64,000 nucleotides of DNA from Diplonema papillatum (taxonomy: Eukaryota > Euglenozoa > Diplonemea > Diplonemida > Diplonemidae), in contig JAPJBO010000426.1 of NCBI GenBank assembly GCA_030068145.1, forward strand, positions 123,496 to 187,495, read 5' to 3'. Below the pieces are notes generated by a model that did no database searches, was not told the origin of the DNA, and was given only the letters and a program-made list of their open reading frames with translations. Made by a program: the position numbers and the translations under genes. This document shows, in pieces, positions 1-64,000 of this stretch (its first letter is position 1; each line of letters starts with the position of its first letter).

Positions 1-1
1 G

Positions 2-436
2 GTTATCGCCACGATAAGCGAGGGGGAGGTGGCAGCGGTAGAGTACTTCGCGCACCCGGTTCCCCAGCAAGGTGCCGGCATGACGATCCACCACCTCGAG
101 TTCGTGGCTGTGACCGTGGCCTTCAGGCTGTGGTTCGGGGACGAGGAAGACTTCGCGGTCTCGGTGTGGGTGGACAACGATGTCGTCCTGGGCAGCCTCA
201 TACAGGGGAGGACGAGGGCGAAGGAGCTAAGAGCGCCGGTCCACTTGTTCTGGGAGCGCCTGGCCAGGTCCAGGGGCAATGTGTGGTTCGACAGGGTCCC
301 CGGGGTGGACAACATCGCGGACCTGCCCAGCAGGCTCCACCACGCTTGGGCGGGGGTCCCAATCCGGGGTATCCTGCCGACAAGGAGGTACGTCGACCAG
401 CGCGTAGTGGACGCGGCGATAGCGGAAGTGCTCTGA
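2..436 (+). CDS. RNase H end of a DIRS/Ngaro-like retrotransposon polyprotein (5' cut by window edge)
   Basis: The frame is open from base 2 to a stop at 436 and has no start here, so this is the C-terminal part of a longer protein. It reads like the RNase H region of tyrosine-recombinase (YR) retrotransposons: an acidic strand WVDNDVVLGS near the middle, then the terminal motif VDNIADLPSR that also ends the RT protein at 4155-5738 (AANIADLPSR). In such elements RNase H removes the RNA strand during cDNA synthesis. A YR N-terminus follows on the same strand at 984, the gene order expected for this class, so the two probably belong to one element. The retroelement call is firm. The exact clade (DIRS, Ngaro or VIPER-like) is inference. 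Confidence 0.65.
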   Translation, partial: VIATISEGEVAAVEYFAHPVPQQGAGMTIHHLEFVAVTVAFRLWFGDEEDFAVSVWVDNDVVLGSLIQGRTRAKELRAPVHLFWERLARSRGNVWFDRVPGVDNIADLPSRLHHAWAGVPIRGILPTRRYVDQRVVDAAIAEVL

Positions 437-983
437 GGCCGACCGCAGACTAAGTTCCGGCGGCGCTTCCGCGTCCCGGGCGGCGAGAGGAAGAGGCAGT
501 GGGCGAGTCTAGCTCCCGTTCTGTGCTTCCCCCCCTCAGCCCACCGTCGCGCGCCGCGCCAAGGTCCATTGGGATAAGCGCCATTGGGACAGTCCAATGG
601 ACACGTGAGGTGAATGGCACGATCGGCCAGCAAACGCAAGCTTGCGCGCCGCCAACTGAACTCCGTGTGTTAGACTAACGGCCACGGTTGCGCACCTGCC
701 GCCCCCGTCACAGAGCCCGTCCCGTCTTCGCCGTCGGCTCTGTCCCACAGATTTAGCAGGCCAGCTAAGGATCGTAACCACCGAAACTGTTTGGGCGAAT
801 GCAGCATTAAATGTACGTTAAATTCAGCGGGACGAGTCGGGAACGACGGCACCGAGAGACCCCTCGAAGGAGCGTAATTTAATGGAAGTTTAATGCCAGC
901 TAATTTCGAGCAAGCCCCGGCAGAGAACGAAATCTACCAAACAGGACACAATATTTCTTCCCGCCCGCCCAGCCCCAGAGAAT
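437..983. other. Spacer between RNase H and recombinase ORFs
   Basis: No convincing reading frame was found in this moderately GC-rich stretch. It lies between the two ORFs of one presumed retroelement and is best read as its internal untranslated spacer. Confidence 0.4.
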
Positions 984-1400
984 ATGGTGCAAGGACTAGC
1001 CGGCTTGGAGGGTTCGTTCTCGGTCGACGAGTGGCGCAAGGTGACCGGGTATCTTGCGGGCCTTCCGGAGCACACGTCCTCCGGGGCCGTGGGAAGGATG
1101 CAGATGTGGGCGCTGGTGAACCCCCCGGCCGACCCCTCGGGCGTTCAGCTGTTCGGGCGCCTGCAGCATCTGCTGAGGGCGAGGGGTTCGGAGCCGTCTC
1201 CAGGGGGGCCCGAGGGGCGGCCAGCTGGGAAGCGGGAGACGACGCGTCAGCGGGCGCTGAAGCGGACCTTGGAGAAGAGCTCGGAGGAGGAGGCCCGCGC
1301 CCACATGCGATCCCGCTACACGACCGAGGGGACCAAACGGACCTATAGCTCGAACACCGTCGTGTACAGGGAGTGGTGCGAGGGCAAGGGCGTTCCGCGC
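984..1400 (+). pseudogene. Tyrosine recombinase N-terminal domain, cut by a MITE
   Basis: The frame opens with an ATG at 984 and encodes about 139 residues before it runs into A/T-rich MITE sequence at about 1402. The last native stretch, RYTTEGTKRTYSSNTVVYRE followed by WCEGKG, resembles the SAM-like core-binding domain of phage-type integrases, where a helix with a Y..W pattern precedes the catalytic domain. No catalytic Arg, His or Tyr box is present, because the insertion removes everything downstream. It lies 550 bp after the RNase H ORF on the same strand and is likely the integrase gene of that element. The frame continues into the MITE as artefactual residues. Confidence 0.5.
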
Positions 1401-1401
1401 G

Positions 1402-1726
1402 AAAAAAAAATGGGTTTTTTGAATTTTAAAAGTTTGGAACAAACTCTGCAGTATTTTTTGAGGAAGTTGAGCAAATTTTTTTTTTTCCAAAATTTTTTTT
1501 AGGGCTCCATCGGCCCTGCAGGGTCAAAACCTTGTGTCTTTTTGAAAATGGCAAAAAAAAAATTTCCGGAAAGAAATTGGGTTTTTTGAATTTTAAAAGT
1601 TTGGAACAAACTCTGCAGTAATTTTTGAGGAAGTTGAGCAAAAAAAAAATTTTCCAAAAAAAATTTTAGGGCTCCATCAGCCCCGCGGGAGCGTTTTAAA
1701 AAGACACAAGGTTTTGACCCTGCATG
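1402..1726 (+). mobile_element. MITE family M1, two copies fused (partial copy + near-complete copy)
   Basis: Bases 1402-1520 are the right-hand part of one M1 copy, and about 1516-1726 is a second copy that has lost only the first few bases of its left end. They meet at CCTGCAGGG, where the internal GGCCCTGCAGG of the first copy and the terminal GCAGGGTC of the second overlap, a microhomology junction. The right end is the inverted terminal sequence ...GACCCTGCATG at 1726, followed by ATAT, which matches the AT-rich 4-bp target sites of other copies. The insertion interrupts the recombinase ORF. Confidence 0.7.
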
Positions 1727-2113
1727 ATATGACCCCCATATGACCCCTATATGACCCCTATATGACCCCCATATGACCCCCATATGACCCCCATATGACC
1801 CCTATATGACCCCCATATGGCCCCCATATGACCCCTATATGACCCCCATATGACCCCTATATGACCCCTATATGACCCCCATATGACCCCCATATGACCC
1901 CTATATGACCCCTATATGACCCCCATATGACCCCCATATGACCCCTATATGACCCCTATATGACCCCCATATGGCCCCCATATGACCCCTATATGACCCC
2001 CATATGACCCCTATATGACCCCTATATGACCCCCATATGACCCCCATATGACCCCTATATGACCCCCATATGACCCCCATATGACCCCTATATGACCCCT
2101 ATATGACCCCCCC
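1727..2113. repeat. 11-bp minisatellite ATGACCCCCAT / ATGACCCCTAT
   Basis: About 35 near-perfect copies of an 11-bp unit alternate between a CCCCC and a CCCCT version, with one ATGGCC variant at two places. The array starts immediately after the MITE end, whose target-site ATAT looks like the seed. The unit is not a multiple of three and carries no coding signal. Confidence 0.85.
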
Positions 2114-2119
2114 CTATGA

Positions 2120-2345
2120 CCAAAAAGGTCGAGTTGGCGTCCTACAGGTGAAGTATACAGGAATAAGGTGTGGATGGCGTCTTGATTCAAAGGGTCCAAA
2201 AAAGGTCGAGTTGGTGTCCTAAAATTTGTGAATCAAAAAAGGTCGAGTTGGCGTCCGAGAGGTGAATGAATCAAAAAAGGTCGAGTTGGCGTCCTATAGG
2301 TGGAATGAATCAAAAAAGGTCGAGTTGGCGTCCGAGTAGGACGCC
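2120..2345. repeat. Degenerate ~37-bp repeat with core AAAAAAGGTCGAGTTGGCGTCC
   Basis: Five imperfect units share AATCAAAAAAGGTCGAGT followed by TGGCGTCC. The same core, with GTGCCTGTCC in place of TGGCGTCC, makes up the 38-bp array at 52685-53225, and a single copy sits near 57038. The two arrays are therefore one dispersed satellite family. Confidence 0.7.
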
Positions 2346-2547
2346 ATCGGGAACGGTGCCTCCTTCTTCTGCGGGACGTCGAGCGTAGCCGAGGAAACGC
2401 CCTTGCGCGTGCCGGGTGAAGCGGGGAAGAAGCTAGTCAATGCCTCCCCCCCGCCTCTGCGTTTCCCGTCCGTGTTCGCGGTTTGGCCGTCTTCTGACGA
2501 GAAGGGAAAGCTGGCACGTTCTTGGCGGGGGAACACGACGCAGCTGT

Positions 2548-3054
2548 TTACCTGCCGCTGAACAGCTGCAAGTAGCTCAAACTCACCAGAGCGCGCAGTT
2601 GTGTTTCATGTACTCCGGCCGGTGGGCTCGAAACGTAGGTCATGACTTCGTCGATGGTGAACGCCTTTGCTTTTTTGGTCGTGTAGTTGCGGCTCTTCAC
2701 CTTCAGGCGTGCTGCCAGCTTTGGGTACTTGTCTTTCAGAGTGACGCCGAATTCTGAGGTGTGCTTTGCATTCAGCATGCTGTAGATTGACCACATGGTT
2801 GAAGGCTTGGAGCTGCGGTCGTCTACCAGGTGCTTGAAGAAGGTTGCGTACTGTGCCTCCGTCGGCTGCTTCTTGGATGGCTTTCCCGAGAGGGGCTTTG
2901 GGTACTTGCAGTGAACTTGAATGTAGTCTATGAAGTCCCTCCACACCAACGTGTAACGTTGCCTGGACTTCTCCGGCAGAGCGCTGTCGCTGCTTTCGCC
3001 TTCAGAGCTTTCGGGACTGGAGTCGCTGACTCCTTCTTTCTTCACCTTCGGCAT
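2548..3054 (-). CDS. Tyrosine recombinase-like 5' exon (core-binding domain)
   Basis: An ATG at 3054 opens a 168-residue frame. A basic/acidic N-terminus (MPKVKKEG, Ser/Glu-rich to about residue 30) is followed by RYTLVWRDFIDYI and a helical core-binding domain. It ends with AFTIDEVMTYV and LRALVSLSYLQLFSGR, the lead-in to the first catalytic Arg box of phage-type and Crypton-like integrases. The frame stops exactly where a donor CAG|GTAAAC occurs (GT at 2551-2550, minus strand), so this may be an exon whose continuation was lost or lies beyond the repeats below it. No catalytic residues are present. It lies downstream of the minus-strand RT ORF at 4155-5738 and could be that element's integrase or an independent gene. 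Confidence 0.5.
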   Translation of the reverse strand: MPKVKKEGVSDSSPESSEGESSDSALPEKSRQRYTLVWRDFIDYIQVHCKYPKPLSGKPSKKQPTEAQYATFFKHLVDDRSSKPSTMWSIYSMLNAKHTSEFGVTLKDKYPKLAARLKVKSRNYTTKKAKAFTIDEVMTYVSSPPAGVHETQLRALVSLSYLQLFSGR

Positions 3055-3224
3055 TTTGTGGTCTTGTTTCCTTTAATCCTGTAGGTGTTGCTATGAAAAT
3101 GTCTCCAGGGACAAAAAAAAACTTTTTGTCTTGTAGTTTAACTGAGGGAATTCTGTACCCTCCCGTACACTTCGATCCCCGTTCTTTCCCAGTTTAGACT
3201 TTGGGGACTTTAGACTCCCGCCAA

Positions 3225-3515
3225 ATTTGGGTCGAAAATTTTGGGTCGAAAATTTTGGGTCAAAAATTTTGGTCAAAATTTTTGGTCAAAAATTCTGGGT
3301 CAAAAATTTTGGCCCAAAATTTTGACCCCAAATTTTTGACCCAAAATTTTGACCCAAATTTTCAACCCAAAATTTTGACCCAAAATTTTCAACCCAAAAT
3401 TTTGACCCAAAATTTTGACCCAAAATTTTGACCCAAAATTTTCAACCCAAAATTTTCAACCCAAAGTTTTTGACCCAAAATTTTGACCCAAAATTTTTGA
3501 CCCAAGCACTAGGTG
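3225..3515. repeat. AAAATTTTGACCC repeat that switches strand at about 3305
   Basis: From 3225 to about 3305 the units read GGGTCAAAAATTTT; from there to 3515 they read AAAATTTTGACCC, the reverse complement. The array is therefore a large imperfect inverted repeat that could form a cruciform. Units are 13-16 bp and drift in A/T run length. Confidence 0.8.
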
Positions 3516-3547
3516 TAGATTTGACCCTAAATCCAAACTCGACTTAA

Positions 3548-3760
3548 CATGCAGGGTCAAAACCTTGTGTCTTTTTAAAACGCTCCCGCGGGGCCGATGG
3601 ACCCCAAAAAAAAAAGTTGGAAAAAAAAAAATTCGCTCAACTTCATCAAAAATTTCTGCAGAGTTTGTTCCAAAATTTTAAAATTCAAAAAACCCATTTT
3701 TTTTCCAGAAACAAAAATTTTGGCCATTTTCAAAAAGACACAAGGTTTTGACCCTGCATG
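3548..3760 (-). mobile_element. MITE M1, complete copy (213 bp)
   Basis: Both ends are intact: CATGCAGGGTCAAAACCTTG on the left and its inverse ending CCCTGCATG on the right, with about 28 bp of terminal inverted repeat. The copy is flanked by TTAA at 3544-3547 and TTAA at 3761-3764, a 4-bp target-site duplication. There is no coding capacity, so it must be mobilised in trans. It is oriented opposite to the other complete copies, judged by the internal A/T-rich block. Confidence 0.85.
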
Positions 3761-3765
3761 TTAAA

Positions 3766-4096
3766 TCACCAACTCGCCTTAAAACACAGACCAAAATCGG
3801 CTTAAAGCACAAACTCGACCAAACACAAACTCGACTTAAAACACAGACCAAACTCGACTTAAACCACAAACTCGACTTAAAACACAGTCAAACTCGACTT
3901 AAAACACAAACTCGACTTGTAGCACAGGCCAAACTCGACATAAAACACAAACTCGACTTGTAGCACGGGCCAAACTCGACTTAAAACACAAACTCGACTT
4001 GTAGCACGGGCCAAACTCGACTTAATACACAAACTCGACTTAAAACCCAAACTCGACTTGAAGTAAGTCGACACCCGCCACCAATATGTTCCTGGG
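3766..4096. repeat. Direct repeat 1: AAACTCGACTT array plus retroelement junction
   Basis: About 16 units of 17-21 bp with core CAAACTCGACTTAAAACA are followed by GTCGACACCCGCCACCAATA and GTTCCTGGGA. The whole block, including the non-repetitive tail, recurs at 5742-6072 with high identity. The two blocks flank the RT ORF at 4155-5738 as direct repeats. In the second block the tail is part of another RT reading frame, which shows where the array originally sat. Confidence 0.8.
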
Positions 4097-4154
4097 AATT
4101 CTTCTTCGCGCGGCTGGTGTAAAGATAAACGGGGAAAACGGGAAACCAGAAAGG

Positions 4155-5738
4155 TTAACTAAGCGAAGGGGATGAATGTCTCGGCCAGACAGGGCGAAAA
4201 AGACCTTCTGAACGAGAACGAACCCCATCGCGTGTAAAAAACTTCCATAACGCCTGTCTAACCATCATCTTTCCATTTCTGGAAGAGAGCTGCTCAGGGG
4301 ACATGCGGGAAGGCAAGTCAGCTATATTCGCTGCAGAGCGCACCCACGACACTGTAAATTGTGTGTCAAATTCTGACAAGCGTGTCAACGCTGCCACGAT
4401 TGCTTCGTTCAAAGGCTTTGAGGCCACGCATGCGCCCTTCCTCGCCGCCGACGCCACTGTCGTGTTGTCGACCTTAAAATCGATACTACTTTTCAAAAAA
4501 GCCGGGGGAAGTGCAAAGATAGAGTTGCGAAAAGCCAGCGCTTCTAGTACATTTATGTGTAGTACGGACTCTGATTTGGTCCAGGAATTGCCAGCTACTA
4601 TAACCTCCTTTGTGCGGCTATCGATCGCCACCATTCCCCATCCTTTCAGAGAAGCATCCACGAAAACCGTGGATGGGATGCACGGGAAAAGCTTCTTCAC
4701 TTTGAGCGGCTTGCTGACAGCAGCGCGCCAAGTATTAAACTCCCTCTGAACGGAAGGTGGAACAGCAACAGGTGTCGAAGTGTTTATTTTCCCTGAGTTA
4801 AGCCCGTTAATAACTCTTCGTAAATACTTTATAGCAAACCAGAATCTTCCGAGAAGAATTCCCGAAACCGCACTAGCGTGCATGAGCCGGCCTCCGAATG
4901 ATTCTAATTCGCCTGCTGTCACTCTCTCAAATCTCACGCTTTCTAGCTTCACTAACATTCTTTTTGACGGAGCTACCTCAGCTTTCGTGTGGTCAAACTT
5001 TACACCAATGAAGTCATACATTGAGACAACGTCCTCGCTGTCCTCCGGTTTCCAGGTCACCCGGGCTTCACACGCCGTCTTATCCAGACGAACGGTTTCT
5101 GCCTCTACTGACGATTTACTCCCGGTCAACCGAATGTTATCGATCCATGTATGGACTGTAACGTTGCATGCACGAAAGTCCTCCTTGACATAGTCCGGAT
5201 GTCCTCCGATGACTGAAGTCAGAGTATGCATAATTTCAGGAGCGCAACTGTGCCCCATCGGTAGCCGAGTCAGTTCGAACCACCTGCCTCGACTGTCGGT
5301 GAACCTGAAATGTTTCCGAGATATCTCAGGTATTTCTACCTGGTAAAACCCGCACCGTAGATCTCGCAGCGATGCACATTCATCTGAAACTACATGCAAA
5401 TACTGCGAGACGTGTTCCAATGGTACGTTTGCTCTATACGAGTCCTCCAACTGCTCGTTCGCCTCGCGTGTCCATAAAATGAAACGTTGTCTCAGACCCG
5501 AAGGTTTCTCTTCCAACACTGTGAAAGGTACTGAGCACAGTGTACCCGGTTTGGTGGCTGGGGCGGCAATATCGCACTCCACCAACCGCTCCGCATGAGC
5601 TGGATTCAGTGAAGAACGCTCATTTACGCCTCTTCGGTATGACGGACGAGAGGATGAGGGATAAAAGGTTGCGCTCCACACGAGGTCAAACCTCTTCCGC
5701 ACGGAGTCTTTCATTCTTACCTTTAGTTTTTCAACCAA
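4155..5738 (-). CDS. Reverse transcriptase-RNase H of a YR retrotransposon (copy A)
   Basis: A 527-codon frame encodes a nearly full RT-RNase H. In order it has PFTVLEEKPSGLRQRFILWT (RT start), FYQVEIPEISRKHFRF (motif A region), LPMGHSCAPEIMHTL (motif B), HTWIDNIRLTG (the catalytic strand, here IDN rather than the usual YxDD), the thumb, then an RNase H with VFVDASLKGWGMVAI, an acidic FKVDNTTVAS and a terminal VRSAANIADLPSRM. This combination is known from DIRS/Ngaro and trypanosomatid VIPER-type elements. The frame has no internal stop and could still be functional. Its upstream end runs into the flanking array. The first in-frame ATG is near 5714, so the native start may be missing. Confidence 0.75.
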   Translation of the reverse strand: MVEKLKVRMKDSVRKRFDLVWSATFYPSSSRPSYRRGVNERSSLNPAHAERLVECDIAAPATKPGTLCSVPFTVLEEKPSGLRQRFILWTREANEQLEDSYRANVPLEHVSQYLHVVSDECASLRDLRCGFYQVEIPEISRKHFRFTDSRGRWFELTRLPMGHSCAPEIMHTLTSVIGGHPDYVKEDFRACNVTVHTWIDNIRLTGSKSSVEAETVRLDKTACEARVTWKPEDSEDVVSMYDFIGVKFDHTKAEVAPSKRMLVKLESVRFERVTAGELESFGGRLMHASAVSGILLGRFWFAIKYLRRVINGLNSGKINTSTPVAVPPSVQREFNTWRAAVSKPLKVKKLFPCIPSTVFVDASLKGWGMVAIDSRTKEVIVAGNSWTKSESVLHINVLEALAFRNSIFALPPAFLKSSIDFKVDNTTVASAARKGACVASKPLNEAIVAALTRLSEFDTQFTVSWVRSAANIADLPSRMSPEQLSSRNGKMMVRQALWKFFTRDGVRSRSEGLFRPVWPRHSSPSLS

Positions 5739-5741
5739 TCA

Positions 5742-6072
5742 CCAACTCGCCTTAAAACACAGACCAAAATCGGCTTAAAGCACAAACTCGACCAAACACA
5801 AACTCGACTTAAAACACAGACCAAACTCGACTTAAAACACAAACTCGACTTAAAACACAGACCAAACTCGACTTAAACCACAAACTCGACTTGTAGCACA
5901 GGCCAAACTCGACATAAAACACAAACTCGACTTGTAGCATGGGCCAAACTCGACTTAAAACACAAACTCGACTTGTAGCACGGGCCAAACTCGACTTAAA
6001 ACACAAACTCGACTTAAAACCCAAACTCGACTTAAAGTAAGTCGACACCCGCCACCAATATGTTCCTGGGAA
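5742..6072. repeat. Direct repeat 2: AAACTCGACTT array plus retroelement junction
   Basis: This is a near-identical partner of 3766-4096, starting CACCAACTCGCCTT and ending GTTCCTGGGA. Here the tail is continuous with RT copy B: the minus strand reads GTYWW into the array. The block is therefore in its original context inside copy B, and the block at 3766-4096 is the derived one. Confidence 0.8.
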
Positions 6073-6870
6073 CACACCAGAAATAGCAGACGCATGAAGC
6101 AGCCTGCCTGCCAACGATTCCAGCTCTTCTGCCGGAAGTCGCCCCCACACATTCACTGCCTCGAGTTTGCTCCGGATCTTTGTCGAAGGCCGTACAACTG
6201 ACCTTTCATGATCCCACTCTACTCCCAGAAACACGTACCGTTTCACACAAGTTTGTGAATCTTCGGGTTTCCATGTGAGATCACAATGCTCAGCAGTTTT
6301 GTCCAATCGGGCTGATTCCCGGATGACAGCGTTAGATCGCCCGGTGTATCGGATATTATCTATCCACACATGGACAGTCACACCTTTCGCCGCAAAAGCT
6401 GGCTTCACATACACAGGATCACCTGCCGCTACAGCAGCCAGAGTGTGCATCAGCTCGGGTGCACAACAATGGCCCATGGGGAGACGGTTTAAACTCCACC
6501 AGTTCCCTGAAGAGTCAGAAAAACGGAAAAGGTGTCGACTCTCGACTGGCACCTCTATCGCATAGAACCCGGTTTTGAAGTCTCGGGTTTTGCCGCATTC
6601 ACTTTGTACTGCTGACAAGTAATGTGAGACATGCCCTATTGGGACATTGGCTTCGTAGCCTTGACTACAGAGCACATCGTTCGCATCCCGGGTCCACAAG
6701 ATGAACCTCTGTCTGAGGCCGCTCTCTTTCTCTTCGATGACAGTGAAAGGAACGTTCTGCGAGACTCCGGGCCCGTCGGCGTGTGATGTGATTCCGTGTT
6801 CGAACAATGCAGTCGCATCACATCAAACCTACGGAGCGCCGAAGGTGACATCCTCTCCCTCATCATCTCT
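6073..6870 (-). pseudogene. Reverse transcriptase of a YR retrotransposon (copy B), truncated and frameshifted
   Basis: The frame is clearly related to copy A but diverged: PFTVIEEKESGLRQRFILWT, FYAIEVPVESRHLFRF, LPMGHCCAPELMHTL and HVWIDNIRYTG match motif by motif. The RT is cut after SAISGVFPGTYWW, where the satellite begins, so the thumb and RNase H are missing. Upstream the N-terminal part (LRRFDVM) continues in another frame, joined across a 1-2 base indel near 6812-6815. Divergence from copy A is high, so the two are separate family members and not a recent duplication. Confidence 0.7.
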
Positions 6871-7035
6871 ATGTTTATGGGTGGAACACGCGAAACATGA
6901 AGAGGTGAATCCCTCTCCGTTTGAGACGCAGGCAGTCTTGTTTGTTTGGTCCGCCTTGTAACCGAGAACCTGTTTTGGCGATCTTGAAGAATGGGCTGGA
7001 AAGTGAGAGACGAAAGATACGCATTCACAGCATAT

Positions 7036-7249
7036 CATGCAGGGTCGAAACCTTGTGTCTTTTTGAAAATGGCAAAAAAAAAAAAATTCTGGAAAAAAAT
7101 TGGGTTTTTTGAGTTTTAAAAGTTTGGAACAAACTCTGCAGTAATTTTTGAGGAAGTTGAGCAAATTTTTTTTTTTCCAAAATTTTTTTTAGGGCTCCAT
7201 CGGCCCTGCAGGAGCGTTTTAAAAAGACACAAGGTTTTGGCCCTGCATG
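7036..7249 (+). mobile_element. MITE M1, complete copy (214 bp)
   Basis: Intact inverted ends run from CATGCAGGGTCGAAACCTTG to GGCCCTGCATG, flanked by ATAT at 7032-7035 and 7250-7253. This confirms a 4-bp target-site duplication that need not be TTAA. Confidence 0.85.
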
Positions 7250-7332
7250 ATATGCTGGTGTTACACTCACAGCAGGTGGGTAGGCCCACTTCCATAAAAA
7301 ATTTACTCGCCGCTGAAAAATTAAGAAGTTTA

Positions 7333-7394
7333 TTTTTTTCCGGAAATTTTTTTTTTGCCATTTTCAAAAAGACACAAGGACTTGACCCTGCATG
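7333..7394 (-). mobile_element. MITE M1, end fragment
   Basis: Only one end is present: TTGCCATTTTCAAAAAGACA through GACCCTGCATG, followed by TTAA. The rest of the copy is missing upstream, where unrelated A/T-rich sequence lies. Confidence 0.65.
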
Positions 7395-7479
7395 TTAAAC
7401 GCTTTACGTTTCACCCACCACAACCACTACCCCTGGATCATGGTGTATGCTTGGAAAGTCACACCAGTGCGGCCATATT

Positions 7480-7655
7480 CGGGTCGTTGATTCCCCCGAT
7501 AAATCAGCAAGAATCCACGAGTTACAACAACTGCCGGACCCAATACTAGAGGGTTTTGCGCAGGTGCTCAACAGAGTGGAGGAGGAGGGCGAATGGCCGG
7601 AGGAGCTGATGCACGCCCTTGTGTCGTTAATCCCCAAACCTAAAAGCACTGGGGA
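7480..7655 (+). pseudogene. Non-LTR retrotransposon (LINE) reverse transcriptase, N-terminal fragment
   Basis: The frame encodes LPDPILEGFAQVLNRVEEEG then EWPEELMHALVSLIPKPKST, which matches the conserved start of LINE-type RT domains, where a proline-initiated helix is followed by WP..L..A.V.LIPKP. The fragment ends abruptly at about 7655, where a satellite begins. The upstream limit is unclear. The catalytic FADD-type motif is absent. It may come from the same LINE family as the C-terminal fragments at 9357 and 57286, but they do not overlap, so this cannot be shown here. Confidence 0.6.
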
Positions 7656-7659
7656 GGCA

Positions 7660-7915
7660 GGTCTCTACTTAGCAAAGTCTCTACTTTGTGACAAAGTAGA
7701 GATTGGGTTCAGAACTAAGTAGAGATTTTGACTCAGGACAAAGTAGAGATTGGACTAAGTAGAGATTGGGTTCAGGACAAAGTAGAGATGGACTAACCCA
7801 AAATAGCCACCCCCCATCTCGACTTTGTCCTGGGACCCAATCTCTACTTAAAGGGGGGGTAGACCTACTATCCAGGGGGACCTATTATCCTAGGATAATA
7901 GGTCGACTGGTTTTG
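7660..7915. repeat. ACAAAGTAGAGATTGG repeats with an inverted partner
   Basis: Direct copies of GACAAAGTAGAGATTGG occupy 7670-7795, and the inverse (CCAATCTCTACTTA, CTCGACTTTGTCC) appears at 7825-7850, so the segment can fold back on itself. A short palindrome around CCTATTATCCTAGGATAATAGG follows at about 7881. Confidence 0.65.
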
Positions 7916-7917
7916 GA

Positions 7918-8071
7918 GATTGGGTTTTTTAAATTTTAAAAGTTTGGAACAAACTCTGCAGTGATTTTTGAGGAAGTTGAGCAAAAGTTTTTTTTTCCAA
8001 AAAAATTTTTAGGGCTCCATCAGCCCCACGGGAGCGTTTTAAAAAAAGACACAAGGTTTTGACCCTGCATG
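7918..8071 (+). mobile_element. MITE M1, right-hand fragment
   Basis: The copy starts in the middle of the element (TTGGGTTTTTTAAATTTTAA) and runs to the intact end GACCCTGCATG, followed by TTAA. The left half is missing. Confidence 0.75.
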
Positions 8072-8132
8072 TTAAAGACCGCCCCGGCTAGAGCCAACAA
8101 AAACGCCAGTTGCGCCCATCGCTCGAGCTTTT

Positions 8133-9207
8133 ATGCCTCCAAAGATCGAGAAGCGCCCCCTTCCTCATCCCCGAAACGCCGCGGTACGTATCTTGCTTCC
8201 AAAGTCAGGAAGCTGCACGATGGTCTCAACGCCCTCCAGCGGATTACGAAGAAACACCGAGCCAGTTCACACTCCCGAAGTTTACCACAATCCTCTCAAT
8301 CCCACATCCCTCATGGGGCAGGTGTTCCTCGACCACATTTCTGGCGACACGAGCCATACACACTTCCGGAAAACTGGGGAGCAGGTAGTTTCACGCGCCA
8401 CAGCAACTACGAGACTTCGGAATCTTGTTGCAGGAATGTGGGCGGCTTCCACGACTGCACAGCGCCGCAATCTTTGGAGGCGGTTCATCGCTTGGACGTC
8501 AAAGAACAACATGCCAGCGACCCCGGACTCTGCATGCCTGTTTGTATTGGCTACGGGGGTGCGGCCGCAAGCGATGCTGACATATGCCAAAGGACTTTCT
8601 GGAACGTTCCGGCATATGGGTTTGATCAATCAGCCGCTGCTCAGCTTGGCTGCAGCTCTCAGAGCCAGTGGGGCGGCTATTCCCCTTCATCAAGCAATTC
8701 CCATGGAGAAGTCTGTTCTCGTGGCGTGGGCATTCCGGCAGAGCCCTCGTGTGTGTCTTGCAGCGCTGATTGCGTGGAAGACAGCGTCCAGATGGACGGA
8801 GGTGTCAATGCTGGCCACCGCGAACTTCATCCACATTCGCGAAGACGAAGTAGTGATCGATTGGTACACTCTCCCGAAAGGGAGAGCAGCAATGCCGTTC
8901 ACTCAATCCAGATGGACGGTAGTGAAGGGCGACCTGACAGCGGCCATTTGCCTCTTGTTGAAATCACAGCTCCCCTTCAACAGGCTGACCACTTGGACTA
9001 CAAGCACACTCAACGCACATTGGCAGATGTCTCACCAGATGAAAATGTACAGCGCGCACAGCATCAAGAGTCACCCATGCGATCCAGAGGATTGTCGAAG
9101 GGCACCAAATCCCCGAAGTCTTGATATCTCGTCTTGCAAAGCACAAGGTAAAAGAAGGACTTGTAGAGGTGACCCTGCGGTACGGTTGTTGGCGACCGAC
9201 AAGGTGA
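8133..9207 (+). pseudogene. Tyrosine recombinase of a YR retrotransposon, one frameshift
   Basis: From the ATG at 8133 the protein has a core-binding domain (LWRRFIAWTSKNNMPATPDS), a first catalytic arginine in WKTASRWTEVSML, a basic strand DWYTLPKGRA and the second box SAHSIK, with Lys where most family members have Arg (HxxR). At about 9069 the frame breaks. The continuation is one base over: THAIQRIVEGHQIPEVLISR, LAKHK (third-box His) and VTLRYG, which supplies the expected nucleophile Tyr, ending at the TGA at 9205-9207. All catalytic positions are therefore traceable, but one indel separates them. Such enzymes integrate circular cDNA. No RT ORF is adjacent, so the element is fragmented. 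Confidence 0.65.
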
Positions 9208-9356
9208 CCGTGCTACCAAGTGAGAAGAAGTGTGGAAACAGCATAGAATGTAAATGTTGCCAACAAGCAAAAAGAGAGAGTGAAAACAAGAAAAAAGAGC
9301 TGTTAAAACGGAAAAGAGGCTGATCAATGGTTTCTCAAGGCCGCGGTTTGGTGTAG

Positions 9357-11025
9357 TGTTTTGTGAACCAGCACACTCTGCCCCAGTGGGCCGCATCAGA
9401 TGCGTCCGGTAGCTTCGACGAGCAGGCTGACGAAGACGGAGGCTCCTCCACGGGTGAGCGGCGCCCGCCGCCGGACCGGTGATGCAGGGACTGTGACCGC
9501 CACGCCCACGACACGGCGGATCAATTGTGGTGGGAGTGCCCTGCGTACGACGAGATTCGCCGCCGCCCCTGCTTTGCTGAGCTCATGCGGGCGGACCGTG
9601 CGCGGTGGCCGTCTTGTACGCGCGTGCACGGGGTAATCGTGGAAGGCGCGCCGGTCGACGCGGCGGCCTTGCACCATTTCATGGCGTCGGTGTACGTGGC
9701 GCGCGAAGAGTCAGAACGTGGCCGTCTGGCAGCGGTACAGCCGATCCACCCCTGGAGGGCGGCAACGTCGCGGCCGGCGGTCCGACACCTGTTTGACTTC
9801 GGGCGCCTACCGGATGAGCCGCCGAAGTGGCCGTATGGGGGACGGACGATGCGGGCGATGAAGGGCTGGCTGTCGGCATTGCAGTGGACGGACACTGGCG
9901 AAGTGTCGAACATCGAGTTGGCCGTCGACTTCGAGGTCTTCACCGGGCACGACATCCTGGGCCCCCCGAACCTCGCCGCCAACCGAAGGGGAAAAACCCT
10001 TTGGACGATGCTAGCGACGCTGTGCCGCCTGTGTCGGGAACTGCAGCTGCCGTCGCCGCTTCCGGCCGAGCGGAAGGACCGGGTGGGCTCGATGAGGACG
10101 CTGGGGGCGCCGATGCTGTGGGGTGGTCTGACACCGCGGCCACATTTCGCTGGGGGGGAGGAGACGTTCGAAGTCTTGGAGATGAACTTCCCGCGTGCGG
10201 CGCTCGGGGACGGGAAGAACTGGGGCGGGGACGTGTTCCCGCTCTATGACGCGACGAGGCGAGCGCAGCGTTCGGCGCGCTGGGCCGAGCCCACACCAAT
10301 GCCGCAACGACCACGCCTCCCGGTGCTCGTCCCGGAGTCGCAGGCAGACCCCCTGCTCCGCTCACAGTCCGTCTGTCACGCGTGCGCGAAGCAGAAGTGC
10401 GCAATGTGCTCGGGCATGCGGAGAAACTACAGCCTTGTAGTGGACCAGTGCTGCCAGGTGCACCACCAACCGGACGACGGCCTGCGCATTCAGTGCTGCC
10501 GGGCGCATCGGCTGACGCGATGCGGGACCTGCCCGAACGCTGACGCGTGCTGCGGACGGGGGCATCACAGGGGTGGTGCTGGCCGCGACAGCAGCAGTGG
10601 CGACGGGGGTGGCGGTGGTCGTGGCGGCCGCTGCCGCGGCCGTGGCCGCGGCCGCGGCGGCCGAGGCGGCGGAGACGACAGTGACGGAGACGGTGGCGGC
10701 GGCCGCGGCACTGGTCGCGGCCGCGCACGCGGCGGCGGTCGCGGCAGCGGACGCGGCGGGGATCGCGGCGGCGGCGGCGGTGGCGGTCGCAGCCTAGGCG
10801 AGAGCGACGGCCTCACAGGCCGGAAGCGGCGCGCGCCGTCCCCACCTGGAACACCTACCAGCCGTGGCCGGAGGAGGCGGACGACGAAGTCGCCCCCGAA
10901 GCGCGCCCCCCCGCCAGCAGGCAGGAAGCGACCCGCGCCATGCACCCCCACGGCCTCTCCCGCAGCCGCGCTGCGCGCACGACGACGACGACGCGCCGAT
11001 CTCGGCGACGACGGCACTGGCCTCG
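9357..11025 (+). pseudogene. LINE ORF2 C-terminal region with Cys-rich and Arg/Gly-rich tail
   Basis: The frame opens after TAG 9354-9356 and is crossed by one TGA at 9480-9482, immediately before CRDCDRHAHDTADQLWWECP. That pattern, with C..C then H and WECP, is the zinc-knuckle-like motif near the C-terminus of many LINE ORF2 proteins. About 270 residues follow, then a second Cys-rich segment (CHACAKQKCAMC, CCRAHRLTRCGTC), a long Gly/Arg run (about 10590-10795) and a basic Pro-rich end that looks like a nuclear localisation signal. The frame is open to 11147, but everything after about 11026 is an unrelated repeat. RT and endonuclease domains are absent, so this is a 5'-truncated copy. A host gene with a similar tail is the alternative. 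Confidence 0.5.
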
Positions 11026-11105
11026 CCAAACGATTCGCGTTATCGCATATTATCGCATTTTCATTCGCATTATCGCATATTATCGCGTATTATCGCATAT
11101 TATCG
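11026..11105. repeat. ATTATCGCAT-type repeat, solo end of element FB3
   Basis: CAAACGATTCGCGTTATCGC is followed by repeated CATATTATCGC. The same sequence forms the ends of the 1.6-kb inverted-repeat element at 55382-57014, so this is probably a solo end. Confidence 0.65.
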
Positions 11106-11345
11106 TCGTCTTGTTGCGTTAGTGGGGAGTCATTTGCAAGCAAATGAGTACCACACTATGCCAGCTTTTCGCTACATGACTCCAGAAGGGTCACTTTTTC
11201 CGTGCTTTCGGCGCGGCGCAACTCTAGTCGGCTGCAACTGTTGTTGGCAGTTGCTCACGATCTCATAATCCGAAAAGGAATCGGAGTCTTCGCTTTCTCG
11301 CTCGCGCCGATAGGCACGCCGCGATGCGGAGGACGCGAGTAGCCG
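11105..11345 (+). repeat. Dispersed repeat R5, copy 1
   Basis: TTGCGTTAGTGGGGAGTCAT through CGATGCGGAGGACGCGAG recurs in reverse orientation at 25815-26010, with substitutions. It contains the palindrome TCATTTGCAAGCAAATGA near one end. Confidence 0.65.
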
Positions 11346-11782
11346 GGAAGAGCCGGCGGGAGGGCGCGATCGTTGTGTCCCGTGGAGGGTCGGAACCAGA
11401 ATCAGTAAAAGGGCCCGAGTCAGGGCCTGCCATCGAAGAGGGCCGGGCGGGGCCGGGTGGGCGCGGTGTGTTCGGGCCGGTGTCGACCCACATCACGGCG
11501 GTGCTGGCCGCACAGCTAAGCGTGACGGGGATCGACAGCGTCTTCTCGGTGACAAACGCCATGGAGAAGATATGCTGCCACCATAGATCGCAGACATTCG
11601 TCAAAGATCAACTTATACGCAGACATTCGTCAACCGACTGTTTCTGCGGATGCATGGTGACGACGCATTTGTCGCTGATGACGACGACAACGATGCCGAC
11701 GTGACGACCTGGAAGCTCCCGACATGTGCATTGTGCAGTATTCTGCCAAAGCATCAAGATGTTCTCACCATGGTCCACGGAG

Positions 11783-11905
11783 GGCGAGTCTGGGGCGAGT
11801 TGGGCGAGTCGGAGGGCGAGTTGGGCGAGTGTGGGGCGAGTCTGGGGCGAGTGGGCGAGTCAAAAGGCGAGCTCGAGGGCCCTAGGGCGAGTCTGGGGCG
11901 AGTCG
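11783..11905. repeat. GGGCGAGT microsatellite-like array
   Basis: Variable 7-10 bp units with core GGGCGAGT repeat about 13 times. The preceding 11346-11782 shows no recognisable gene. Confidence 0.75.
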
Positions 11906-12039
11906 TGATCGCCCGCCACCTATGCCTAGGGGGGGGCAAACTCTGAAAGCTGCGCCACTTAGCCTTTTTCTGGCGTTATAGTGCTTTTTAGGTCAATCTT
12001 TGAAAACCAACCCCTTTTTTTCAGCACATGATGACTTTG

Positions 12040-12440
12040 TGGGGGGTGTTTGGCAGTCTGCAGTGCATAATAGTGCTCTCTTCTTCTTTGCAACTGCACG
12101 GCTACGGCGGCGGCTAACGCCTTGATGGGAAACTTCAGTTTCCATTGAGCGAAGGGTACGTCCTGCAGATACACGGGTTTGGAGCAAACTGCTTCTATGC
12201 CATTTAACATCACTTTCGTCCTCCTTCCAGCTGCAAAACGTGGGCGGTGCGTGATCCCGGCATTGCGGCGTACCCAGGCAGTGTAAGAGCATACACCTTG
12301 TCGCCACTTCCCGGGGAAGGCTGAGGCTCCCGTGTCAGCAACGCCGTTGATGAAGACGATGTTGCAAGTTGCTGACCAATGCTGATGGCCTGCCTCTTTT
12401 TAGTGCCGGTACGTCGACATCTCTTACGGCTTTTATCTGG
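12040..12440 (+). repeat. Dispersed repeat R3, copy 1
   Basis: The block around CTTCAGTTTCCATTGAGCGA and CACTTCCCGGGGAAGGCTGA recurs twice inside FB3 (55805-56040 inverted and about 56300-56660 direct). On its minus strand all copies can read a peptide containing QDVPFAQWKLKF, but copies differ by indels, so coding is doubtful. Confidence 0.6.
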
Positions 12441-12638
12441 GGCTCGCCGAAGTAGTCTTCCCTTGTACACAAGTCATGGTTGGTCTTGGTTCGGCCACTT
12501 TAAGCCATGAATTCAAAACACAAATACCACGATAAGCCCTAGAAATATACCTGCAAGGTGACTGGCCTTTGGAAAAAGGGTGGGGGCGGCAGGCGAAAGT
12601 ATCTTGCAGCGGCCAGTTACCGCCCCAGTGGCGGGGCC

Positions 12639-13196
12639 ATGTCGCGGGCGCCGCGGGGCAATAGGATCCATGAGTCGGCGTGCTTTGGCCTCGTGGAGGC
12701 TGGCAGTGCACACCCGTGGCTGCAGGGCGCTGCTTTCCTCTTCGCGTCCGCCGTCCGCAAAATCGACTCACGCGGGTCGGTTATGCGGCGGCAGCGTGTC
12801 CTCGTCGCGAAGCCGACTATCCTCGTCATGGCCAGCGAGTCCGGCAACGTACTGCATGCCATTCAAATCGAACACATCGAAGCTCTCCGGCTGCAAGCCA
12901 CAGCGGCTGTCCCGGCGCAGCTTCTCATCAAGCTCGATCGGACCCGCACGCAGGACCCCGACATGCACGTCGAAGTCATAGAGTGTTCGACCAACTGCCC
13001 ACCTACACTCACCGCGAAGATTATGTGTGATGTCCTCAGGGTGTGGCTTTTTTTTGCTGTGTACCTACCTGAGATAGGACTATTGCGGTGTTGCGGACAT
13101 CGTCATTATGACTATGCATGTTCTTGCATTTCCCCCATTCCAGTAGGGACTTCGCGGAGAAGGGCGCCTGACCCGCTTGTAACTGTGACGCGCTAG
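12639..13196 (+). CDS. Hypothetical protein exon, PH-like fold suspected
   Basis: The frame from the ATG at 12639 encodes up to 185 residues. The central part, VLVAKPTILVMASESGNVLH, AIQIEHIEALRLQ, AQLLIKLDR, HVEVIECS and TLTAKIMCDVLRVW, has the alternating strand pattern and closing helix of PH-like domains, but I cannot tie it to a named family. The native exon may end near 13040 at CAGGGTGTGG, because the sequence after it (WLFFAVYLPEIG) looks like intron read-through. No neighbour clarifies its role. A PDZ exon and an SH3-like fragment lie on the same strand within 6 kb. This could be real, an exon relic, or chance in GC-rich DNA. Confidence 0.3.
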   Translation: MSRAPRGNRIHESACFGLVEAGSAHPWLQGAAFLFASAVRKIDSRGSVMRRQRVLVAKPTILVMASESGNVLHAIQIEHIEALRLQATAAVPAQLLIKLDRTRTQDPDMHVEVIECSTNCPPTLTAKIMCDVLRVWLFFAVYLPEIGLLRCCGHRHYDYACSCISPIPVGTSRRRAPDPLVTVTR

Positions 13197-13334
13197 AACG
13201 CACCGACTTGGTCCACGGTTGCGATCTGCGACGTAATTTTTGCACAGTGGACACGCTGTCGTATGCAGCACCAACGGTCGAAGACTCAAAGTACCAAAAT
13301 GGGGAAATGTAATACTGCGAGCGGAGGGCAGCAT

Positions 13335-13480
13335 GTCGCACCGAGACGGATTTTCCTGTGCTGTTGTAGCATGGGTGGTCCTGGCTGTGTTGAACTACAA
13401 ACAGCCGCCTGGCGACAAACCATACCAGCACCGCTTTCCTGTCTGAAGGTTGTGGAGAACAAGCAGCGGCATTCAACACT
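13335..13480 (+). repeat. Dispersed repeat R4, diverged copy
   Basis: The text around TGTAGCATGGGTGGTCCTGG, CAGCCGCCTGG and CACCGCTTTCCTGTCTG matches the better copies at 42215, 49495 and 51690. The surrounding 13200-13987 carries no convincing gene. Confidence 0.5.
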
Positions 13481-13987
13481 GAATGTGACGTCGCGCTTGA
13501 CCAGCAAGCGAGATGGACAATATTGAGGCCGAATGTGCTCCGTCGAATGTACTCCTGCATTTGTGCCGTTCTCACGCCCGTCTCGAACACACGGTACAAA
13601 CACGAACTCACTGTGCATTCATGCTGTCGGCACCACCCCGTGCCAACAATGGACTGCCAGTGGTCTAACTGCATGGCATGCAACACGCCAACTGCAGCTG
13701 TGTTGCAGGGCATCACGGATGCCGCGGCCATGACCGTGGCTCATGCGAGGAATGCCGCCGGCTGGTAGAGGCCACCGCATCCTGCCGGAGGGACAGAGGA
13801 GCCGGCCCCGATCCGTCCAATGCGGCAGGCAAAGGATGCTCCCCTGCCGACCGAGGAAAGCAACATACGAATGCACAAGAGCGAATGGTAAAGACAAGCC
13901 TTATTTCATGATGCTGACTGGGTTGGGTGCATTGCGATATTCGAACGTGCCAAAACAAGGCAAGCAGGAAACCAGCTGCCACCTTTT

Positions 13988-14205
13988 TTGTATAAGCACC
14001 CGCTTTGTAGGAAATGCTTGAGGAGACTGCCAGTTGCGATAGATCAAAGGAGGTAAGTGTGCTGTAGCCCACACGAAACACAGGTAAATCTGGGTTTAGT
14101 AGTGGCGGGCGTAGGCGTTCAACAAAAAAAGACCCACTTATGTAGTTGTATTGTTTTCTCCCCCCTCCAGCCTCCTTCGAAATGAGCACAAGGCAGTCCC
14201 TCGAG
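13988..14205 (+). repeat. Repeat R2, copy 1: exon-intron-exon module
   Basis: The module reads TTGTATAAGCACC and CTTTGTAGGAAATGC, then a donor CACAG|GTAAATC (GT at 14084), a polypyrimidine tract and acceptor CTCCAG (AG at 14169-14170), then CCTCCTTCGAAATGAGCACA. A second donor GAG|GTAAGT lies at 14053. The same layout recurs at 17594 and 33618, and diverged at 50053. Splice signals are conserved in the first two copies, so a transcribed gene piece was duplicated. Confidence 0.65.
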
Positions 14206-14349
14206 TATTTCTGTATCAGCGTTCTTCGTCGAGCAAAGACCTACCGACAGTATTTGAAGCTTCTCAGCACCAACGAGGACCTGGAGATCGAAGTAGTGCC
14301 CGCCGATCAGGACATCACCGAGGGAACGATGAAAAGGCGCCCCCCACGG
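14171..14349 (+). CDS. Hypothetical exon following the R2 intron
   Basis: It lies between the acceptor CTCCAG (14169-14170) and a donor ACGG|GTATGT at 14350. The frame with ATG at 14182 encodes STRQSLEYFCISVLRRAKT and then YLKLLSTNEDLEIEVVPADQ, ending DITEGTMKRRPPR. Composition and clean splice borders suggest a true exon, but no family is recognised. Because R2 copy 2 sits just before the USP exon at 17848, this may be a duplicated upstream exon of that gene. Confidence 0.35.
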
Positions 14350-14449
14350 GTATGTGTGTTGCGCCTTTTACTCAAACCAAATGCAGTGCAATGTTGGACT
14401 CGAACGGCAGTACTGCACAGACCCTCGACAGGCGTCTCTGCCAGCCAGC

Positions 14450-14545
14450 CTAACGAAAAAGTGCGAGGAATTCCTCAAAAAAAAAAAGAGGCTCGAAAAA
14501 AGAGGGAGAGGAATTCCTCATGAGGAATTCCTCACCTTTTTCCCA
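14450..14545. repeat. GAGGAATTCCTC palindromes
   Basis: GAGGAATTCCTC, itself a palindrome, occurs twice in a row at 14511-14536 joined by AT to make a perfect 26-bp palindrome. A shorter AGGAATTCCTC lies at about 14468. From 14550 to 15613 there is no recognisable gene; a poly-purine stretch and a weak AGGAATTCCTC-like TTGAATTCCTCACC at about 15053 are present. Confidence 0.6.
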
Positions 14546-15613
14546 TTGGTGGTATCGTGTAGCCAAAGCACTGCATCACGGTCTACTCTCTGCTGGGCAT
14601 GGTGGGCTGGCGGGTAGAAGTTGGGGGCTGGAGCTGAGAAAGAGAGTCGAGGCTCAGAAGCAGCCCCGGATTTCTTGACAGATTCTCTCCGAGTCGACAC
14701 AAGTGCTTTGTTCCACGTGATCTCTGGTCTGCATCTACTCGTGGCAATGATTTACCAGCACACAGTATCGAGTGGTGGTTGAATTTGAAATGGGCGGTTG
14801 CCTTCAGGAATGTGCAGTGTTTATTGTGACAAACAGACTGAGAAGTGCAAACTTTCTCCACCTGTACCGTACCGTTCGTCGGGGGGGCAGGCCCCCCGGA
14901 CCCCCCTTGAAAGATTGTGGTGCTCCCCTGGAGAAAAGCTTCTCGGTCTCAGAAAGTTGGTCGAGAAACCGAGGCAGAAACGAAGCTAATAACCTGCGCA
15001 GCACAGGGGAAAAAAATTTGGGGGGCACAAAAAAAAAAGTCCAAAAGCAGGTTTTTGAATTCCTCACCAAAAGTGAGGTTAGCGGGAGCACTGCTGCCAG
15101 CAGCAAAAAAAACGCAACTCTGTATTATTGCATTAGGCAAAACACTGGACGTGTTTACGTGTTGGCGTTCCGGTTCTAGCCCGTGCTGAGGCGCAGCGGC
15201 CACCTCACGGCCCCAGCATGCAGGTCTTCTTTTGAACTTCACTGACTATGCCCTTTCACGTCTGTATTGATGTGGTCCGCCTGGAGTTTTAATCTGCGCA
15301 GGGAACGTGCCAGTTAGACTTTGGCGGACAAAGTCCGGCATGGGGAGGGGGGGGGTCTCCGGCCTTATTTATTAGGCAGGTTTCTTCTTTAGCCCTAAGG
15401 TATTTTCGACTTTCTCTTATATCCCTGTAAACAAAAGTGAAGCGGCAACTCCCCAGGTGCCCATTGGTTGAGCTCACTACAGGTTGGCTTACAGAGCACG
15501 GCATATGATGCGGAAGTGCCTCACTTTCCTTGTATTTTACCTAAAAATGCGGGAGTGACCCCCATCGCGCTAACGACCGTACAAACACTCCCCCATCCGG
15601 CGGGGAGTCCGCC

Positions 15614-17291
15614 GTGTCTATTTTACGGGTTCATTAATTTCGTCTTCAAACCCGGACACCTACGCTGGGTTGAAAACCCTGGTCTCGCGTGCTTCTTTGC
15701 CATTTCCCCCCCGTCACCCCTAGAAAACCCCTTGGGTCCAATCAAAAAAAGCAAACACAGCACCCGACCATGCAGAGCAAGCTGAGCGCGTGGCGAGAGC
15801 AGCCGGAGCACCCCGCCTCGCCGTTCCGGCAGGAGCTGCTGGACGCGCAGCGGCGCAACTTGTTCCCGCCGTTTCCGCCGGGCCCCGCCACGATCACGGT
15901 CAGCAAGATCCTTTCCCTAGGTGGTCGGCTTCTCGGGGGCGGGCGGGCTCGGGTGTCTATTTTACGGGTTCATTAATTTCGTCTTCAAACCCGGACACCT
16001 ACACTCCCACCGCGCACCCCCGGGCTTGAAAAACCTGGTCTCAGTGGTGCAAGCACGCCCCCGTCACCCCTAGAAAACCCCTTGGGTCCAATCAAAAAAA
16101 GCACACACAGCACCCGACCGTGCAGAGCAAGCTGAGCGCGTGGCGAGAGCAGCCGGAGCACCCCGCCTCGCCGTTCCGGCAGGAGCTGCTGGACGCGCAG
16201 CCGCGCAACTTGTTCCCGCCGTTTCCGCCGGGCCCCGCCACGATCACGGTCAGCAAGACCACGCACTCCTTTCCCTAGGTGGTCGGGCTCGGGTGTCTAT
16301 TTTACGGGTTCATAAATTTCGTCTTCAAACCCGGACACCTACACTCCCACCGCGTCCCCCCCGGGGGTTGAAAACCCTGGTCTCAGTGGTACAAGCACGC
16401 CCCCGTCACCCCTAGAAAACCCCTTGGGTCCAATCAAACACACAGCACCCGACCATGCAGAGCAAGCTGAGCGCGTGGCGAGAGCAGCCGGAGCACCCCG
16501 CCTCGCCGTTCCGGCAGGAGCTGCTGGACGCGCAGCGGCGCAACTTGTTCCCGCCGTTTCCGCCGGGCCCCGCCACGATCACGGTCAGCAAGATCCTTTC
16601 CCTAGGTGGTCGGCTTCTCGGGGGCGGGCGGGCTCGGGTGTCTATTTTACGGGTTCATTAATTTCGTCTTCAAACCCGGACACCTACACTCCCACCGCGC
16701 ACCCCCGGGTTTGAAAAACCTGGTCTCAGTGGTGCAAGCACGCCCCCGTCACCCCTAGAAAACCCCTTGGGTCCAATCAAAAAAAGCACACACAGCACCC
16801 GACCGTGCAGAGCAAGCTGAGCGCGTGGCGAGAGCAGCCGGAGCACCCCGCCTCGCCGTTCCGGCAGGAGCTGCTGGACGCGCAGCGGCGCAACTTGTTC
16901 CCGCCGTTTCCGCCGGGCCCCGCCACGATCACGGTCAGCAAGATCCTTTCCCTAGGTGGTCGGCTTCTCGGGGGCGGGCGGGCTCGGGTGTCTATTTTAC
17001 GGGTTCATTAATTTCGTCTTCAAACCCGGACACCTACACTCCCACCGCGCACCCCCGGGTTTGAAAAACCTGGTCTCAGTGGTGCAAGCACGCCCCCGTC
17101 ACCCCTAGAAAACCCCTTGGGTCCAATCAAAAAAAGCACACACAGCACCCGACCGTGCAGAGCAAGCTGAGCGCGTGGCGAGAGCAGCCGGAGCACCCCG
17201 CCTCGCCGTTCCGGCAGGAGCTGCTGGACGCGCAGCGGCGCAACTTGTTCCCGCCGTTTCCGCCGGGCCCCGCCACGATCACGGTCAGCAA
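15614..17291 (+). repeat. Five tandem ~340-350-bp units containing a gene 5' end
   Basis: Units start at GTGTCTATTTTACGGGTTCA: 15614, 15953, 16293, 16638 and 16988. Each carries a spacer, the block CCCCTTGGGTCCAATCAAA, CAGCACCCGACC, a start-like triplet and the same 45-codon coding stretch. Units 1 and 3 have ATG (15770, 16455); units 2, 4 and 5 have GTG (16120, 16805, 17155). In units 1-4 the coding stretch runs into CTTTCCCTAGGTGGTCGG and soon stops. Only unit 5 continues into the PDZ domain. Confidence 0.85.
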
Positions 17292-17520
17292 GTCAGCCGG
17301 ACAGCCGCTCGGTATCCGTGCCGACAGCATGCGCGTCGTCAAAACCGAGGGCGTGCTCGAAGCCGCCGGCGGCCACCGCGCGGCCGGCCGGTACCTCACC
17401 CACGTCAACGGCACCGAGGTGCGGGACATGGCCGCCGTGACCCGGCTTGCGGGCGGCGCCGCCAGGTGCACGCTCACCTTTTCCGAGGTGTGCATTTTCA
17501 TCCAGGGGATTGAGCGTCTA
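17155..17520 (+). CDS. PDZ-domain protein, 5' exon (start codon GTG, 3' cut by insertion)
   Basis: The N-terminal stretch QSKLSAWREQPEHPASPFRQ leads to a PDZ domain from about residue 40: ATITVSKSAGQPLGI (first strand and carboxylate-binding loop, PLGI for the usual GLGF-like turn), VLEAAGGHRAAGRYLTHVNG and EVRDMAAVTRLAGGAARCTL. PDZ domains bind C-terminal peptides of partner proteins and scaffold complexes. The coding copy linked to the PDZ has GTG where two upstream copies have ATG, so a conventional start is missing unless translation or splicing begins elsewhere. At 17521 an inverted-repeat insertion ends the reading. The domain call is good; the gene limits are not. Confidence 0.6.
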
Positions 17521-17836
17521 GAATCCACATTTGGACTGTCGGCAGGGCTTACGCTCCACGTGTGGAACGTGTGGATTTCCACACGTTATTTTTTTGTATA
17601 AACACCTGCTTTGTAGGAAATGCTTGAGGAGACTGCCAGTTGCGATACCACACGAACCACAGGTAAACCTTGGTTTAGTGGCGGGCGTAAGCGTTCAACA
17701 AAAAAGACCCACTTTGTAATTATATTGTTTTCTTCCCCTCTAGCCTCCTTCGAAATGAGCACAAGACAGTCCCTCGATCCTTGTTTTGGATTTTCTTTCC
17801 CCCACGTGTGGATCCACAGGTACCACATGTGGATTC
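17521..17836 (+). repeat. Repeat R2, copy 2, flanked by short inverted repeats
   Basis: The module from 17594 to 17777 matches 13988-14205, with intron 17663-17743 (donor CACAG|GTAAACC, acceptor CCCTCTAG). It lies between GAATCCACATTTGG (17521) and CCACATGTGGATTC (17823-17836), an inverted pair suggesting insertion as a unit. It lacks the 27 bp holding the alternative GTAAGT donor. Confidence 0.6.
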
Positions 17837-17847
17837 CCCCCCCCCAG

Positions 17848-18420
17848 CGGCACCAGCACTGGAGCCATTCCTCCTTGTTGAGCTGAAGAACAGGGAAAAA
17901 GCCTACACCGAACCACTCGAAGTTCTTGTACAGAAAGTGAAAGAACAAGAAGACAACCCGTATCCCCGACGTCGACTGCGATACATGCCACCGAAGAACG
18001 GAGGGCTCCACAAAAGAGCTCTACGTTTTCCCAAGTGTGATGGATGTGGTTCTTAAGCGAGCCCAACGGTCGAAGAGAACAGGCGAAGAAATAAAGTTAA
18101 AAGTCCGCACGCCCATTCAACCAGCCATCACGATCGGGGAAGACACTTTCAGAGTAACTGGCTTCATCGTCCACACAGGGAAAGTGCATGCTGGACACTA
18201 CTACACCGTGCTGCGAGAAAACGACGACTGGGTGTGTTACGACGACCAGCAAGTGTCCCTTCTCTCATGGGAAGAATGTGCTGTCAAGTTCACAGCAAAC
18301 GGCTACATCGTTTCCTCGTTTCCCTGGAGAGAGCTTAAACACTTTTCAACCCTTGAAAGTAGTGCCCCATGGCGGTTGGTTACGAGCCACCATCCCATCC
18401 AAAACCCCCCTTTTTTCTAA
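17848..18420 (+). pseudogene. Ubiquitin carboxyl-terminal hydrolase (USP/UCH), C-terminal catalytic part
   Basis: After a C-rich acceptor (CCCCCAG, AG at 17846-17847) the frame reads LEPFLLVELKNREKAYTEPL, a USP strand normally preceding the zinc-binding fingers. Then come DVDCDTCHRRTEGSTK (CxxC finger half), LYVFPSVMDVVLKRAQ, FRVTGFIVHTGKVHAGHYYT (the catalytic His box, GHYY) and WVCYDDQQVSLLS (the catalytic Asp side). The finger and His box are one frame away from the first part. Removing one C from the run CCCC at 17964-17967 would align them, so this is a single-base frameshift or a sequencing error. The Cys box (GNTCYMN type) was not found upstream. USPs remove ubiquitin from proteins. 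The stop is at 18418-18420. Confidence 0.7.
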
Positions 18421-18421
18421 A

Positions 18422-19495
18422 AAGGGAAAACGACAAAGTGGATTCTATATACCGGTAACTGGATTACGACAAAGTGGATTATAATCCACTTTGTCGCCAA
18501 TCCACTTTGTCGCCTAATCCACTTTGTCGCCCCGTATGGGGCATTTGTGGGGGGGTCACAAGGGGGTCCTTCGGGTACCTCAGGGGCCTCCCGAGGGACC
18601 ATGGGGGCTACATATGCACGTTTGAACAAGAGATTGTGAGAGAGCCTAACTACTTCAAAGTACCACCAGCTAAATCAAACGAGGAACAAAGATGCGGGAA
18701 ACAGAGCAGTTGGTCGCTCGTATTGGCTTCACTGGCACCGAACTGGAGAGTCTCGCGTTTGCCGCCGGGGAGATTCTGACAGTTGTATCGCGTGAGCCTG
18801 GAGAGTGGGTACTGGCATTCACAGTACACTGATCGGAGTCATTTTCGGGCCGCCCTTTGCTTCCAGCACTTCCATTCCAGCATTCCAATTCCGCTGATCA
18901 GAGGCGATAAAGAGTGGTGCCAAGTTAATGTTCAGACACGGAAGAAACTTGCAAAGTGAACGAGATGGTTACCGTGTTGACGACAACAAGGATTCGGTAC
19001 TCGCACCTGCGAATCGAAGGCACCCTTCTTACGAAGGAAAATGTGGATTCAGAACCTTGCATATATCTCTGTGGTCTTGTCCCCTTTGTCCCCTTGTAGG
19101 CCCCCGGGTACCCGTGACCCGTGCGCGACAGCGTGAATTGTGAAGACGAAAGGCCCATTTTTCACGTTTGAGAGTCTCAAAGAAATGGGGAAATCTTTTG
19201 AAAGGGTCCCTCCAACACAATTTGTGTCTCGCCGCGACGAAGTTGGACGAGAGGCGCAAAAAATTGTGATGCCGTTTTGCGGTTAAAAGACGGACCTAAA
19301 CTCATTTTTGATGGGTTTAATGAACGCCGACAGCTCAAAATAGTCACTTTCCCTGTGGGGAACTTTTTGTGAAAGGGCCCTATACAATTCATGCCAGTTG
19401 CCAGAAGCGACAAAGTGGATTTATCAAAAGCGACAAAGTGGATTATTACTGGATTATAATCCAGTTATATTGAATCCGTTTTGTCGTTGGCCCTT
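18422..19495. mobile_element. Inverted-repeat element FB1 (~1.07 kb)
   Basis: The left end AAGGGAAAACGACAAAGTGG continues with GATTCTATATACCGGTAACT. The right end reads CCAGTTATATTGAATCCG then TTTTGTCGTTGGCCCTT, the inverse with a few changes, giving about 45 bp of terminal inverted repeat. Extra GCGACAAAGTGGATTA motifs lie just inside both ends in both orientations. No transposase is visible. It starts directly after the USP stop codon and carries an SH3-like fragment. Confidence 0.6.
18692..18835 (+). pseudogene. SH3-like domain fragment
   Basis: An ATG at 18692 opens 47 codons ending in TGA. LVARIGFTGTELESLAFAAG followed by EILTVVSREPGEWVLAF fits the first two-thirds of an SH3 domain: the ALYDY-like strand, the ELSF..GD turn as ESLAFAAGE, and the conserved Trp. 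SH3 domains bind Pro-rich peptides. The closing strand and PxNYV motif are missing, so this is an exon or an exon fragment. It lies inside FB1, which suggests capture by the element, although an intronic FB1 in a larger gene is also possible. Confidence 0.4.
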
Positions 19496-19785
19496 AAAAA
19501 AACGAATGAAGGAAGGAAAACACATGAAACCAAGTTGTGCTCGCACCGGAACAGGACTGAAAATCCCCATCCAAAGGACCCACTGAGGAGCTCTGCCTTT
19601 GGATTGGTCTGCGTTCAAGAGCGAAACACGAGACGAAGAACGAGGTGCACACAACACCGCGGTGAAAAAAACACAGGGGGCTAGTCCCTCAAGGTTTCAG
19701 TCCCCACTTTGGGAGCCGTACACTCCCCTCTTTACAACTTTTCTATTTTGCATCCCTTTCCTAGACGACATCTTCCTCGAAGAAG

Positions 19786-19856
19786 ACTTGATGCTAGCAT
19801 CAACCATGCATGAGAGGCAGTGTTCTGCCTAAACATTAAACTAAGATTTTCCCCCC
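19786..19856 (+). repeat. Dispersed repeat R7, copy 1
   Basis: ACTTGATGCTAGCATCAACC through TAAACTAAGATTTTCCCCC, about 70 bp. Other copies are at 21061-21129, 50907-50963 and 52301-52374, all on the plus strand. It contains the palindrome TTGATGCTAGCATCAA and a GAGGCAGTG...CTGCCT hairpin. Confidence 0.7.
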
Positions 19857-19865
19857 CCTCTCTTA

Positions 19866-20118
19866 CACGGTAAATGGCTTCATCATCCACACCGGAAGAG
19901 CGACGGCAGTCATTACTATACCGTGCTAAAGGAAAATGACGAATGGGTGTGCTTCGACGACCAGCAGGTATTCGTACTCTCATGGGAGGAATGTGCCAGA
20001 AGATTCACAACGAATGGCTACATCATCTCTCTCGAGAAAGCGTAACCACTTTCACCTGGTGGAAGTAGTGCCCCGTGGCGGTTGGTTACGAGCCACAACA
20101 CACTTTGAAACCCCCCTA
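19866..20118 (+). pseudogene. Second, decayed copy of the USP 3' end
   Basis: It aligns with 18155-18410: TVNGFIIHTGR, then after a one-base indel HYYTVLKENDEWVCFDDQQV and LSWEECARRFTTNGYI. The Gly of GHYY is replaced by Ser and there is no upstream finger region. The match extends past the stop into CCCCGTGGCGGTTGGTTACG, so the untranslated tail was copied too. Confidence 0.7.
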
Positions 20119-21130
20119 CACAAAGGGACGGTGCCACGGCATGATTCGGCAGCCGCTGCTAAACGAACAGTGCATGCTAATCCATGTGGTTCATGTACTT
20201 AAACCTTTTTAAAATAAATTTTTTTATCACATCTTCCGACTGTAAGAATAACATCGAACAATAACCTACGCTACTTCCACTTCTTCGAGCCAACGAGCCT
20301 TCATGCGAACAGCGCAAGCGTAACCTCTGTCACTCAAACCCTCCAACCACCCCCCCCGTACCCCGAGGACAACCCTCAAAACCCCAACTTCCCCTCTCCC
20401 CCTCTCCCCCCCTTCTTTTTCTCCCCCATTTCTTTTTCCTTTTTCCATCCCCTAATCCGTGCCTCGTAACACACAGCCGCCGATCAACACGAAACCACCC
20501 AGAAGAAAAGCCAGGCACCGGGATCTTCCTGACGAGCACGCAACCCGGTGAACTTAATCAAGAGTCGAAGATTAGCGTCGAAACTTCCTGGCTTTTCACG
20601 CCGCAGCAGAACGACCACACCCTACCCAAACCCAAGCACCCTCTAAACGCGTTAGGGGACTTCACAAGGTTTCACAACAAAGTGACACAACACCCGAAAC
20701 GAGTCGCACTCTTTCACTTTTCTCAACCCCCCGCCATACCCAAGCCTCTACGGTCAACCGGAGACTTTAAAATACCGACCTTCTAATCCACAAATAACGC
20801 TAAAAGAACTCAATGCTAAACGGTGCATGCTAATCCATGTGGTTCATGTACTTAAAAGAACTCAATGCTAAACGAACATCGACGTGGGCGGCATAGAGAA
20901 AGAAGAACTACTCTACTGCACCAGAAAGTCCAAAAAAACCATGGTAAAGAAGGTTGAAGTATGGCTAAAGGTAGAAGGAGAAAAAAGAAGTTGTCGACAA
21001 CGAAAGAAAGAAAAGAACATAAATAACGCTAGAAAATAAGACTCTGCATTCCGCGAAGAAGACTTGATGCTAGCATCAAACACATGAGAGGCAAGTAGCG
21101 CCTGAACACGAAACTAAGATTTTCCCCCGT
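20119..21130. other. No gene seen; two copies of short repeat R6
   Basis: R6 (CATGCTAATCCATGTGGTTC then ATGTACTTAAA) lies at 20145-20215 and 20818-20910, with a third copy at 26150-26245. A C-rich tract fills 20330-20450. R7 copy 2 is at 21061-21129. Confidence 0.5.
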
Positions 21131-21134
21131 AAGA

Positions 21135-21345
21135 TTCTTTCCACCCCCGGCCGAGACTTTTTACCCCCGGGTTAAAAAGAGATTTTCCGGGGGTGGAAAG
21201 AGATTTTCGGGGGGTAAAAAACAGCTCCGGGGGTAGAAAGAGATTTCCCCCGGGGGCAGAAGGAGATTTTCTGGGGGGTGGAAAGAGATTTCCCGGGGGT
21301 GGAAAGAGATTTTCCGGGGGTGGAAAGAGATTTTCGGGGGTTGGA
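21135..21345. repeat. CCGGGGGTGGAAAGAGATTTT repeats
   Basis: About nine irregular units of 19-24 bp share GGGGGTGGAAAGAGATTTTC. The first ones are inverted (TTTCCACCCCCGG), so the array begins with a fold-back. Confidence 0.75.
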
Positions 21346-21794
21346 ACCTTCGGTGAAAATGCTTAACTTTTTTTTTTTTGGAATTTTTAGCTTTTTAATT
21401 TCGGAGAGAAGTCACAAAACCCCCAAAAGCAGCGTGTCGGAAACTCAACGCCGGATAATGAAAGTGACAAGTGGGGCTTACTACACTATGCTTCTGACGT
21501 TATCCACGTGAAGCGCCATGAACTTAAACACAGACATACACACTCACACACGCACACCCCGCGGCGCATCGTGTAAGAGAAAACGGCTGCTCCCGGGAAG
21601 ATGCTGTGACCAGCAACATGAAAACCACGAGGCAAAACGCCCGTGCCAGACGAAGCACCGCGCATTGGGCAATCATCACGAGCGGGCGGCAGGAGCCTCG
21701 GCAGTTACCTAAGATAAGCGAACTTTCACTCAAAAAAGGACGGAAAAACGGGCTATATTCCGCGCAGGGGTTACCCACAACTGAGATCTATCAC

Positions 21795-21871
21795 ACAGCG
21801 TGGTCGTACTTCCGTGAAGGGAGGCACCGCGTTAAAACAGGTCCGCAACACACACACACAAACCCACACAG
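21795..21871 (+). promoter_or_regulatory. Gene-proximal repeat R8 ending in a CAG acceptor
   Basis: GTGGTCGTACTTCCGTGAAG, GGAGGCACCGCGTTAAAAC and a CA-rich tract end in CACACAG directly before the coding frame at 21872. The same arrangement precedes the secreted-protein gene (46610-46712) and its 5' duplicate (45303-45672). Recurrence in front of coding sequence suggests a promoter or 5' untranslated/splice module. Confidence 0.4.
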
Positions 21872-24754
21872 GACCCGTTGCCGTATGCGCGGGGGCAGGA
21901 CCCCGCCCGGCAGAAGGCAGAGCGGGCCATCCGCGATTTCGAACGGCGGAACGCCCGCGAGGAGCAGCGCACGCGCTGCCAGAACGTGCAGGCCGGCTCC
22001 GGGTGCGTCGACTCCGACGACGGCGCCGACCCGCCGCCGCCGGCGCCGCCGCTGCCCTCCTACGGCGGAGGGCAGCCGGCAGCCGCCGCGCACGTCCTCT
22101 GCGACCAGCTCCGCCAGCTGCGCGACGCGCACCAGCTACTTGGCAGCAGCAGCAGCAACAAGCGCGGGCAGCCTATAAAAGTGAACCTCCGCCTCAACTT
22201 CGTCGACGTCGGCGCCGCCGGCTCGCGCCCGCCGCCCCGCCTCCTATCCGAGCCTGATCCCGCCGCCGACAGCGCGCACGGCTCCGCTCCCCCCCCGCCG
22301 GAGCGCCGGTTTTCGAAGGCGAGCGTCTCCGCCAGCGACGCCGCCGCCGCCGCCGAACCCCCGTCCTTCGACGGGGGCAGCGCCGCCCGCCGGCCGTCGT
22401 CCCAGCTGCAGCAGCTGCAGCAGCTGCAGCAGTCGCAGCAGTCGCAGCAGCAGTCGCAGCAGCAGTCGCAGCAGCAGTCGCAGCAGCAGCCGCAGACGCT
22501 GGTCCACGCGCGGGCGGCGGGGGGCTACGGGCTGCTGGTCTCGGCGCCGTCGCCTCCCGAGTCGCCGCCGTCGGCGCCCGAAGCGGCGCTGCCGGACTGC
22601 TGGGACGCCTCCCGGACCGACCTGGCAAGGGTCCGCGGAGCCCCCTACCACCACCACCATCACCACTCCCACCACCACGACCCTTTCCCCCACGCCGCCC
22701 GCGCCCGCATGCTGCCGTTGCGGCCCCCGGTGCACGTCGCGGGGCTGTCCCCGGGGTCTCCTGTCTTCGAGTCCGGCGACACCCGCGGGGACCGTAGCGG
22801 TGGTGGCGGTGGCGGCCGCCCCCCCGCGCACGCCGCTGTGTACCGCACGCTCCCGTCGCCTCGCCGGGGCGCGGGCGGAGAGCCCGCTGGCGGCAGCTGC
22901 GGCCCCGCCGCGGCGCCGGGCCGCGGGGCTTCTCTTCCGTTCGCCCGGGGAGAAGAAGGAGGAGGAGGCTTCGCCGCGGTGCCGGGCCGAGGATCCTCTG
23001 GTGGCCTCCGACCGTTGCCCGAGTCGCCTTTCCTTATCGCCGGAGGAGAAGAAGGCGGAAGTGAAAGAGGAGGGGGTGCGGCGGGAGGCTTCGCCGCGAT
23101 GCTGGGCCGCGGAGGCCCCCCTGGCGTTCTCCGACCGTCGCCCGAGTCGCCCTTCCTTCCGACCGCCAGTGGAGGAGGAGGACGGGCGGGAGGCTCCGTC
23201 TGCAGCTCCGCCGCGATGCTGGGCCGCGGAGGGCCCCATGGCGTTCTCCGACCATCGCCCGAGTCGCCCTTCCTTCCGACCGCCAGTGGAGGAGGAGGTG
23301 GAGGAGGGGTCGGGGGCTCGGCCCGCAGCTCTGCCGCAACCCCTGGGTCGGGCAAAGGGTGGCCAGCCAGCGCGGGAGCGGCATCGGCGGCGGCAGACCG
23401 CCGCTCTTCGGCTGCCTCCTCCGCCAGCTTTTCCGCCGCCCCGCCGGCGGCTGCGCAGTCTCTCGGCGGCGAAGTTGCGCCTTGGAGGTTGAGTGCCCCG
23501 GATGAAGCGGCGTCCGACGGAGCGACCGAGAAGCTCTTCCTCCCCGTCGGGTTGCAAGGGCAGGACGGTGCGAACTCGTCATTTCGCTCGTCGAGCAGCA
23601 ACCGCCTCGGCATGCAGGGTGGCACGGTGGAACCTCCGTTCGAAGGAGCTGAACAAGTATCGCACCAGTCTCGTGGGGGGAAGGCGTCGGCTGCGTCTGC
23701 CAGGGACGGCGCGAGCTCTGTTCGCACATCGAGCAGCAACCGCCTCGGCATGCAGGGTGGCGCGGCGGAGCCGCCGTTTCAGGAAGCTGGGCAAAAAGCA
23801 CCGGCTGCGTCTGCCAGGGACGGCGCGAGCTCCGTTCGCACGTCGAGCAGCAACCGCCTCGGCATGCAGGGTGGCACGGTGGAACCTCCGTTCGAAGGAG
23901 CTGAACAAGTATCGCACCAGTCTCGTGGGGGGAAGGCGTTGGCTGCGTCTGCCAGGGACGGCGCGAGCTCCGTTCGCACATCGAGCAGCAACCGCCTCGG
24001 CATGCAGGGTGGCACGGTGGAACCTCCGTTCGAAGGAGCTGAACAAGTATCGCACCAGTCTCGTGGGGGGAAGGCGTTGGCTGCGTCTGCCAGGGACGGC
24101 GCGAGCTCCGTTCGCACATCGAGCAGCAACCGCCTCGGCATGCAGGGTGGCACGGTGGAACCTCCGTTCGAAGGAGCTGAACAAGTATCGCACCAGTCTC
24201 GTGGGGGGAAGGCGTCGGCTGCGTCTGCCAGGGACGGCGCGAGCTCCGTTCGCACGTCGAGCAGCAACCGCCTCGGCATGCAGGGTGGCACGGTGGAACC
24301 GCCGTTCGGGGGAGCTGAGCAACTATTGCTCCAGTCTCGTGGGGAGAAGGCGTCGGCTGCATCGGGCAGGGACTGTGCAAGCTCGTCTGTTCGCACATCG
24401 AGCAACGTCCGCCTCCGTGAATACAGTGCGGCGGCCCTGTCGGGACGAGGCATCTGGAGCGACAACCGGCTTCGAGGAACTCCGTCCGTTGTGTCGACGC
24501 CCGAACAACGCAGCCTGCACCGCAAGATCACCACGACTTCTTCTCACGTGCCCGAAGGTGAGGCGGGCGTCGTCGATTCGCCCGAGAATGACTATTCTCC
24601 GAACTCGGCGTACGACGTCTCGGCTCTGAGCCACGATGCGGAAGCAACCCTCGACCCCGGCACCGTTTCCTTCGATCGCGGCACGTATCCAGCGACAACC
24701 TTCGACCGACCGCCGTCGCACGAGTTTCTGGACAGGGGCGCCTATGCGACTTAG
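21872..24754 (+). CDS. Large low-complexity protein with poly-Gln, His, Gly/Pro tracts and six 46-residue repeats
   Basis: The frame is open from a CAG acceptor at 21870-21871 to TAG at 24752-24754. There is no ATG near the start, so an upstream or trans-spliced exon is expected. Counting from about 21878: a charged helix (ARQKAERAIRDFERRNAREE, 10-30), a Pro block, a Gln tract (176-206), a His cluster (about 256-268), Gly/Ser/Pro-rich disorder (300-530), six repeats of 46 residues (RTSSSNRLGMQGG...EGAEQVSHQSRGGK, 567-831) and an acidic tail (VSALSHDAEATLDPGTVSFD). It looks like an intrinsically disordered scaffold or nucleic-acid-associated protein. No catalytic domain or family is recognised. 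Long open frames on the other strand are composition artefacts. Confidence 0.6.
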   Translation, partial: DPLPYARGQDPARQKAERAIRDFERRNAREEQRTRCQNVQAGSGCVDSDDGADPPPPAPPLPSYGGGQPAAAAHVLCDQLRQLRDAHQLLGSSSSNKRGQPIKVNLRLNFVDVGAAGSRPPPRLLSEPDPAADSAHGSAPPPPERRFSKASVSASDAAAAAEPPSFDGGSAARRPSSQLQQLQQLQQSQQSQQQSQQQSQQQSQQQPQTLVHARAAGGYGLLVSAPSPPESPPSAPEAALPDCWDASRTDLARVRGAPYHHHHHHSHHHDPFPHAARARMLPLRPPVHVAGLSPGSPVFESGDTRGDRSGGGGGGRPPAHAAVYRTLPSPRRGAGGEPAGGSCGPAAAPGRGASLPFARGEEGGGGFAAVPGRGSSGGLRPLPESPFLIAGGEEGGSERGGGAAGGFAAMLGRGGPPGVLRPSPESPFLPTASGGGGRAGGSVCSSAAMLGRGGPHGVLRPSPESPFLPTASGGGGGGGVGGSARSSAATPGSGKGWPASAGAASAAADRRSSAASSASFSAAPPAAAQSLGGEVAPWRLSAPDEAASDGATEKLFLPVGLQGQDGANSSFRSSSSNRLGMQGGTVEPPFEGAEQVSHQSRGGKASAASARDGASSVRTSSSNRLGMQGGAAEPPFQEAGQKAPAASARDGASSVRTSSSNRLGMQGGTVEPPFEGAEQVSHQSRGGKALAASARDGASSVRTSSSNRLGMQGGTVEPPFEGAEQVSHQSRGGKALAASARDGASSVRTSSSNRLGMQGGTVEPPFEGAEQVSHQSRGGKASAASARDGASSVRTSSSNRLGMQGGTVEPPFGGAEQLLLQSRGEKASAASGRDCASSSVRTSSNVRLREYSAAALSGRGIWSDNRLRGTPSVVSTPEQRSLHRKITTTSSHVPEGEAGVVDSPENDYSPNSAYDVSALSHDAEATLDPGTVSFDRGTYPATTFDRPPSHEFLDRGAYAT
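23567..24372 (+). repeat. 138-bp in-frame coding repeat, six copies
   Basis: The period is 138 bp (for example CGCACATCGAGCAGCAACCG at 23975 and 24113). Copy 2 is shortened by in-frame loss. Copies 3-5 are almost identical, a sign of recent expansion or conversion, while the outer copies are more diverged. A seventh, degenerate start (RTSSNVRL) follows. Confidence 0.85.
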
Positions 24755-24870
24755 GCCGCACTTGGCTCCCCACGTAGCGCTGACACTAAGCTGGCAAATC
24801 TTTCGAAGTGATAATGAGAGCCTCAGAAGAGTTCATTTGCGCAGCCGATTCTAACTCTTTCTCGCTCCAG

Positions 24871-25014
24871 CACCACGACTTCTTCTCATCGGCTCTGAGC
24901 CACGATGCGGAAGCAACCCTCGACCCCGGCACCGTTTCCTTCGATCGCGGCACGTATCCAGCGACAGACCGCCATCGTCGCACGAGTTTCTGGACGGACG
25001 CCTATGCGGCTTAG
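24871..25014 (+). pseudogene. Duplicate of the 3' end of the 958-codon gene
   Basis: CACCACGACTTCTTCTCA and GCCACGATGCGGAAGCAACC through TATGCGGCTTAG repeat 24531-24754 with about 75-80 bp missing internally and a few substitutions. The stop codon is included. From 25015 to 25814 no gene is recognised. Confidence 0.75.
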
Positions 25015-25814
25015 GTCGACATTCAATGCAAAGCCTTCCTAGCCTACCCTCTCTTACGCTACGACGAGGCCCTCTCGTAGGCCTTCCGTTGAACGTTGTA
25101 CATTCCTCTTTTGTGTGAGTAGTCTCATTTTGTCCACCATTTTCGGTCTATTTTGCCGTGTTAGAACCAAAAAGAAACGTTGTTGCAAACTGCGCCGAAG
25201 GTTTCTCTCTCCTTCCGGTCCTTTTTTCACACAACAGCAAAACCACGCATCTCTTTTCACCAAATACTTGGTGTGCAAGTACCCACAAGGGCATTGGTTT
25301 GCATTGGCCCAGGAGGTATGTGAGCGGGTGATCATTGGCAGATCCACAGGTCGAAGATACAAGCACGAAGTGTCGGCGATCTTTACCAGGGAGACTGCCT
25401 GCCGCCTACTCCGGCACGATGACCATAGAATAGCGCATGGAATATCGGCTGACTCCACCAAATAAGGAGAGCATCGCAAGTTCTACTCGGCGGGCGTGCT
25501 ATGGTGCACTTGCTGTGCTACTTGTTGTAGTGGAAGGCAGGAAACGGTGAACCCAGCTCCTCATGCCTATACTTGTGCTTCCAAGATGCAACCTCCATGC
25601 TTCAGGCCGTGACAACGCATGGACATGCACACCAGTCTCCGCCCTGTGTGCGTGGGTAAAGAGTCCGAGCCTACCAAAAAGACCTCAACACAAAGCAAGT
25701 TGTCGACAACTAACAAGTAACAAGTAAAAACAATAGAACAAAACTACGCATTTCTTTCGGGAAGGGAACCCGCAACCGTGTGGGTTGCTACAAATGGCAC
25801 CCCACCGGCTACCA

Positions 25815-26010
25815 TGTGAGTTCTCGCGTCCTCCGCATCTCGGCGTGCCTGTCGGCGCAAACGGGAAAGCGAAGGCTCCGATTGTTGCAACCGACTTGAG
25901 TTGGCACCGCGCCGATAGCACGGAAAGAGTGACCCTTCTGAAGTCACGTAGCGAAAAGCTGGCATAGTGTGGTACTCATTTGCATGCAAATGACTCTCCA
26001 CTAACGCAAC
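25815..26010 (-). repeat. Dispersed repeat R5, copy 2
   Basis: Inverse of 11105-11345, ending CTCCACTAACGCAAC. Both copies keep the palindromic TCATTTGC...GCAAATGA. R6 copy 3 follows at 26150-26245. Confidence 0.65.
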
Positions 26011-26377
26011 AAGAAAACGCTACCATGTGAGTCGTTCTTGTGTGTCGTTCAGCTCAATACATTGTAAGAGTGCCAACGCTACTCTTTCTAAAACGTATTC
26101 TATTCATGATAACCAACTACATATAAAACGTGTACCGAGATTAGCCGGCAGCCGCTGCTTAACGGCATGCAGATCCGTGTGGTCCGTGTACTTAAAAGTT
26201 CCCAATGCTTAACGGATTTATCACATGGGCGGCCCTGAGATTACCCCCCCTCAGGTGACACCACTTTATCTTTAGCCATACTTCAACATTCTTGCCGTCG
26301 CGCCGACTGTAGCCATAACAGGAAGGGAAGGTTGGGTGGTGGGAAAGGAGAAGAAGAGCCAGCAGTTTCTCTTCACG

Positions 26378-29300
26378 ATGAAGTGGGGGGTTCTATCGAC
26401 GGGGGCGATCGCCAACGATTTCTCATTAGCCATCAAAGCAGCTGGCGGGGTATGTCGCGTTGTGAACACCTTCAACCTTTCTTATCACATAGCATCGTTC
26501 GACTCCCCATATTACGGGTTCAACTTACTATCTAGCTTCTCCAACCTTTCTTATCACATGGCATCGTTTAGCTAGCTTCTCCAACCTTCTTATCACAGGG
26601 CATCGTTCGACTCCCCATACTGCGGGTTCAACTTACTAGCTAGCTTCTCCAGCCTAAGACACGCTCAAGCCTTCAGAGTACCTGAGGGTCTCTGAAGAAA
26701 CATCTACTCAGCGCGCGCTGTGGAGCGACCGTTCTGAAGGAAAAAGCCGAAACACGGAACAGATGCGGCACAATGTTGCGCACGTCATCCCGAGCACGTA
26801 TTGCCGCAGCGTCGTCTGCGAGAAGCCGCTCTGCGCGACTCTGCGGCAGGCGGAGGAGTGCATTGATCTAGGCCCGACACGATACACAATCACTGGCACC
26901 GGGGAATCTCCGATTCGCCAGATTTCGTCAATCCAACCTCAGAAATTCAACAGTCCCGCTAGATAGTATATACTTGCTCTAAAATAACCCATTTGACAAC
27001 GGGGGAGAGGATTATTACTATCGCGGAATTTCTTCCCGCAAATTTGGCTCAGAGGTGGGTAGGTCCCTCCCCCCCCCCCCCCGATTTAGGTGGTGAACCC
27101 ACTCACACACTGAGAGTAGCTGGGCCCGGCTTTCGATTCAAAAAGCTTTATCTCATTGTGCCCGGTAGCTCGTAAACGGCACGTAAAAGGCACCCCTCGC
27201 TGCTATCGATGGTTCGTTACTTCCCCCACGTTCACGCCCACTGGTACCTGGTGTTGTGTACTTCCTTACAATGCTGCACTGTTTTCTATAGCTGTCCGTA
27301 TACCAACTGCAATAGCCCTGAGGTGTCCGACTATGTCCGTCTGGGTCCGCAGCTCCGACTCAGTTCAATAACACGGATTGCTTGTGCTGAACCAAGAGGG
27401 TAAGAAGAAACACACAAATCCAAGCTCTGCAACTTAGCAACTGGCAGAACGATAGAAAGACTAGCTGGTTAGGGTATCGGAATCCGCCGCAACGACCTCC
27501 TGGTGCGTGTTCACCCGGATTTCAGCAGAAGAAATAGAGAAACAACCCTACGAGTAGGCCACGACGACAAAGGAAAACAGAACCAGCGGTTACACGGTAT
27601 TCTGGTGACGGTCTTGATGTAGAACCCTAGTACTTAAATCACTTGTTTCAGCCAAGGACTGGCGGTGCGGAATGAACGGAAAACTGACGAGCATACAGAA
27701 CACGAAGTTGCAGGATTGGGACTGGAGCCAGGGCCTACTCACTTTCTTCGTCCACCTGCTGGCTACTGGTAGGCACATGGTAGCGGTGAGACTTTCCGGT
27801 TTCCACCTCTTCCAGAAGTCCATGAACCCGGTCCCATGCGGCAAGCACAGATGAGACGAGGAGCCCCTTTGCCGCACTGGTCGCCGAAGGCAGGGGGACG
27901 GGTGGGACTGCCTTGCTTGCGAGCGTCCGCAGCTGGGTTACTGTAAGCAGCTGCACCCGTGCACTCCTCCGCTAGCTCGGATACTCCGTCCGCTACCGTC
28001 CGCTAGCTCGGATACTCCGTCCGCCACCGTCCGCTAGCTCGGATACTCCGTCCGCTACCGTCCGCTCGCTCGGAAACTCCGTCCGCCACCGTCCGCTCGC
28101 TCGGATACTCCGTCCGCTACCGTCCGCTAGCTCGGATACTCCGTCCGCTACCGTCCGCTAGCTCGGATACTCCGTCCGCTACCGTCCGCTAGCTCGGATA
28201 CTCCGTCCGCCACCGTCCGCTAGCTCGGAACTCCGTCCGCTACCGTCCGCTCGCTCGGATACTCCGTCCGCTACCGTCCGCTAGCTCGGATACTCCGTCC
28301 GCCACCGTCCGCTAGCTCGGATACTCCGTCCGCTACCGTCCGCTAGCTCGGATACTCCGTCCGCTACCGTCCGCTCGCTCGGATACTCCGTCCGCTACCG
28401 TCCGCTCGCTCGGAACTCCGTCCGCTACCGTCCGCTAGCTCGGATACTCCGTCCGCTACCGTCCGCTAGCTCGGATACTCCGTCCGCTACCGTCCGCTCG
28501 CTCGGATACTCCGTCCGCTACCGTCCGCTCGCTCGGATACTCCGTCCGCTACCGTCCGCTAGCTCGGATACTCCGTCCGCTACCGTCCGCTCGGTCGGAA
28601 ACTCCGTCCGCTACCGTCCGCTCGCTCGGAAACTCCGTCCGCTACCGTCCGCTAGCTCGGATACTCCGTCCGCCACCGTCCGCTCGCTCGGATACTCCGT
28701 CCGCTACCGTCCGCTCGCTCGGATACTCCGTCCGCTACCGTCCGCTAGCTCGGATACTCCGTCCGCTACCGTCCGCTCGCTCGGATACTCCGTCCGCTAC
28801 CGTCCGCAGGTGACCTCGCCCAAGCTCGTTTCCCCGGGTTAAGGCAGTCACTCAACATTCCCTTGCGCTAGTGATATCAGTTACAAAGACGTGTTCTTAC
28901 TTCTCCCTTTCTTCTAGGCAGTTCTCGTCAGACAATACGAAGAGCAGAAACTCCGTCCGCTACCGTCCGCTAGCTCGGATACTCCGTCCGCTACCGTCCG
29001 CTAGCTCGGATACTCCGTCCGCTACCGTCCGCTAGCTCGGATACTCCGTCCGCCACCGTCCGCTAGCTCGGATACTCCGTCCGCTACCGTCCGCTAGCTC
29101 GGATACTCCGTCCGCTACCGTCCGCTAGCTCGGATACTCCGTCCGCCACCGTCCGCTAGCTCGGATACTCCGTCCGCTACCGTCCGCTAGCTCGGATACT
29201 CCGTCCGCCACCGTCCGCTAGCTCGGATACTCCGTCCGCTACCGTCCGCTCGCTCGGATACTCCGTCCGCTACCGTCCGCTAGCTCGGATACTCCGTCCG

Positions 29301-32300
29301 CTACCGTCCGCTAGCTCGGATACTCCGTCCGCTACCGTCCGCTAGCTCGGATACTCCGTCCGCTACCGTCCGCTAGCTCGGAAACTCCGTCCGCTACCGT
29401 CCGCTCGCTCGGATACTCCGTCCGCTACCGTCCGCTAGCTCGGATACTCCGTCCGCTACCGTCCGCTCGCTCGGATACTCCGTCCGCTACCGTCCGCTAG
29501 CTCGGATACTCCGTCCGCTACCGTCCGCTCGCTCGGATACTCCGTCCGCTACCGTCCGCTAGCTCGGAATACTCCGTCCGCTACCGTCCGCTAGCTCGGA
29601 TACTCCGTCCGCTACCGTCCGCTAGCTCGGATACTCCGTCCGCTACCGTCCGCTAGCTCGGATACTCCGTCCGCTACCGTCCGCTAGCTCGGATACTCCG
29701 TCCGCTACCGTCCGCTAGCTCGGATACTCCGTCCGCTACCGTCCGCTAGCTCGGATACTCCGTCCGCTACCGTCCGCTAGCTCGGATACTCCGTCCGCTA
29801 CCGTCCGCTCAGCTCGGATACTCCGTCCGCTACCGTCCGCTCGCTCGGATACTCCGTCCGCTACCGTCCGCTCGCTCGGATACTCCGTCCGCTACCGTCC
29901 GCTAGCTCGGATAACTCCGTCCGCTACCGTCCGCTAGCTCGGATACTCCGTCCGCTACCGTCCGCTCGCTCGGATACTCCGTCCGCTACCGTCCGCTCGC
30001 TCGGATACTCCGTCCGCTACCGTCCGCTAGCTCGGATACTCCGTCCGCTACCGTCCGCTAGCTCGGATACTCCGTCCGCTACCGTCCGCTAGCTCGGATA
30101 CTCCGTCCGCTACCGTCCGCTAGCTCGGATACTCCGTCCGCTACCGTCCGCTAGCTCGGATACTCCGTCCGCTACCGTCCGCTAGCTCGGATACTCCGTC
30201 CGCTACCGTCCGCTCGCTCGGATACTCCGTCCGCTACCGTCCGCTAGCTCGGATACTCCGTCCGCTACCGTCCGCTAGCTCGGATACTCCGTCCGCTACC
30301 GTCCGCTAGCTCGGATACTCCGTCCGCTACCGTCCGCTAGCTCGGATACTCCGTCCGCTACGTCCGCTAGCTCGGATACTCCGTCCGCTACCGTCCGCTA
30401 GCTCGGATACTCCGTCCGCTACCTCCGCTCGCTCGATACTCCGTCCGCTACCGTCCGCTAGCTCGGATACTCCGTCCGCTACCGTCCGCTCGCTCGGATA
30501 CTCCGTCCGCTACCGTCCGCTAGCTCGGATACTCCGTCCGCTACCGTCCGCTCGCTCGGATACTCCGTCCGCTACCGTCCGCTAGCTCGGATACTCCGTC
30601 CGCTACCGTCCGCTAGCTCGGATACTCCGTCCGCTACCGTCCGCTAGCTCGGATACTCCGTCCGCTACCGTCCGCTCGCTCGGATACTCCGTCCGCTACC
30701 GTCCGCTAGCTCGGAAACTCCGTCCGCCACCGTCTCGCTAAACTCCGTCCGCTACCGTCCGCTAGCTCGGAAACTCCGTCCGCTACCGTCCGCTAGCTCG
30801 GATACTCCGTCCGCCACCGTCCGCTCGCTCGGATACTCCGTCCGCCACCGTCCGGTAGCTCGGAAACTCCGTCCACTACCGTCGGCCAGCTCGGAACTTG
30901 CACCAAGATTCTCTTGGTGCAAGTTGTCCGAAAATCTCTAAGTCGGTTTCCCAGGGGACTCGCCTGGAAAACAGTTTTTGGACTCAGGAATTCTTTGGGA
31001 AATGGATAAGTACAAATAGCCAAAATTTCGAGGATTTGGAATTTTTTGGAAAGTGCGTCGATCAAGTCGTGGCAGCTCGGCAGGTGCCGCCGCGAGTCAT
31101 CAGGAGCCGGTATCGACGAGTCGGACACGCTGTGTTGATGGTGCAGCTGTCAACCAGCGTATAGAGACGTTTTTAGGGCCTGGGGTGGGTAGGTCCCTCC
31201 CCCCCCCCCCCATTTTCGTGGGAAAAAAGTCCGCTATAGTAAAAATCCTCTCCCCCAACGGAGAAGACTAACATTCCGGAATCTCAAGCGAACGTTAACA
31301 CCATAAAGTCCTAACTTAGTCCCCCTATTCTCGCCCTTCACCCCCTCCACCCACTCATACAGACGCTACACGCCTGCGCTTCGCGGTCAGCGGAGTCGGC
31401 TGAGAAGTTCGCGCAGAAGCTCGGCTTCGAGAAGTGGTACGCGAGCTACGAGGAACTTGCGCGGGACGACGAATGCGACGTCATCTACATCGCAACCCCG
31501 CACAACCTCCACCGGGACAACATCCTGCTGTGCGTGGCCGCCGGCCGCAACATCGTCTGCGAGAAGCCGCTCTGCGCGACGCTGCGGCAGGCGGAGGAGT
31601 GCACGGCAGCAGCGCGGCGCAAGGGCGTGTTTTTGATGGAAGGGATGTGGACCCGCTTTTTCCCCGCGACCCGACGAGCCCTCGAAGAATACCGCGCCGG
31701 CAGCGTCGGAGAGGCGGTCATGCTCAACGCGAGCTTCGGGTTCAAAGCGGATGCCGCCCGTGCGAACCCAAGGCTGTACAGACCGGAGCTGGCAGGTGGA
31801 GCAGTGCTGGACATCGGTGTGTATGCCGTGGCGTGGCTGACTATGTTCCTGGGTGAGCCCGACACTGTGCACGCAATCGGCACACTTTCGGACACGGGAG
31901 TCGACTCGCGCGTGAGCGCGCAGCTGTCCTGGGGCGGGAAGTCGTTCGCGGCGGCCAACATCACGTTCGACGCCGCGCTGCCCAACACGGCGACACTTTG
32001 CGGGACCAAAGGCAGCCTCTCGCTGCCGAAGCCGTTCCACGCGCCCGAGACGCTCGTGATCACGAAGCACGAGACCGAACAGTCCGAGACGGTCTACGAC
32101 CCATTAGACCCGCCCGACAGCACGAAGCGAGCCCCCGGGTACAACTTCAACGGGAGCCAAGGGTTCATGTACGAGGTGCGGGCCGTCGAGCAGGCCCTCA
32201 GCGAAGGACTCAAGGAGCACCCGCTGATGACCCACAGCGACACTCTCGTCGTCGCGCGCGTCATGGACAAAATGTTGAAGCAGGTGGGTGTCAAGTACCC

Positions 32301-32310
32301 TTTCGAATGA
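26378..32310 (+). CDS. Dihydrodiol dehydrogenase-like oxidoreductase (Gfo/Idh/MocA family), two exons
   Basis: Exon 1 (26378-26449, 24 codons) encodes MKWGVLSTGAIANDF, the Rossmann-fold nucleotide-binding turn (GxxxxGxIA). Exon 2 (31363-32310) begins TLHACASRSAESAEKF after acceptor CATACAG and runs to TGA. The splice keeps phase 0, with donor GGG|GTATGT. The joined product is 339 residues, close to the ~335 of animal dihydrodiol dehydrogenases. Further family marks are DVIYIATPHNLH, IVCEKPLCA (catalytic Lys in CEKP), FLMEGMWTRFFPA, AVLDIGVYAVAW and GTKGSLSLPKPFHAP. The family uses NAD(P) to oxidise trans-dihydrodiols or reduce sugar and dicarbonyl substrates in the cytosol; the substrate here is unknown. 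The 3' end is duplicated downstream. Confidence 0.8.
26803..26866 (+). pseudogene. Stray fragment of the oxidoreductase exon 2, inside its own intron
   Basis: CGTCGTCTGCGAGAAGCCGC and the following bases to GCGGAGGAGTGCA match 31545-31600 with very few changes (VVCEKPLCATLRQAEEC). The flanks are unrelated, so only about 60 bp were copied. Confidence 0.75.
27743..27956 (-). CDS. Possible small exon on the antisense strand of the intron
   Basis: An ATG at 27956 opens a frame with helical, protein-like composition (SAAKGLLVSSVLAAWDRVHG then LLEEVETGK). It ends at a strong donor GAAA|GTGAGT, with stop codons only after it. No homology is recognised and no partner exon is seen. It lies between the FB4 left end and the satellite, so it could be a gene fragment carried by FB4. 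Confidence 0.25.
27966..30880. repeat. 31-bp minisatellite, about 90 units
   Basis: The unit contains GCTACCGTCCGCTAGCTCGG followed by ATACTCCGTCC. Three positions vary between units: GCTACC/GCCACC, CTAGCT/CTCGCT and GATACT/GAAACT. The array is interrupted once by unique sequence (28810-28949) and resumes in the same orientation. Variants are denser at both ends and units are most uniform from about 29560 to 30400, as expected if unequal exchange homogenises the centre. Confidence 0.95.
28810..28949 (+). other. Unique island within the satellite with intron-like borders
   Basis: The island starts CCGCAG|GTGACCTCG and contains a long pyrimidine tract ending CTTTCTTCTAG at 28917, so 28810-28917 looks exactly like a 108-nt GT-AG intron. 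The following GCAGTTCTCGTCAGACAATA (to 28949) is unique before the repeat resumes. Confidence 0.45.
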
Positions 32311-32339
32311 GACGCCTTGAAGCCAAACCAAACACCTGC

Positions 32340-32453
32340 TGTGACCTCGATGGAAGTCAGGTGTTCCTGTACGAGGTGCCGGCGAGCAGACCCTCTACAG
32401 AGCACCCGCTTATGACCGACAGCGACGCTCTCGTCGCTCGTGTCAGGGACTAA
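32340..32453 (+). pseudogene. Older decayed copy of the oxidoreductase C-terminus
   Basis: GSQVFLYEVPASRPSTEHPL then MTDSDALVARVRD is a diverged, shortened version of GSQGFMYEVRAVEQAL...HPLMTHSDTLVVARVMD. Because it lies inside the 572-bp unit and recurs at about 32912-33020, it must predate that duplication. Confidence 0.65.
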
Positions 32454-32474
32454 AAGACACGTGCATGCGACGAC

Positions 32475-32882
32475 GACTCGCGCGTGAGCGCGCAGCTGTC
32501 CTGGGGTGGGAAGTCGTTCGCGGCGGCCAACATCACGTTCGACGCCGCGCTGCCCAACACGGCGACACTTTGCGGGACCAAAGGCAGCCTCTCGCTGCCG
32601 AAGCCGTTCCACGCGCCCGAGACGCTCGTGATCACGAAGCACGAGACCGAACAGTCCGAGACGGTCTACGACCCATTAGACCCGCCCGACAGCACGAAGC
32701 GAGCCCCCGGGTACAACTTCAACGGGAGCCAAGGGTTCATGTACGAGGTGCGGGCCGTCGAGCAGGCCCTCAGCAAAGGACTCAAGGAGCACCCGCTGAT
32801 GACCCACAGCGACACTCTCGTCGTCGCGCGCGTCATGGACAAAATGTTGAAGCAGGTGGGTGTCAAGTACCCTTTCGAATGA
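32475..32882 (+). pseudogene. Recent copy of the oxidoreductase C-terminal half
   Basis: It is nearly identical to 31903-32310 (one visible change is EGLKEHP to KGLKEHP) and keeps the same stop. It lacks the Rossmann fold and the CEKP lysine, so it cannot encode an active enzyme on its own. Confidence 0.8.
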
Positions 32883-33284
32883 GACGCCTTGAAGCCAAAC
32901 CAAACACCTGCTGTGACTTCGATGGAAGTCAGGTGTTCATGTACAATGTGCCGGCGAACAGACCCTCTACAGACACTCGTCGTCGCTCGTCTCATGGACA
33001 AAATGTTGAAGCAGGTGGGTGTCTAGTACCCTTTCGAATTAGACGCCTCGAAGCCAAATCAAGCCAAGCGACACTCAACTGCTGATGAGCATGGGCGAAC
33101 CCAGCCCGCTAATGTTCGACGACCTGATGAGTCTCATGCTTCTGCAATTCCCATTGACTATCGCGTCTGGCCGCGGTCTTCATCGTTCCCAGAGCCAAGA
33201 CATCCACCGATAAGAGCAATTGATGCCACCCGCAGTTGAGCCGACGGGAACAGTTGTTTCGCCTCCGATTGCTCGGAATTTTTG

Positions 33285-33480
33285 ATTTTCCTTCATGAGT
33301 GCCATGTTTGGGGCATCTCTGCCCCAAACATGCCATACAAACGTTCATAGCCTCGGCCCTGCTCTGCGCCTCCGATCGCTCGGTATTTTTGATTTTCCTT
33401 CATGAGTGCCATGTTTGGGGCATCTCTGCCCAAACATGCCATACAAACGTCCGTAGCCTCGGCCCTGCTCTGCGCCTCCG
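33285..33480. repeat. Two ~115-bp units each with a 13-bp-stem hairpin
   Basis: CATGTTTGGGGCA, loop TCTC, TGCCCCAAACATG lies at 33302-33331 and again at 33411-33440 with one C lost. The flanks TTTTTGATTTTCCTTCATGA and GCCTCGGCCCTGCTCTGCGC repeat too. Confidence 0.75.
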
Positions 33481-33617
33481 ACGAAACGATTCACGCCCTC
33501 CATAGCAGTACGGGATCGTTGTAGCGAGCTTGCGTTCTGAACGCTGTTGCGAGGCCCCCTCCTCAACGCCCGCCCGTTTGGCCGTTCGTCGCCCGCCTCT
33601 TGCCCTGCGTGCTTTTC

Positions 33618-33825
33618 TTTTGTATAAGCACCTGCTTTGTAGGAAATACTTGAGGAGGCTGCCAGCTGCAAAAGATCAAAGGAGGTAAATGTGCTGTAGC
33701 CCACACGAAACACAGGTGAATCTGGGTTCAGTGGCGGGCGTAAGCGTTCAACAAAAAAAGCCCCACTTTGTAGTTGTATTGTTTTCTCCCTCCTTCGAAG
33801 TAAGCACAAGGCAGCCCCTCGAGTA
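33618..33825 (+). repeat. Repeat R2, copy 3, splice acceptor lost
   Basis: It matches 13988-14205, but the eight bases holding the CTCCAG acceptor are deleted and the downstream ATGAGC reads AGTAAGC. The donors are changed to CAG|GTGAAT and GAG|GTAAAT. It is therefore a dead copy. From 33826 to 34708 no gene is recognised. Confidence 0.65.
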
Positions 33826-34708
33826 TTTTTTGCGGTGTCCGCCGCACGGTTCACTGCTCGGAAAGTGACAAATAGGAGAAGTTCTCAGCAAGTCTGTGCC
33901 ACGCCTTTCTTTTTCTTGACAGCACGTTGCAGTGCAATTGTGTGAGCGCGTAAGTGGAGGGGTAGGCCACAAGATCGTCTCGTGTGTGGGACCGAGTTGA
34001 GGCCAATCTGACACCGAAAAGCGAATTCTTTCTACAGCAGCAAGCAGTGGGGGTTTCAGACCGCGAAAAGGCCCGTGCTGAACAGACGCAAGCGAGAAGC
34101 GGCAAAGTCTTTTTTGCACAGCGGCAGAGTGTTATCCAGCCTCTCGATGAGAACGGCTACCAGCAGCAATGGTTAGCGGATTCACATCCAGATCCCGTGT
34201 CTCCAGCACCGGGTCTATGCGAGTCCGAATGGACCGACGGGCACAACGCACTGAGGAGCCAGCCTTATGGCAGGTTCCTATACGCACGCAGCAGTAGTAT
34301 GCGTCGTTTGAACTTGTTATGCAGCAACAATTTGTGACGATAGACCGCACAAGCCGCTACAGACTACCTCTTTGCACGCGTTGTGTCATGCTTCGGTCGC
34401 TTCGACCGGCGCAAAGACTGCAGCACCGCCAGAGTTTTCTTTCTTAACCCCACCCAACAAGAGTTTTCTTTCTTGGGGACCCCACCCAACAATCCCCCGG
34501 AAAATTTCCGAAAAAGAAGACCGTCGCCCTCGGGACAAAACGGCCCCTTCTTTTACCAAAAGAAAAGATAGAAAATAGCTATTTTTTACACCATTCGCGC
34601 CAGGGGGGTGGAGAGAAGAGAAAAGTAGGCACATAAAAAAATAAAATAAAAAAGCACGTCCCTAAAAAAAACTCGAAGCCGTCCAGAAAGAGAGGCATTC
34701 GCCGCCCG

Positions 34709-37700
34709 ATGGGCGCGTGCGCGTCGACGAAGGACGACGACGCGAGCGAGGGCGGCGCGAACTGGCGGGAAGCAGGAGACACGAAGCACGGGAGGAGGTC
34801 GAAGCAGGGCCGGAGCGGGCCTTCGGAGGACACTGACACCACCGCTGCTGCAGCGCCCGCGGCAACAGCTGCGGCACGAGGCGCAGAAGAAGAGAAGGTC
34901 ACAGCTTCCTTCCGTGATGAAACCAACACGCTCCGAACAGCAGCTACCCCTGTCTCGGCTGCGTGCTCGTCCGTCGGAGTCTGTGCACAGGAAGGCGCGG
35001 CCCACGCCGCCTGCGTGCTGGTGGCAGTTGCGCGTGCTCACGCGGCAGAACCGACAGGAAGCAACACCTCCGACTGCGAAGAAAGCACGACTCGAGTGAA
35101 CGCTGCAGCTGATGTGGGCGTGGCCACGACGCGAGACGCAGAAGAAGAGGCTCGAGTGAACGCTGCAGCTGATGTGGGCGTGGCCACGACGCGAGACGCA
35201 GAAGAAGAGGCTCGAGTGAACGCTGCAGCTGATGTGGGCGTGGCCACGACGCGAGACGCAGAAGAAGAGGCTCGAGTGAACGCTGCAGCTGATGTGGGCG
35301 TGGCCACGACGCGAGACGCAGAAGAAGAGACTCGAGTTAACGCTGCAGATGATGTGGGCGTGGCCACGACGCGAGACGCAGAAGAAGAGGCTCGAGTGAA
35401 CGCTGCAGATGATGTGGGCGTGGCCACGACGCGAGACGCAGAAGAAGAGAAGGCAACATCATCCTTCCGCGATGACAGCAACAAACCCCGAGCAAGCGTG
35501 GCCCACGCCGCCTGCGTGCCGGTGGCAGTTGCGCGTGCTCACGCGGCAGAACCGACGGGAAACAGCACCGCCGGCTGCGAAAGCACGACGCGAGTGAACA
35601 ACCCCTGCGCCGCCGCTGCTGCAGGCGTACCCACGACAGCAGCTGCAGCACGGGACGCAGAAGAAGAGAACACGACAACTTCCTTCCACGACAACACGCC
35701 CCGACCAGCCGTTGGAATCTGTGCAGAGGAAAGCGCGGCCCACGCCGTCTGTGCGCCGGCAGCAGACGGTAGCAGCAGCACCCCCGCCTGCGCCGCTGCC
35801 GCAGGCGTACCCACGACAGCAGCTGCGGCACGGGACGCAGAAGAAGAGAAGGCAGCAACATCCCTCCGTGATGAAAACGACACACGACCTCGAACAGCAT
35901 CTACCTCTGTCTCGGCTGCATGCTCGTCCGTTGGAATCTGCGCACAGGAAAACGTCGACGTCTGCGTGCCCGCAGCAGACGCTAACAGCAGCACCCCCGC
36001 CTGCGCCGCTGCCGCAGGCGCACCCACGACAGCAGCTGCGGCACGAGACGCAGAAGAAGAGACGGCAACAACTTCCTTCCACGACGAGAACAAGAAGGCA
36101 CCTGGCACTGCGCAACCAGCTGTACAACAGGACACCAGTACCAGCTACCCTCCTATTGTGAACCACAGCAGCGCACCCTGCAACAAGGCATCTGGCATTG
36201 CGCTGCCAGCTGCACGACAGAACACCAACACCAGCCAGTCTCCTCCTGTGAACCACAGCAGCGCACCCTGCAGCAAGGCATCTGGCACTGCGCAACCAGC
36301 TGTACAACAGAACACCAGTACCAACTACCCTCCTATTGTGAACCACAGCAGCGCGCCCTGCAAGAAAGCATCTGGCATTGCGCGGCCAGCTGCACAACAG
36401 AACAACAACACCAGCCGCCCTCCTACTGTGAATCACAGCAGCGCACCTTGCAGCAAGGCATATGGCACTGCGCGACCAGCTATACAACAAGACAACAGTA
36501 CCAGCTACCCTCCTATCGTGAATATCAGCAGTGCAGTTTGCAACGAGGCATCTGGCAACGCGCTGCCAGTTGAACAGCGAGCCGGCGCCAACAACGGGGG
36601 CCAGGGTGCGCTCCACAGCGAGGCAGACGAGTCTGTGGAAAAAGCCGCCTGCAAGAACAACCACGGAACGTCGGCAAGCTCCTTCGTGTCAGTGCCGGCG
36701 TTTCCTGAGGACGAAGGCGGTCTCTCCGCGAGACCCGTGGATTCTGAGGACAGAGCAGTGCCGGTGTTCAGGCGGGCGTCGGACATGCAGTCCGTTGAGT
36801 CTGACAGCCGTCGTAGCTTGGTGAGCTGCATACCGCTGGCTGTGTCGGCCGCGCAAATGTTCGACGCAATGGGGAGCACGTATCACACCTTCGGGGAAGG
36901 AGAGAGCGTCGGCAGAACTCGGACGTCGCAGAAGCAGCTGACGCACGACGCGGTGCTGCCGCCCCGCGCCTCTCCGGAACCTGCGGAAGAAGCCACCCGC
37001 GACAACAACAACAACAACGGAACGTCGACAAGCTCCTTCGTGTCAGTGCTGGCGTTGCCGGAGGACGAAGGCGCCGCGCCAGCAGTCGCTGGCCTTTGCG
37101 GGTTTGGTGATGGCCACTCAGCGGATTCTGAGGACAGAGCAGTGCGGGCGTCGGACATGCGGTCTGTTGAGTCTGACGGCCGTCGTAGCATGGCGAGCTG
37201 CATACCGGTGGTGACTACGTCGGCCGCGCAAATGTTCGACGCATTGGGGAACACGCACGCTCACACCACCGGTGAAGGAGAGAGCGTCGGCAGAACTCGG
37301 ACGTCGCAGAAGCAGCTGATGTACGACGCGGTGCTGGCCCCCCGCGCCTCTCCGGAACCTGCGGAAGAAGCCACCCGCGACAACAACAACAACAACAACA
37401 ACGGAACGTCGACATGCTCCTTCGTGTCAGTGCCGGCGTTGCCGGAGGACGCGGGCGCCGCGCCAGCAGTCGCTGGCCTTTGCGGGTCTGGTGATGGCCA
37501 CTCAGCGAGACCCGTGGATTCTGAGGACAGAGCAGTGCCGGTGTTCAGGCGGGCGTCGGACATGCGGTCTGTCGAGTCTGACGGCCGTCGTAGCATGGCG
37601 AGCTGCATACCGGTGGTGACTACGTCGGCCGCGCAAATGTTCGACGCAGTGGGGAACACACACACTCACACCTTCGGAGAAGGAGAGAGCGTCGGCAGAA

Positions 37701-38206
37701 CTCGGACGTCGCAGAAGCAGCTGATGTACGACATGATGCTGCCGCCCCGCGGCTCTCGCGGCTTTTCGCGCGAGTGGTCCAGGGAGCAAGTCACGCAGAC
37801 AGACGTCCACATGGACCCGACGTACTGGTTGGACGCCCTGCCGCAGACCCCGGTGGACCAGACCCGCTTGGCGTCTCTGCGGAGCGTGCGGTCGAACCCG
37901 GCGGCGCAGTTCCCTTCCCGGGACTGCCTGCCCGCGCACGTCTACTGCGGCGGCGGCGCGTCTCCTTCGGAGCCGGCGACGGACGCCGCGCCCGAGTCGC
38001 CGCTGGCCGCGCCGTCGTCCCTCGCGACGGTGCATCCGCCGAAGGCGGCGGCGAAGGGCGCCGGGCTCTCGAAGTCGGACGTGCTCCAAAACGCGGACGC
38101 CGACTACTTCGAGGCGTCGTCCGACGACGACAGCTGCTGCGGAGACCTGCCGCCGCCGATGCAATCCGATACCGCCGACCGGGGAAGCCGGTCCATCCCC
38201 TCCTGA
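34709..38206 (+). CDS. 1165-residue Ala/Ser-rich repeat protein with N-myristoylation signature
   Basis: The ATG at 34709 starts MGACASTKDDD: Gly2 plus small residue and Ser6 fits the N-myristoyltransferase consensus, and Cys4 could be palmitoylated, so the product is probably anchored to the cytosolic face of a membrane. Three repeat systems follow: six 20-residue units RVNAAADVGVATTRDAEEEA (about 128-248), five 30-residue units around NHSSAPC (about 465-610), and three ~120-residue modules SFVSVPALPEDEGAAPAV...VGRTRTSQKQL (about 650-1012). A non-repetitive C-terminus has PTYWLDALPQTPVDQTRLAS. DAEEE motifs recur through the N-terminal half. It has no recognised catalytic domain and is uninterrupted by introns. 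It resembles a peripheral membrane scaffold. Function unknown. Confidence 0.7.
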   Translation: MGACASTKDDDASEGGANWREAGDTKHGRRSKQGRSGPSEDTDTTAAAAPAATAAARGAEEEKVTASFRDETNTLRTAATPVSAACSSVGVCAQEGAAHAACVLVAVARAHAAEPTGSNTSDCEESTTRVNAAADVGVATTRDAEEEARVNAAADVGVATTRDAEEEARVNAAADVGVATTRDAEEEARVNAAADVGVATTRDAEEETRVNAADDVGVATTRDAEEEARVNAADDVGVATTRDAEEEKATSSFRDDSNKPRASVAHAACVPVAVARAHAAEPTGNSTAGCESTTRVNNPCAAAAAGVPTTAAAARDAEEENTTTSFHDNTPRPAVGICAEESAAHAVCAPAADGSSSTPACAAAAGVPTTAAAARDAEEEKAATSLRDENDTRPRTASTSVSAACSSVGICAQENVDVCVPAADANSSTPACAAAAGAPTTAAAARDAEEETATTSFHDENKKAPGTAQPAVQQDTSTSYPPIVNHSSAPCNKASGIALPAARQNTNTSQSPPVNHSSAPCSKASGTAQPAVQQNTSTNYPPIVNHSSAPCKKASGIARPAAQQNNNTSRPPTVNHSSAPCSKAYGTARPAIQQDNSTSYPPIVNISSAVCNEASGNALPVEQRAGANNGGQGALHSEADESVEKAACKNNHGTSASSFVSVPAFPEDEGGLSARPVDSEDRAVPVFRRASDMQSVESDSRRSLVSCIPLAVSAAQMFDAMGSTYHTFGEGESVGRTRTSQKQLTHDAVLPPRASPEPAEEATRDNNNNNGTSTSSFVSVLALPEDEGAAPAVAGLCGFGDGHSADSEDRAVRASDMRSVESDGRRSMASCIPVVTTSAAQMFDALGNTHAHTTGEGESVGRTRTSQKQLMYDAVLAPRASPEPAEEATRDNNNNNNNGTSTCSFVSVPALPEDAGAAPAVAGLCGSGDGHSARPVDSEDRAVPVFRRASDMRSVESDGRRSMASCIPVVTTSAAQMFDAVGNTHTHTFGEGESVGRTRTSQKQLMYDMMLPPRGSRGFSREWSREQVTQTDVHMDPTYWLDALPQTPVDQTRLASLRSVRSNPAAQFPSRDCLPAHVYCGGGASPSEPATDAAPESPLAAPSSLATVHPPKAAAKGAGLSKSDVLQNADADYFEASSDDDSCCGDLPPPMQSDTADRGSRSIPS
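35093..35452 (+). repeat. 60-bp in-frame repeat, six copies
   Basis: The period is exactly 60 bp (GTGAACGCTGCAGCTGATGT at each step). Copies 1-3 are identical; copies 4-6 carry AAADVG to AADDVG and GCTCGAGT to ACTCGAGT changes. The length multiple of three preserves the protein frame. Confidence 0.9.
36660..37745 (+). repeat. Three ~360-bp in-frame coding modules
   Basis: Each module runs from an AAC-rich (poly-Asn) tract through SFVSV, ALPEDE, SDMRSVES, CIPVVTTSAAQMFDA and SVGRTRTSQKQL. Copies differ by in-frame losses (PVDSEDRAVPVFR missing in part from copy 2) and by poly-Asn length (4, 5, 8). Confidence 0.8.
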
Positions 38207-38340
38207 TAGACCGTGGCGCGCCGTTAGGGTCTGGATGCAAAGAATCTGTGGCGATAATCTGCATCGCCGGCGTCGCGGTTATCTCTTCGCACGTGATGTG
38301 TCATCATTCGCCTCTTAAGCTCGTCTAGATCGTCGCGCTC

Positions 38341-40356
38341 TGTTACTTTGATCAAACTCACACTAGCTGACTAGTGTGGATTGTCTCAGCCTTACTCCCC
38401 GTCTTCCTACGGCGGGTGTAAGTCGTTTCGTTGGCGCCCTGCGGGGCCTCTGTCCCTGTCAGGGAGGTTGTGGCACTTTTGCGGCGGATTTCGCCACAAT
38501 CGTGGCAGCTGGCGGCGGCCAACCCCGGCCCGCGGCGACCGCAAACCCCGAACCGGAAGGCCCGTTGTTTTAACCGGCGTCAGGAGAAAGGGGCAAAAAT
38601 TCGGGGACACCATGCCCTCCACCACGCGGCAGGGGGTCGGATTCCCAAGAATTTTTCCAGAAACTTGCCACAACTGCCACAAAACCTTTTTGCGGCGTTT
38701 TTTTTGCGGCGGATTTCAATCGTGGCAGCTGGCGGCGGCCAACCCCTGCCTCAGGCGCGCGTTTGGTACCTCGCTTTTCCTTCGATTGCTCGTCCAGGTG
38801 CATCGGTTGCGCGTCGATAGTTGCTTCCTTACGGCGGCGCTTGGGCGATGACCGTGTCGTCTTCTGTGGTGTCGCCGAGGTTGATTGTCGCTTCTTCGTC
38901 TTCGCTCTCGAGATTGGGGTTCGCTCCTCGTCCTCAGCTGCTTTCGGAAGCACCAGCACCACCAGCACCACCAGCACCACCAGTACCACCAGTACCACCA
39001 GTACCACCAGTACCACCAGTACCACCAGTACCACCAGTACCACCAGCACCACGTTGGCGCGCTTCGTTTGCTTCGGCGGAGGTGCTGTTGCCGCGGGGCT
39101 TATCAGCTCCGCCTTCCGCTTCTCCGTCGTCCCGACCCCTCTCGCTACTGCCGCTCGATGGTGCCCTTGCCGACAGCACTGCCCGGGCCGCCGGCTCTGC
39201 ATTAGTCTACATGGTGCGGCGTGTTTTAGTTGGAAGTTAGAATGGAGCTCATCTGTGCCCACCGGTATACGATACCTCAAAGGAACCTTCACGACAATGG
39301 TCATTTGGAGACTTTAAAACCCCGGATCTCTGACACTCTCGAAACGGGCGCAACGGCCCCTCTCTGTGAATTAGCCATGTGTCGCAATGTTTTCCCGATG
39401 GAGTCTCCCCCCACTCCGTGTCGAGTACAGGCCTTCCGTCGCCGGAGACATTCCGACGAGCGACATGTCGCCAAGCCAAGCAACTCACCCGTCACCATCC
39501 CCCCTCCTCATCTCGGCGTCGAAGCTTCACCAGCTTCGGCTAACACCATTTGTTTGCGCCCGTGACCATTGGTTGCGACATACGAAAATCTAGACACTAA
39601 TGCAGCTCAAAGCATCTCCCGAAGACGCGTTTTTTTCAACGCTTTTCCAAGAAAATGATTCCCCATGGCAGAAAAGACACCTCTCCTCAGGTTCGGGGTT
39701 TGCGGTCGCCGCGGGCAGGGGTTGGCCGCCGCCAGCTGCCACGATGGTGGCGAAATCCGCCACAAAGTCGCCTAAAAAAAGTTTTTTTTGGGGCAGTTGT
39801 TGGCAATTTTCCTGGAGATTCTTGGGATTCCAACCCCTGCCGCGTGGTCTCCGAATCTCCGTATCAAGCCAATTTACTGGCTTTGCCCCTTTCTCTCGAC
39901 GCCGGTTAAAACAACGGGCCTTCCGGTTCGGGGTTTGCGGTCGCCGCAGGCAGGGGTTGGCCGCCGCCAGCTGCCACGATTGAAATCCGCCGCAAAAAAA
40001 ACGCCGCAAAAAGGTTTTGTGGCAGTTGTGGCAAGTTTCTGGAAAAATTCTTGGGAATCCGACCCCCTGCCGCGTGGTGGAGGGCATGGTGTCCCCGAAT
40101 TTTTGCCCCTTTCTCCTGACGCCGGTTAAAACAACGGGCCTTCCGGTTCGGGGTTTGCGGTCGCCGCGGGCCGGGGTTGGCCGCCGCCAGCTGCCACGAT
40201 TGTGGCGAAATCCGCCGCAAAAGTGCCACAACCTCCCTGACAGGGACAGAGGCCCCGCAGGGCGCCAACGAAACGACTTACACCCGCCGTAGGAAGACGG
40301 GGAGTAAGGCTGAGACAATCCACACTAGTCAGCTAGTGTGAGTTTGATCAAAGTAA
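38341..40356. mobile_element. Inverted-repeat element FB2 with ~410-bp arms
   Basis: The left arm (38341-38752) and right arm (39945-40356) are almost exact inverses, beginning GTTACTTTGATCAAACTCAC. The right arm is preceded by a diverged extra unit (39690-39915), so the arm contains ~225-bp sub-repeats around TTCGGGGTTTGCGGTCGCCG. The 1.2-kb middle has no transposase. It holds a (CCACCAGTA) array at 38940-39052 and, on the minus strand, a basic stretch KRRRKEATIDAQP that could be a captured gene piece. No clear target-site duplication was found. Confidence 0.75.
38940..39052. repeat. CCACCAGTA / CCACCAGCA nonamer array
   Basis: About 12 units of 9 bp. The multiple of three makes long open frames on both strands (Val-Val-Leu and Pro-Pro-Val runs), which I do not call as genes. 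Confidence 0.85.
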
Positions 40357-40424
40357 CATCAAGGCAGCCCTTACAAAGAGCAGCCACAGTCAACGCCGCG
40401 TGGGTGCGGGCTTTTGCCATTATT

Positions 40425-41340
40425 CGTCATGTTTCAAACCCCCGATTGCGCGTAACCTGGAAGATCGGTGGTACAAAGGTGCAGTTGCCCGCATCCATCC
40501 GGCAATCAGCTCGCATCGGGGAGGTGACACTACCCACCTGGACAAGGTGTCCTGCTGCCCCACACGAGCTCGTTTCTCTATCCTTCCAGTATTGTGCACC
40601 AAAGACCACCCAGCGGCGTCAAGTCTCAGAAGCTGGAGTGTCCCACGCGCTTTTTCGGGTGTGGCTCAGGCACACCCGCTTTGGCACCAGTTTCTGAGGC
40701 TGGACTTTACTGTGTATCATCTGCTCGTATACTGGGCGAACACAGCAAGCCAATGCGCAAGCGCACGTCGATTTGTTTCTTCTCTTCACCGACGTCATCT
40801 TCAGCGAGACAGGGATCAGCTGCGCGCCAGGTCGCTCGATTGTTTGCCGATTGCCTCGTTTTCCTTCCAGACTTGCCCCCGGGCTGAGTCGGTTACAAAC
40901 TCGAGATCGTGTAGCGGGGGTTTCGGACCAGGATACACGGCGAAGTCCAGCCTCAGAAGCAGGCGTTAAAAGCTGGGGTCATCACCCGCTTCGGCACCAG
41001 CTTCTGAGGCTGGACTCCACTGTGTGTCATCGGCTCGCAAAGTGGACGAACAAAGCAAGCAAGTGCAAGCGCACGTCGATTCATTTCTTCTCGCCACCGA
41101 CGTCGGAGTTCAGCAAACCAGGGATCAGTGGCGCTCCAGGTAGCCGCCTCGTCGCTTGATTGCTTGTGAAGATAGCCCTGTTTTTCTTCCAGGCTTGCTC
41201 CCGAACTGCATGCATCAACAAAAGGCGGGGCCCGCGAAAAAGCCCGCAGTCGCACAGAAGCGGGGGTTTCAGGACCATGATAGACCGCATTTGTTTGTAC
41301 ACCCAACAACCAACCGAACGAAGGTCAAACACCATCGATG
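40425..41340. repeat. Cluster of dispersed repeats R9 and R10
   Basis: R9 (40425-40560, AATCAGCTCGCATCGGGGAG, GTGACACTACCCACCTGGAC) recurs inverted at 62215-62360. R10 hairpin-like blocks CCTCAGAAGC...GCTTCTGAGGCTGGACT lie at 40620-40710 and 40945-41030, with a third at about 62875-62940. No gene is recognised from 40357 to 42214. A quasi-palindrome GCGGAGAATCCGTGGCGATA at about 41957 resembles one just after the gene at 34709-38206. Confidence 0.55.
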
Positions 41341-42214
41341 TTGTTCACACCTCCCCCTTTTGGAAAAGCTGCCGGTGGTGGTTTGGGCGGAACGTTCCAC
41401 CAATGTTGTCTTGTTGCCTTGCAACACGTTTTTCTAACTTTCAAACAACGGCATAAAAATCATGCATCATTGTGTGCAAGCACGTGGGATCCGAAATAGC
41501 AGGAGTAAGGTACCGACATTGCGTGAGTTTCGTGTGCGCTATTATGTGACACCGTACTTGCGCAAGATCGCAGCCGCTCTTATGCCCACTTCACGCTCCA
41601 ATAAACAACTCGCTCGCGAAAGCATACGACAATAATGTCTTCATTCATGTGACAAACACGCAGTCTTTTTTCCTCGAGGTTTTATTGTCGCAAACGAATC
41701 CCCGGCACCAAGCATCCATGTGGAGAGCATCAAGCTCGTGCAACAGCCATCGCACACACGTATCAGGCTGCCAAGCAAACCCACACCATTGCACACACAC
41801 GTATCAGGTTACCCCACAACGCACACACACCCTCTCCGGTAGCTCCCGGTCCGCTGACCTCCGCGGTCTTTGAGCCGTCTCAGAGAAGGAGAATAAACCT
41901 CATTCCCCTTCGCGAGTGACAGAATGAAAGAGTACGTAGTAGTTTGGGTCAGAATGCGGAGAATCCGTGGCGATACTCTGCATCCGTAGTAGTGAGTAGA
42001 GAAGGGAACGATTGTAAAAGCACGGAGGTAGCACAAACTACCCAGGCCAACAGAGACCACCGCAAAAAAGTCTTGCCTTTCCTTATCCCTCAAAACCAGC
42101 ACAAATAACAACGAACCTCCCTTGGGGTGCACGTTGCGGATGAGAAGTATTCGAGTTCTGCTGAAGTGCCCGGAGACTCTATACCCTCCCCGGAGTTTCA
42201 AGTGAAAGTTTCTT

Positions 42215-42470
42215 CATTCGATTCGCCTGTGCTCTAGTAGCACGGGTGGTCCTGGCTGTGACGAGCTACGAGCAGCCGCCTGACAAACCAGACTCACACC
42301 GCTGTCCTGTCTGCAGACACTCAGGTTCCGCGCTGATGATGGTCCGCCGTATGTGTCCGTGGCTTAACGGACCGAAACACGGCGCAGACGGGACCAGTGC
42401 GGTGTTGAGCACATACCCATTCCAAGCACGTTCTTGCAATCCCCCGGTGTTTCAAGTGAAAGTTTCAGTA
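42215..42470 (+). repeat. Dispersed repeat R4, good copy
   Basis: CCTGTGCTCTAGTAGCACGG, ACTCACACCGCTGTCCTGTC and AGACACTCAGGTTCCGCGCT, ending CCATTCCAAGCACGTTCTTG. It matches 49495-49760 and 51690-51975 closely. Confidence 0.75.
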
Positions 42471-43319
42471 CACAGATAGCACAACACAATGTTTGCGGCT
42501 CGCGGTTTGACCCTCTCCTTCACCACCACGCATCCCCTCGCTTCTCTCTCTTGCGCAGTACTTGCCTGCAGCCGATTTCTGTTTGCGCGTCTCCTCCGAG
42601 TAACCACAACGAACATCGCTGTCACTCAACCACGCTCACCGTTTCTTTTTGCTCGTGCCTAACGTAAACACGGGCAGGCTACAGCACGCGGTCGCACACA
42701 GGGTCTGCGCAATAGTTCGAGTGACCTGTTTCATCCACGCACCGGTGCTGTAATCTCGGCCAATATATATCCTGCGGCTTGACTATAATCGAGTTGGGTT
42801 CATCGGACATGCAGGCATTAACAATGGGATCATTACTGCCAGTCCGTCACTCGGAGTGAACTTGCATGGGTTAATTTGATGAACGCGTGCCGGCAGGCCT
42901 CAAACCAGCCGGCGCACCAGGGCAACAGAGCAGCTGCGCGCGCAGTTGAACAGTGTTCGCGCGAAGAAAAAAAGCGGCTGGTTTCAGCCGGAAGAAAATC
43001 TTGAACAACTGACCGGCTGATAATCAGCCGGCTGATTTGGAAGGTCTGCCGATCAGAAAGGGTTTTACGACAACATCTTGCCGGTGCATCAAGATGATTC
43101 CGCTCCGTGGGCGGCATAGCCAAAGCTTGCACTGTTGAAAATCTGCTGATTTTGTGCGAGTCTGCCGGAAAAAAAAAGGGCTCGCAATTTACTCAGCCGG
43201 CAAGCCGGCTGATCGCGCGCACACTGCCTGCGCCAGATCGAGGACCCCTGCGACTTCTCACCAAGCGACTGGCTATGATTCGCTTCAGACGTTGCCCACT
43301 TGAACCCGTAACACACCGT
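42471..43319. other. No gene seen; CAGCCGGCTG-type inverted repeats
   Basis: Between 42890 and 43210 the motif AGCCGGCTGAT and its inverse occur several times, giving short hairpins. Nothing coding is recognised. Confidence 0.4.
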
Positions 43320-45080
43320 GGTTCCCCCGAGCTTGAAGACAGAACTATTTTTGACCGCTGAGCACATCTCTGGTCTGTTGTCCTTGCCTCGCACGTTGTT
43401 TCCCAATCTTGTCCATCGTCAGCGTGCGATGATTACACAAACGTAGTTCCACATGATCTCTCAGCGTTCGGATTCTTTCGAGCTTGACGACAGAGCTATT
43501 TCTGACCGCTGAGCACATTTCTGCTCGGTTCCTTGCCTCGCACTTCTCTAGTGTACCGATGATTACACAAACGTAGTTCCACATGATCTCTCAGCGTTCG
43601 GATTCCTTCGAGCTTGACGACAGAACTATTGTTGACCGCTGAGCACATTTCTGGTCTGTTGTCCTTGCCTCGCATGTTGTTCCCCAACCTTGTCCATCAT
43701 CAGCGTGCGATGAGTACACAAACGTAGTTCCACATGATCTCTCAGCGTTCGGATTCCTTCGAGCTTGACGACAGAACTATTTTTGACCGCTGAGCACATT
43801 TCTGGTCTGTTGTCCTTGCCTCGCTCGTTGTTCCCCAAACTTGTCCATCATCAGCGTGCGATGATTACACAAACGTAGTTCCACATGATCTCTCAGCGTT
43901 CGGATTCCTTCGAGCTTGACGACAGAACTATGGTTGACCGCTGAGCACATTTCTGGTCTGTTGTCCTTGCCTCGCATGTTGTTCCCCAACCTTGTCCATC
44001 ATCAGCGTGCGATGATTACACAAACGTAGTTCCACATGATCTCTCAGCGTTCGGATTCCTTCGAGCTTGACGACAGAACTATTTTTGACCGCTGAGCACA
44101 TTTCTGGTCTGTTGTCCTTGCCTCGCTCGTTGTTCCCCAAACTTTGCCATCATCAGCGTGCGATGATTACACAAACGTAGTTCCACATGATCTCTCAGCG
44201 TTCGGATTCTTTCGAGCTTGACGACAGAACTATTTTTGACCGCTGAGCACATTTCTGTTCGGTTCCTTGTCTCGCACTACTCTAGTTTGCCGATGATTAC
44301 ACAAACGTAGTTTCACATGATCTCTCAGCGTTCGGATTCTTTCGAGATTGACGACAGAGCTATTTTTGACTGCTGAGCACATTTGTGGTCTGCTGTCCTT
44401 GCCTCGCACGTTGTTCCCCAACCTTGTCCATCATCAGCGTGCGATGATTACACAAACGTAGTTCCACATGATCTCTCAGCGTTCGGATTCCTTCGAGCTT
44501 GACGACAGAACTATCTTTGACCGCTGAGCACATTTCTGGTCTGCTGTCCTTGCCTCGCACGTTAACCTTGTCCATCATCAGCGTGCGATGATTACACAAA
44601 CGTAGTTCCACATGATCTCTCAGCGTTCGGATTCTTTCGAGCTTGACGACAGAACTATTTTTGACCGCTGAGCACATTTCTGTTCGGTTCCTTGTCTCGC
44701 ACTACTCTAGTTTGCCGATGATTACACAAACGTAGTTCCACATGATCTCTCAGCGTTCGGATTCCTTCGAGCTTGACGACAGAACTATCTTTGACCGCTG
44801 AGCACATTTCTGGTCTGCTGTCCTTGCCTCGCACGTTAACCTTGTCCATCATCAGCGTGCGATGATTACACAAACGTAGTTCCACATGATCTCTCAGCGT
44901 TCGGATTCCTTCGAGCTTGACGACAGAGCTCTTTTTGACCGCTGAGCACATTTCTGGTCGGTTCTTTGAACCCTCACATTTCGTTCCCCAATCTTGTCCA
45001 TCAGGAACGTGCAGATGATACACAAGCCATGATCACACGGCGTTCCGACTTCTTCGAGCTTGTCTACAGAACTCATGTTG
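43320..45080. repeat. 151-bp satellite, about 12 units
   Basis: The unit contains GACCGCTGAGCACATTTCTG, GATGATTACACAAACGTAGT and CTCAGCGTTCGGATTCCTTC. The offset is 151 bp in the best part (43626, 43777, 43928). A shorter type replaces the TTGTCCATCATCAGCG segment with TCTAGTTTGCCGATG and mixes with the long type in blocks. 151 is not a multiple of three, so minus-strand frames of about 70 codons across it are chance. The last units (from about 44980) are diverged. Confidence 0.9.
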
Positions 45081-45302
45081 TCCTAACCTCTGATCTCATT
45101 TCTGGGTTGTTTTTGCCTCGAAGGACCCCGCTCCACCCACGCTTTGGCGAGGAGTCGCAGGGCTCGAAGGCAGCTTGCCGGAGACTTAATCCCGACTGGC
45201 TATACTTCGCTTCAGACGCTGCCCACTTTTAACCCCTAAAAAGGTCACACGGAGACCCTAAAACCCCCGTCGTCGGCATTTCAAGCGAACTTTAACTCTA
45301 AA

Positions 45303-45672
45303 AAAAACGTGGTTGTACTTCCGTGACGGGGGCACCACGTTAAAAACGGGTCCTCCAGTGGCACACCCACACCCACACACTAATACCTACAGCTGTCTAC
45401 GAAAGAAGAAGAAAAAAAGGAGTGGAATCCTCGATCCAACCGTGTCACAACGTGGCTGTACTTCTGTGAAGGGGGGCGCCCGCTGCGACAGACACACAGA
45501 GGCAGGTTTGAAAAATGACTGGGCCACCGGTCTTAAACCCTGACTATAACTCTAAAAAGGAAAGGAGTGGAATCCTCGATCCAACCGTGTCACAACGTGG
45601 CTGTACTTCTGTGAAGGGAGGCGCCCGCTGCGACAGACACACGCATACACACGATCACCTACAGCCAGGAGA
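45303..45672 (+). promoter_or_regulatory. Three copies of gene-proximal repeat R8
   Basis: Copies at about 45303-45400, 45427-45510 and 45590-45672 share CGTGGTTGTACTTCCGTGA, a GC-rich middle and a CA-rich tail ending CCTACAG. They lie upstream of the 5' duplicate of the secreted-protein gene. The block GCGGAGTCGCAGGGCTCGAA with CAGACGTTGCCCACTTTTAA often precedes R8 (45130-45230, 46455-46530). Confidence 0.45.
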
Positions 45673-46009
45673 CTTTAAAAACCCGGCTTCCCGGTTTCAG
45701 AAACCGGGGGTTTTCCGGTTTCGGGGTTTCAAAAAAATAAAAAATAATTTATAAATTATGATTTCAAGCGGCCCCTGTACTGTACAGTACATGGTGCGTC
45801 ACGGTGTGTCACTGCAATTCGAAGCTTTCCGCTTACCATCTCCGTTGTTTGATAGACGTGCGCACCACCACCCGTCCCCTTGTTTGCGTGCGCGGGGCGA
45901 CAGTTCCAGGCACTCAGGCACCCTCAGGCGCCGCAGAGCCCCAAACCGGGGTTTTGGCTGAAACCGGCTTTTTTGCTCGGTCAGACAAAGAGCTAAAAGT
46001 CCCCTGCCT

Positions 46010-46428
46010 ACAGCTGTCTACAAAAAAATAACAAGAAAACTCGAAAGACACCAACCCATGTCGCCTTGCGTCGTAGCTGCGTTGGCCGCCTGCCTGGCGA
46101 GCATCACAATCGAAGACCCGCAGGGCGAGTCGATCGGAAGCGGGACCCTGCTGGCGGGCGGCGAGCCGATTTGGACCGCCGGCGGCGCGTGGCGCGCGGT
46201 GCCGCCGGCGCTGGCCGGCCTGCGCGGCGCGGCGGGCGGCCGGCTGCTGCTGCGGGGGACGATGGCGCGGTTCGCGTGCGGCGCCGGGCCGCGGTGCGTC
46301 TTCTTCGTCATCGCGCCCCGGTGCTCCGCCTGCGGGTACAGCGGCGGCATCGTCGTGCCGGCGCTGCTGGCGCAGGGCGGCTGGACCCGGGGCCGGTGCG
46401 CCCCGAAGCTTTCGGTCGCAGGGCGGAA
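46010..46428 (+). pseudogene. Duplicate of the 5' end of the secreted-protein gene
   Basis: It matches 46699-47117 at an offset of 690, including the leader CTGTCTACAAAAAAATAACA, the ATG at 46058 and the first ~122 codons, with one change (WTAGG versus WAAGG). It then diverges, and a stop follows at 46433. It retains the signal peptide and could give a short secreted product. Confidence 0.8.
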
Positions 46429-46609
46429 ATCCTGAACGATCCCGCCCCACCCACCCTTTGGTGCGGAGTCGCAGGGCTCGAAGGCAGCGTGTCGGAAACT
46501 CAAATTTACTTCAGGCGTTGCCCACTTTAACCCGTAACACAACGTGACTGTATTTCAGCTAGCTGCGACTCGACTGGCTGTACTAACGCTTCAGACGTCG
46601 CCCGCTTTT

Positions 46610-46712
46610 AACCCGTAACACAACGTGGTTGTACTTCCGTGAAGGGAGGAGCCACGTCAAAACGGGTCCACAAGAGGCACACGCACACGCACGAATACCT
46701 ACAGCTGTCTAC
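46610..46712 (+). promoter_or_regulatory. R8 copy directly upstream of the secreted-protein gene
   Basis: AACACAACGTGGTTGTACTT, CCGTGAAGGGAGGAGCCACG and a CA-rich tract end in ACCTACAG, 46 bp before the ATG. The leader that follows includes GTCGAAAGACACCAA, which also occurs in the LINE 3' untranslated region near 58146. Confidence 0.45.
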
Positions 46713-46747
46713 AAAAAATAACAAGAAAAGTCGAAAGACACCAACCC

Positions 46748-48598
46748 ATGTCGCCTTGCGTCGTAGCTGCGTTGGCCGCCTGCCTGGCGAGCATCACAAT
46801 CGAAGACCCGCAGGGCGAGTCGATCGGAAGCGGGACCCTGCTGGCGGGCGGCGAGCCGATTTGGGCCGCCGGCGGCGCGTGGCGCGCGGTGCCGCCGGCG
46901 CTGGCCGGCCTGCGCGGCGCGGCGGGCGGCCGGCTGCTGCTGCGGGGGACGATGGCGCGGTTCGCGTGCGGCGCCGGGCCGCGGTGCGTGTTCTTCGTCA
47001 TCGCGCCCCGGTGCTCCGCCTGCGGGTACAGCGGCGGCATCGTCGTGCCGGCGCTGCTGGCGCAGGGCGGCTGGACCCGGGGCCGGTGCGCCCCGAAGCT
47101 TTCGGTCGCAGGGCCGAACAACGCCACGCAGCAGACAGTCGTCGCCAGCCGCGTCGTGGCTGCCGGAAGCACCGTCGAAATCGAACTGCCGGAAGCAGTG
47201 CACTTGATGGCATTCGCCGAGCGGACCGGTGTGTCCGACTGCCACGCAGCAGGGATGCAGGATTGCATCGCCGACGACGGCTGCTCGTGGGAAGGTGGCG
47301 TCTGCACGTTCCAAGACTGCAGCGTCTCCCCGTTGGACGATGCATCACCAGATGCGGACACAGCGGACGGAGACGAAGACACACAGGCAGGTTGTGAGGG
47401 CAGCTGCGTGGCGACAGAGGAGTTCTGCCCGGTGACGCCGCAGCCGATCTCGGGTTACCACTCGGACTTCGAGTGCAAGGGTGACCTGCTGTCGTCGAGG
47501 AACCCGCGGGTGCGCATCGCCCGCGACGTGAGCCACAGCGGCACCGGCGCGCTGGAGATGGACTGCCTCGGGCGGGCGTGCAACTTCCACGGCCACAGCC
47601 AGGTCATCGCGATGCCGTCCCACGTGGCGTACTCCGCCTACTACCACTCGACCGGCAAGAACTTCCGCGGGTGCTTCCAAATCGGCATCGAGGCTGAGGA
47701 CAGCATCAGGGTCGTCAGGCAAGACGTCACGCTGGCGAGCGTGTCCCTTGGGCAGGGGTCTACGAGCACGTTTCCCGACTCCGTGACACTCGGCGTCTGG
47801 AGGCGTGAAGAGATGCTGCTGGACTGGGAGCGGATGGTCGTTGCGTACCACGTGGATGGCAAGCTCGTGAGCCAGCAGAGGATTCCGCGTGACATGCCGC
47901 GGGTTTCGCACCAGTTTCTGCTGCACGTCGTCGACGCGAAGGTGGCGTTCGACTCTTTGTACATCACCGCCGACAACACAACGTTGGAGGGCCACCCCAT
48001 CAAGTTGTGCACGCCGTCTCCGCACGCGACCTGCGGCGTCACCAACAGCTTCGACTGCGTCTCGGACCAGCCGGCTGGGCATGTGTACAACGACGTGAAC
48101 CAAGTGGTGGCAGTGACCTCGGCCCAGTCGCTGGGCGGCGGCGCTGCGTTCGAAGTCAACTGCACGTCGCCTGGCGGAGTGCGGCCGTGCCTCTTCGAGC
48201 TGCCGATGACCGGCGAGCGGCCGAAGCGGGTGTCGTTCGCGGCGAGGATCGAGTACGCCGGCCCTGCCCACTCCGTCAACGGCGCGATCATCAGCGGGGC
48301 GCGAGCGGGGAACGCGTCGTCGGCGGTCGGGTTCTTCGTGCAGGCGGCAGCCCCGCACGTCTTGGCCCGGTTGGGCGACACGGCGGCGGTCGAAGTGCAG
48401 CCGGCGCTGTTGGCGCACCGCGTCTGGCACTCGCACGTCATCGACATCGACTGGCGCGACCTCACCGCCACGTTCTTCGTCGACAACCAGCAAGTCGCTC
48501 ACGCACAGCTTGACAGTGACACCTCCGTGTTTCCGCACTTCCAGATTTACGTCAAGGACGCCCACGTGTTCTTCGACCAACTAGCCGTCAGCTGCTAG
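46748..48598 (+). CDS. Secreted protein with two tandem jelly-roll-like (lectin/glucanase-type) domains
   Basis: The ATG at 46748 starts a short signal peptide (MSPCVVAALAACLAS). Residues 20-150 are Gly/Ala-rich with several Cys. A small Cys-rich module (GMQDCIADDGCSWEGGVCTF, about 175-197) and an acidic linker follow. Two homologous domains of about 190 residues come next: the first ends WERMVVAYHVDGKLVSQQRI, then HQFLLHVVDAKVAFDSLYI; the second ends WRDLTATFFVDNQQVAHAQL, then HFQIYVKDAHVFFDQLAV. The DWxxMxxxxxxDGxxV and FD.L.I patterns fit concanavalin A-like jelly rolls that bind or cleave glycans. The product is probably secreted or surface-exposed, with disulfides. Single exon, stop at 48596-48598. 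The family assignment is tentative. Confidence 0.65.
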   Translation: MSPCVVAALAACLASITIEDPQGESIGSGTLLAGGEPIWAAGGAWRAVPPALAGLRGAAGGRLLLRGTMARFACGAGPRCVFFVIAPRCSACGYSGGIVVPALLAQGGWTRGRCAPKLSVAGPNNATQQTVVASRVVAAGSTVEIELPEAVHLMAFAERTGVSDCHAAGMQDCIADDGCSWEGGVCTFQDCSVSPLDDASPDADTADGDEDTQAGCEGSCVATEEFCPVTPQPISGYHSDFECKGDLLSSRNPRVRIARDVSHSGTGALEMDCLGRACNFHGHSQVIAMPSHVAYSAYYHSTGKNFRGCFQIGIEAEDSIRVVRQDVTLASVSLGQGSTSTFPDSVTLGVWRREEMLLDWERMVVAYHVDGKLVSQQRIPRDMPRVSHQFLLHVVDAKVAFDSLYITADNTTLEGHPIKLCTPSPHATCGVTNSFDCVSDQPAGHVYNDVNQVVAVTSAQSLGGGAAFEVNCTSPGGVRPCLFELPMTGERPKRVSFAARIEYAGPAHSVNGAIISGARAGNASSAVGFFVQAAAPHVLARLGDTAAVEVQPALLAHRVWHSHVIDIDWRDLTATFFVDNQQVAHAQLDSDTSVFPHFQIYVKDAHVFFDQLAVSC

Positions 48599-48687
48599 AC
48601 GAAGCGACTCCACCTGCCAGTCTCCTTCCTCCCAACCTCTCAGAAGCACTCAAAGAGTTATTGGAGAAACAGAACGCACACAGTTTT

Positions 48688-48850
48688 TGACAGCGACGCC
48701 TCCGTGTTTCCGCACTTCCAGATTTACGTCAGGACACCCATGGGTTCTTCGACCAACTGGCTGTCAGCTGCTAAGCGAGCGACTCCACCTGCCAGTCTCC
48801 TTCCCAACCTCTCGGACGCTCAAAGAGTTATTGGAGAAAGAGAACGCCTG
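48688..48850 (+). pseudogene. Duplicate of the 3' end of the secreted-protein gene
   Basis: It matches 48511-48675 at an offset of 177: TCCGTGTTTCCGCACTTCCA, a stop in the same place (GCTGCTAAG), and the untranslated CTCCACCTGCCAGTCTCCTT. One base loss shifts the frame. From 48851 to 49494 no gene is recognised. Confidence 0.75.
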
Positions 48851-49494
48851 GCTTTCTGTGAATACTCTTCGACCATCCGAATATTGATGGTTGCTGAACA
48901 CACCGAGACGAAAGAAACAGGCCCGCTTGGCTTGCGGGAAGACTACTTGATGTTGCATACGAACGAAAAGAGAGAGAACCGTCCTTCGTTTTCTTTCGCC
49001 CTCTCAGAAAGAAAACACAGGGTCCCACCCCAGGAGGATGGAATATTTTACCCCCTGTCGTCGTGCAGCATAATTGCTGCGAACCGTGCCCGCAAACAAA
49101 ACCGAAGTACACAAAGCCTGGCTTTAACGTCGCCTGTTGAGCATCAGTTTGCACACATCGTCGGCAGAGCAGAACATTACGTCCGAGGACAGCCCTACAC
49201 CCAATCTTACCCCGCCCCAATCCGTCCCCCTCATATCAAACAACACGATTTCCCACTCCCCCCCCCCTCTTCCCCCGTCCCAGTATGCACGGTGGGCTTG
49301 GAGGACGTGACAGCAACAGCGTCGTTTCTGAGTCAGATTCTACGCCCAGCTGCGCGGCTTCTTTGCTCCAGCAAACCCCTTCTCGTCACCCCCTTCCTCC
49401 CCCTTGCCTTCCAAGAAGACAAGTCGGCGCTTTCTAGTGAGCAGTCCAGTTTACGGCGGGTGCCCTGAATGTTCAACTGATTGCTCAGACACAG

Positions 49495-49760
49495 TTGGCG
49501 GGCTTCTCCCCCGAGACGGATTTGCCTGTGCTCTCGTAGCATGGGTGGTTCTGGCTGTGACGTGCTATGAACAGCCGCCTGGCAAGCCAGACTCACACCG
49601 CTGTCCTGTCTGCAGACACTCAGGTTCCGCGCTGACGATGGTCCGCCTAATGTGTTCGTTGGCTTACAGGACCGAAACACGGTGCAGACAGGACACACGG
49701 TGTTCTGAGCACATACCATTCCAAGCACGTTTGTGCCGTCCCCCTCCCCTTCCCCTTTCT
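49495..49760 (+). repeat. Dispersed repeat R4, good copy
   Basis: GCCTGTGCTCTCGTAGCATG, TCACACCGCTGTCCTGTCTG and CACATACCATTCCAAGCACG. Near-identical to 42215-42470. The stretch 49761-50052 holds no recognised gene. Confidence 0.75.
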
Positions 49761-50052
49761 AGAGTTCAACATTTGTGTCAACGTCTTCACGCTTTTTCAA
49801 ACCGAACCAGTCGGTAGTGCTCCGGGGAACATCGTTCGCTTCGTTGCATGTTTCGCCTGACTGCCTATCCGCAGGTCTGGCACGGATCACGTGGCCCTGT
49901 TGGCCATCCAGCACACGACCGAGCAAGCTAGCTCTGAAGACGACATCCTTCAAACACCAAACCGTCTGCACCCAACCGTTGTCGTTCATTAGATGTTATC
50001 AAGTCGGCGGTGTGCGCAGGCTGTACTCTTTCGCTTATCTCTCCTTCTTGTT

Positions 50053-50209
50053 ATAATAAGCACCCGATTCGTACGAAGTACCCGAGGAGGCCGCAAGCCG
50101 CAAAATCTCAAAAAAGCAGGCACCATGCTGTAGCCCACAGGAAACATCGGCGGCTCTGGGGTTTCGTGCCGGGCGTAAGCTTACCAGAAACTTTGAATGC
50201 CAGAAACGC

Positions 50210-50241
<32 letters not shown>
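50053..50241 (+). repeat. Repeat R2, diverged copy 4, ending in a long A tract
   Basis: ATAAGCACCCGATTCGTACG, TGCTGTAGCCCACAGGAAAC and GGTTTCGTGCCGGGCGTAAG follow the R2 order with many changes. The copy runs into about 34 A at 50208-50241, which would fit a reverse-transcribed origin. Confidence 0.5.
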
Positions 50242-50244
<3 letters not shown>

Positions 50245-51689
50245 ATTTGCGGTTGTCGGGGGTCCTCCGATTCCGAGTATTTCGTACAACCCCTTCCGGA
50301 CGGAGGGCAGGGGGAAGGTTTTCCAGGCGCGGACTTCCGAAACGTATCCAGTTCCCTGCTTAAAACTCGAAAGCAGCCTCGAAAAAAAGTACACGAAACG
50401 GAGACGCCACAAGAAGACAGACAGTCATCTACTACGGCACCATACTGAGGAGGGCGCTTCGGTCCAAGCGTCCATTAACGCGGGCCGGGTACCTGTACTC
50501 CCAACCGTCGACTACTGGAAGAGGAGACTCAGGGCATGGTGTAAAAACTTGACTTTCTTTGAACCAATTACGCCCTGAAGGCTGTGCGGAGTTCTCCTAT
50601 CGCCAGAAGCACGACGCGGTACGATAGTCATCTAGTTGCCAAATGTCCACCCGGAAACTTTGAAACTCCGCGAACTTTTACTACAAAAAGAGAGAGATAA
50701 AGCATCCATTTTTTTTTTGCGTATCTTTCATTCAATCCCCGCCGTCCTCCTCCCTCTGTCACAGCAGGCGTGCCGAGACGCGAGCAAGGCGAGACAGCTT
50801 CCGTTCGCAGGCATCGGCGATGCCGCAGGATGAGCGCCGCCAGCTCGCGGGCCTCGGCGCGTGCCTCCCTGTTTCCTTGCAGCCTCCCACACTTCCCCTC
50901 AAAGAAGACTTGATGCTAGCATCAACCGTGCATGAGAGAGTGCTCTGCCTAAGCATTAAATGGTGGGATCCACAGTAGAAAACTTAACTTGACTCCAAGA
51001 ACTTCCCAAATACTTCCCAAATGGGGCAACATAATAAAATGCCGTGGGAAAAAATATCAGCGAACCTTACACTCTAACAACCCGTGTGTTTTTTTTCCCA
51101 CTCAGGACTTTGACCTGTTGTGTTTGTGTGTCTTGTCGTGTAGGGGTAGACCCGCATGACCTCACGTCCGTTCAACACCACTGTTGTTGTCGCTCTGCGG
51201 AGTTTACTTCGCAGATTTTGTTTGTGCGCACTTCCTTCAATGTCAATCTAACGGGAGTGAGGATATTACGCTGCCGTCGATCTGTTTTTTGTTCTTGACA
51301 AATTGCATTTGTTAGACACGCGCCTGTGCTCCGGTAGCACGGGGCTTTGAGGCGAGCAATTACGCCTTGCCTTAGGATCGACTGACCCATGTCCAATTGC
51401 TGTTGACACGGAAACCGTCCCCACTTCGGCATTCAATGTTCTCCATTGAATATTCTCTACTACAACAAGATCTGCACTCATCCACGCTCCATCGAGGCGC
51501 ACGCCAACGACTTCGCGGCGTGGACCATGCACTCCTACGCACGCCTGGCTTTGTGATACCAGTACGCGGCCAACTATGGGAGCATCGCTTGAGCATCATC
51601 CATTTTCGGGACCGGTGCATTCGGCAGGTGAGTTGCTGCACTCTCATTATCGGAGTGCCGACCATGGCCACCGTCCTGCTGTCAAGATG

Positions 51690-51975
51690 AACCGCACCCT
51701 TTGTGTGGGTGGCTGTGACGAGCTACGAACAGCCTGACAAACCAGACTCACGCCGCTGTCCTGTCCGCAGACGCTCAGGTTCCGCGCTGATGACGGTCCG
51801 CCTTATATGTCCGTGGCTTAAAGGACCGAAACACGGCGCAGGCACAGTGCGTTGCTCAGGGTACTGACAAACACACTACCGCAACAAATTGTGGGTGGTG
51901 GCCCCTCCCAACAGCCTCCCTGGCCCTGGCCCACGCCATTCCAAGCACGTTCTTGCAACCCCCCCTCCCCTTCAA
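51690..51975 (+). repeat. Dispersed repeat R4, copy with CCCTGG seed
   Basis: GTGACGAGCTACGAACAGCC, TCCTGTCCGCAGACGCTCAG and CACGCCATTCCAAGCACGTT. It contains TCCCTGGCCCTGGCCCACGC at about 51913, two units of the hexamer that is hugely expanded at 61405. Other DNA from 50242 to 51689 has no recognised gene. R7 copies are at 50907 and 52301. Confidence 0.65.
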
Positions 51976-52300
51976 ACCCAAGAAACATTTTCCCCCCTGA
52001 CCTTGGCTCGTCGAGTGAAGGTACAAAACTCACACCACCCCACCAAGCAACCAACCTACAATGCAAGCCGGCATCCGCCTTCTTTGTTGGGGAGCATTCG
52101 CGTATTCTCCAGAAACCGGCAGAGCCGGCCTGGACTCCTGAGAAGAAGGCACCCACCACTGCTGGAAATGGTCGAATCTTGGTGAACCCGTTCATCTCAC
52201 AACGAACGAGCGAGCGTGAGTATGTACCCGGCATTTGTATTCCCCCCCGCACGAAGTCCTTAACGGGGGCTAGCGATTGTTACTTTTTTAGTACCCCAGA

Positions 52301-52374
52301 AACTTGATGCTAGCATCAAACATGCATGAGAGGCAGTGTCCTGCCTGAACATTAAACTAAGATTTTCCCCCGTC
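52301..52374 (+). repeat. Dispersed repeat R7, copy 4
   Basis: ACTTGATGCTAGCATCAAAC, GAGGCAGTGTCCTGCCTGAA and CTAAGATTTTCCCCCG, the best-conserved member. Confidence 0.7.
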
Positions 52375-52684
52375 GCGTGGGTTTCGAAAAAAAAAAACAA
52401 TCGCAGCTTCGCCTTCCTCCCCCTTTCCCAAGTCTTCACCCGTTCCTCTCCCGCCGTCTTCCTCCGGCGTGTTCCTCCTTTTACTCCTTCTCTCGAAGAA
52501 TAACACGAAAAGCCTCCAGGCAAAACCCCGTTTCACACATCTCTTCTTCATCCCGTCGACCCAGCAACGTGCAAGGGGCACCCGCTAGATGTGCCTGTCT
52601 ACCCGCCGAATCTCAAGCAGAACCGTCCTGTACCTGGACATTGGGCGAAACAAACGTCCACACCGCCGGAAGAGAACAACAGCG

Positions 52685-53225
52685 AGTGCCTGTCCCATTG
52701 AAAAATGAATCAAAAAAACGGTCGAGTACCGGTCCCATTGCAAATGAATCAAAAAACGGTCGAGTGCCTGTCCCATTGCAAATGAATCAAAAAACGGTCG
52801 AGTGCCTGTCCCATTGCAAATGAATCAAAAAAAACGGTCGAGTACCGGTCCCATTGCAAATGAATCAAAAAACGGTCGAGTACCGGTCCCATTGCAAATG
52901 AATCAAAAAACGGTCGAGTACCGGTCCCATTGCAAATGAATCAAAAAACGGTCGAGTGCCTGTCCCATTGCAAATGAATCAAAAAACGGTCGAGTGCCTG
53001 TCCCATTGCAAATGAATCAAAAAAACGGTCGAGTACCGGTCCCATTGCAAATGAATCAAAAAACGGTCGAGTACCGGTCCCATTGCAAATGAATCAAAAA
53101 ACGGTCGAATTGCAAATGAATCAAAAAACGGTCGAGTGCCTGCCCCATTGCAAATGAATCAAAAAATTCGGTCGAGTGCCTTTCCCATTGCAAATGAATC
53201 AAAAAACGGTCGAGTGCCTGTCCCA
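52685..53225. repeat. 38-bp minisatellite with core AATCAAAAAACGGTCGAGT
   Basis: About 14 units, in two kinds that alternate in runs: GTGCCTGTCCCATTGCAAAT and GTACCGGTCCCATTGCAAAT. The A run varies between 5 and 7, and one unit near 53105 has lost the variable part. It is the same family as 2120-2345. Confidence 0.9.
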
Positions 53226-53799
53226 ATCGAAAACAAATCATGTACGTTCTCTCACTGGGAAAACCCCCGCTGCAGTGAGTTTTTTTGTGGGCAGTGGTTT
53301 TCCGCTCAGCCAACAGAATGAAATTGGCTGAAAAATTCACGGTTCACAAAAAGAGGTCAAATAATTTTCTCGACCGATCTTTTTGGCATGGTGTTAGGAG
53401 GCTCGGCGGGTTGTAGGCTTCTGGGCTTGGTGTAGAACTGTGTGAGCTTCCTGTAGAACTGTGTGTAGATTGAATTGAAGGCATGCCGCAACTAAGCCAC
53501 AAGCAGAGGAACTACAAAAATCCAGTCGAGAGAACAATGCTGACGACGCGGGTTTCCGAGTCCAGGACGAGAGAGATCTCTTTGCGAGAAAACAAGAATA
53601 CACGGTGGTCTGGGCAAGAAGCTTTGACACTACCCGATTTTCCGTCAATGCAAATCCCCGTGGCGAAAACAAGTTCTCCTAGCCAACGGGGTTAGTCTCG
53701 CCTTAGCAGTCCCAGGGCCTTTCCCCACCCACCTGAATGTGTTCTCGTGGTCTCCGCTACCGCGCTGACCTTTCCCGAGAACACATCAAAACAAGTTAA

Positions 53800-54260
53800 C
53801 GAAAGCGTAAAGGACCCTGAAAGGACCCTGAAAGACCCCTGTTTTTCCAAAAAAAGGGGGGGCCCCAGCAGCCCAAAACCAGAAACCTGGTCCTAAAATG
53901 CTCGGGAAATTCGAAATAACTGGTTGGATGCTCGTTTAGGCTGAAATAATGGATGCAGAATGCAAAAACAAGACAGAACCACCTCCCACAAGGCAATTCC
54001 TTAAGGAAAACATCAGAAACCCCAAGGGGGGCGTAACCAGGAATCCAAAACTCGAAACCTACCACTCAGGTGCCCATAAAATGCTCCGAAACGGCGGGAA
54101 AAGTGGTCAGACGCTCGTTTAGGCTGAAATGATGGCGGCAGAATGCGAAAACAAGGCCAAATCACCTCCACAAGCCAATTCCTAGGCAATTCCTTAAGGA
54201 AAATCATCAAAACCCAAACCAAAAAAGTTCAAAATAACTGGTCGGATGCTTGTTTAGGAG
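53800..54260. repeat. Two diverged ~165-bp direct repeats
   Basis: CGCTCGTTTAGGCTGAAAT, GCAGAATGC.AAAACAAG and GGCAATTCCTTAAGGAAAA recur at 53930-54015 and 54110-54210. A third start (CGGATGCTTGTTTAGG) follows at about 54242. No gene is recognised from 53226 to 54598. Confidence 0.55.
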
Positions 54261-54598
54261 CAGGCTTTCCCTGGTACGGAGCAAAAAAAGAGCATAGGAT
54301 AATACAGGGGGTCTTTTGCGCACCTCAAATGCGCAAAAAAAAATAATATATATATAAATTCGTGTCCGGATTTTGTGTCAAGGTGTACTCCAGTACACAC
54401 ATGAACTATGGGTGGGGCTCCGGGTGTGCTTGGGAGGGAGGGCCGGCGGAGGGTCGAGGGGTGTTGCGGAGGGTCGAGGAGGGTCGGCAGAGTACGCACG
54501 AAGAGCTCCCGCGTGTGCTCGTCGAACTGGCTCGGATCAACCTGATTCAGCCTCTCCGACCTTTACAGACTATGCTGTGAAGTTCGTGGTAGCTGTAT

Positions 54599-54806
54599 CA
54601 TGCAGGGTCAAAACCTTGTGTCTTTTTGGAAATGGCCAAATTTTTGTTTCCGGAAAAATGGGGTTTTTGAATTTTAAAAATTTGGAACAAACTCTGCAGT
54701 AATTTTTGATGACGTTGAGCAATTTTTTTTTTCCCTAAATTTTTTTTTTGGAGGCCATCGGCCCCGCGGGAGCGTTTTAAAAAGACACAAGGTTTTGACC
54801 CTGCAT
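54599..54806 (+). mobile_element. MITE M1, complete copy (208 bp)
   Basis: CATGCAGGGTCAAAACCTTG through GACCCTGCATG is flanked by GTAT at 54595-54598 and 54807-54810. This is the only M1 copy outside the first 9 kb, and it shows a third target-site sequence. Confidence 0.85.
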
Positions 54807-55381
54807 GGTATCCAGAGGCTGTGTGTTCCGCCTTTGTGAAGTGCCCTTGCCTGCCGTGAATGCCATGAGTACTGCCCTCACACACCATCTTGGATAGACA
54901 CGCCTCACACTCGCACCACCCGAAACCGAAACGACCCATGGCCCCAAGAGCTGTGCCTCCCGCTGTGCCGAATACACCCCGCTTTCTAATTTATGGATTT
55001 CTAATTTATGGATTCGCCAAAAATCGCCTAAAGTAAAATTAGTTCGTCCATAAATTACAAATCCATAAATTAGCTGACCACAAATTATAGCAAAGCAACA
55101 AGTCACTGGCCATACTATGGACAGGAAAGGGCTCGGCGAGAAGATCACATAGCGACCGGTCAGTTCAATCACTATTGTCCAATCAGGTTTGAAGCCGTAA
55201 GTAAGCCCCGCCCACAGTCCATCGATCGCAACAGCTGGGATCAGTCAGAGGTACTTTTTAACAAGAACATCCTCCTCTATCGGAAACAAGCATTTGCTTT
55301 TGTGTGACTGGCCAAAAATTTCCGCGCCTGCGGCGCAGGCATATTTAGCATCTGTCTCTGTGGTGGGTGGTCGGGGCACCC

Positions 55382-57014
55382 CCTAGACATAGTGGTCAAA
55401 CGATTCGCATTATCGCATATTATCGCATTTGGGATTTTGGCGCCGATTACCGCATTTTCATTCGCATTATCGCACGATTATCGCATATTATCGCGTATTA
55501 TCGCATATTATCGCACATTATCGCATGTGCGATAATGATTATCGCACGATTATCGCACATTATCGCAGAATCCTTTGGGGCACCCGGAGCGAGGCAGGAT
55601 GGCTTGACAGGCGCAGAAAGTGAGAAAACGAGTCCGCGGAGCTCGTCGTGAGCCCTTCTCACTCGCGCCATGCTACCGTGACGCTTCGACAACTGACATC
55701 CGACCACTACCAGTATCACCTAACTTGACAACTGCATGGCTCGATCCCTTCTTGGTCAACAAACGTGCAAGCTCTCTTTCATTGTCTTCATCAACGACTT
55801 AAGCTTTGCCGACACGGGAGCCTCACGGGAGCCTCAGCCTTCCCCGGGAAGTGGCGACAAGGTGTACAATGCCGAGATTCACACACCACCCACGTTTTGC
55901 AGCTGGAAGGAGGACAGAAGTGATGTTAAACGGCATAGAAACAGCTTGCTCGGACCGCTGGAACGACGCCAAACCCGTGTATCCGCAGGACGTACCCTTC
56001 GCCCAATGGAAACTGAAGTTTCCCATCAAGGCGTTTAGCCGCCGCCGTAGGCCGTGCCGTGACGTTGTGGGTGTCTATCAAGCTCACAGTTCCTTGTATT
56101 TTCTCCTGCTTCATCCGGAAGTCGTCCAACGAAACAACCTTTGCACTGGTAGGGCGCCGCCTGCCATATCATGACTTCGCACCCACTTCCGTACCCTACT
56201 CATGGCCGAGACCATCGTCAGCAACCCGACGACAGACAGATGCCTCTTGCAATGTCAATCTCTGGCTGGCGGGTGAGCTCGCCTCGCGGGGGATCGCGCA
56301 TTGTAGCGCTGTGGGCTCTCTTCTTCTTTGTGACTGCACGGCCAACGGTCTACGTAACGCCTTGATGAGAAACTTCAGTTTCCATTGAGCGAAGGGTACG
56401 TCCTGCGGACACACGGGTTTGGCTTCGTTCCAGCGGTCCTTGGAGGCAAGCTGCTTCTATGCCGTTTAACAGCAGTTTCGTCCTCCTTGTGGCGTATCCA
56501 GGCAGCGTAAAGAGCATAAACCTTGTCGCCACTTCCCGGGGAAGGCTGAGGCTCCCGTAAAAACCAACGCTTAAGTCGTTTTGGTGCCGGTGCGTGGACA
56601 TATCTCACGCCGGGCTTTTGTCTGGTTCCGACTGTTCCACTGGGGCTCGCCGAACATGGTCTTCCCTCGTAGGTCTTGTTTCGGCGGTTCGTCAAGTTCC
56701 AGAATGACACTGTCCTCTGGAGACCCCCAGTGTGCTTCTTGCGTCTGGGGAGCATCTGGACAACTTCAGCTGTCGTAGTACCAGCTGGCACGATCGATGG
56801 GGCGGCAACGGAATCTGGATGTGGTTGCCAGAAAGGACAGGTTCTCATAGCACTCTTGCTACAAACCCCAGAGAAAGCCACAAAGCTTTCCCGGAACCCA
56901 CCCCTACAGGGGTATGGATTATCGCATATTATCGCATGTCGATTATGTGCGATAATCTTGTGCGATAATGCGATAATTATTATCGCATGCGAATCGTTTG
57001 ACCGCTATGCCTAG
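55382..57014. mobile_element. Inverted-repeat element FB3 (1.63 kb) with ATTATCGC subterminal repeats
   Basis: The left end CCTAGACATAGTGGTCAAAC then GATTCGCATTATCGC is mirrored by the right end ATGCGAATCGTTTGACCGCT then ATGCCTAG. Inside both ends lie tandem CATATTATCGC units in both orientations (55405-55575 and 56930-56990). The interior carries two copies of repeat R3 facing each other (55805-56040 and 56300-56660), making a further inverted repeat. No transposase is seen. Confidence 0.65.
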
Positions 57015-57285
57015 AGTAGCTAGTTCCCTGTCCCCAAAAAGGTCGAGTGCCTGTCCAAGAGCCTGGACAGGAAATATTAATTCTGGGCCCCTCCAAAAAA
57101 TAAATAACTCGTCCATAAATTGGCCATAAAATAGAATTCCGCAAATTAAAGGGCTATAAATTACAGGTCAGGGTGTACAAAGCCTTCAGGCCAAAAAACG
57201 TCCAGATGCGCAAAACACCCGTTTTTGGCCAAAATCACGTCTCTGTATTATGCACTGAAAAAGAGCAAAAAATAAAAAAAAAAAA

Positions 57286-58200
57286 GTCAAGCCCCACGCG
57301 ATGGCCAAGCCGCGAAGCGACAGCATGAGCGCCATCGCCCGGTTAAGGAGCCCCCGCAAAGGAGACCCGGTCGCCATGGTGCTGTGCACCCTCCCAGATG
57401 TGCAGTGGGCCAGGGGACACAGCGACAATGACGACTTCAACGCAGCAGACGCCGCAGCAAACGCCGCTTACGAAAACAGCGGCACATTCAACGTCGAATG
57501 GTGCTACCGCAAGGCCAACGTTGCCAGGCTGTGCCAACGGTGGCAAGAAGACGATACCGAAGACGACAATGGTGACCTGGTGCAACTCGAAGAAAACGGA
57601 CACTTCGTGAGGAGAAACCGTACCGACAGTCGCGACACCGCGGTCCGTAAGCGACTATCTTCCGATGTACCACCTCGCTGCCTCAGCGCACAAGCCCTGC
57701 GGACGCTGCGGAACCTGCATGGAGCTACGGACCTCCTCCAAGCACTCACCCGTAGAGCCATCATGCCGTTCAAAACCCGCAACGAGTGCGCCGTAGAAGG
57801 CTGCTACCACCGAGGAAGTGCAGATCATGTCCTGACGGCTTGCGACGAACGACATATACTATGCTACGGACCCGAAGCCAACCTCACGCGCATCTTTGGA
57901 CAGAGTGAGGTAACCTACAGACAAATATTGGATGAATTTGCGGCCCGCAACACAGCAGTCATGCTGTCCGTTTGCGCGCGAGTCCGCTATCAGGAGCCCA
58001 GCGGAAAAGCAACAGAATGGGCCACTTGGCTAATGCACGAGATCAAGTCTAGCTCGAAGATACGATAACACAAAACATTTATTTTGGGAACCCCACCGAT
58101 CACCACAAGCACGTACTAAGCTGAACTCCACAAGCATACAAAAGGTCGAAAGACACCAATCTGTACATCCATTCGGGATCGTCGGAAACACAAAAAAAAT
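57286..58200 (+). pseudogene. 5'-truncated LINE: RNase H end and C-terminal zinc motif of ORF2, with 3' UTR
   Basis: A poly-A-like tract ends at 57285 and the frame then runs to TAA at 58066-58068. VQWARGHSDNDDFNAADAAA matches the last RNase H motif (W..GHs.n..n..AD..A). CAVEGCYHRGSADHVLTACDE is a C..C...H...C zinc-like motif typical of LINE C-termini. ARNTAVMLSVCARVRYQEPS ends the protein. The 3' UTR (58069-58190) finishes in ACACAAAAAAAA. Earlier domains are absent because of 5' truncation, the normal fate of LINE copies. The RNase H active-site strands are missing. Confidence 0.65.
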
Positions 58201-58697
58201 CCGAAGACGACAATGGTGACCTGGTGCAACTCGAAGAAAACGGACTCTTCGTGAGGAGAAACCGCACCGATAGTCGCGACACTGCGGTCCGTAAGCGACT
58301 ATCTTCTGATGTACCACCTCGTTGCCTCAGCGCACAAGCCCTGCGGACACTGCGGAACCTGCGTGGAGCTACGGACCTCCTCCAAGCACTCACCCGAAGA
58401 GTCATCATGCCGTTCAAAACCCGCAACGAGTGCGCCGTAGAAGGCTGCAGCCACCGAGGAACCGCAGATCATGTCCTGACGGCTAGCGATGAACGACATA
58501 TTTCTATGCTACGGACCCGAAGCCAACCTCACGCGACCTTTCAGACAAATATTGGATGAATTTGCAGCCCGCAACACAGCAGTCATACTGTCTGTTTGCG
58601 CGCGAGTCCGCTATCAGGAGCCCAGCGGAAAAGCAACAGAATGGGCCACTTGGCTAGTGCACGCGATCAAGTCTAGCTCGAAGATAATCCGGTGAGG
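58201..58697 (+). pseudogene. Second 5'-truncated copy of the same LINE
   Basis: It starts at CCGAAGACGACAATGGTGAC, homologous to 57557, immediately after the A tract of the first copy (offset 644). It carries a 15-bp deletion and a small insertion that shifts the frame at about 58500, and has no 3' UTR. Confidence 0.7.
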
Positions 58698-58729
58698 ATG
58701 ATTATAATGCTGATGCCCATCGAGGCGAC

Positions 58730-58902
58730 TTGTTCGGCGAGTTTCGGTATGCAGAGAGCTGCTGCCTAGACACCGGAAAACGCTTGTGCACGCTTGCGGA
58801 GCTGGAGGGCGACAAGTGCTGCAGCGCCGGCTGCGTGTTCAGGGACGTTCCCATTTGGTTCGACAACTGCGCGGACGAGCCGTGCGTCCACGGCTCACGT
58901 TT
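58730..58902 (+). pseudogene. Cys-rich domain fragment of unknown protein
   Basis: The frame reads ESCCLDTGKRLCTLAELEGD then KCCSAGCVFRDVPIWFDNC. GKRLCTLAEL with following GC, W and C resembles a small disulfide-rich extracellular module, but I cannot name it. The frame is closed by LINE 3' UTR sequence from 58903, so it is an exon remnant. Confidence 0.35.
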
Positions 58903-59040
58903 CTTTTGGGAACCCCACGATCGCCACAAGCACGCACTAAGCTGAACCTCACAAACACACAAAATGTCAAAGGACACCAATTTGTACGCCCATTCGGAAT
59001 CGTGGGAAACACAAAACAAAAAAAAAAAAAACAAAAAAGA
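58903..59040 (+). mobile_element. LINE 3' UTR fragment with A-rich tail
   Basis: TTTTGGGAACCCCACGATCG through CGTGGGAAACACAAAAC aligns with 58085-58190 and ends in an A-rich run. It places a third LINE 3' end less than 50 bp before the glycosyltransferase start. Confidence 0.7.
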
Positions 59041-59081
59041 CAACACGCAGGGCGCCAACCTTGAGGAGGTGGGGGCAGAAC

Positions 59082-60218
59082 ATGGCACGTCGCAGCATGT
59101 TGCTGATCGCTGCGGTCTTCTTCCTCGGCGGCCTGTGGATTGGCCCGTTTCATCTACTAGCGCCTGACCCTGCTGAGTTCACGAGACCACTTCCAGTACC
59201 TCCGCTAGTACTCAACACCAGCGCTCCGACACCAGTACCCGAACCAACACCAGCACCAACGCGAACACGAGACTACGAGCGTCTTTGGGAGCATATGAAA
59301 CTGACATTGGACAAGGGACAGACAGATGAACAAGTCATCCCTGTCTTCGGGACAATGTGTACAGACGCGGACATTTCCTTCATGAAGGGGCTGCTGCTGG
59401 CGATCAATGTTGGGGTCAGGGCGTTCTTCGTTACGACAAATGGTGTGACAGATGCGGCCTTGTTGCACTTTTTGCAAGAGGCCGCAGCTGCGTACGGGCC
59501 CGACAAATTCTACTACGTCCACCATGAGAAAAACGTGGGCGTCGCGCCAGTTTGGAACACAGTGCTGTACTACGGCTTCGAGATGCACAACTACTCTTGG
59601 GTCATGATCGGCAACGCAGACCTTCACCCCCACCGGGGACAACTCGCGCCGTGGCTTAAGTGGGTTTACTCGGGTGACAATCTTGAACGGTGTGCGAACG
59701 TGTAGTTCACACCTCACTGGGCCATGTTTGGGCTGACTCGTACAGGGTATCGAAAGCTTGGCATGTTCGACGAGAATATGTGGCCGGCCTACGGGGAAGA
59801 CGTCGAGTACGTCGTCCGGGCGCAGGCTGCGAAACTTCCCCTTTGCAAAGCAGTGCCGCAGCCCACCTTCACGCACAATACCGCCACCAACATGAAAGTT
59901 AACCCCGAGCTCAGGGCGATCGTCAGCCGGTTCCGCAACGGTGTTGAATACCTGCGAGCCAAGTGGGGCTTCGACATCTTCAACCACCCGGAACCTATCG
60001 TCAACCACTTCATGCACCCCTGGAACAACCCGAATATCTCGTACTCGACGTGGGTGCTCGACCCAGTCCTGCGGCGCTGCATCGAAACTGGTGAAGGACC
60101 CAAGGCAAAAGGCTTGTGCGCCTACAATCTGGCGGGCCTGAGACCGCTCATCGAGCAGAACAACCGACCGGCCGCGTTCGTGTACAGTTGGATGAACAGG
60201 ACCACCTCGCCAACGTAA
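59082..60218 (+). CDS. GT2-like glycosyltransferase, type II membrane protein, one in-frame TAG
   Basis: The ATG at 59082 gives MARRSMLLIAAVFFLGGLWI, a short cytosolic tail and signal anchor typical of Golgi glycosyltransferases. A Pro/Thr stem (about residues 30-65) precedes a GT-A-like catalytic domain: VIPVFGTMCTDADISFMKGL, KNVGVAPVWNTVLYYG, VMIGNADLHPHRGQL (DxD-like position), then TPHWAMFGLTRTGYRKLGMF and YGEDVEYVVRAQ (ED of the catalytic base region in GT2). The final residues are VYSWMNRTTSPT. One TAG at 59703-59705 interrupts an otherwise perfect 379-codon frame between DNLERCANV and FTPHWAMF. It is a nonsense mutation, a read-through codon or a sequencing error. Donor and acceptor sugars are unknown. 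Confidence 0.65.
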
Positions 60219-60807
60219 ACGGACAGCTTCTGCTCACACCGTCACCATCTCCTCTGGTACACTGCACTCGGACGGATATGCAGACGGGCCACACGGTACC
60301 CTCAGCATCCTCCTAGATGCACTACAGGTGTGTGGTACCCTGTGGTCGGTGTACACAGTGCACTGCTACGCGTATACGCGTATGCACATGCGCTGATGCA
60401 CAGGCAGGCCATACGTTCAGCATGCTGAACGTACTGATTTCAGCACGTTAATTTCGTTCTACTTAAATGCCGCCACTGTGGTGTTACAACAACACGGTCC
60501 GGCAAACCCGTTCGCAAACGTGTTTGGAGTTATCAGCACGTACTATCGTTTCTGCATCTGGGGAATCAACCGCAGTACCGGGGATTCCGGTCGGCAGATC
60601 CTGCTGTTGCTTACCACCGCGACATTGGAGGGTTAAGGCCGGAGAGGAGGCAGCGGCAAAGACATGCACCACTGGCAGGTGAGCCCCCCTATGCTCTATT
60701 TCTTTATTGCCTGACCCTACGTACTGATTTTCAGTAGGTATTTAGCTCCCAGACTAAAGAGCTGCGTAAGCCCTGTGCACAGGTGCGTTGATGCCGGGAT
60801 CCTTGGT

Positions 60808-60957
60808 CAGTCCTGCGGCGCTGCATCGAAACTGGTGAAGGACCTAAGGAAAAAGGCTCGCGCGTCTAGAATCTGGGCGGGCCTCAAACCGCTCATCGAG
60901 CAGAACAAGCGACCAGCGGCCGCGTTGGTGTGCAGGTGGAAATGCTCGACGTAGCTG
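60808..60957 (+). pseudogene. Decayed duplicate of the glycosyltransferase 3' end
   Basis: CAGTCCTGCGGCGCTGCATC and CCGCTCATCGAGCAGAACAA match 60064-60210 at an offset of about 744, with around 15 substitutions and in-frame stops. The DNA between (60219-60807) has no recognised gene. Confidence 0.7.
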
Positions 60958-61235
60958 CTTCGACTCCGAATGGAAGGGAGGAAATATAGAGGTAAGGGGC
61001 AAATGCAATACAACCACAATCTGGTTTGTCCTTCGCTTACACCACCGTGTGTTGCTTTCTCGCTCAGGACTTCACTGTTGTGTTTGTGTGATTTGTCGTG
61101 TTGGGGTAGACCCGCATGACCTCACGTCCGTTCAACACGTGGTTCGGTAGTTACAGCACTTGGGATCCCTTCTGTTCTTTGTCGGGCAGCATCGTCGAGC
61201 ATTTCCTTTCAAGCTGGCGCTTATGTAAAAGAAAG

Positions 61236-61645
61236 GGGGGCCAGGGCCAGGGCCAGGGCCAGGGCCAGGGCCAGGGCCAGGGCCAGGGCCAGGGCCAGGG
61301 AGGCTGTTCGTGCGGGTCGTGGCACTGGGATAGGGTGTGAGTGGTTTTGAACACACCCGGACGGCGTGCAGTAGAAGCTGTCTGATTTACGTGGCGAGGT
61401 GACTGGCCCTGGCCCTGGCCCTGGCCCTGGCCCTGGCCCTGGCCCTGGCCCTGGCCCTGGCCCTGGCCCTGGCCCTGGCCCTGGCCCTGGCCCTGGCCCT
61501 GGCCCTGCCCCTGGCCTTGGCCCTGGCCTGGCCCTGCCCCTGGCCCTGGCCCTGGCCCTGCCCCTGCCCCTGGCCCTGGCCCTGGCCCTGGCCCTGGCCC
61601 TGGCCCTGCCCCTGCCCCTGCCCCTGGCCCTGGCCCTGGCCCACA
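61236..61645. repeat. GGCCAG array followed by its inverse CCCTGG array
   Basis: About 11 units of CCAGGG read on the plus strand at 61236-61300. After 105 bp of unique DNA, about 40 units of the complement (CCCTGG, with CCCCTG variants towards the end) run from 61405 to 61645. The two arrays can pair into a very long hairpin. Frames across them give Gly-Pro, Gly-Gln or Leu-Ala runs and are not genes. Confidence 0.9.
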
Positions 61646-62214
61646 CCGGACATCGTTTTTAGCCGCCGCCACAGTTGCGAGAAAGAAGAGGGCCCGCAGC
61701 GATACAAGGCGGCGATCCCCCGCGAGACGAAATCACCCGCCGGCCAGAGCGCCCGCTGCAGCGCCAACTCCGGCGCCGCCACTCACTGTAAGAGCCGCAA
61801 CCAGCTCCGGAGCGACTTACGCCTTGCCGTAGCAGAACGAAGAGAAGTGAGGAGACCGGAAACTCCCCGGAGAGATGGTCCCTGCACTCCCCCTAACTCG
61901 TCTCTCTCTCTCTGTCTCTGTCTCTCTCTCGGTCTTTCCAAATCCACATCCGGGTTTCTCCTGATCCAATCCCACTCTTCCGGAGCCGAATCAGGAGATA
62001 ACCGTAGGAACCGGTCGTACGGCTCAAACCCTCGGAACAACAAGGCTTGCGATTCACCGAGGGAATTCTACCAGGCATTACGAACGCACTTCAGGTTCCT
62101 TTGGGCTGGCTGGCGGTCTGGTGGAGACCTCCTGGGATAGCCTATTCTCTCACACATGGTGGCTATCTCGGGAGGCTACCCCATCGTACTTGTTTTCCCC
62201 CTTTTCTGATTCCA
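61646..62214. other. No gene seen; TCTCTG tract
   Basis: A (TCTCTG/TCTC) tract lies at 61897-61935. No other feature is recognised. Confidence 0.4.
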
Positions 62215-62360
62215 GTGAAACTCGTCCAGGTGGGTAGCGTCACCTCCCCGATGCGAGCTGCTTGCCGGTTGGATGCGGGCAACTGCACCACTTTTCGTGC
62301 CACGGACACCCTCTCTGTGTGCTTCCACGGAACGTCAAACGGGGGTTTTTGAACCATGAT
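62215..62360 (-). repeat. Dispersed repeat R9, inverted copy
   Basis: CCAGGTGGGTAGCGTCACCT, CCCCGATGCGAGCTGCTTGC and GGTTGGATGCGGGCAACTGC are the inverse of 40425-40560. The following 62361-62870 has only short repeats (GGGATATAAGGGAA twice; ATATAGCAGT.TATTACA twice). Confidence 0.65.
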
Positions 62361-62874
62361 ATCATCATATCCTTCTGAAGCCCGCACCCACGCGGTGTTG
62401 ACTGTGGCTGGTCCTTTGAAGCCTTCACGTTACTTTGCTCAAACCCAGACTCAAGGTGTACTACCGTGTAGCGCTTGTACTAGGGGGGGGGCCAATTCCA
62501 ATATAGCAGTATATTACAATATAGCAGTGTATTACAGTTTAACTTTGAAATCGCGAATTCGACGAGCCGAATTTTTGAATACAATGCCCAAGGCAATCCC
62601 ATTGGGATATAAGGGAACAAAATTTCAAGTGTTGGGATATAAGGGAATTACACCTACAATTTAACTTACCAGCTCCAAACGAACTCCAGTTGGTGGTGTG
62701 CTCACACTAAAGCTGACTAACTCCGTGCGTGGCAACCCCTCCGAACCGCTTCCCTGACCGTGGCCCACGCCGGATGCCGCAACCCCTTAACCCGGGCGGC
62801 GGCGCTTTGGCATGAGCCAGGAACCTTAAGGGGAGCAGCGCGAGACCAAGCTTGCTACCCTCACATGGTGTTGT

Positions 62875-63115
62875 CCAGCCTCAGAAGCTGGAGTTAAAAA
62901 GCGGGTGTCACACCCGCTTTTCGGGTGTGGATTCACACGCGTTTTGATGGTGGCACGCGCACCGTGTTTCGGTCCTGGTCCTGTGTAAGCCACGAATACA
63001 TAGGGTGGACCTTCACCAGGGAAACCTGCAGAAGGACAGTGGCGTGAGTGTTATCTGTGTCAGGCAGCTGTTCGTAGCTCGTACGCACGGCCACCCATGC
63101 CACTAGAGCACAGGC
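62875..63115 (-). repeat. R10 block and inverted R4 copy
   Basis: CAGCCTCAGAAGCTGGAGTT with AAAAGCGGGTGTCACACCCG forms a hairpin (62875-62940). CCGTGTTTCGGTCCTGGTCC and CAGCTGTTCGTAGCTCGTAC, to 63115, are the inverse of R4. Confidence 0.55.
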
Positions 63116-63369
63116 CCAACAGCCGCGGGGAGAAGGCCCAAGTTAAACAGCTCAGAGCCCCGCCTGGATTGCGGCTCTAAGCACCGACTTGTCTTCTTTT
63201 TCGTCTTTGCTGCCAATTTCTTATGGTAACAAGCTTGCTCGTCTCAAAAAGTGTCGGATGGCAGCGTGCTGTGTTAAATCACTCAAAACAGGGTTTACAC
63301 ACGTACACACAAACAAACGTCGCAAGGCGGTCCTAGATACACGGTATCTGCGTAGTATACACACACGGC

Positions 63370-63450
63370 GTGATAGTGATATACATACTACCTACATACT
63401 ACCTACATACTACCTACATACTACCTACATACTACCTACATACTACCTGT
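63370..63450. repeat. CTACATACTAC 11-bp array
   Basis: About seven perfect units of CATACTACCTA, then GTGGTACTACGTGGTGGTAC, which partly inverts it. Confidence 0.85.
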
Positions 63451-64000
63451 GGTACTACGTGGTGGTACTATGTACGCGTACGGGTCGACCACCGATGTTA
63501 CTGTGAACAAACCAGCGTGCCCAAAGCAGGCGTTCGCCGTGACTGATAAAGCATGGAATAACAATGATAAAGTATGGAATAGCAAGGGGTCGACTCTCTC
63601 GACTCTTTTTGTTGGTCTCTTAGACAGGCCATCAGTCCCGACACCCCCCAGGCATCTTGTTAAGAACCATCCATCCATCCATCAGCCGGCTGACCCCCCT
63701 CCCCCCCCTCAGGCTATTTTCACTGTGGAGGGGGGAGACGCTACCTGTCACACTCTAAGGTGGTCACCATGGTGGGCGGTCAGAAAAAAAAAATTTTTTT
63801 TTTGCCCCAAATACCCCAAATATCACACTTTGGAAAAATTTTGTGGGCCCACTTTTGGCAGGGAATTTTGACCATTTCACCTTAGAGAATTTGACCACCC
63901 AGCCTCCAAGGCAACTGCACTGTAGAGGGGGGGGGGGTCTGGTTTATCCGGCCATCCGGCCAAAGTGGCTGATCCTTAACAAGAGCGCTGCCCCCCCCCC
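63451..64000. other. Low-complexity end of window, no gene seen
   Basis: C and G homopolymers (63695, 63925, 63991) and an A/T block at 63783-63802 dominate. The ORF from 63449 has no recognisable domain. Confidence 0.4.

Follow-up and report, generated by a model that had tools for sequence, protein, structure and literature searches.

The copies of gene 3′ ends found downstream of several genes in this stretch of Diplonema papillatum DNA are genuine DNA duplications. They look like one outcome of an unexceptional duplication process, short-range and same-strand, by which gene heads and non-genic DNA are copied too. The window is the whole stretch analysed, 64,000 nucleotides reaching the contig end (C426:123496-187495), in an assembly of 271 Mb and 2910 contigs. 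Copies within it were found by self-alignment (BLAST cut-off 1e-8) and checked by pairwise gapped alignment, and the region around 24871 was also read directly. The initial annotation had proposed that five genes are each followed, on the same strand, by a copy of their own 3′ end. Both kinds of alignment confirmed all five, with offsets of 341, 572, 177, 744 and 1716 bp, as follows.

24530..24758, + strand: source, 3′ end of a 958-codon ORF, stop at 24752-24754 (alignment and direct reading)
24871..25018, + strand: downstream copy of the 958-codon ORF tail, minus 73 bp of the source (direct reading, alignment)
31902..32454, + strand: source, 3′ end and flank of a GFO/IDH/MocA oxidoreductase, stop at 32308-32310 (Pfam PF22725, E 2.5e-17)
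32474..32973, + strand: downstream copy of oxidoreductase tail 31902-32401, 98.6% identity, +572 (self-alignment)
48510..48677, + strand: source, 3′ end of a 616-codon ORF (secreted protein), stop at 48596-48598 (alignment)
48687..48847, + strand: near-adjacent downstream copy of the 616-codon ORF tail, 88.7%, +177, 9-bp gap (alignment)
60064..60192, + strand: source near the 3′ end of a glycosyltransferase-like ORF, its stop lying outside (alignment)
60808..60940, + strand: downstream copy of 60064-60192, 88.0%, +744, adjoining a dispersed repeat (alignment)
18146..18411, + strand: source, end of a USP/UCH-like coding piece (PF00443, positions 197-251 of 254, E 3.6e-9)
19862..20117, + strand: decayed downstream copy of USP piece 18146-18411, 73.7%, +1716, 12 indels (alignment)

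Chance is not a sensible explanation for five tail copies at this cut-off. The tail copies are 74-99% identical to their sources, in line with the range of decay first described. The stop codon, which all of the copies had been said to include, is present in those of the 958-codon ORF, the oxidoreductase and the secreted protein, but the glycosyltransferase and USP copies end short of it. The former stops 23 bp before the source stop at 60216-60218, and the TAG that follows it belongs to a dispersed repeat of about 298 bp that starts at 60940 and is also found in sample stretches L018, L023, L025 and L026. The USP alignment ends at 18411, ahead of its frame's stop at 18418-18420. The copy of the 958-codon ORF starts at 24871-24872 with bases of 24530-24546, after which 73 bp are missing, and this absence accounts for the offset of about 341 bp; from there, 24620-24758 aligns with 24889-25018 at 89.9% identity. 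For the oxidoreductase, gapped alignment extends the pair to 32454/33003. An in-frame TAG interrupts the ‘glycosyltransferase’ at 59703-59705, and its two pieces gave no Pfam match of weight.

Two further readings can be weighed on the copies themselves. An assembly artefact might be suspected from the two copies that are more than 98% identical to their sources (31902, 46007), but most copies differ by at least 5%, carry their own indels and have different flanks, which makes this reading extremely improbable. It is also highly unlikely that the copies are retained as alternative last exons. A pyrimidine tract and AG resembling a splice acceptor does precede the 24871 copy, and the oxidoreductase copy stays open (ORF 32465-33085), but indels that are not multiples of three occur in seven of the nine tail copies examined, the exceptions being the oxidoreductase copy and the one at 24871, which is net in-frame.

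The list of five proved to be selective, as the same window holds two extra partial copies of the oxidoreductase, upstream copies of gene heads and direct pairs away from predicted coding segments. Those with contact to genes are the following.

32344..32454, + strand: older partial oxidoreductase copy, from 32144-32272, 71% (self-alignment)
32973..33062, + strand: further partial oxidoreductase copy, from 32242-32331, 91% (self-alignment)
46007..46428, + strand: upstream copy of the 616-codon ORF head, with leader and ATG, source 46698-47118, 98.8% (pairwise alignment)
15614..17292, + strand: 350-bp array, an intron-plus-exon-start unit present four times upstream of coding segment 17143-17478 (repeat search)

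We see that the oxidoreductase tail was duplicated repeatedly (32344-32454, 32474-32973 and 32973-33062), and that an rDNA fragment begins 3 bp beyond the last of these (33062/33065). Direct pairs that make no contact with predicted coding segments include 45416/45561, 53894/54077 and 40673/40983. The pair 57557/58201, which involves a 255-codon ORF, was considered as a sixth gene-tail case and rejected, as the copy does not reach the stop and the ORF belongs to a dispersed sequence, which is probably a mobile element. An A-rich tract lies after the copied flank of this pair (after 59006).

The same kind of duplication was then surveyed in 25 stretches of 10 kb (250 kb) from 24 other contigs, which were picked by place, with no random-number generator, and are biased to long contigs. 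Of the 25 stretches, 20 contain direct pairs within 5 kb (L018, which carries rDNA, and L021, a repeat cluster, are included), and the identities of these pairs, 68-99%, indicate many ages. When pairs were merged within 2.5 kb, with L013 and L021 left out, direct components outnumbered inverted ones by 34 to 4 in the sample and by 27 to 4 in the window. These data support the earlier idea of one common, continuing cause. Most of the direct sample components (29 of 34) touch no predicted coding segment; the five that do are in L008, L012, L019, L023 and L026. For pairs whose source piece is unique within the fetched DNA, there are 82 direct and 5 inverted, where pairs internal to arrays are not independent; L013, L018 and L021 were left out of this count, of the simple-pair statistics and of the edge-coverage test below. 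The simple direct pairs (n = 48, at most 2.5 kb apart and at least 60 bp long) have length quartiles of 116, 141 and 228 bp and a maximum of 789 bp. A gap separates the two members in 40 of these, and 8 are adjacent or overlapping. Among those with at least 95% identity, five of six are gapped, one of them (46245) being half of the 46007 pair with a gap of 269 bp. The share of bases lying in local direct pairs is 6% in the sample vs 23% in the window, which is thus the richer of the two. Fragments of rRNA genes, about 40-400 bp long, occur roughly once per 13 kb, and in places (33062/33065, 60940) a copy adjoins an rDNA piece or a repeat. The L018 SSU has a divergent, shortened sequence.

An excess of copies at gene 3′ ends across the genome had been predicted, and this was assessed on a small scale using sample edges and four gene families. 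For the edges, predicted coding segments from a codon model, which was trained on the same sequences to which it was applied, were compared with circular shifts of the duplication map. In the sample, duplications cover 2 of 17 predicted stop codons (1.37 expected, p 0.40), 3 of 27 coding-segment 5′ edges (1.67 expected, p 0.23) and 2 of 27 3′ edges (1.67 expected, p 0.51). In the window, 3 of 10 5′ edges (2.3 expected, p 0.43) and 5 of 10 3′ edges (2.3 expected, p 0.053) are covered, as are 3 of the five strongest gene ends (1.17 expected, p 0.10).

The families were searched in the whole genome and comprise 186 loci (PF00160, 53; PF00179, 31; PF00112, 17; PF00071, 85). Partial local copies are present at nine of these (about 5%), with 3′ fragments downstream at five loci and 5′ fragments upstream at four, as listed from the family tables.

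C221, C1430, C301 (two), C738, C168, same strand: C-terminal fragments downstream
C304 (two), C1278, C292, C137, same strand: N-terminal fragments upstream

The DNA at all nine loci shows direct repeats, which confirms the copies; C301 is an exact tandem of a 331-bp unit, and C304 has an exact 639-bp tandem plus another copy beyond a dispersed repeat. All nine lie outside the gene and on the matching side, as is expected from tandem geometry. None of the 186 loci in the four families had an opposite-strand neighbour within 3 kb, and PF00179 and PF00112 gave no partial local copies among their 31 and 17 loci. Set aside from the count were C129 and C61 (overlaps of 26-27 positions, which may be exons), C569 (2.4 kb apart), the full-length tandem copies at C71, C150, C40, C553 and C1847, and C348 (same ORF). 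Under a 25-position overlap rule, splits that resemble exons (C655, for example) do not enter the count, and the search cut-off misses short or decayed copies. Neither PF00106 (19 of 101 candidates scored) nor PF00443 (149 of 935 scored, mostly near-identical ORFs) was used for counting. For PF00271, the 129 rows were inspected only visually and gave one clear local copy, at the helicase locus C360, which lies upstream (95%) and appears as a direct repeat in the DNA; it was kept out of the counts because both matches start at profile position 38.

Taken over the sample and the families, these counts show no 3′-end excess beyond the window, and the notion that gene 3′ ends are the target finds no support: sample stops are covered at near expectation, and family loci divide 5 to 4 between tails and heads. 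An excess of tails over heads and over random positions was absent outside the window, and within it alone the test gives p 0.053. The window, with its five listed tail copies vs two head copies, does lean toward the 3′-end view, yet the pattern was first noticed there and the count is not independent. A true 3′-end bias of modest size on top of general local duplication, arising for example if more breaks occur where transcription ends, could account for the covered 3′ edges and the tail cases of the window. It fits poorly with the stops of the sample and the even split of the families, and we judge it unlikely, although the sample and the families offer low counts (17 stops, 9 family loci), which are compatible with a modest bias.

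Whether the copies derive from DNA or RNA can be judged from their content. The initial annotation had suggested reverse transcription anchored at the 3′ end of an mRNA, with insertion beside the source gene, and it is true that the listed copies are gene tails on the same strand. The A-rich tract after 59006 might be taken in the same sense, but the ORF there is dispersed and is not among the five. This reading is contradicted by several observations. Copies of 5′ ends are found upstream of genes too, in both the window and the families. No poly-A tail stands behind any of the five listed copies, and the three window copies that include a stop end at varied positions, 4, 79 and 144 bp beyond it. 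At C137, the copy (L041 413-713 vs 1129-1438, 87%) spans exon 1, a putative GT donor and about 47 bp of intron, the intron being deduced from where the next match falls on the profile. Since this copy crosses the putative splice donor into the intron, which should be absent from a retroposed mRNA, it was made from DNA; it is a single case, and a 5′ copy. We therefore regard reverse transcription as very improbable.

In sum of its observed properties, the duplication is direct in orientation and local, spans many ages, occurs away from predicted genes, is nearly balanced between 3′ and 5′ ends (in small numbers) and in one case has a DNA origin. In sample, window and families the copies lie near the source and, but for the few inverted components of sample and window, on the same strand, as local partial duplication predicts. 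We consider it likely that short-range, same-strand DNA duplication acts genome-wide and is blind to genes, with selection filtering the copies at gene edges. The units would be tandem or near-tandem and mostly 100-650 bp long, with copies usually within 1-2 kb of the source. A unit across a 3′ edge would leave the gene intact, with its tail, stop and flank repeated behind it, and a unit across a 5′ edge would leave a head copy in front of the intact gene. Units that break genes would mostly be lost to selection, such that survivors appear as a gene's own end, on the same strand and just outside it, and their remnants would decay. The copies probably form when breaks are repaired from a nearby template, or when fill-in at breaks produces tandem duplications. 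As 40 of the 48 pairs are gapped, purely tandem duplication would have to be followed by trimming or insertion. The gaps seen in young pairs, together with the copies that adjoin rDNA or repeats, favour insertion of sequence copied from a nearby template during repair, and the exact tandems and strong direct bias favour exact tandem duplication that was later trimmed. Replication slippage at gene ends had also been put forward; slippage or template switching may be at work, but not as a process bound to gene ends. The results thus argue against a tempting mechanism specific to gene tails, and suggest instead a simple rule, whereby local direct duplication across a gene edge yields a same-strand copy of that end just outside an intact gene.

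Partial gene duplication is already well known. A review (PMC3449122) describes partial duplicates that are largely tandem, with incomplete copies common among young duplicates in several animals and often decaying. Incomplete and decaying copies are seen here too, but these are short, often serial, just outside the source and derived from both gene ends; what may be new is a potentially high rate. The human repair-mediated duplications of Pace et al. 2009 (PMC2671141) have donors within 5 kb, a median length of 147 bp and lengths up to 619 bp, with long-lasting activity and some chimeras with a second donor. They are inserts in transposable elements proven by empty sites in related species, and donors less than 50 bp away were excluded. 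The pairs described here resemble them in their nearby donors, their median of 141 bp and the copies that adjoin rDNA pieces or repeats, and by their quartiles they fit the distance and length ranges of that set (donor within 5 kb, about 50-620 bp), given that the search covered distances up to 2.5 kb and lengths from 60 bp. They differ in coming from one genome, in which the copy direction and breakpoints are putative. In mammalian cells with induced breaks, fill-in at the ends of breaks is reported to give small tandem duplications (PMC8355091); those arise at double-strand breaks as direct tandem copies, and ours, which may have a similar origin, are likewise direct. Our literature search, mostly without subscription papers, turned up nothing that we recognised as describing this genome.

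It is conceivable, though we hold it only tentatively, that local copying is unusually active in this species and linked with a form of break repair by which rDNA pieces are captured as well. If so, it would offer a natural system for studying how partial gene duplicates and new exons arise, and should the apparent abundance extend across the genome, the species would lend itself to work on partial gene duplication and repair-linked sequence gain. Tandem arrays with many different periods are abundant in the window itself, and internal repeats fill parts of the 958- and 1165-codon ORFs.

Scattered fragments of the rRNA genes and their spacers, about 40-400 bp long, were found both in the window, which holds six, and in stretches of 10 kb sampled by place from other contigs of the same genome, where 17 were counted over 23 stretches (L013 and the rDNA-carrying L018 being left out of this count). 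Numerous different regions of the unit are represented, in both orientations, and in L007 an LSU fragment encloses an SSU fragment (4548-4793).

rDNA fragments by location
Window 33065-33310
Window 34180-34260
Window 51344-51705
Window 61935-62047
Window 63473-63564
Window 63583-63622
Sample stretches L006, L007, L015, L016, L019, L025, L026, L027 and L030

An rDNA unit occupies L018 1157-6673; its SSU, just 1374 nt long, aligns with the model over its full extent. Genome-wide, 5.8S genes of equal score lie on many contigs; of the 9961 first-look candidates, 40 were scored. Different contigs carry numerous ORFs, about 1562-1585 codons in length, whose USP/UCH-domain scores are equal (149 scored of 935 candidates; for example, C981:18350 and C166:117156); these have the appearance of a mobile element that codes for a ubiquitin protease. 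The USP/UCH-like coding piece of the window may be related to these ORFs.

A dispersed sequence (window 45120-45419, 46434-46730 and 21793-21867) directly precedes the 616-codon and the 958-codon ORF, whose 3' ends are copied downstream; it may be a repeat, or else a leader or promoter that the two have in common. The glycosyltransferase-like ORF (59061-60218) is interrupted by an in-frame TAG at 59703-59705, with an identical frame on either side, and may therefore be a pseudogene.

Two direct repeats of 98% identity (3764-4098 and 5737-6072) bracket a minus-strand ORF of 527 codons in an LTR-like arrangement; this ORF resembles reverse transcriptase weakly (PF00078, E 0.025), at a level that falls below the cut-off. 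Repeat pairs are mostly direct, an unusual case among them being a 417-bp inverted repeat of 99.5% identity, with arms at 38341-38757 and 39942-40358, 1.2 kb apart.
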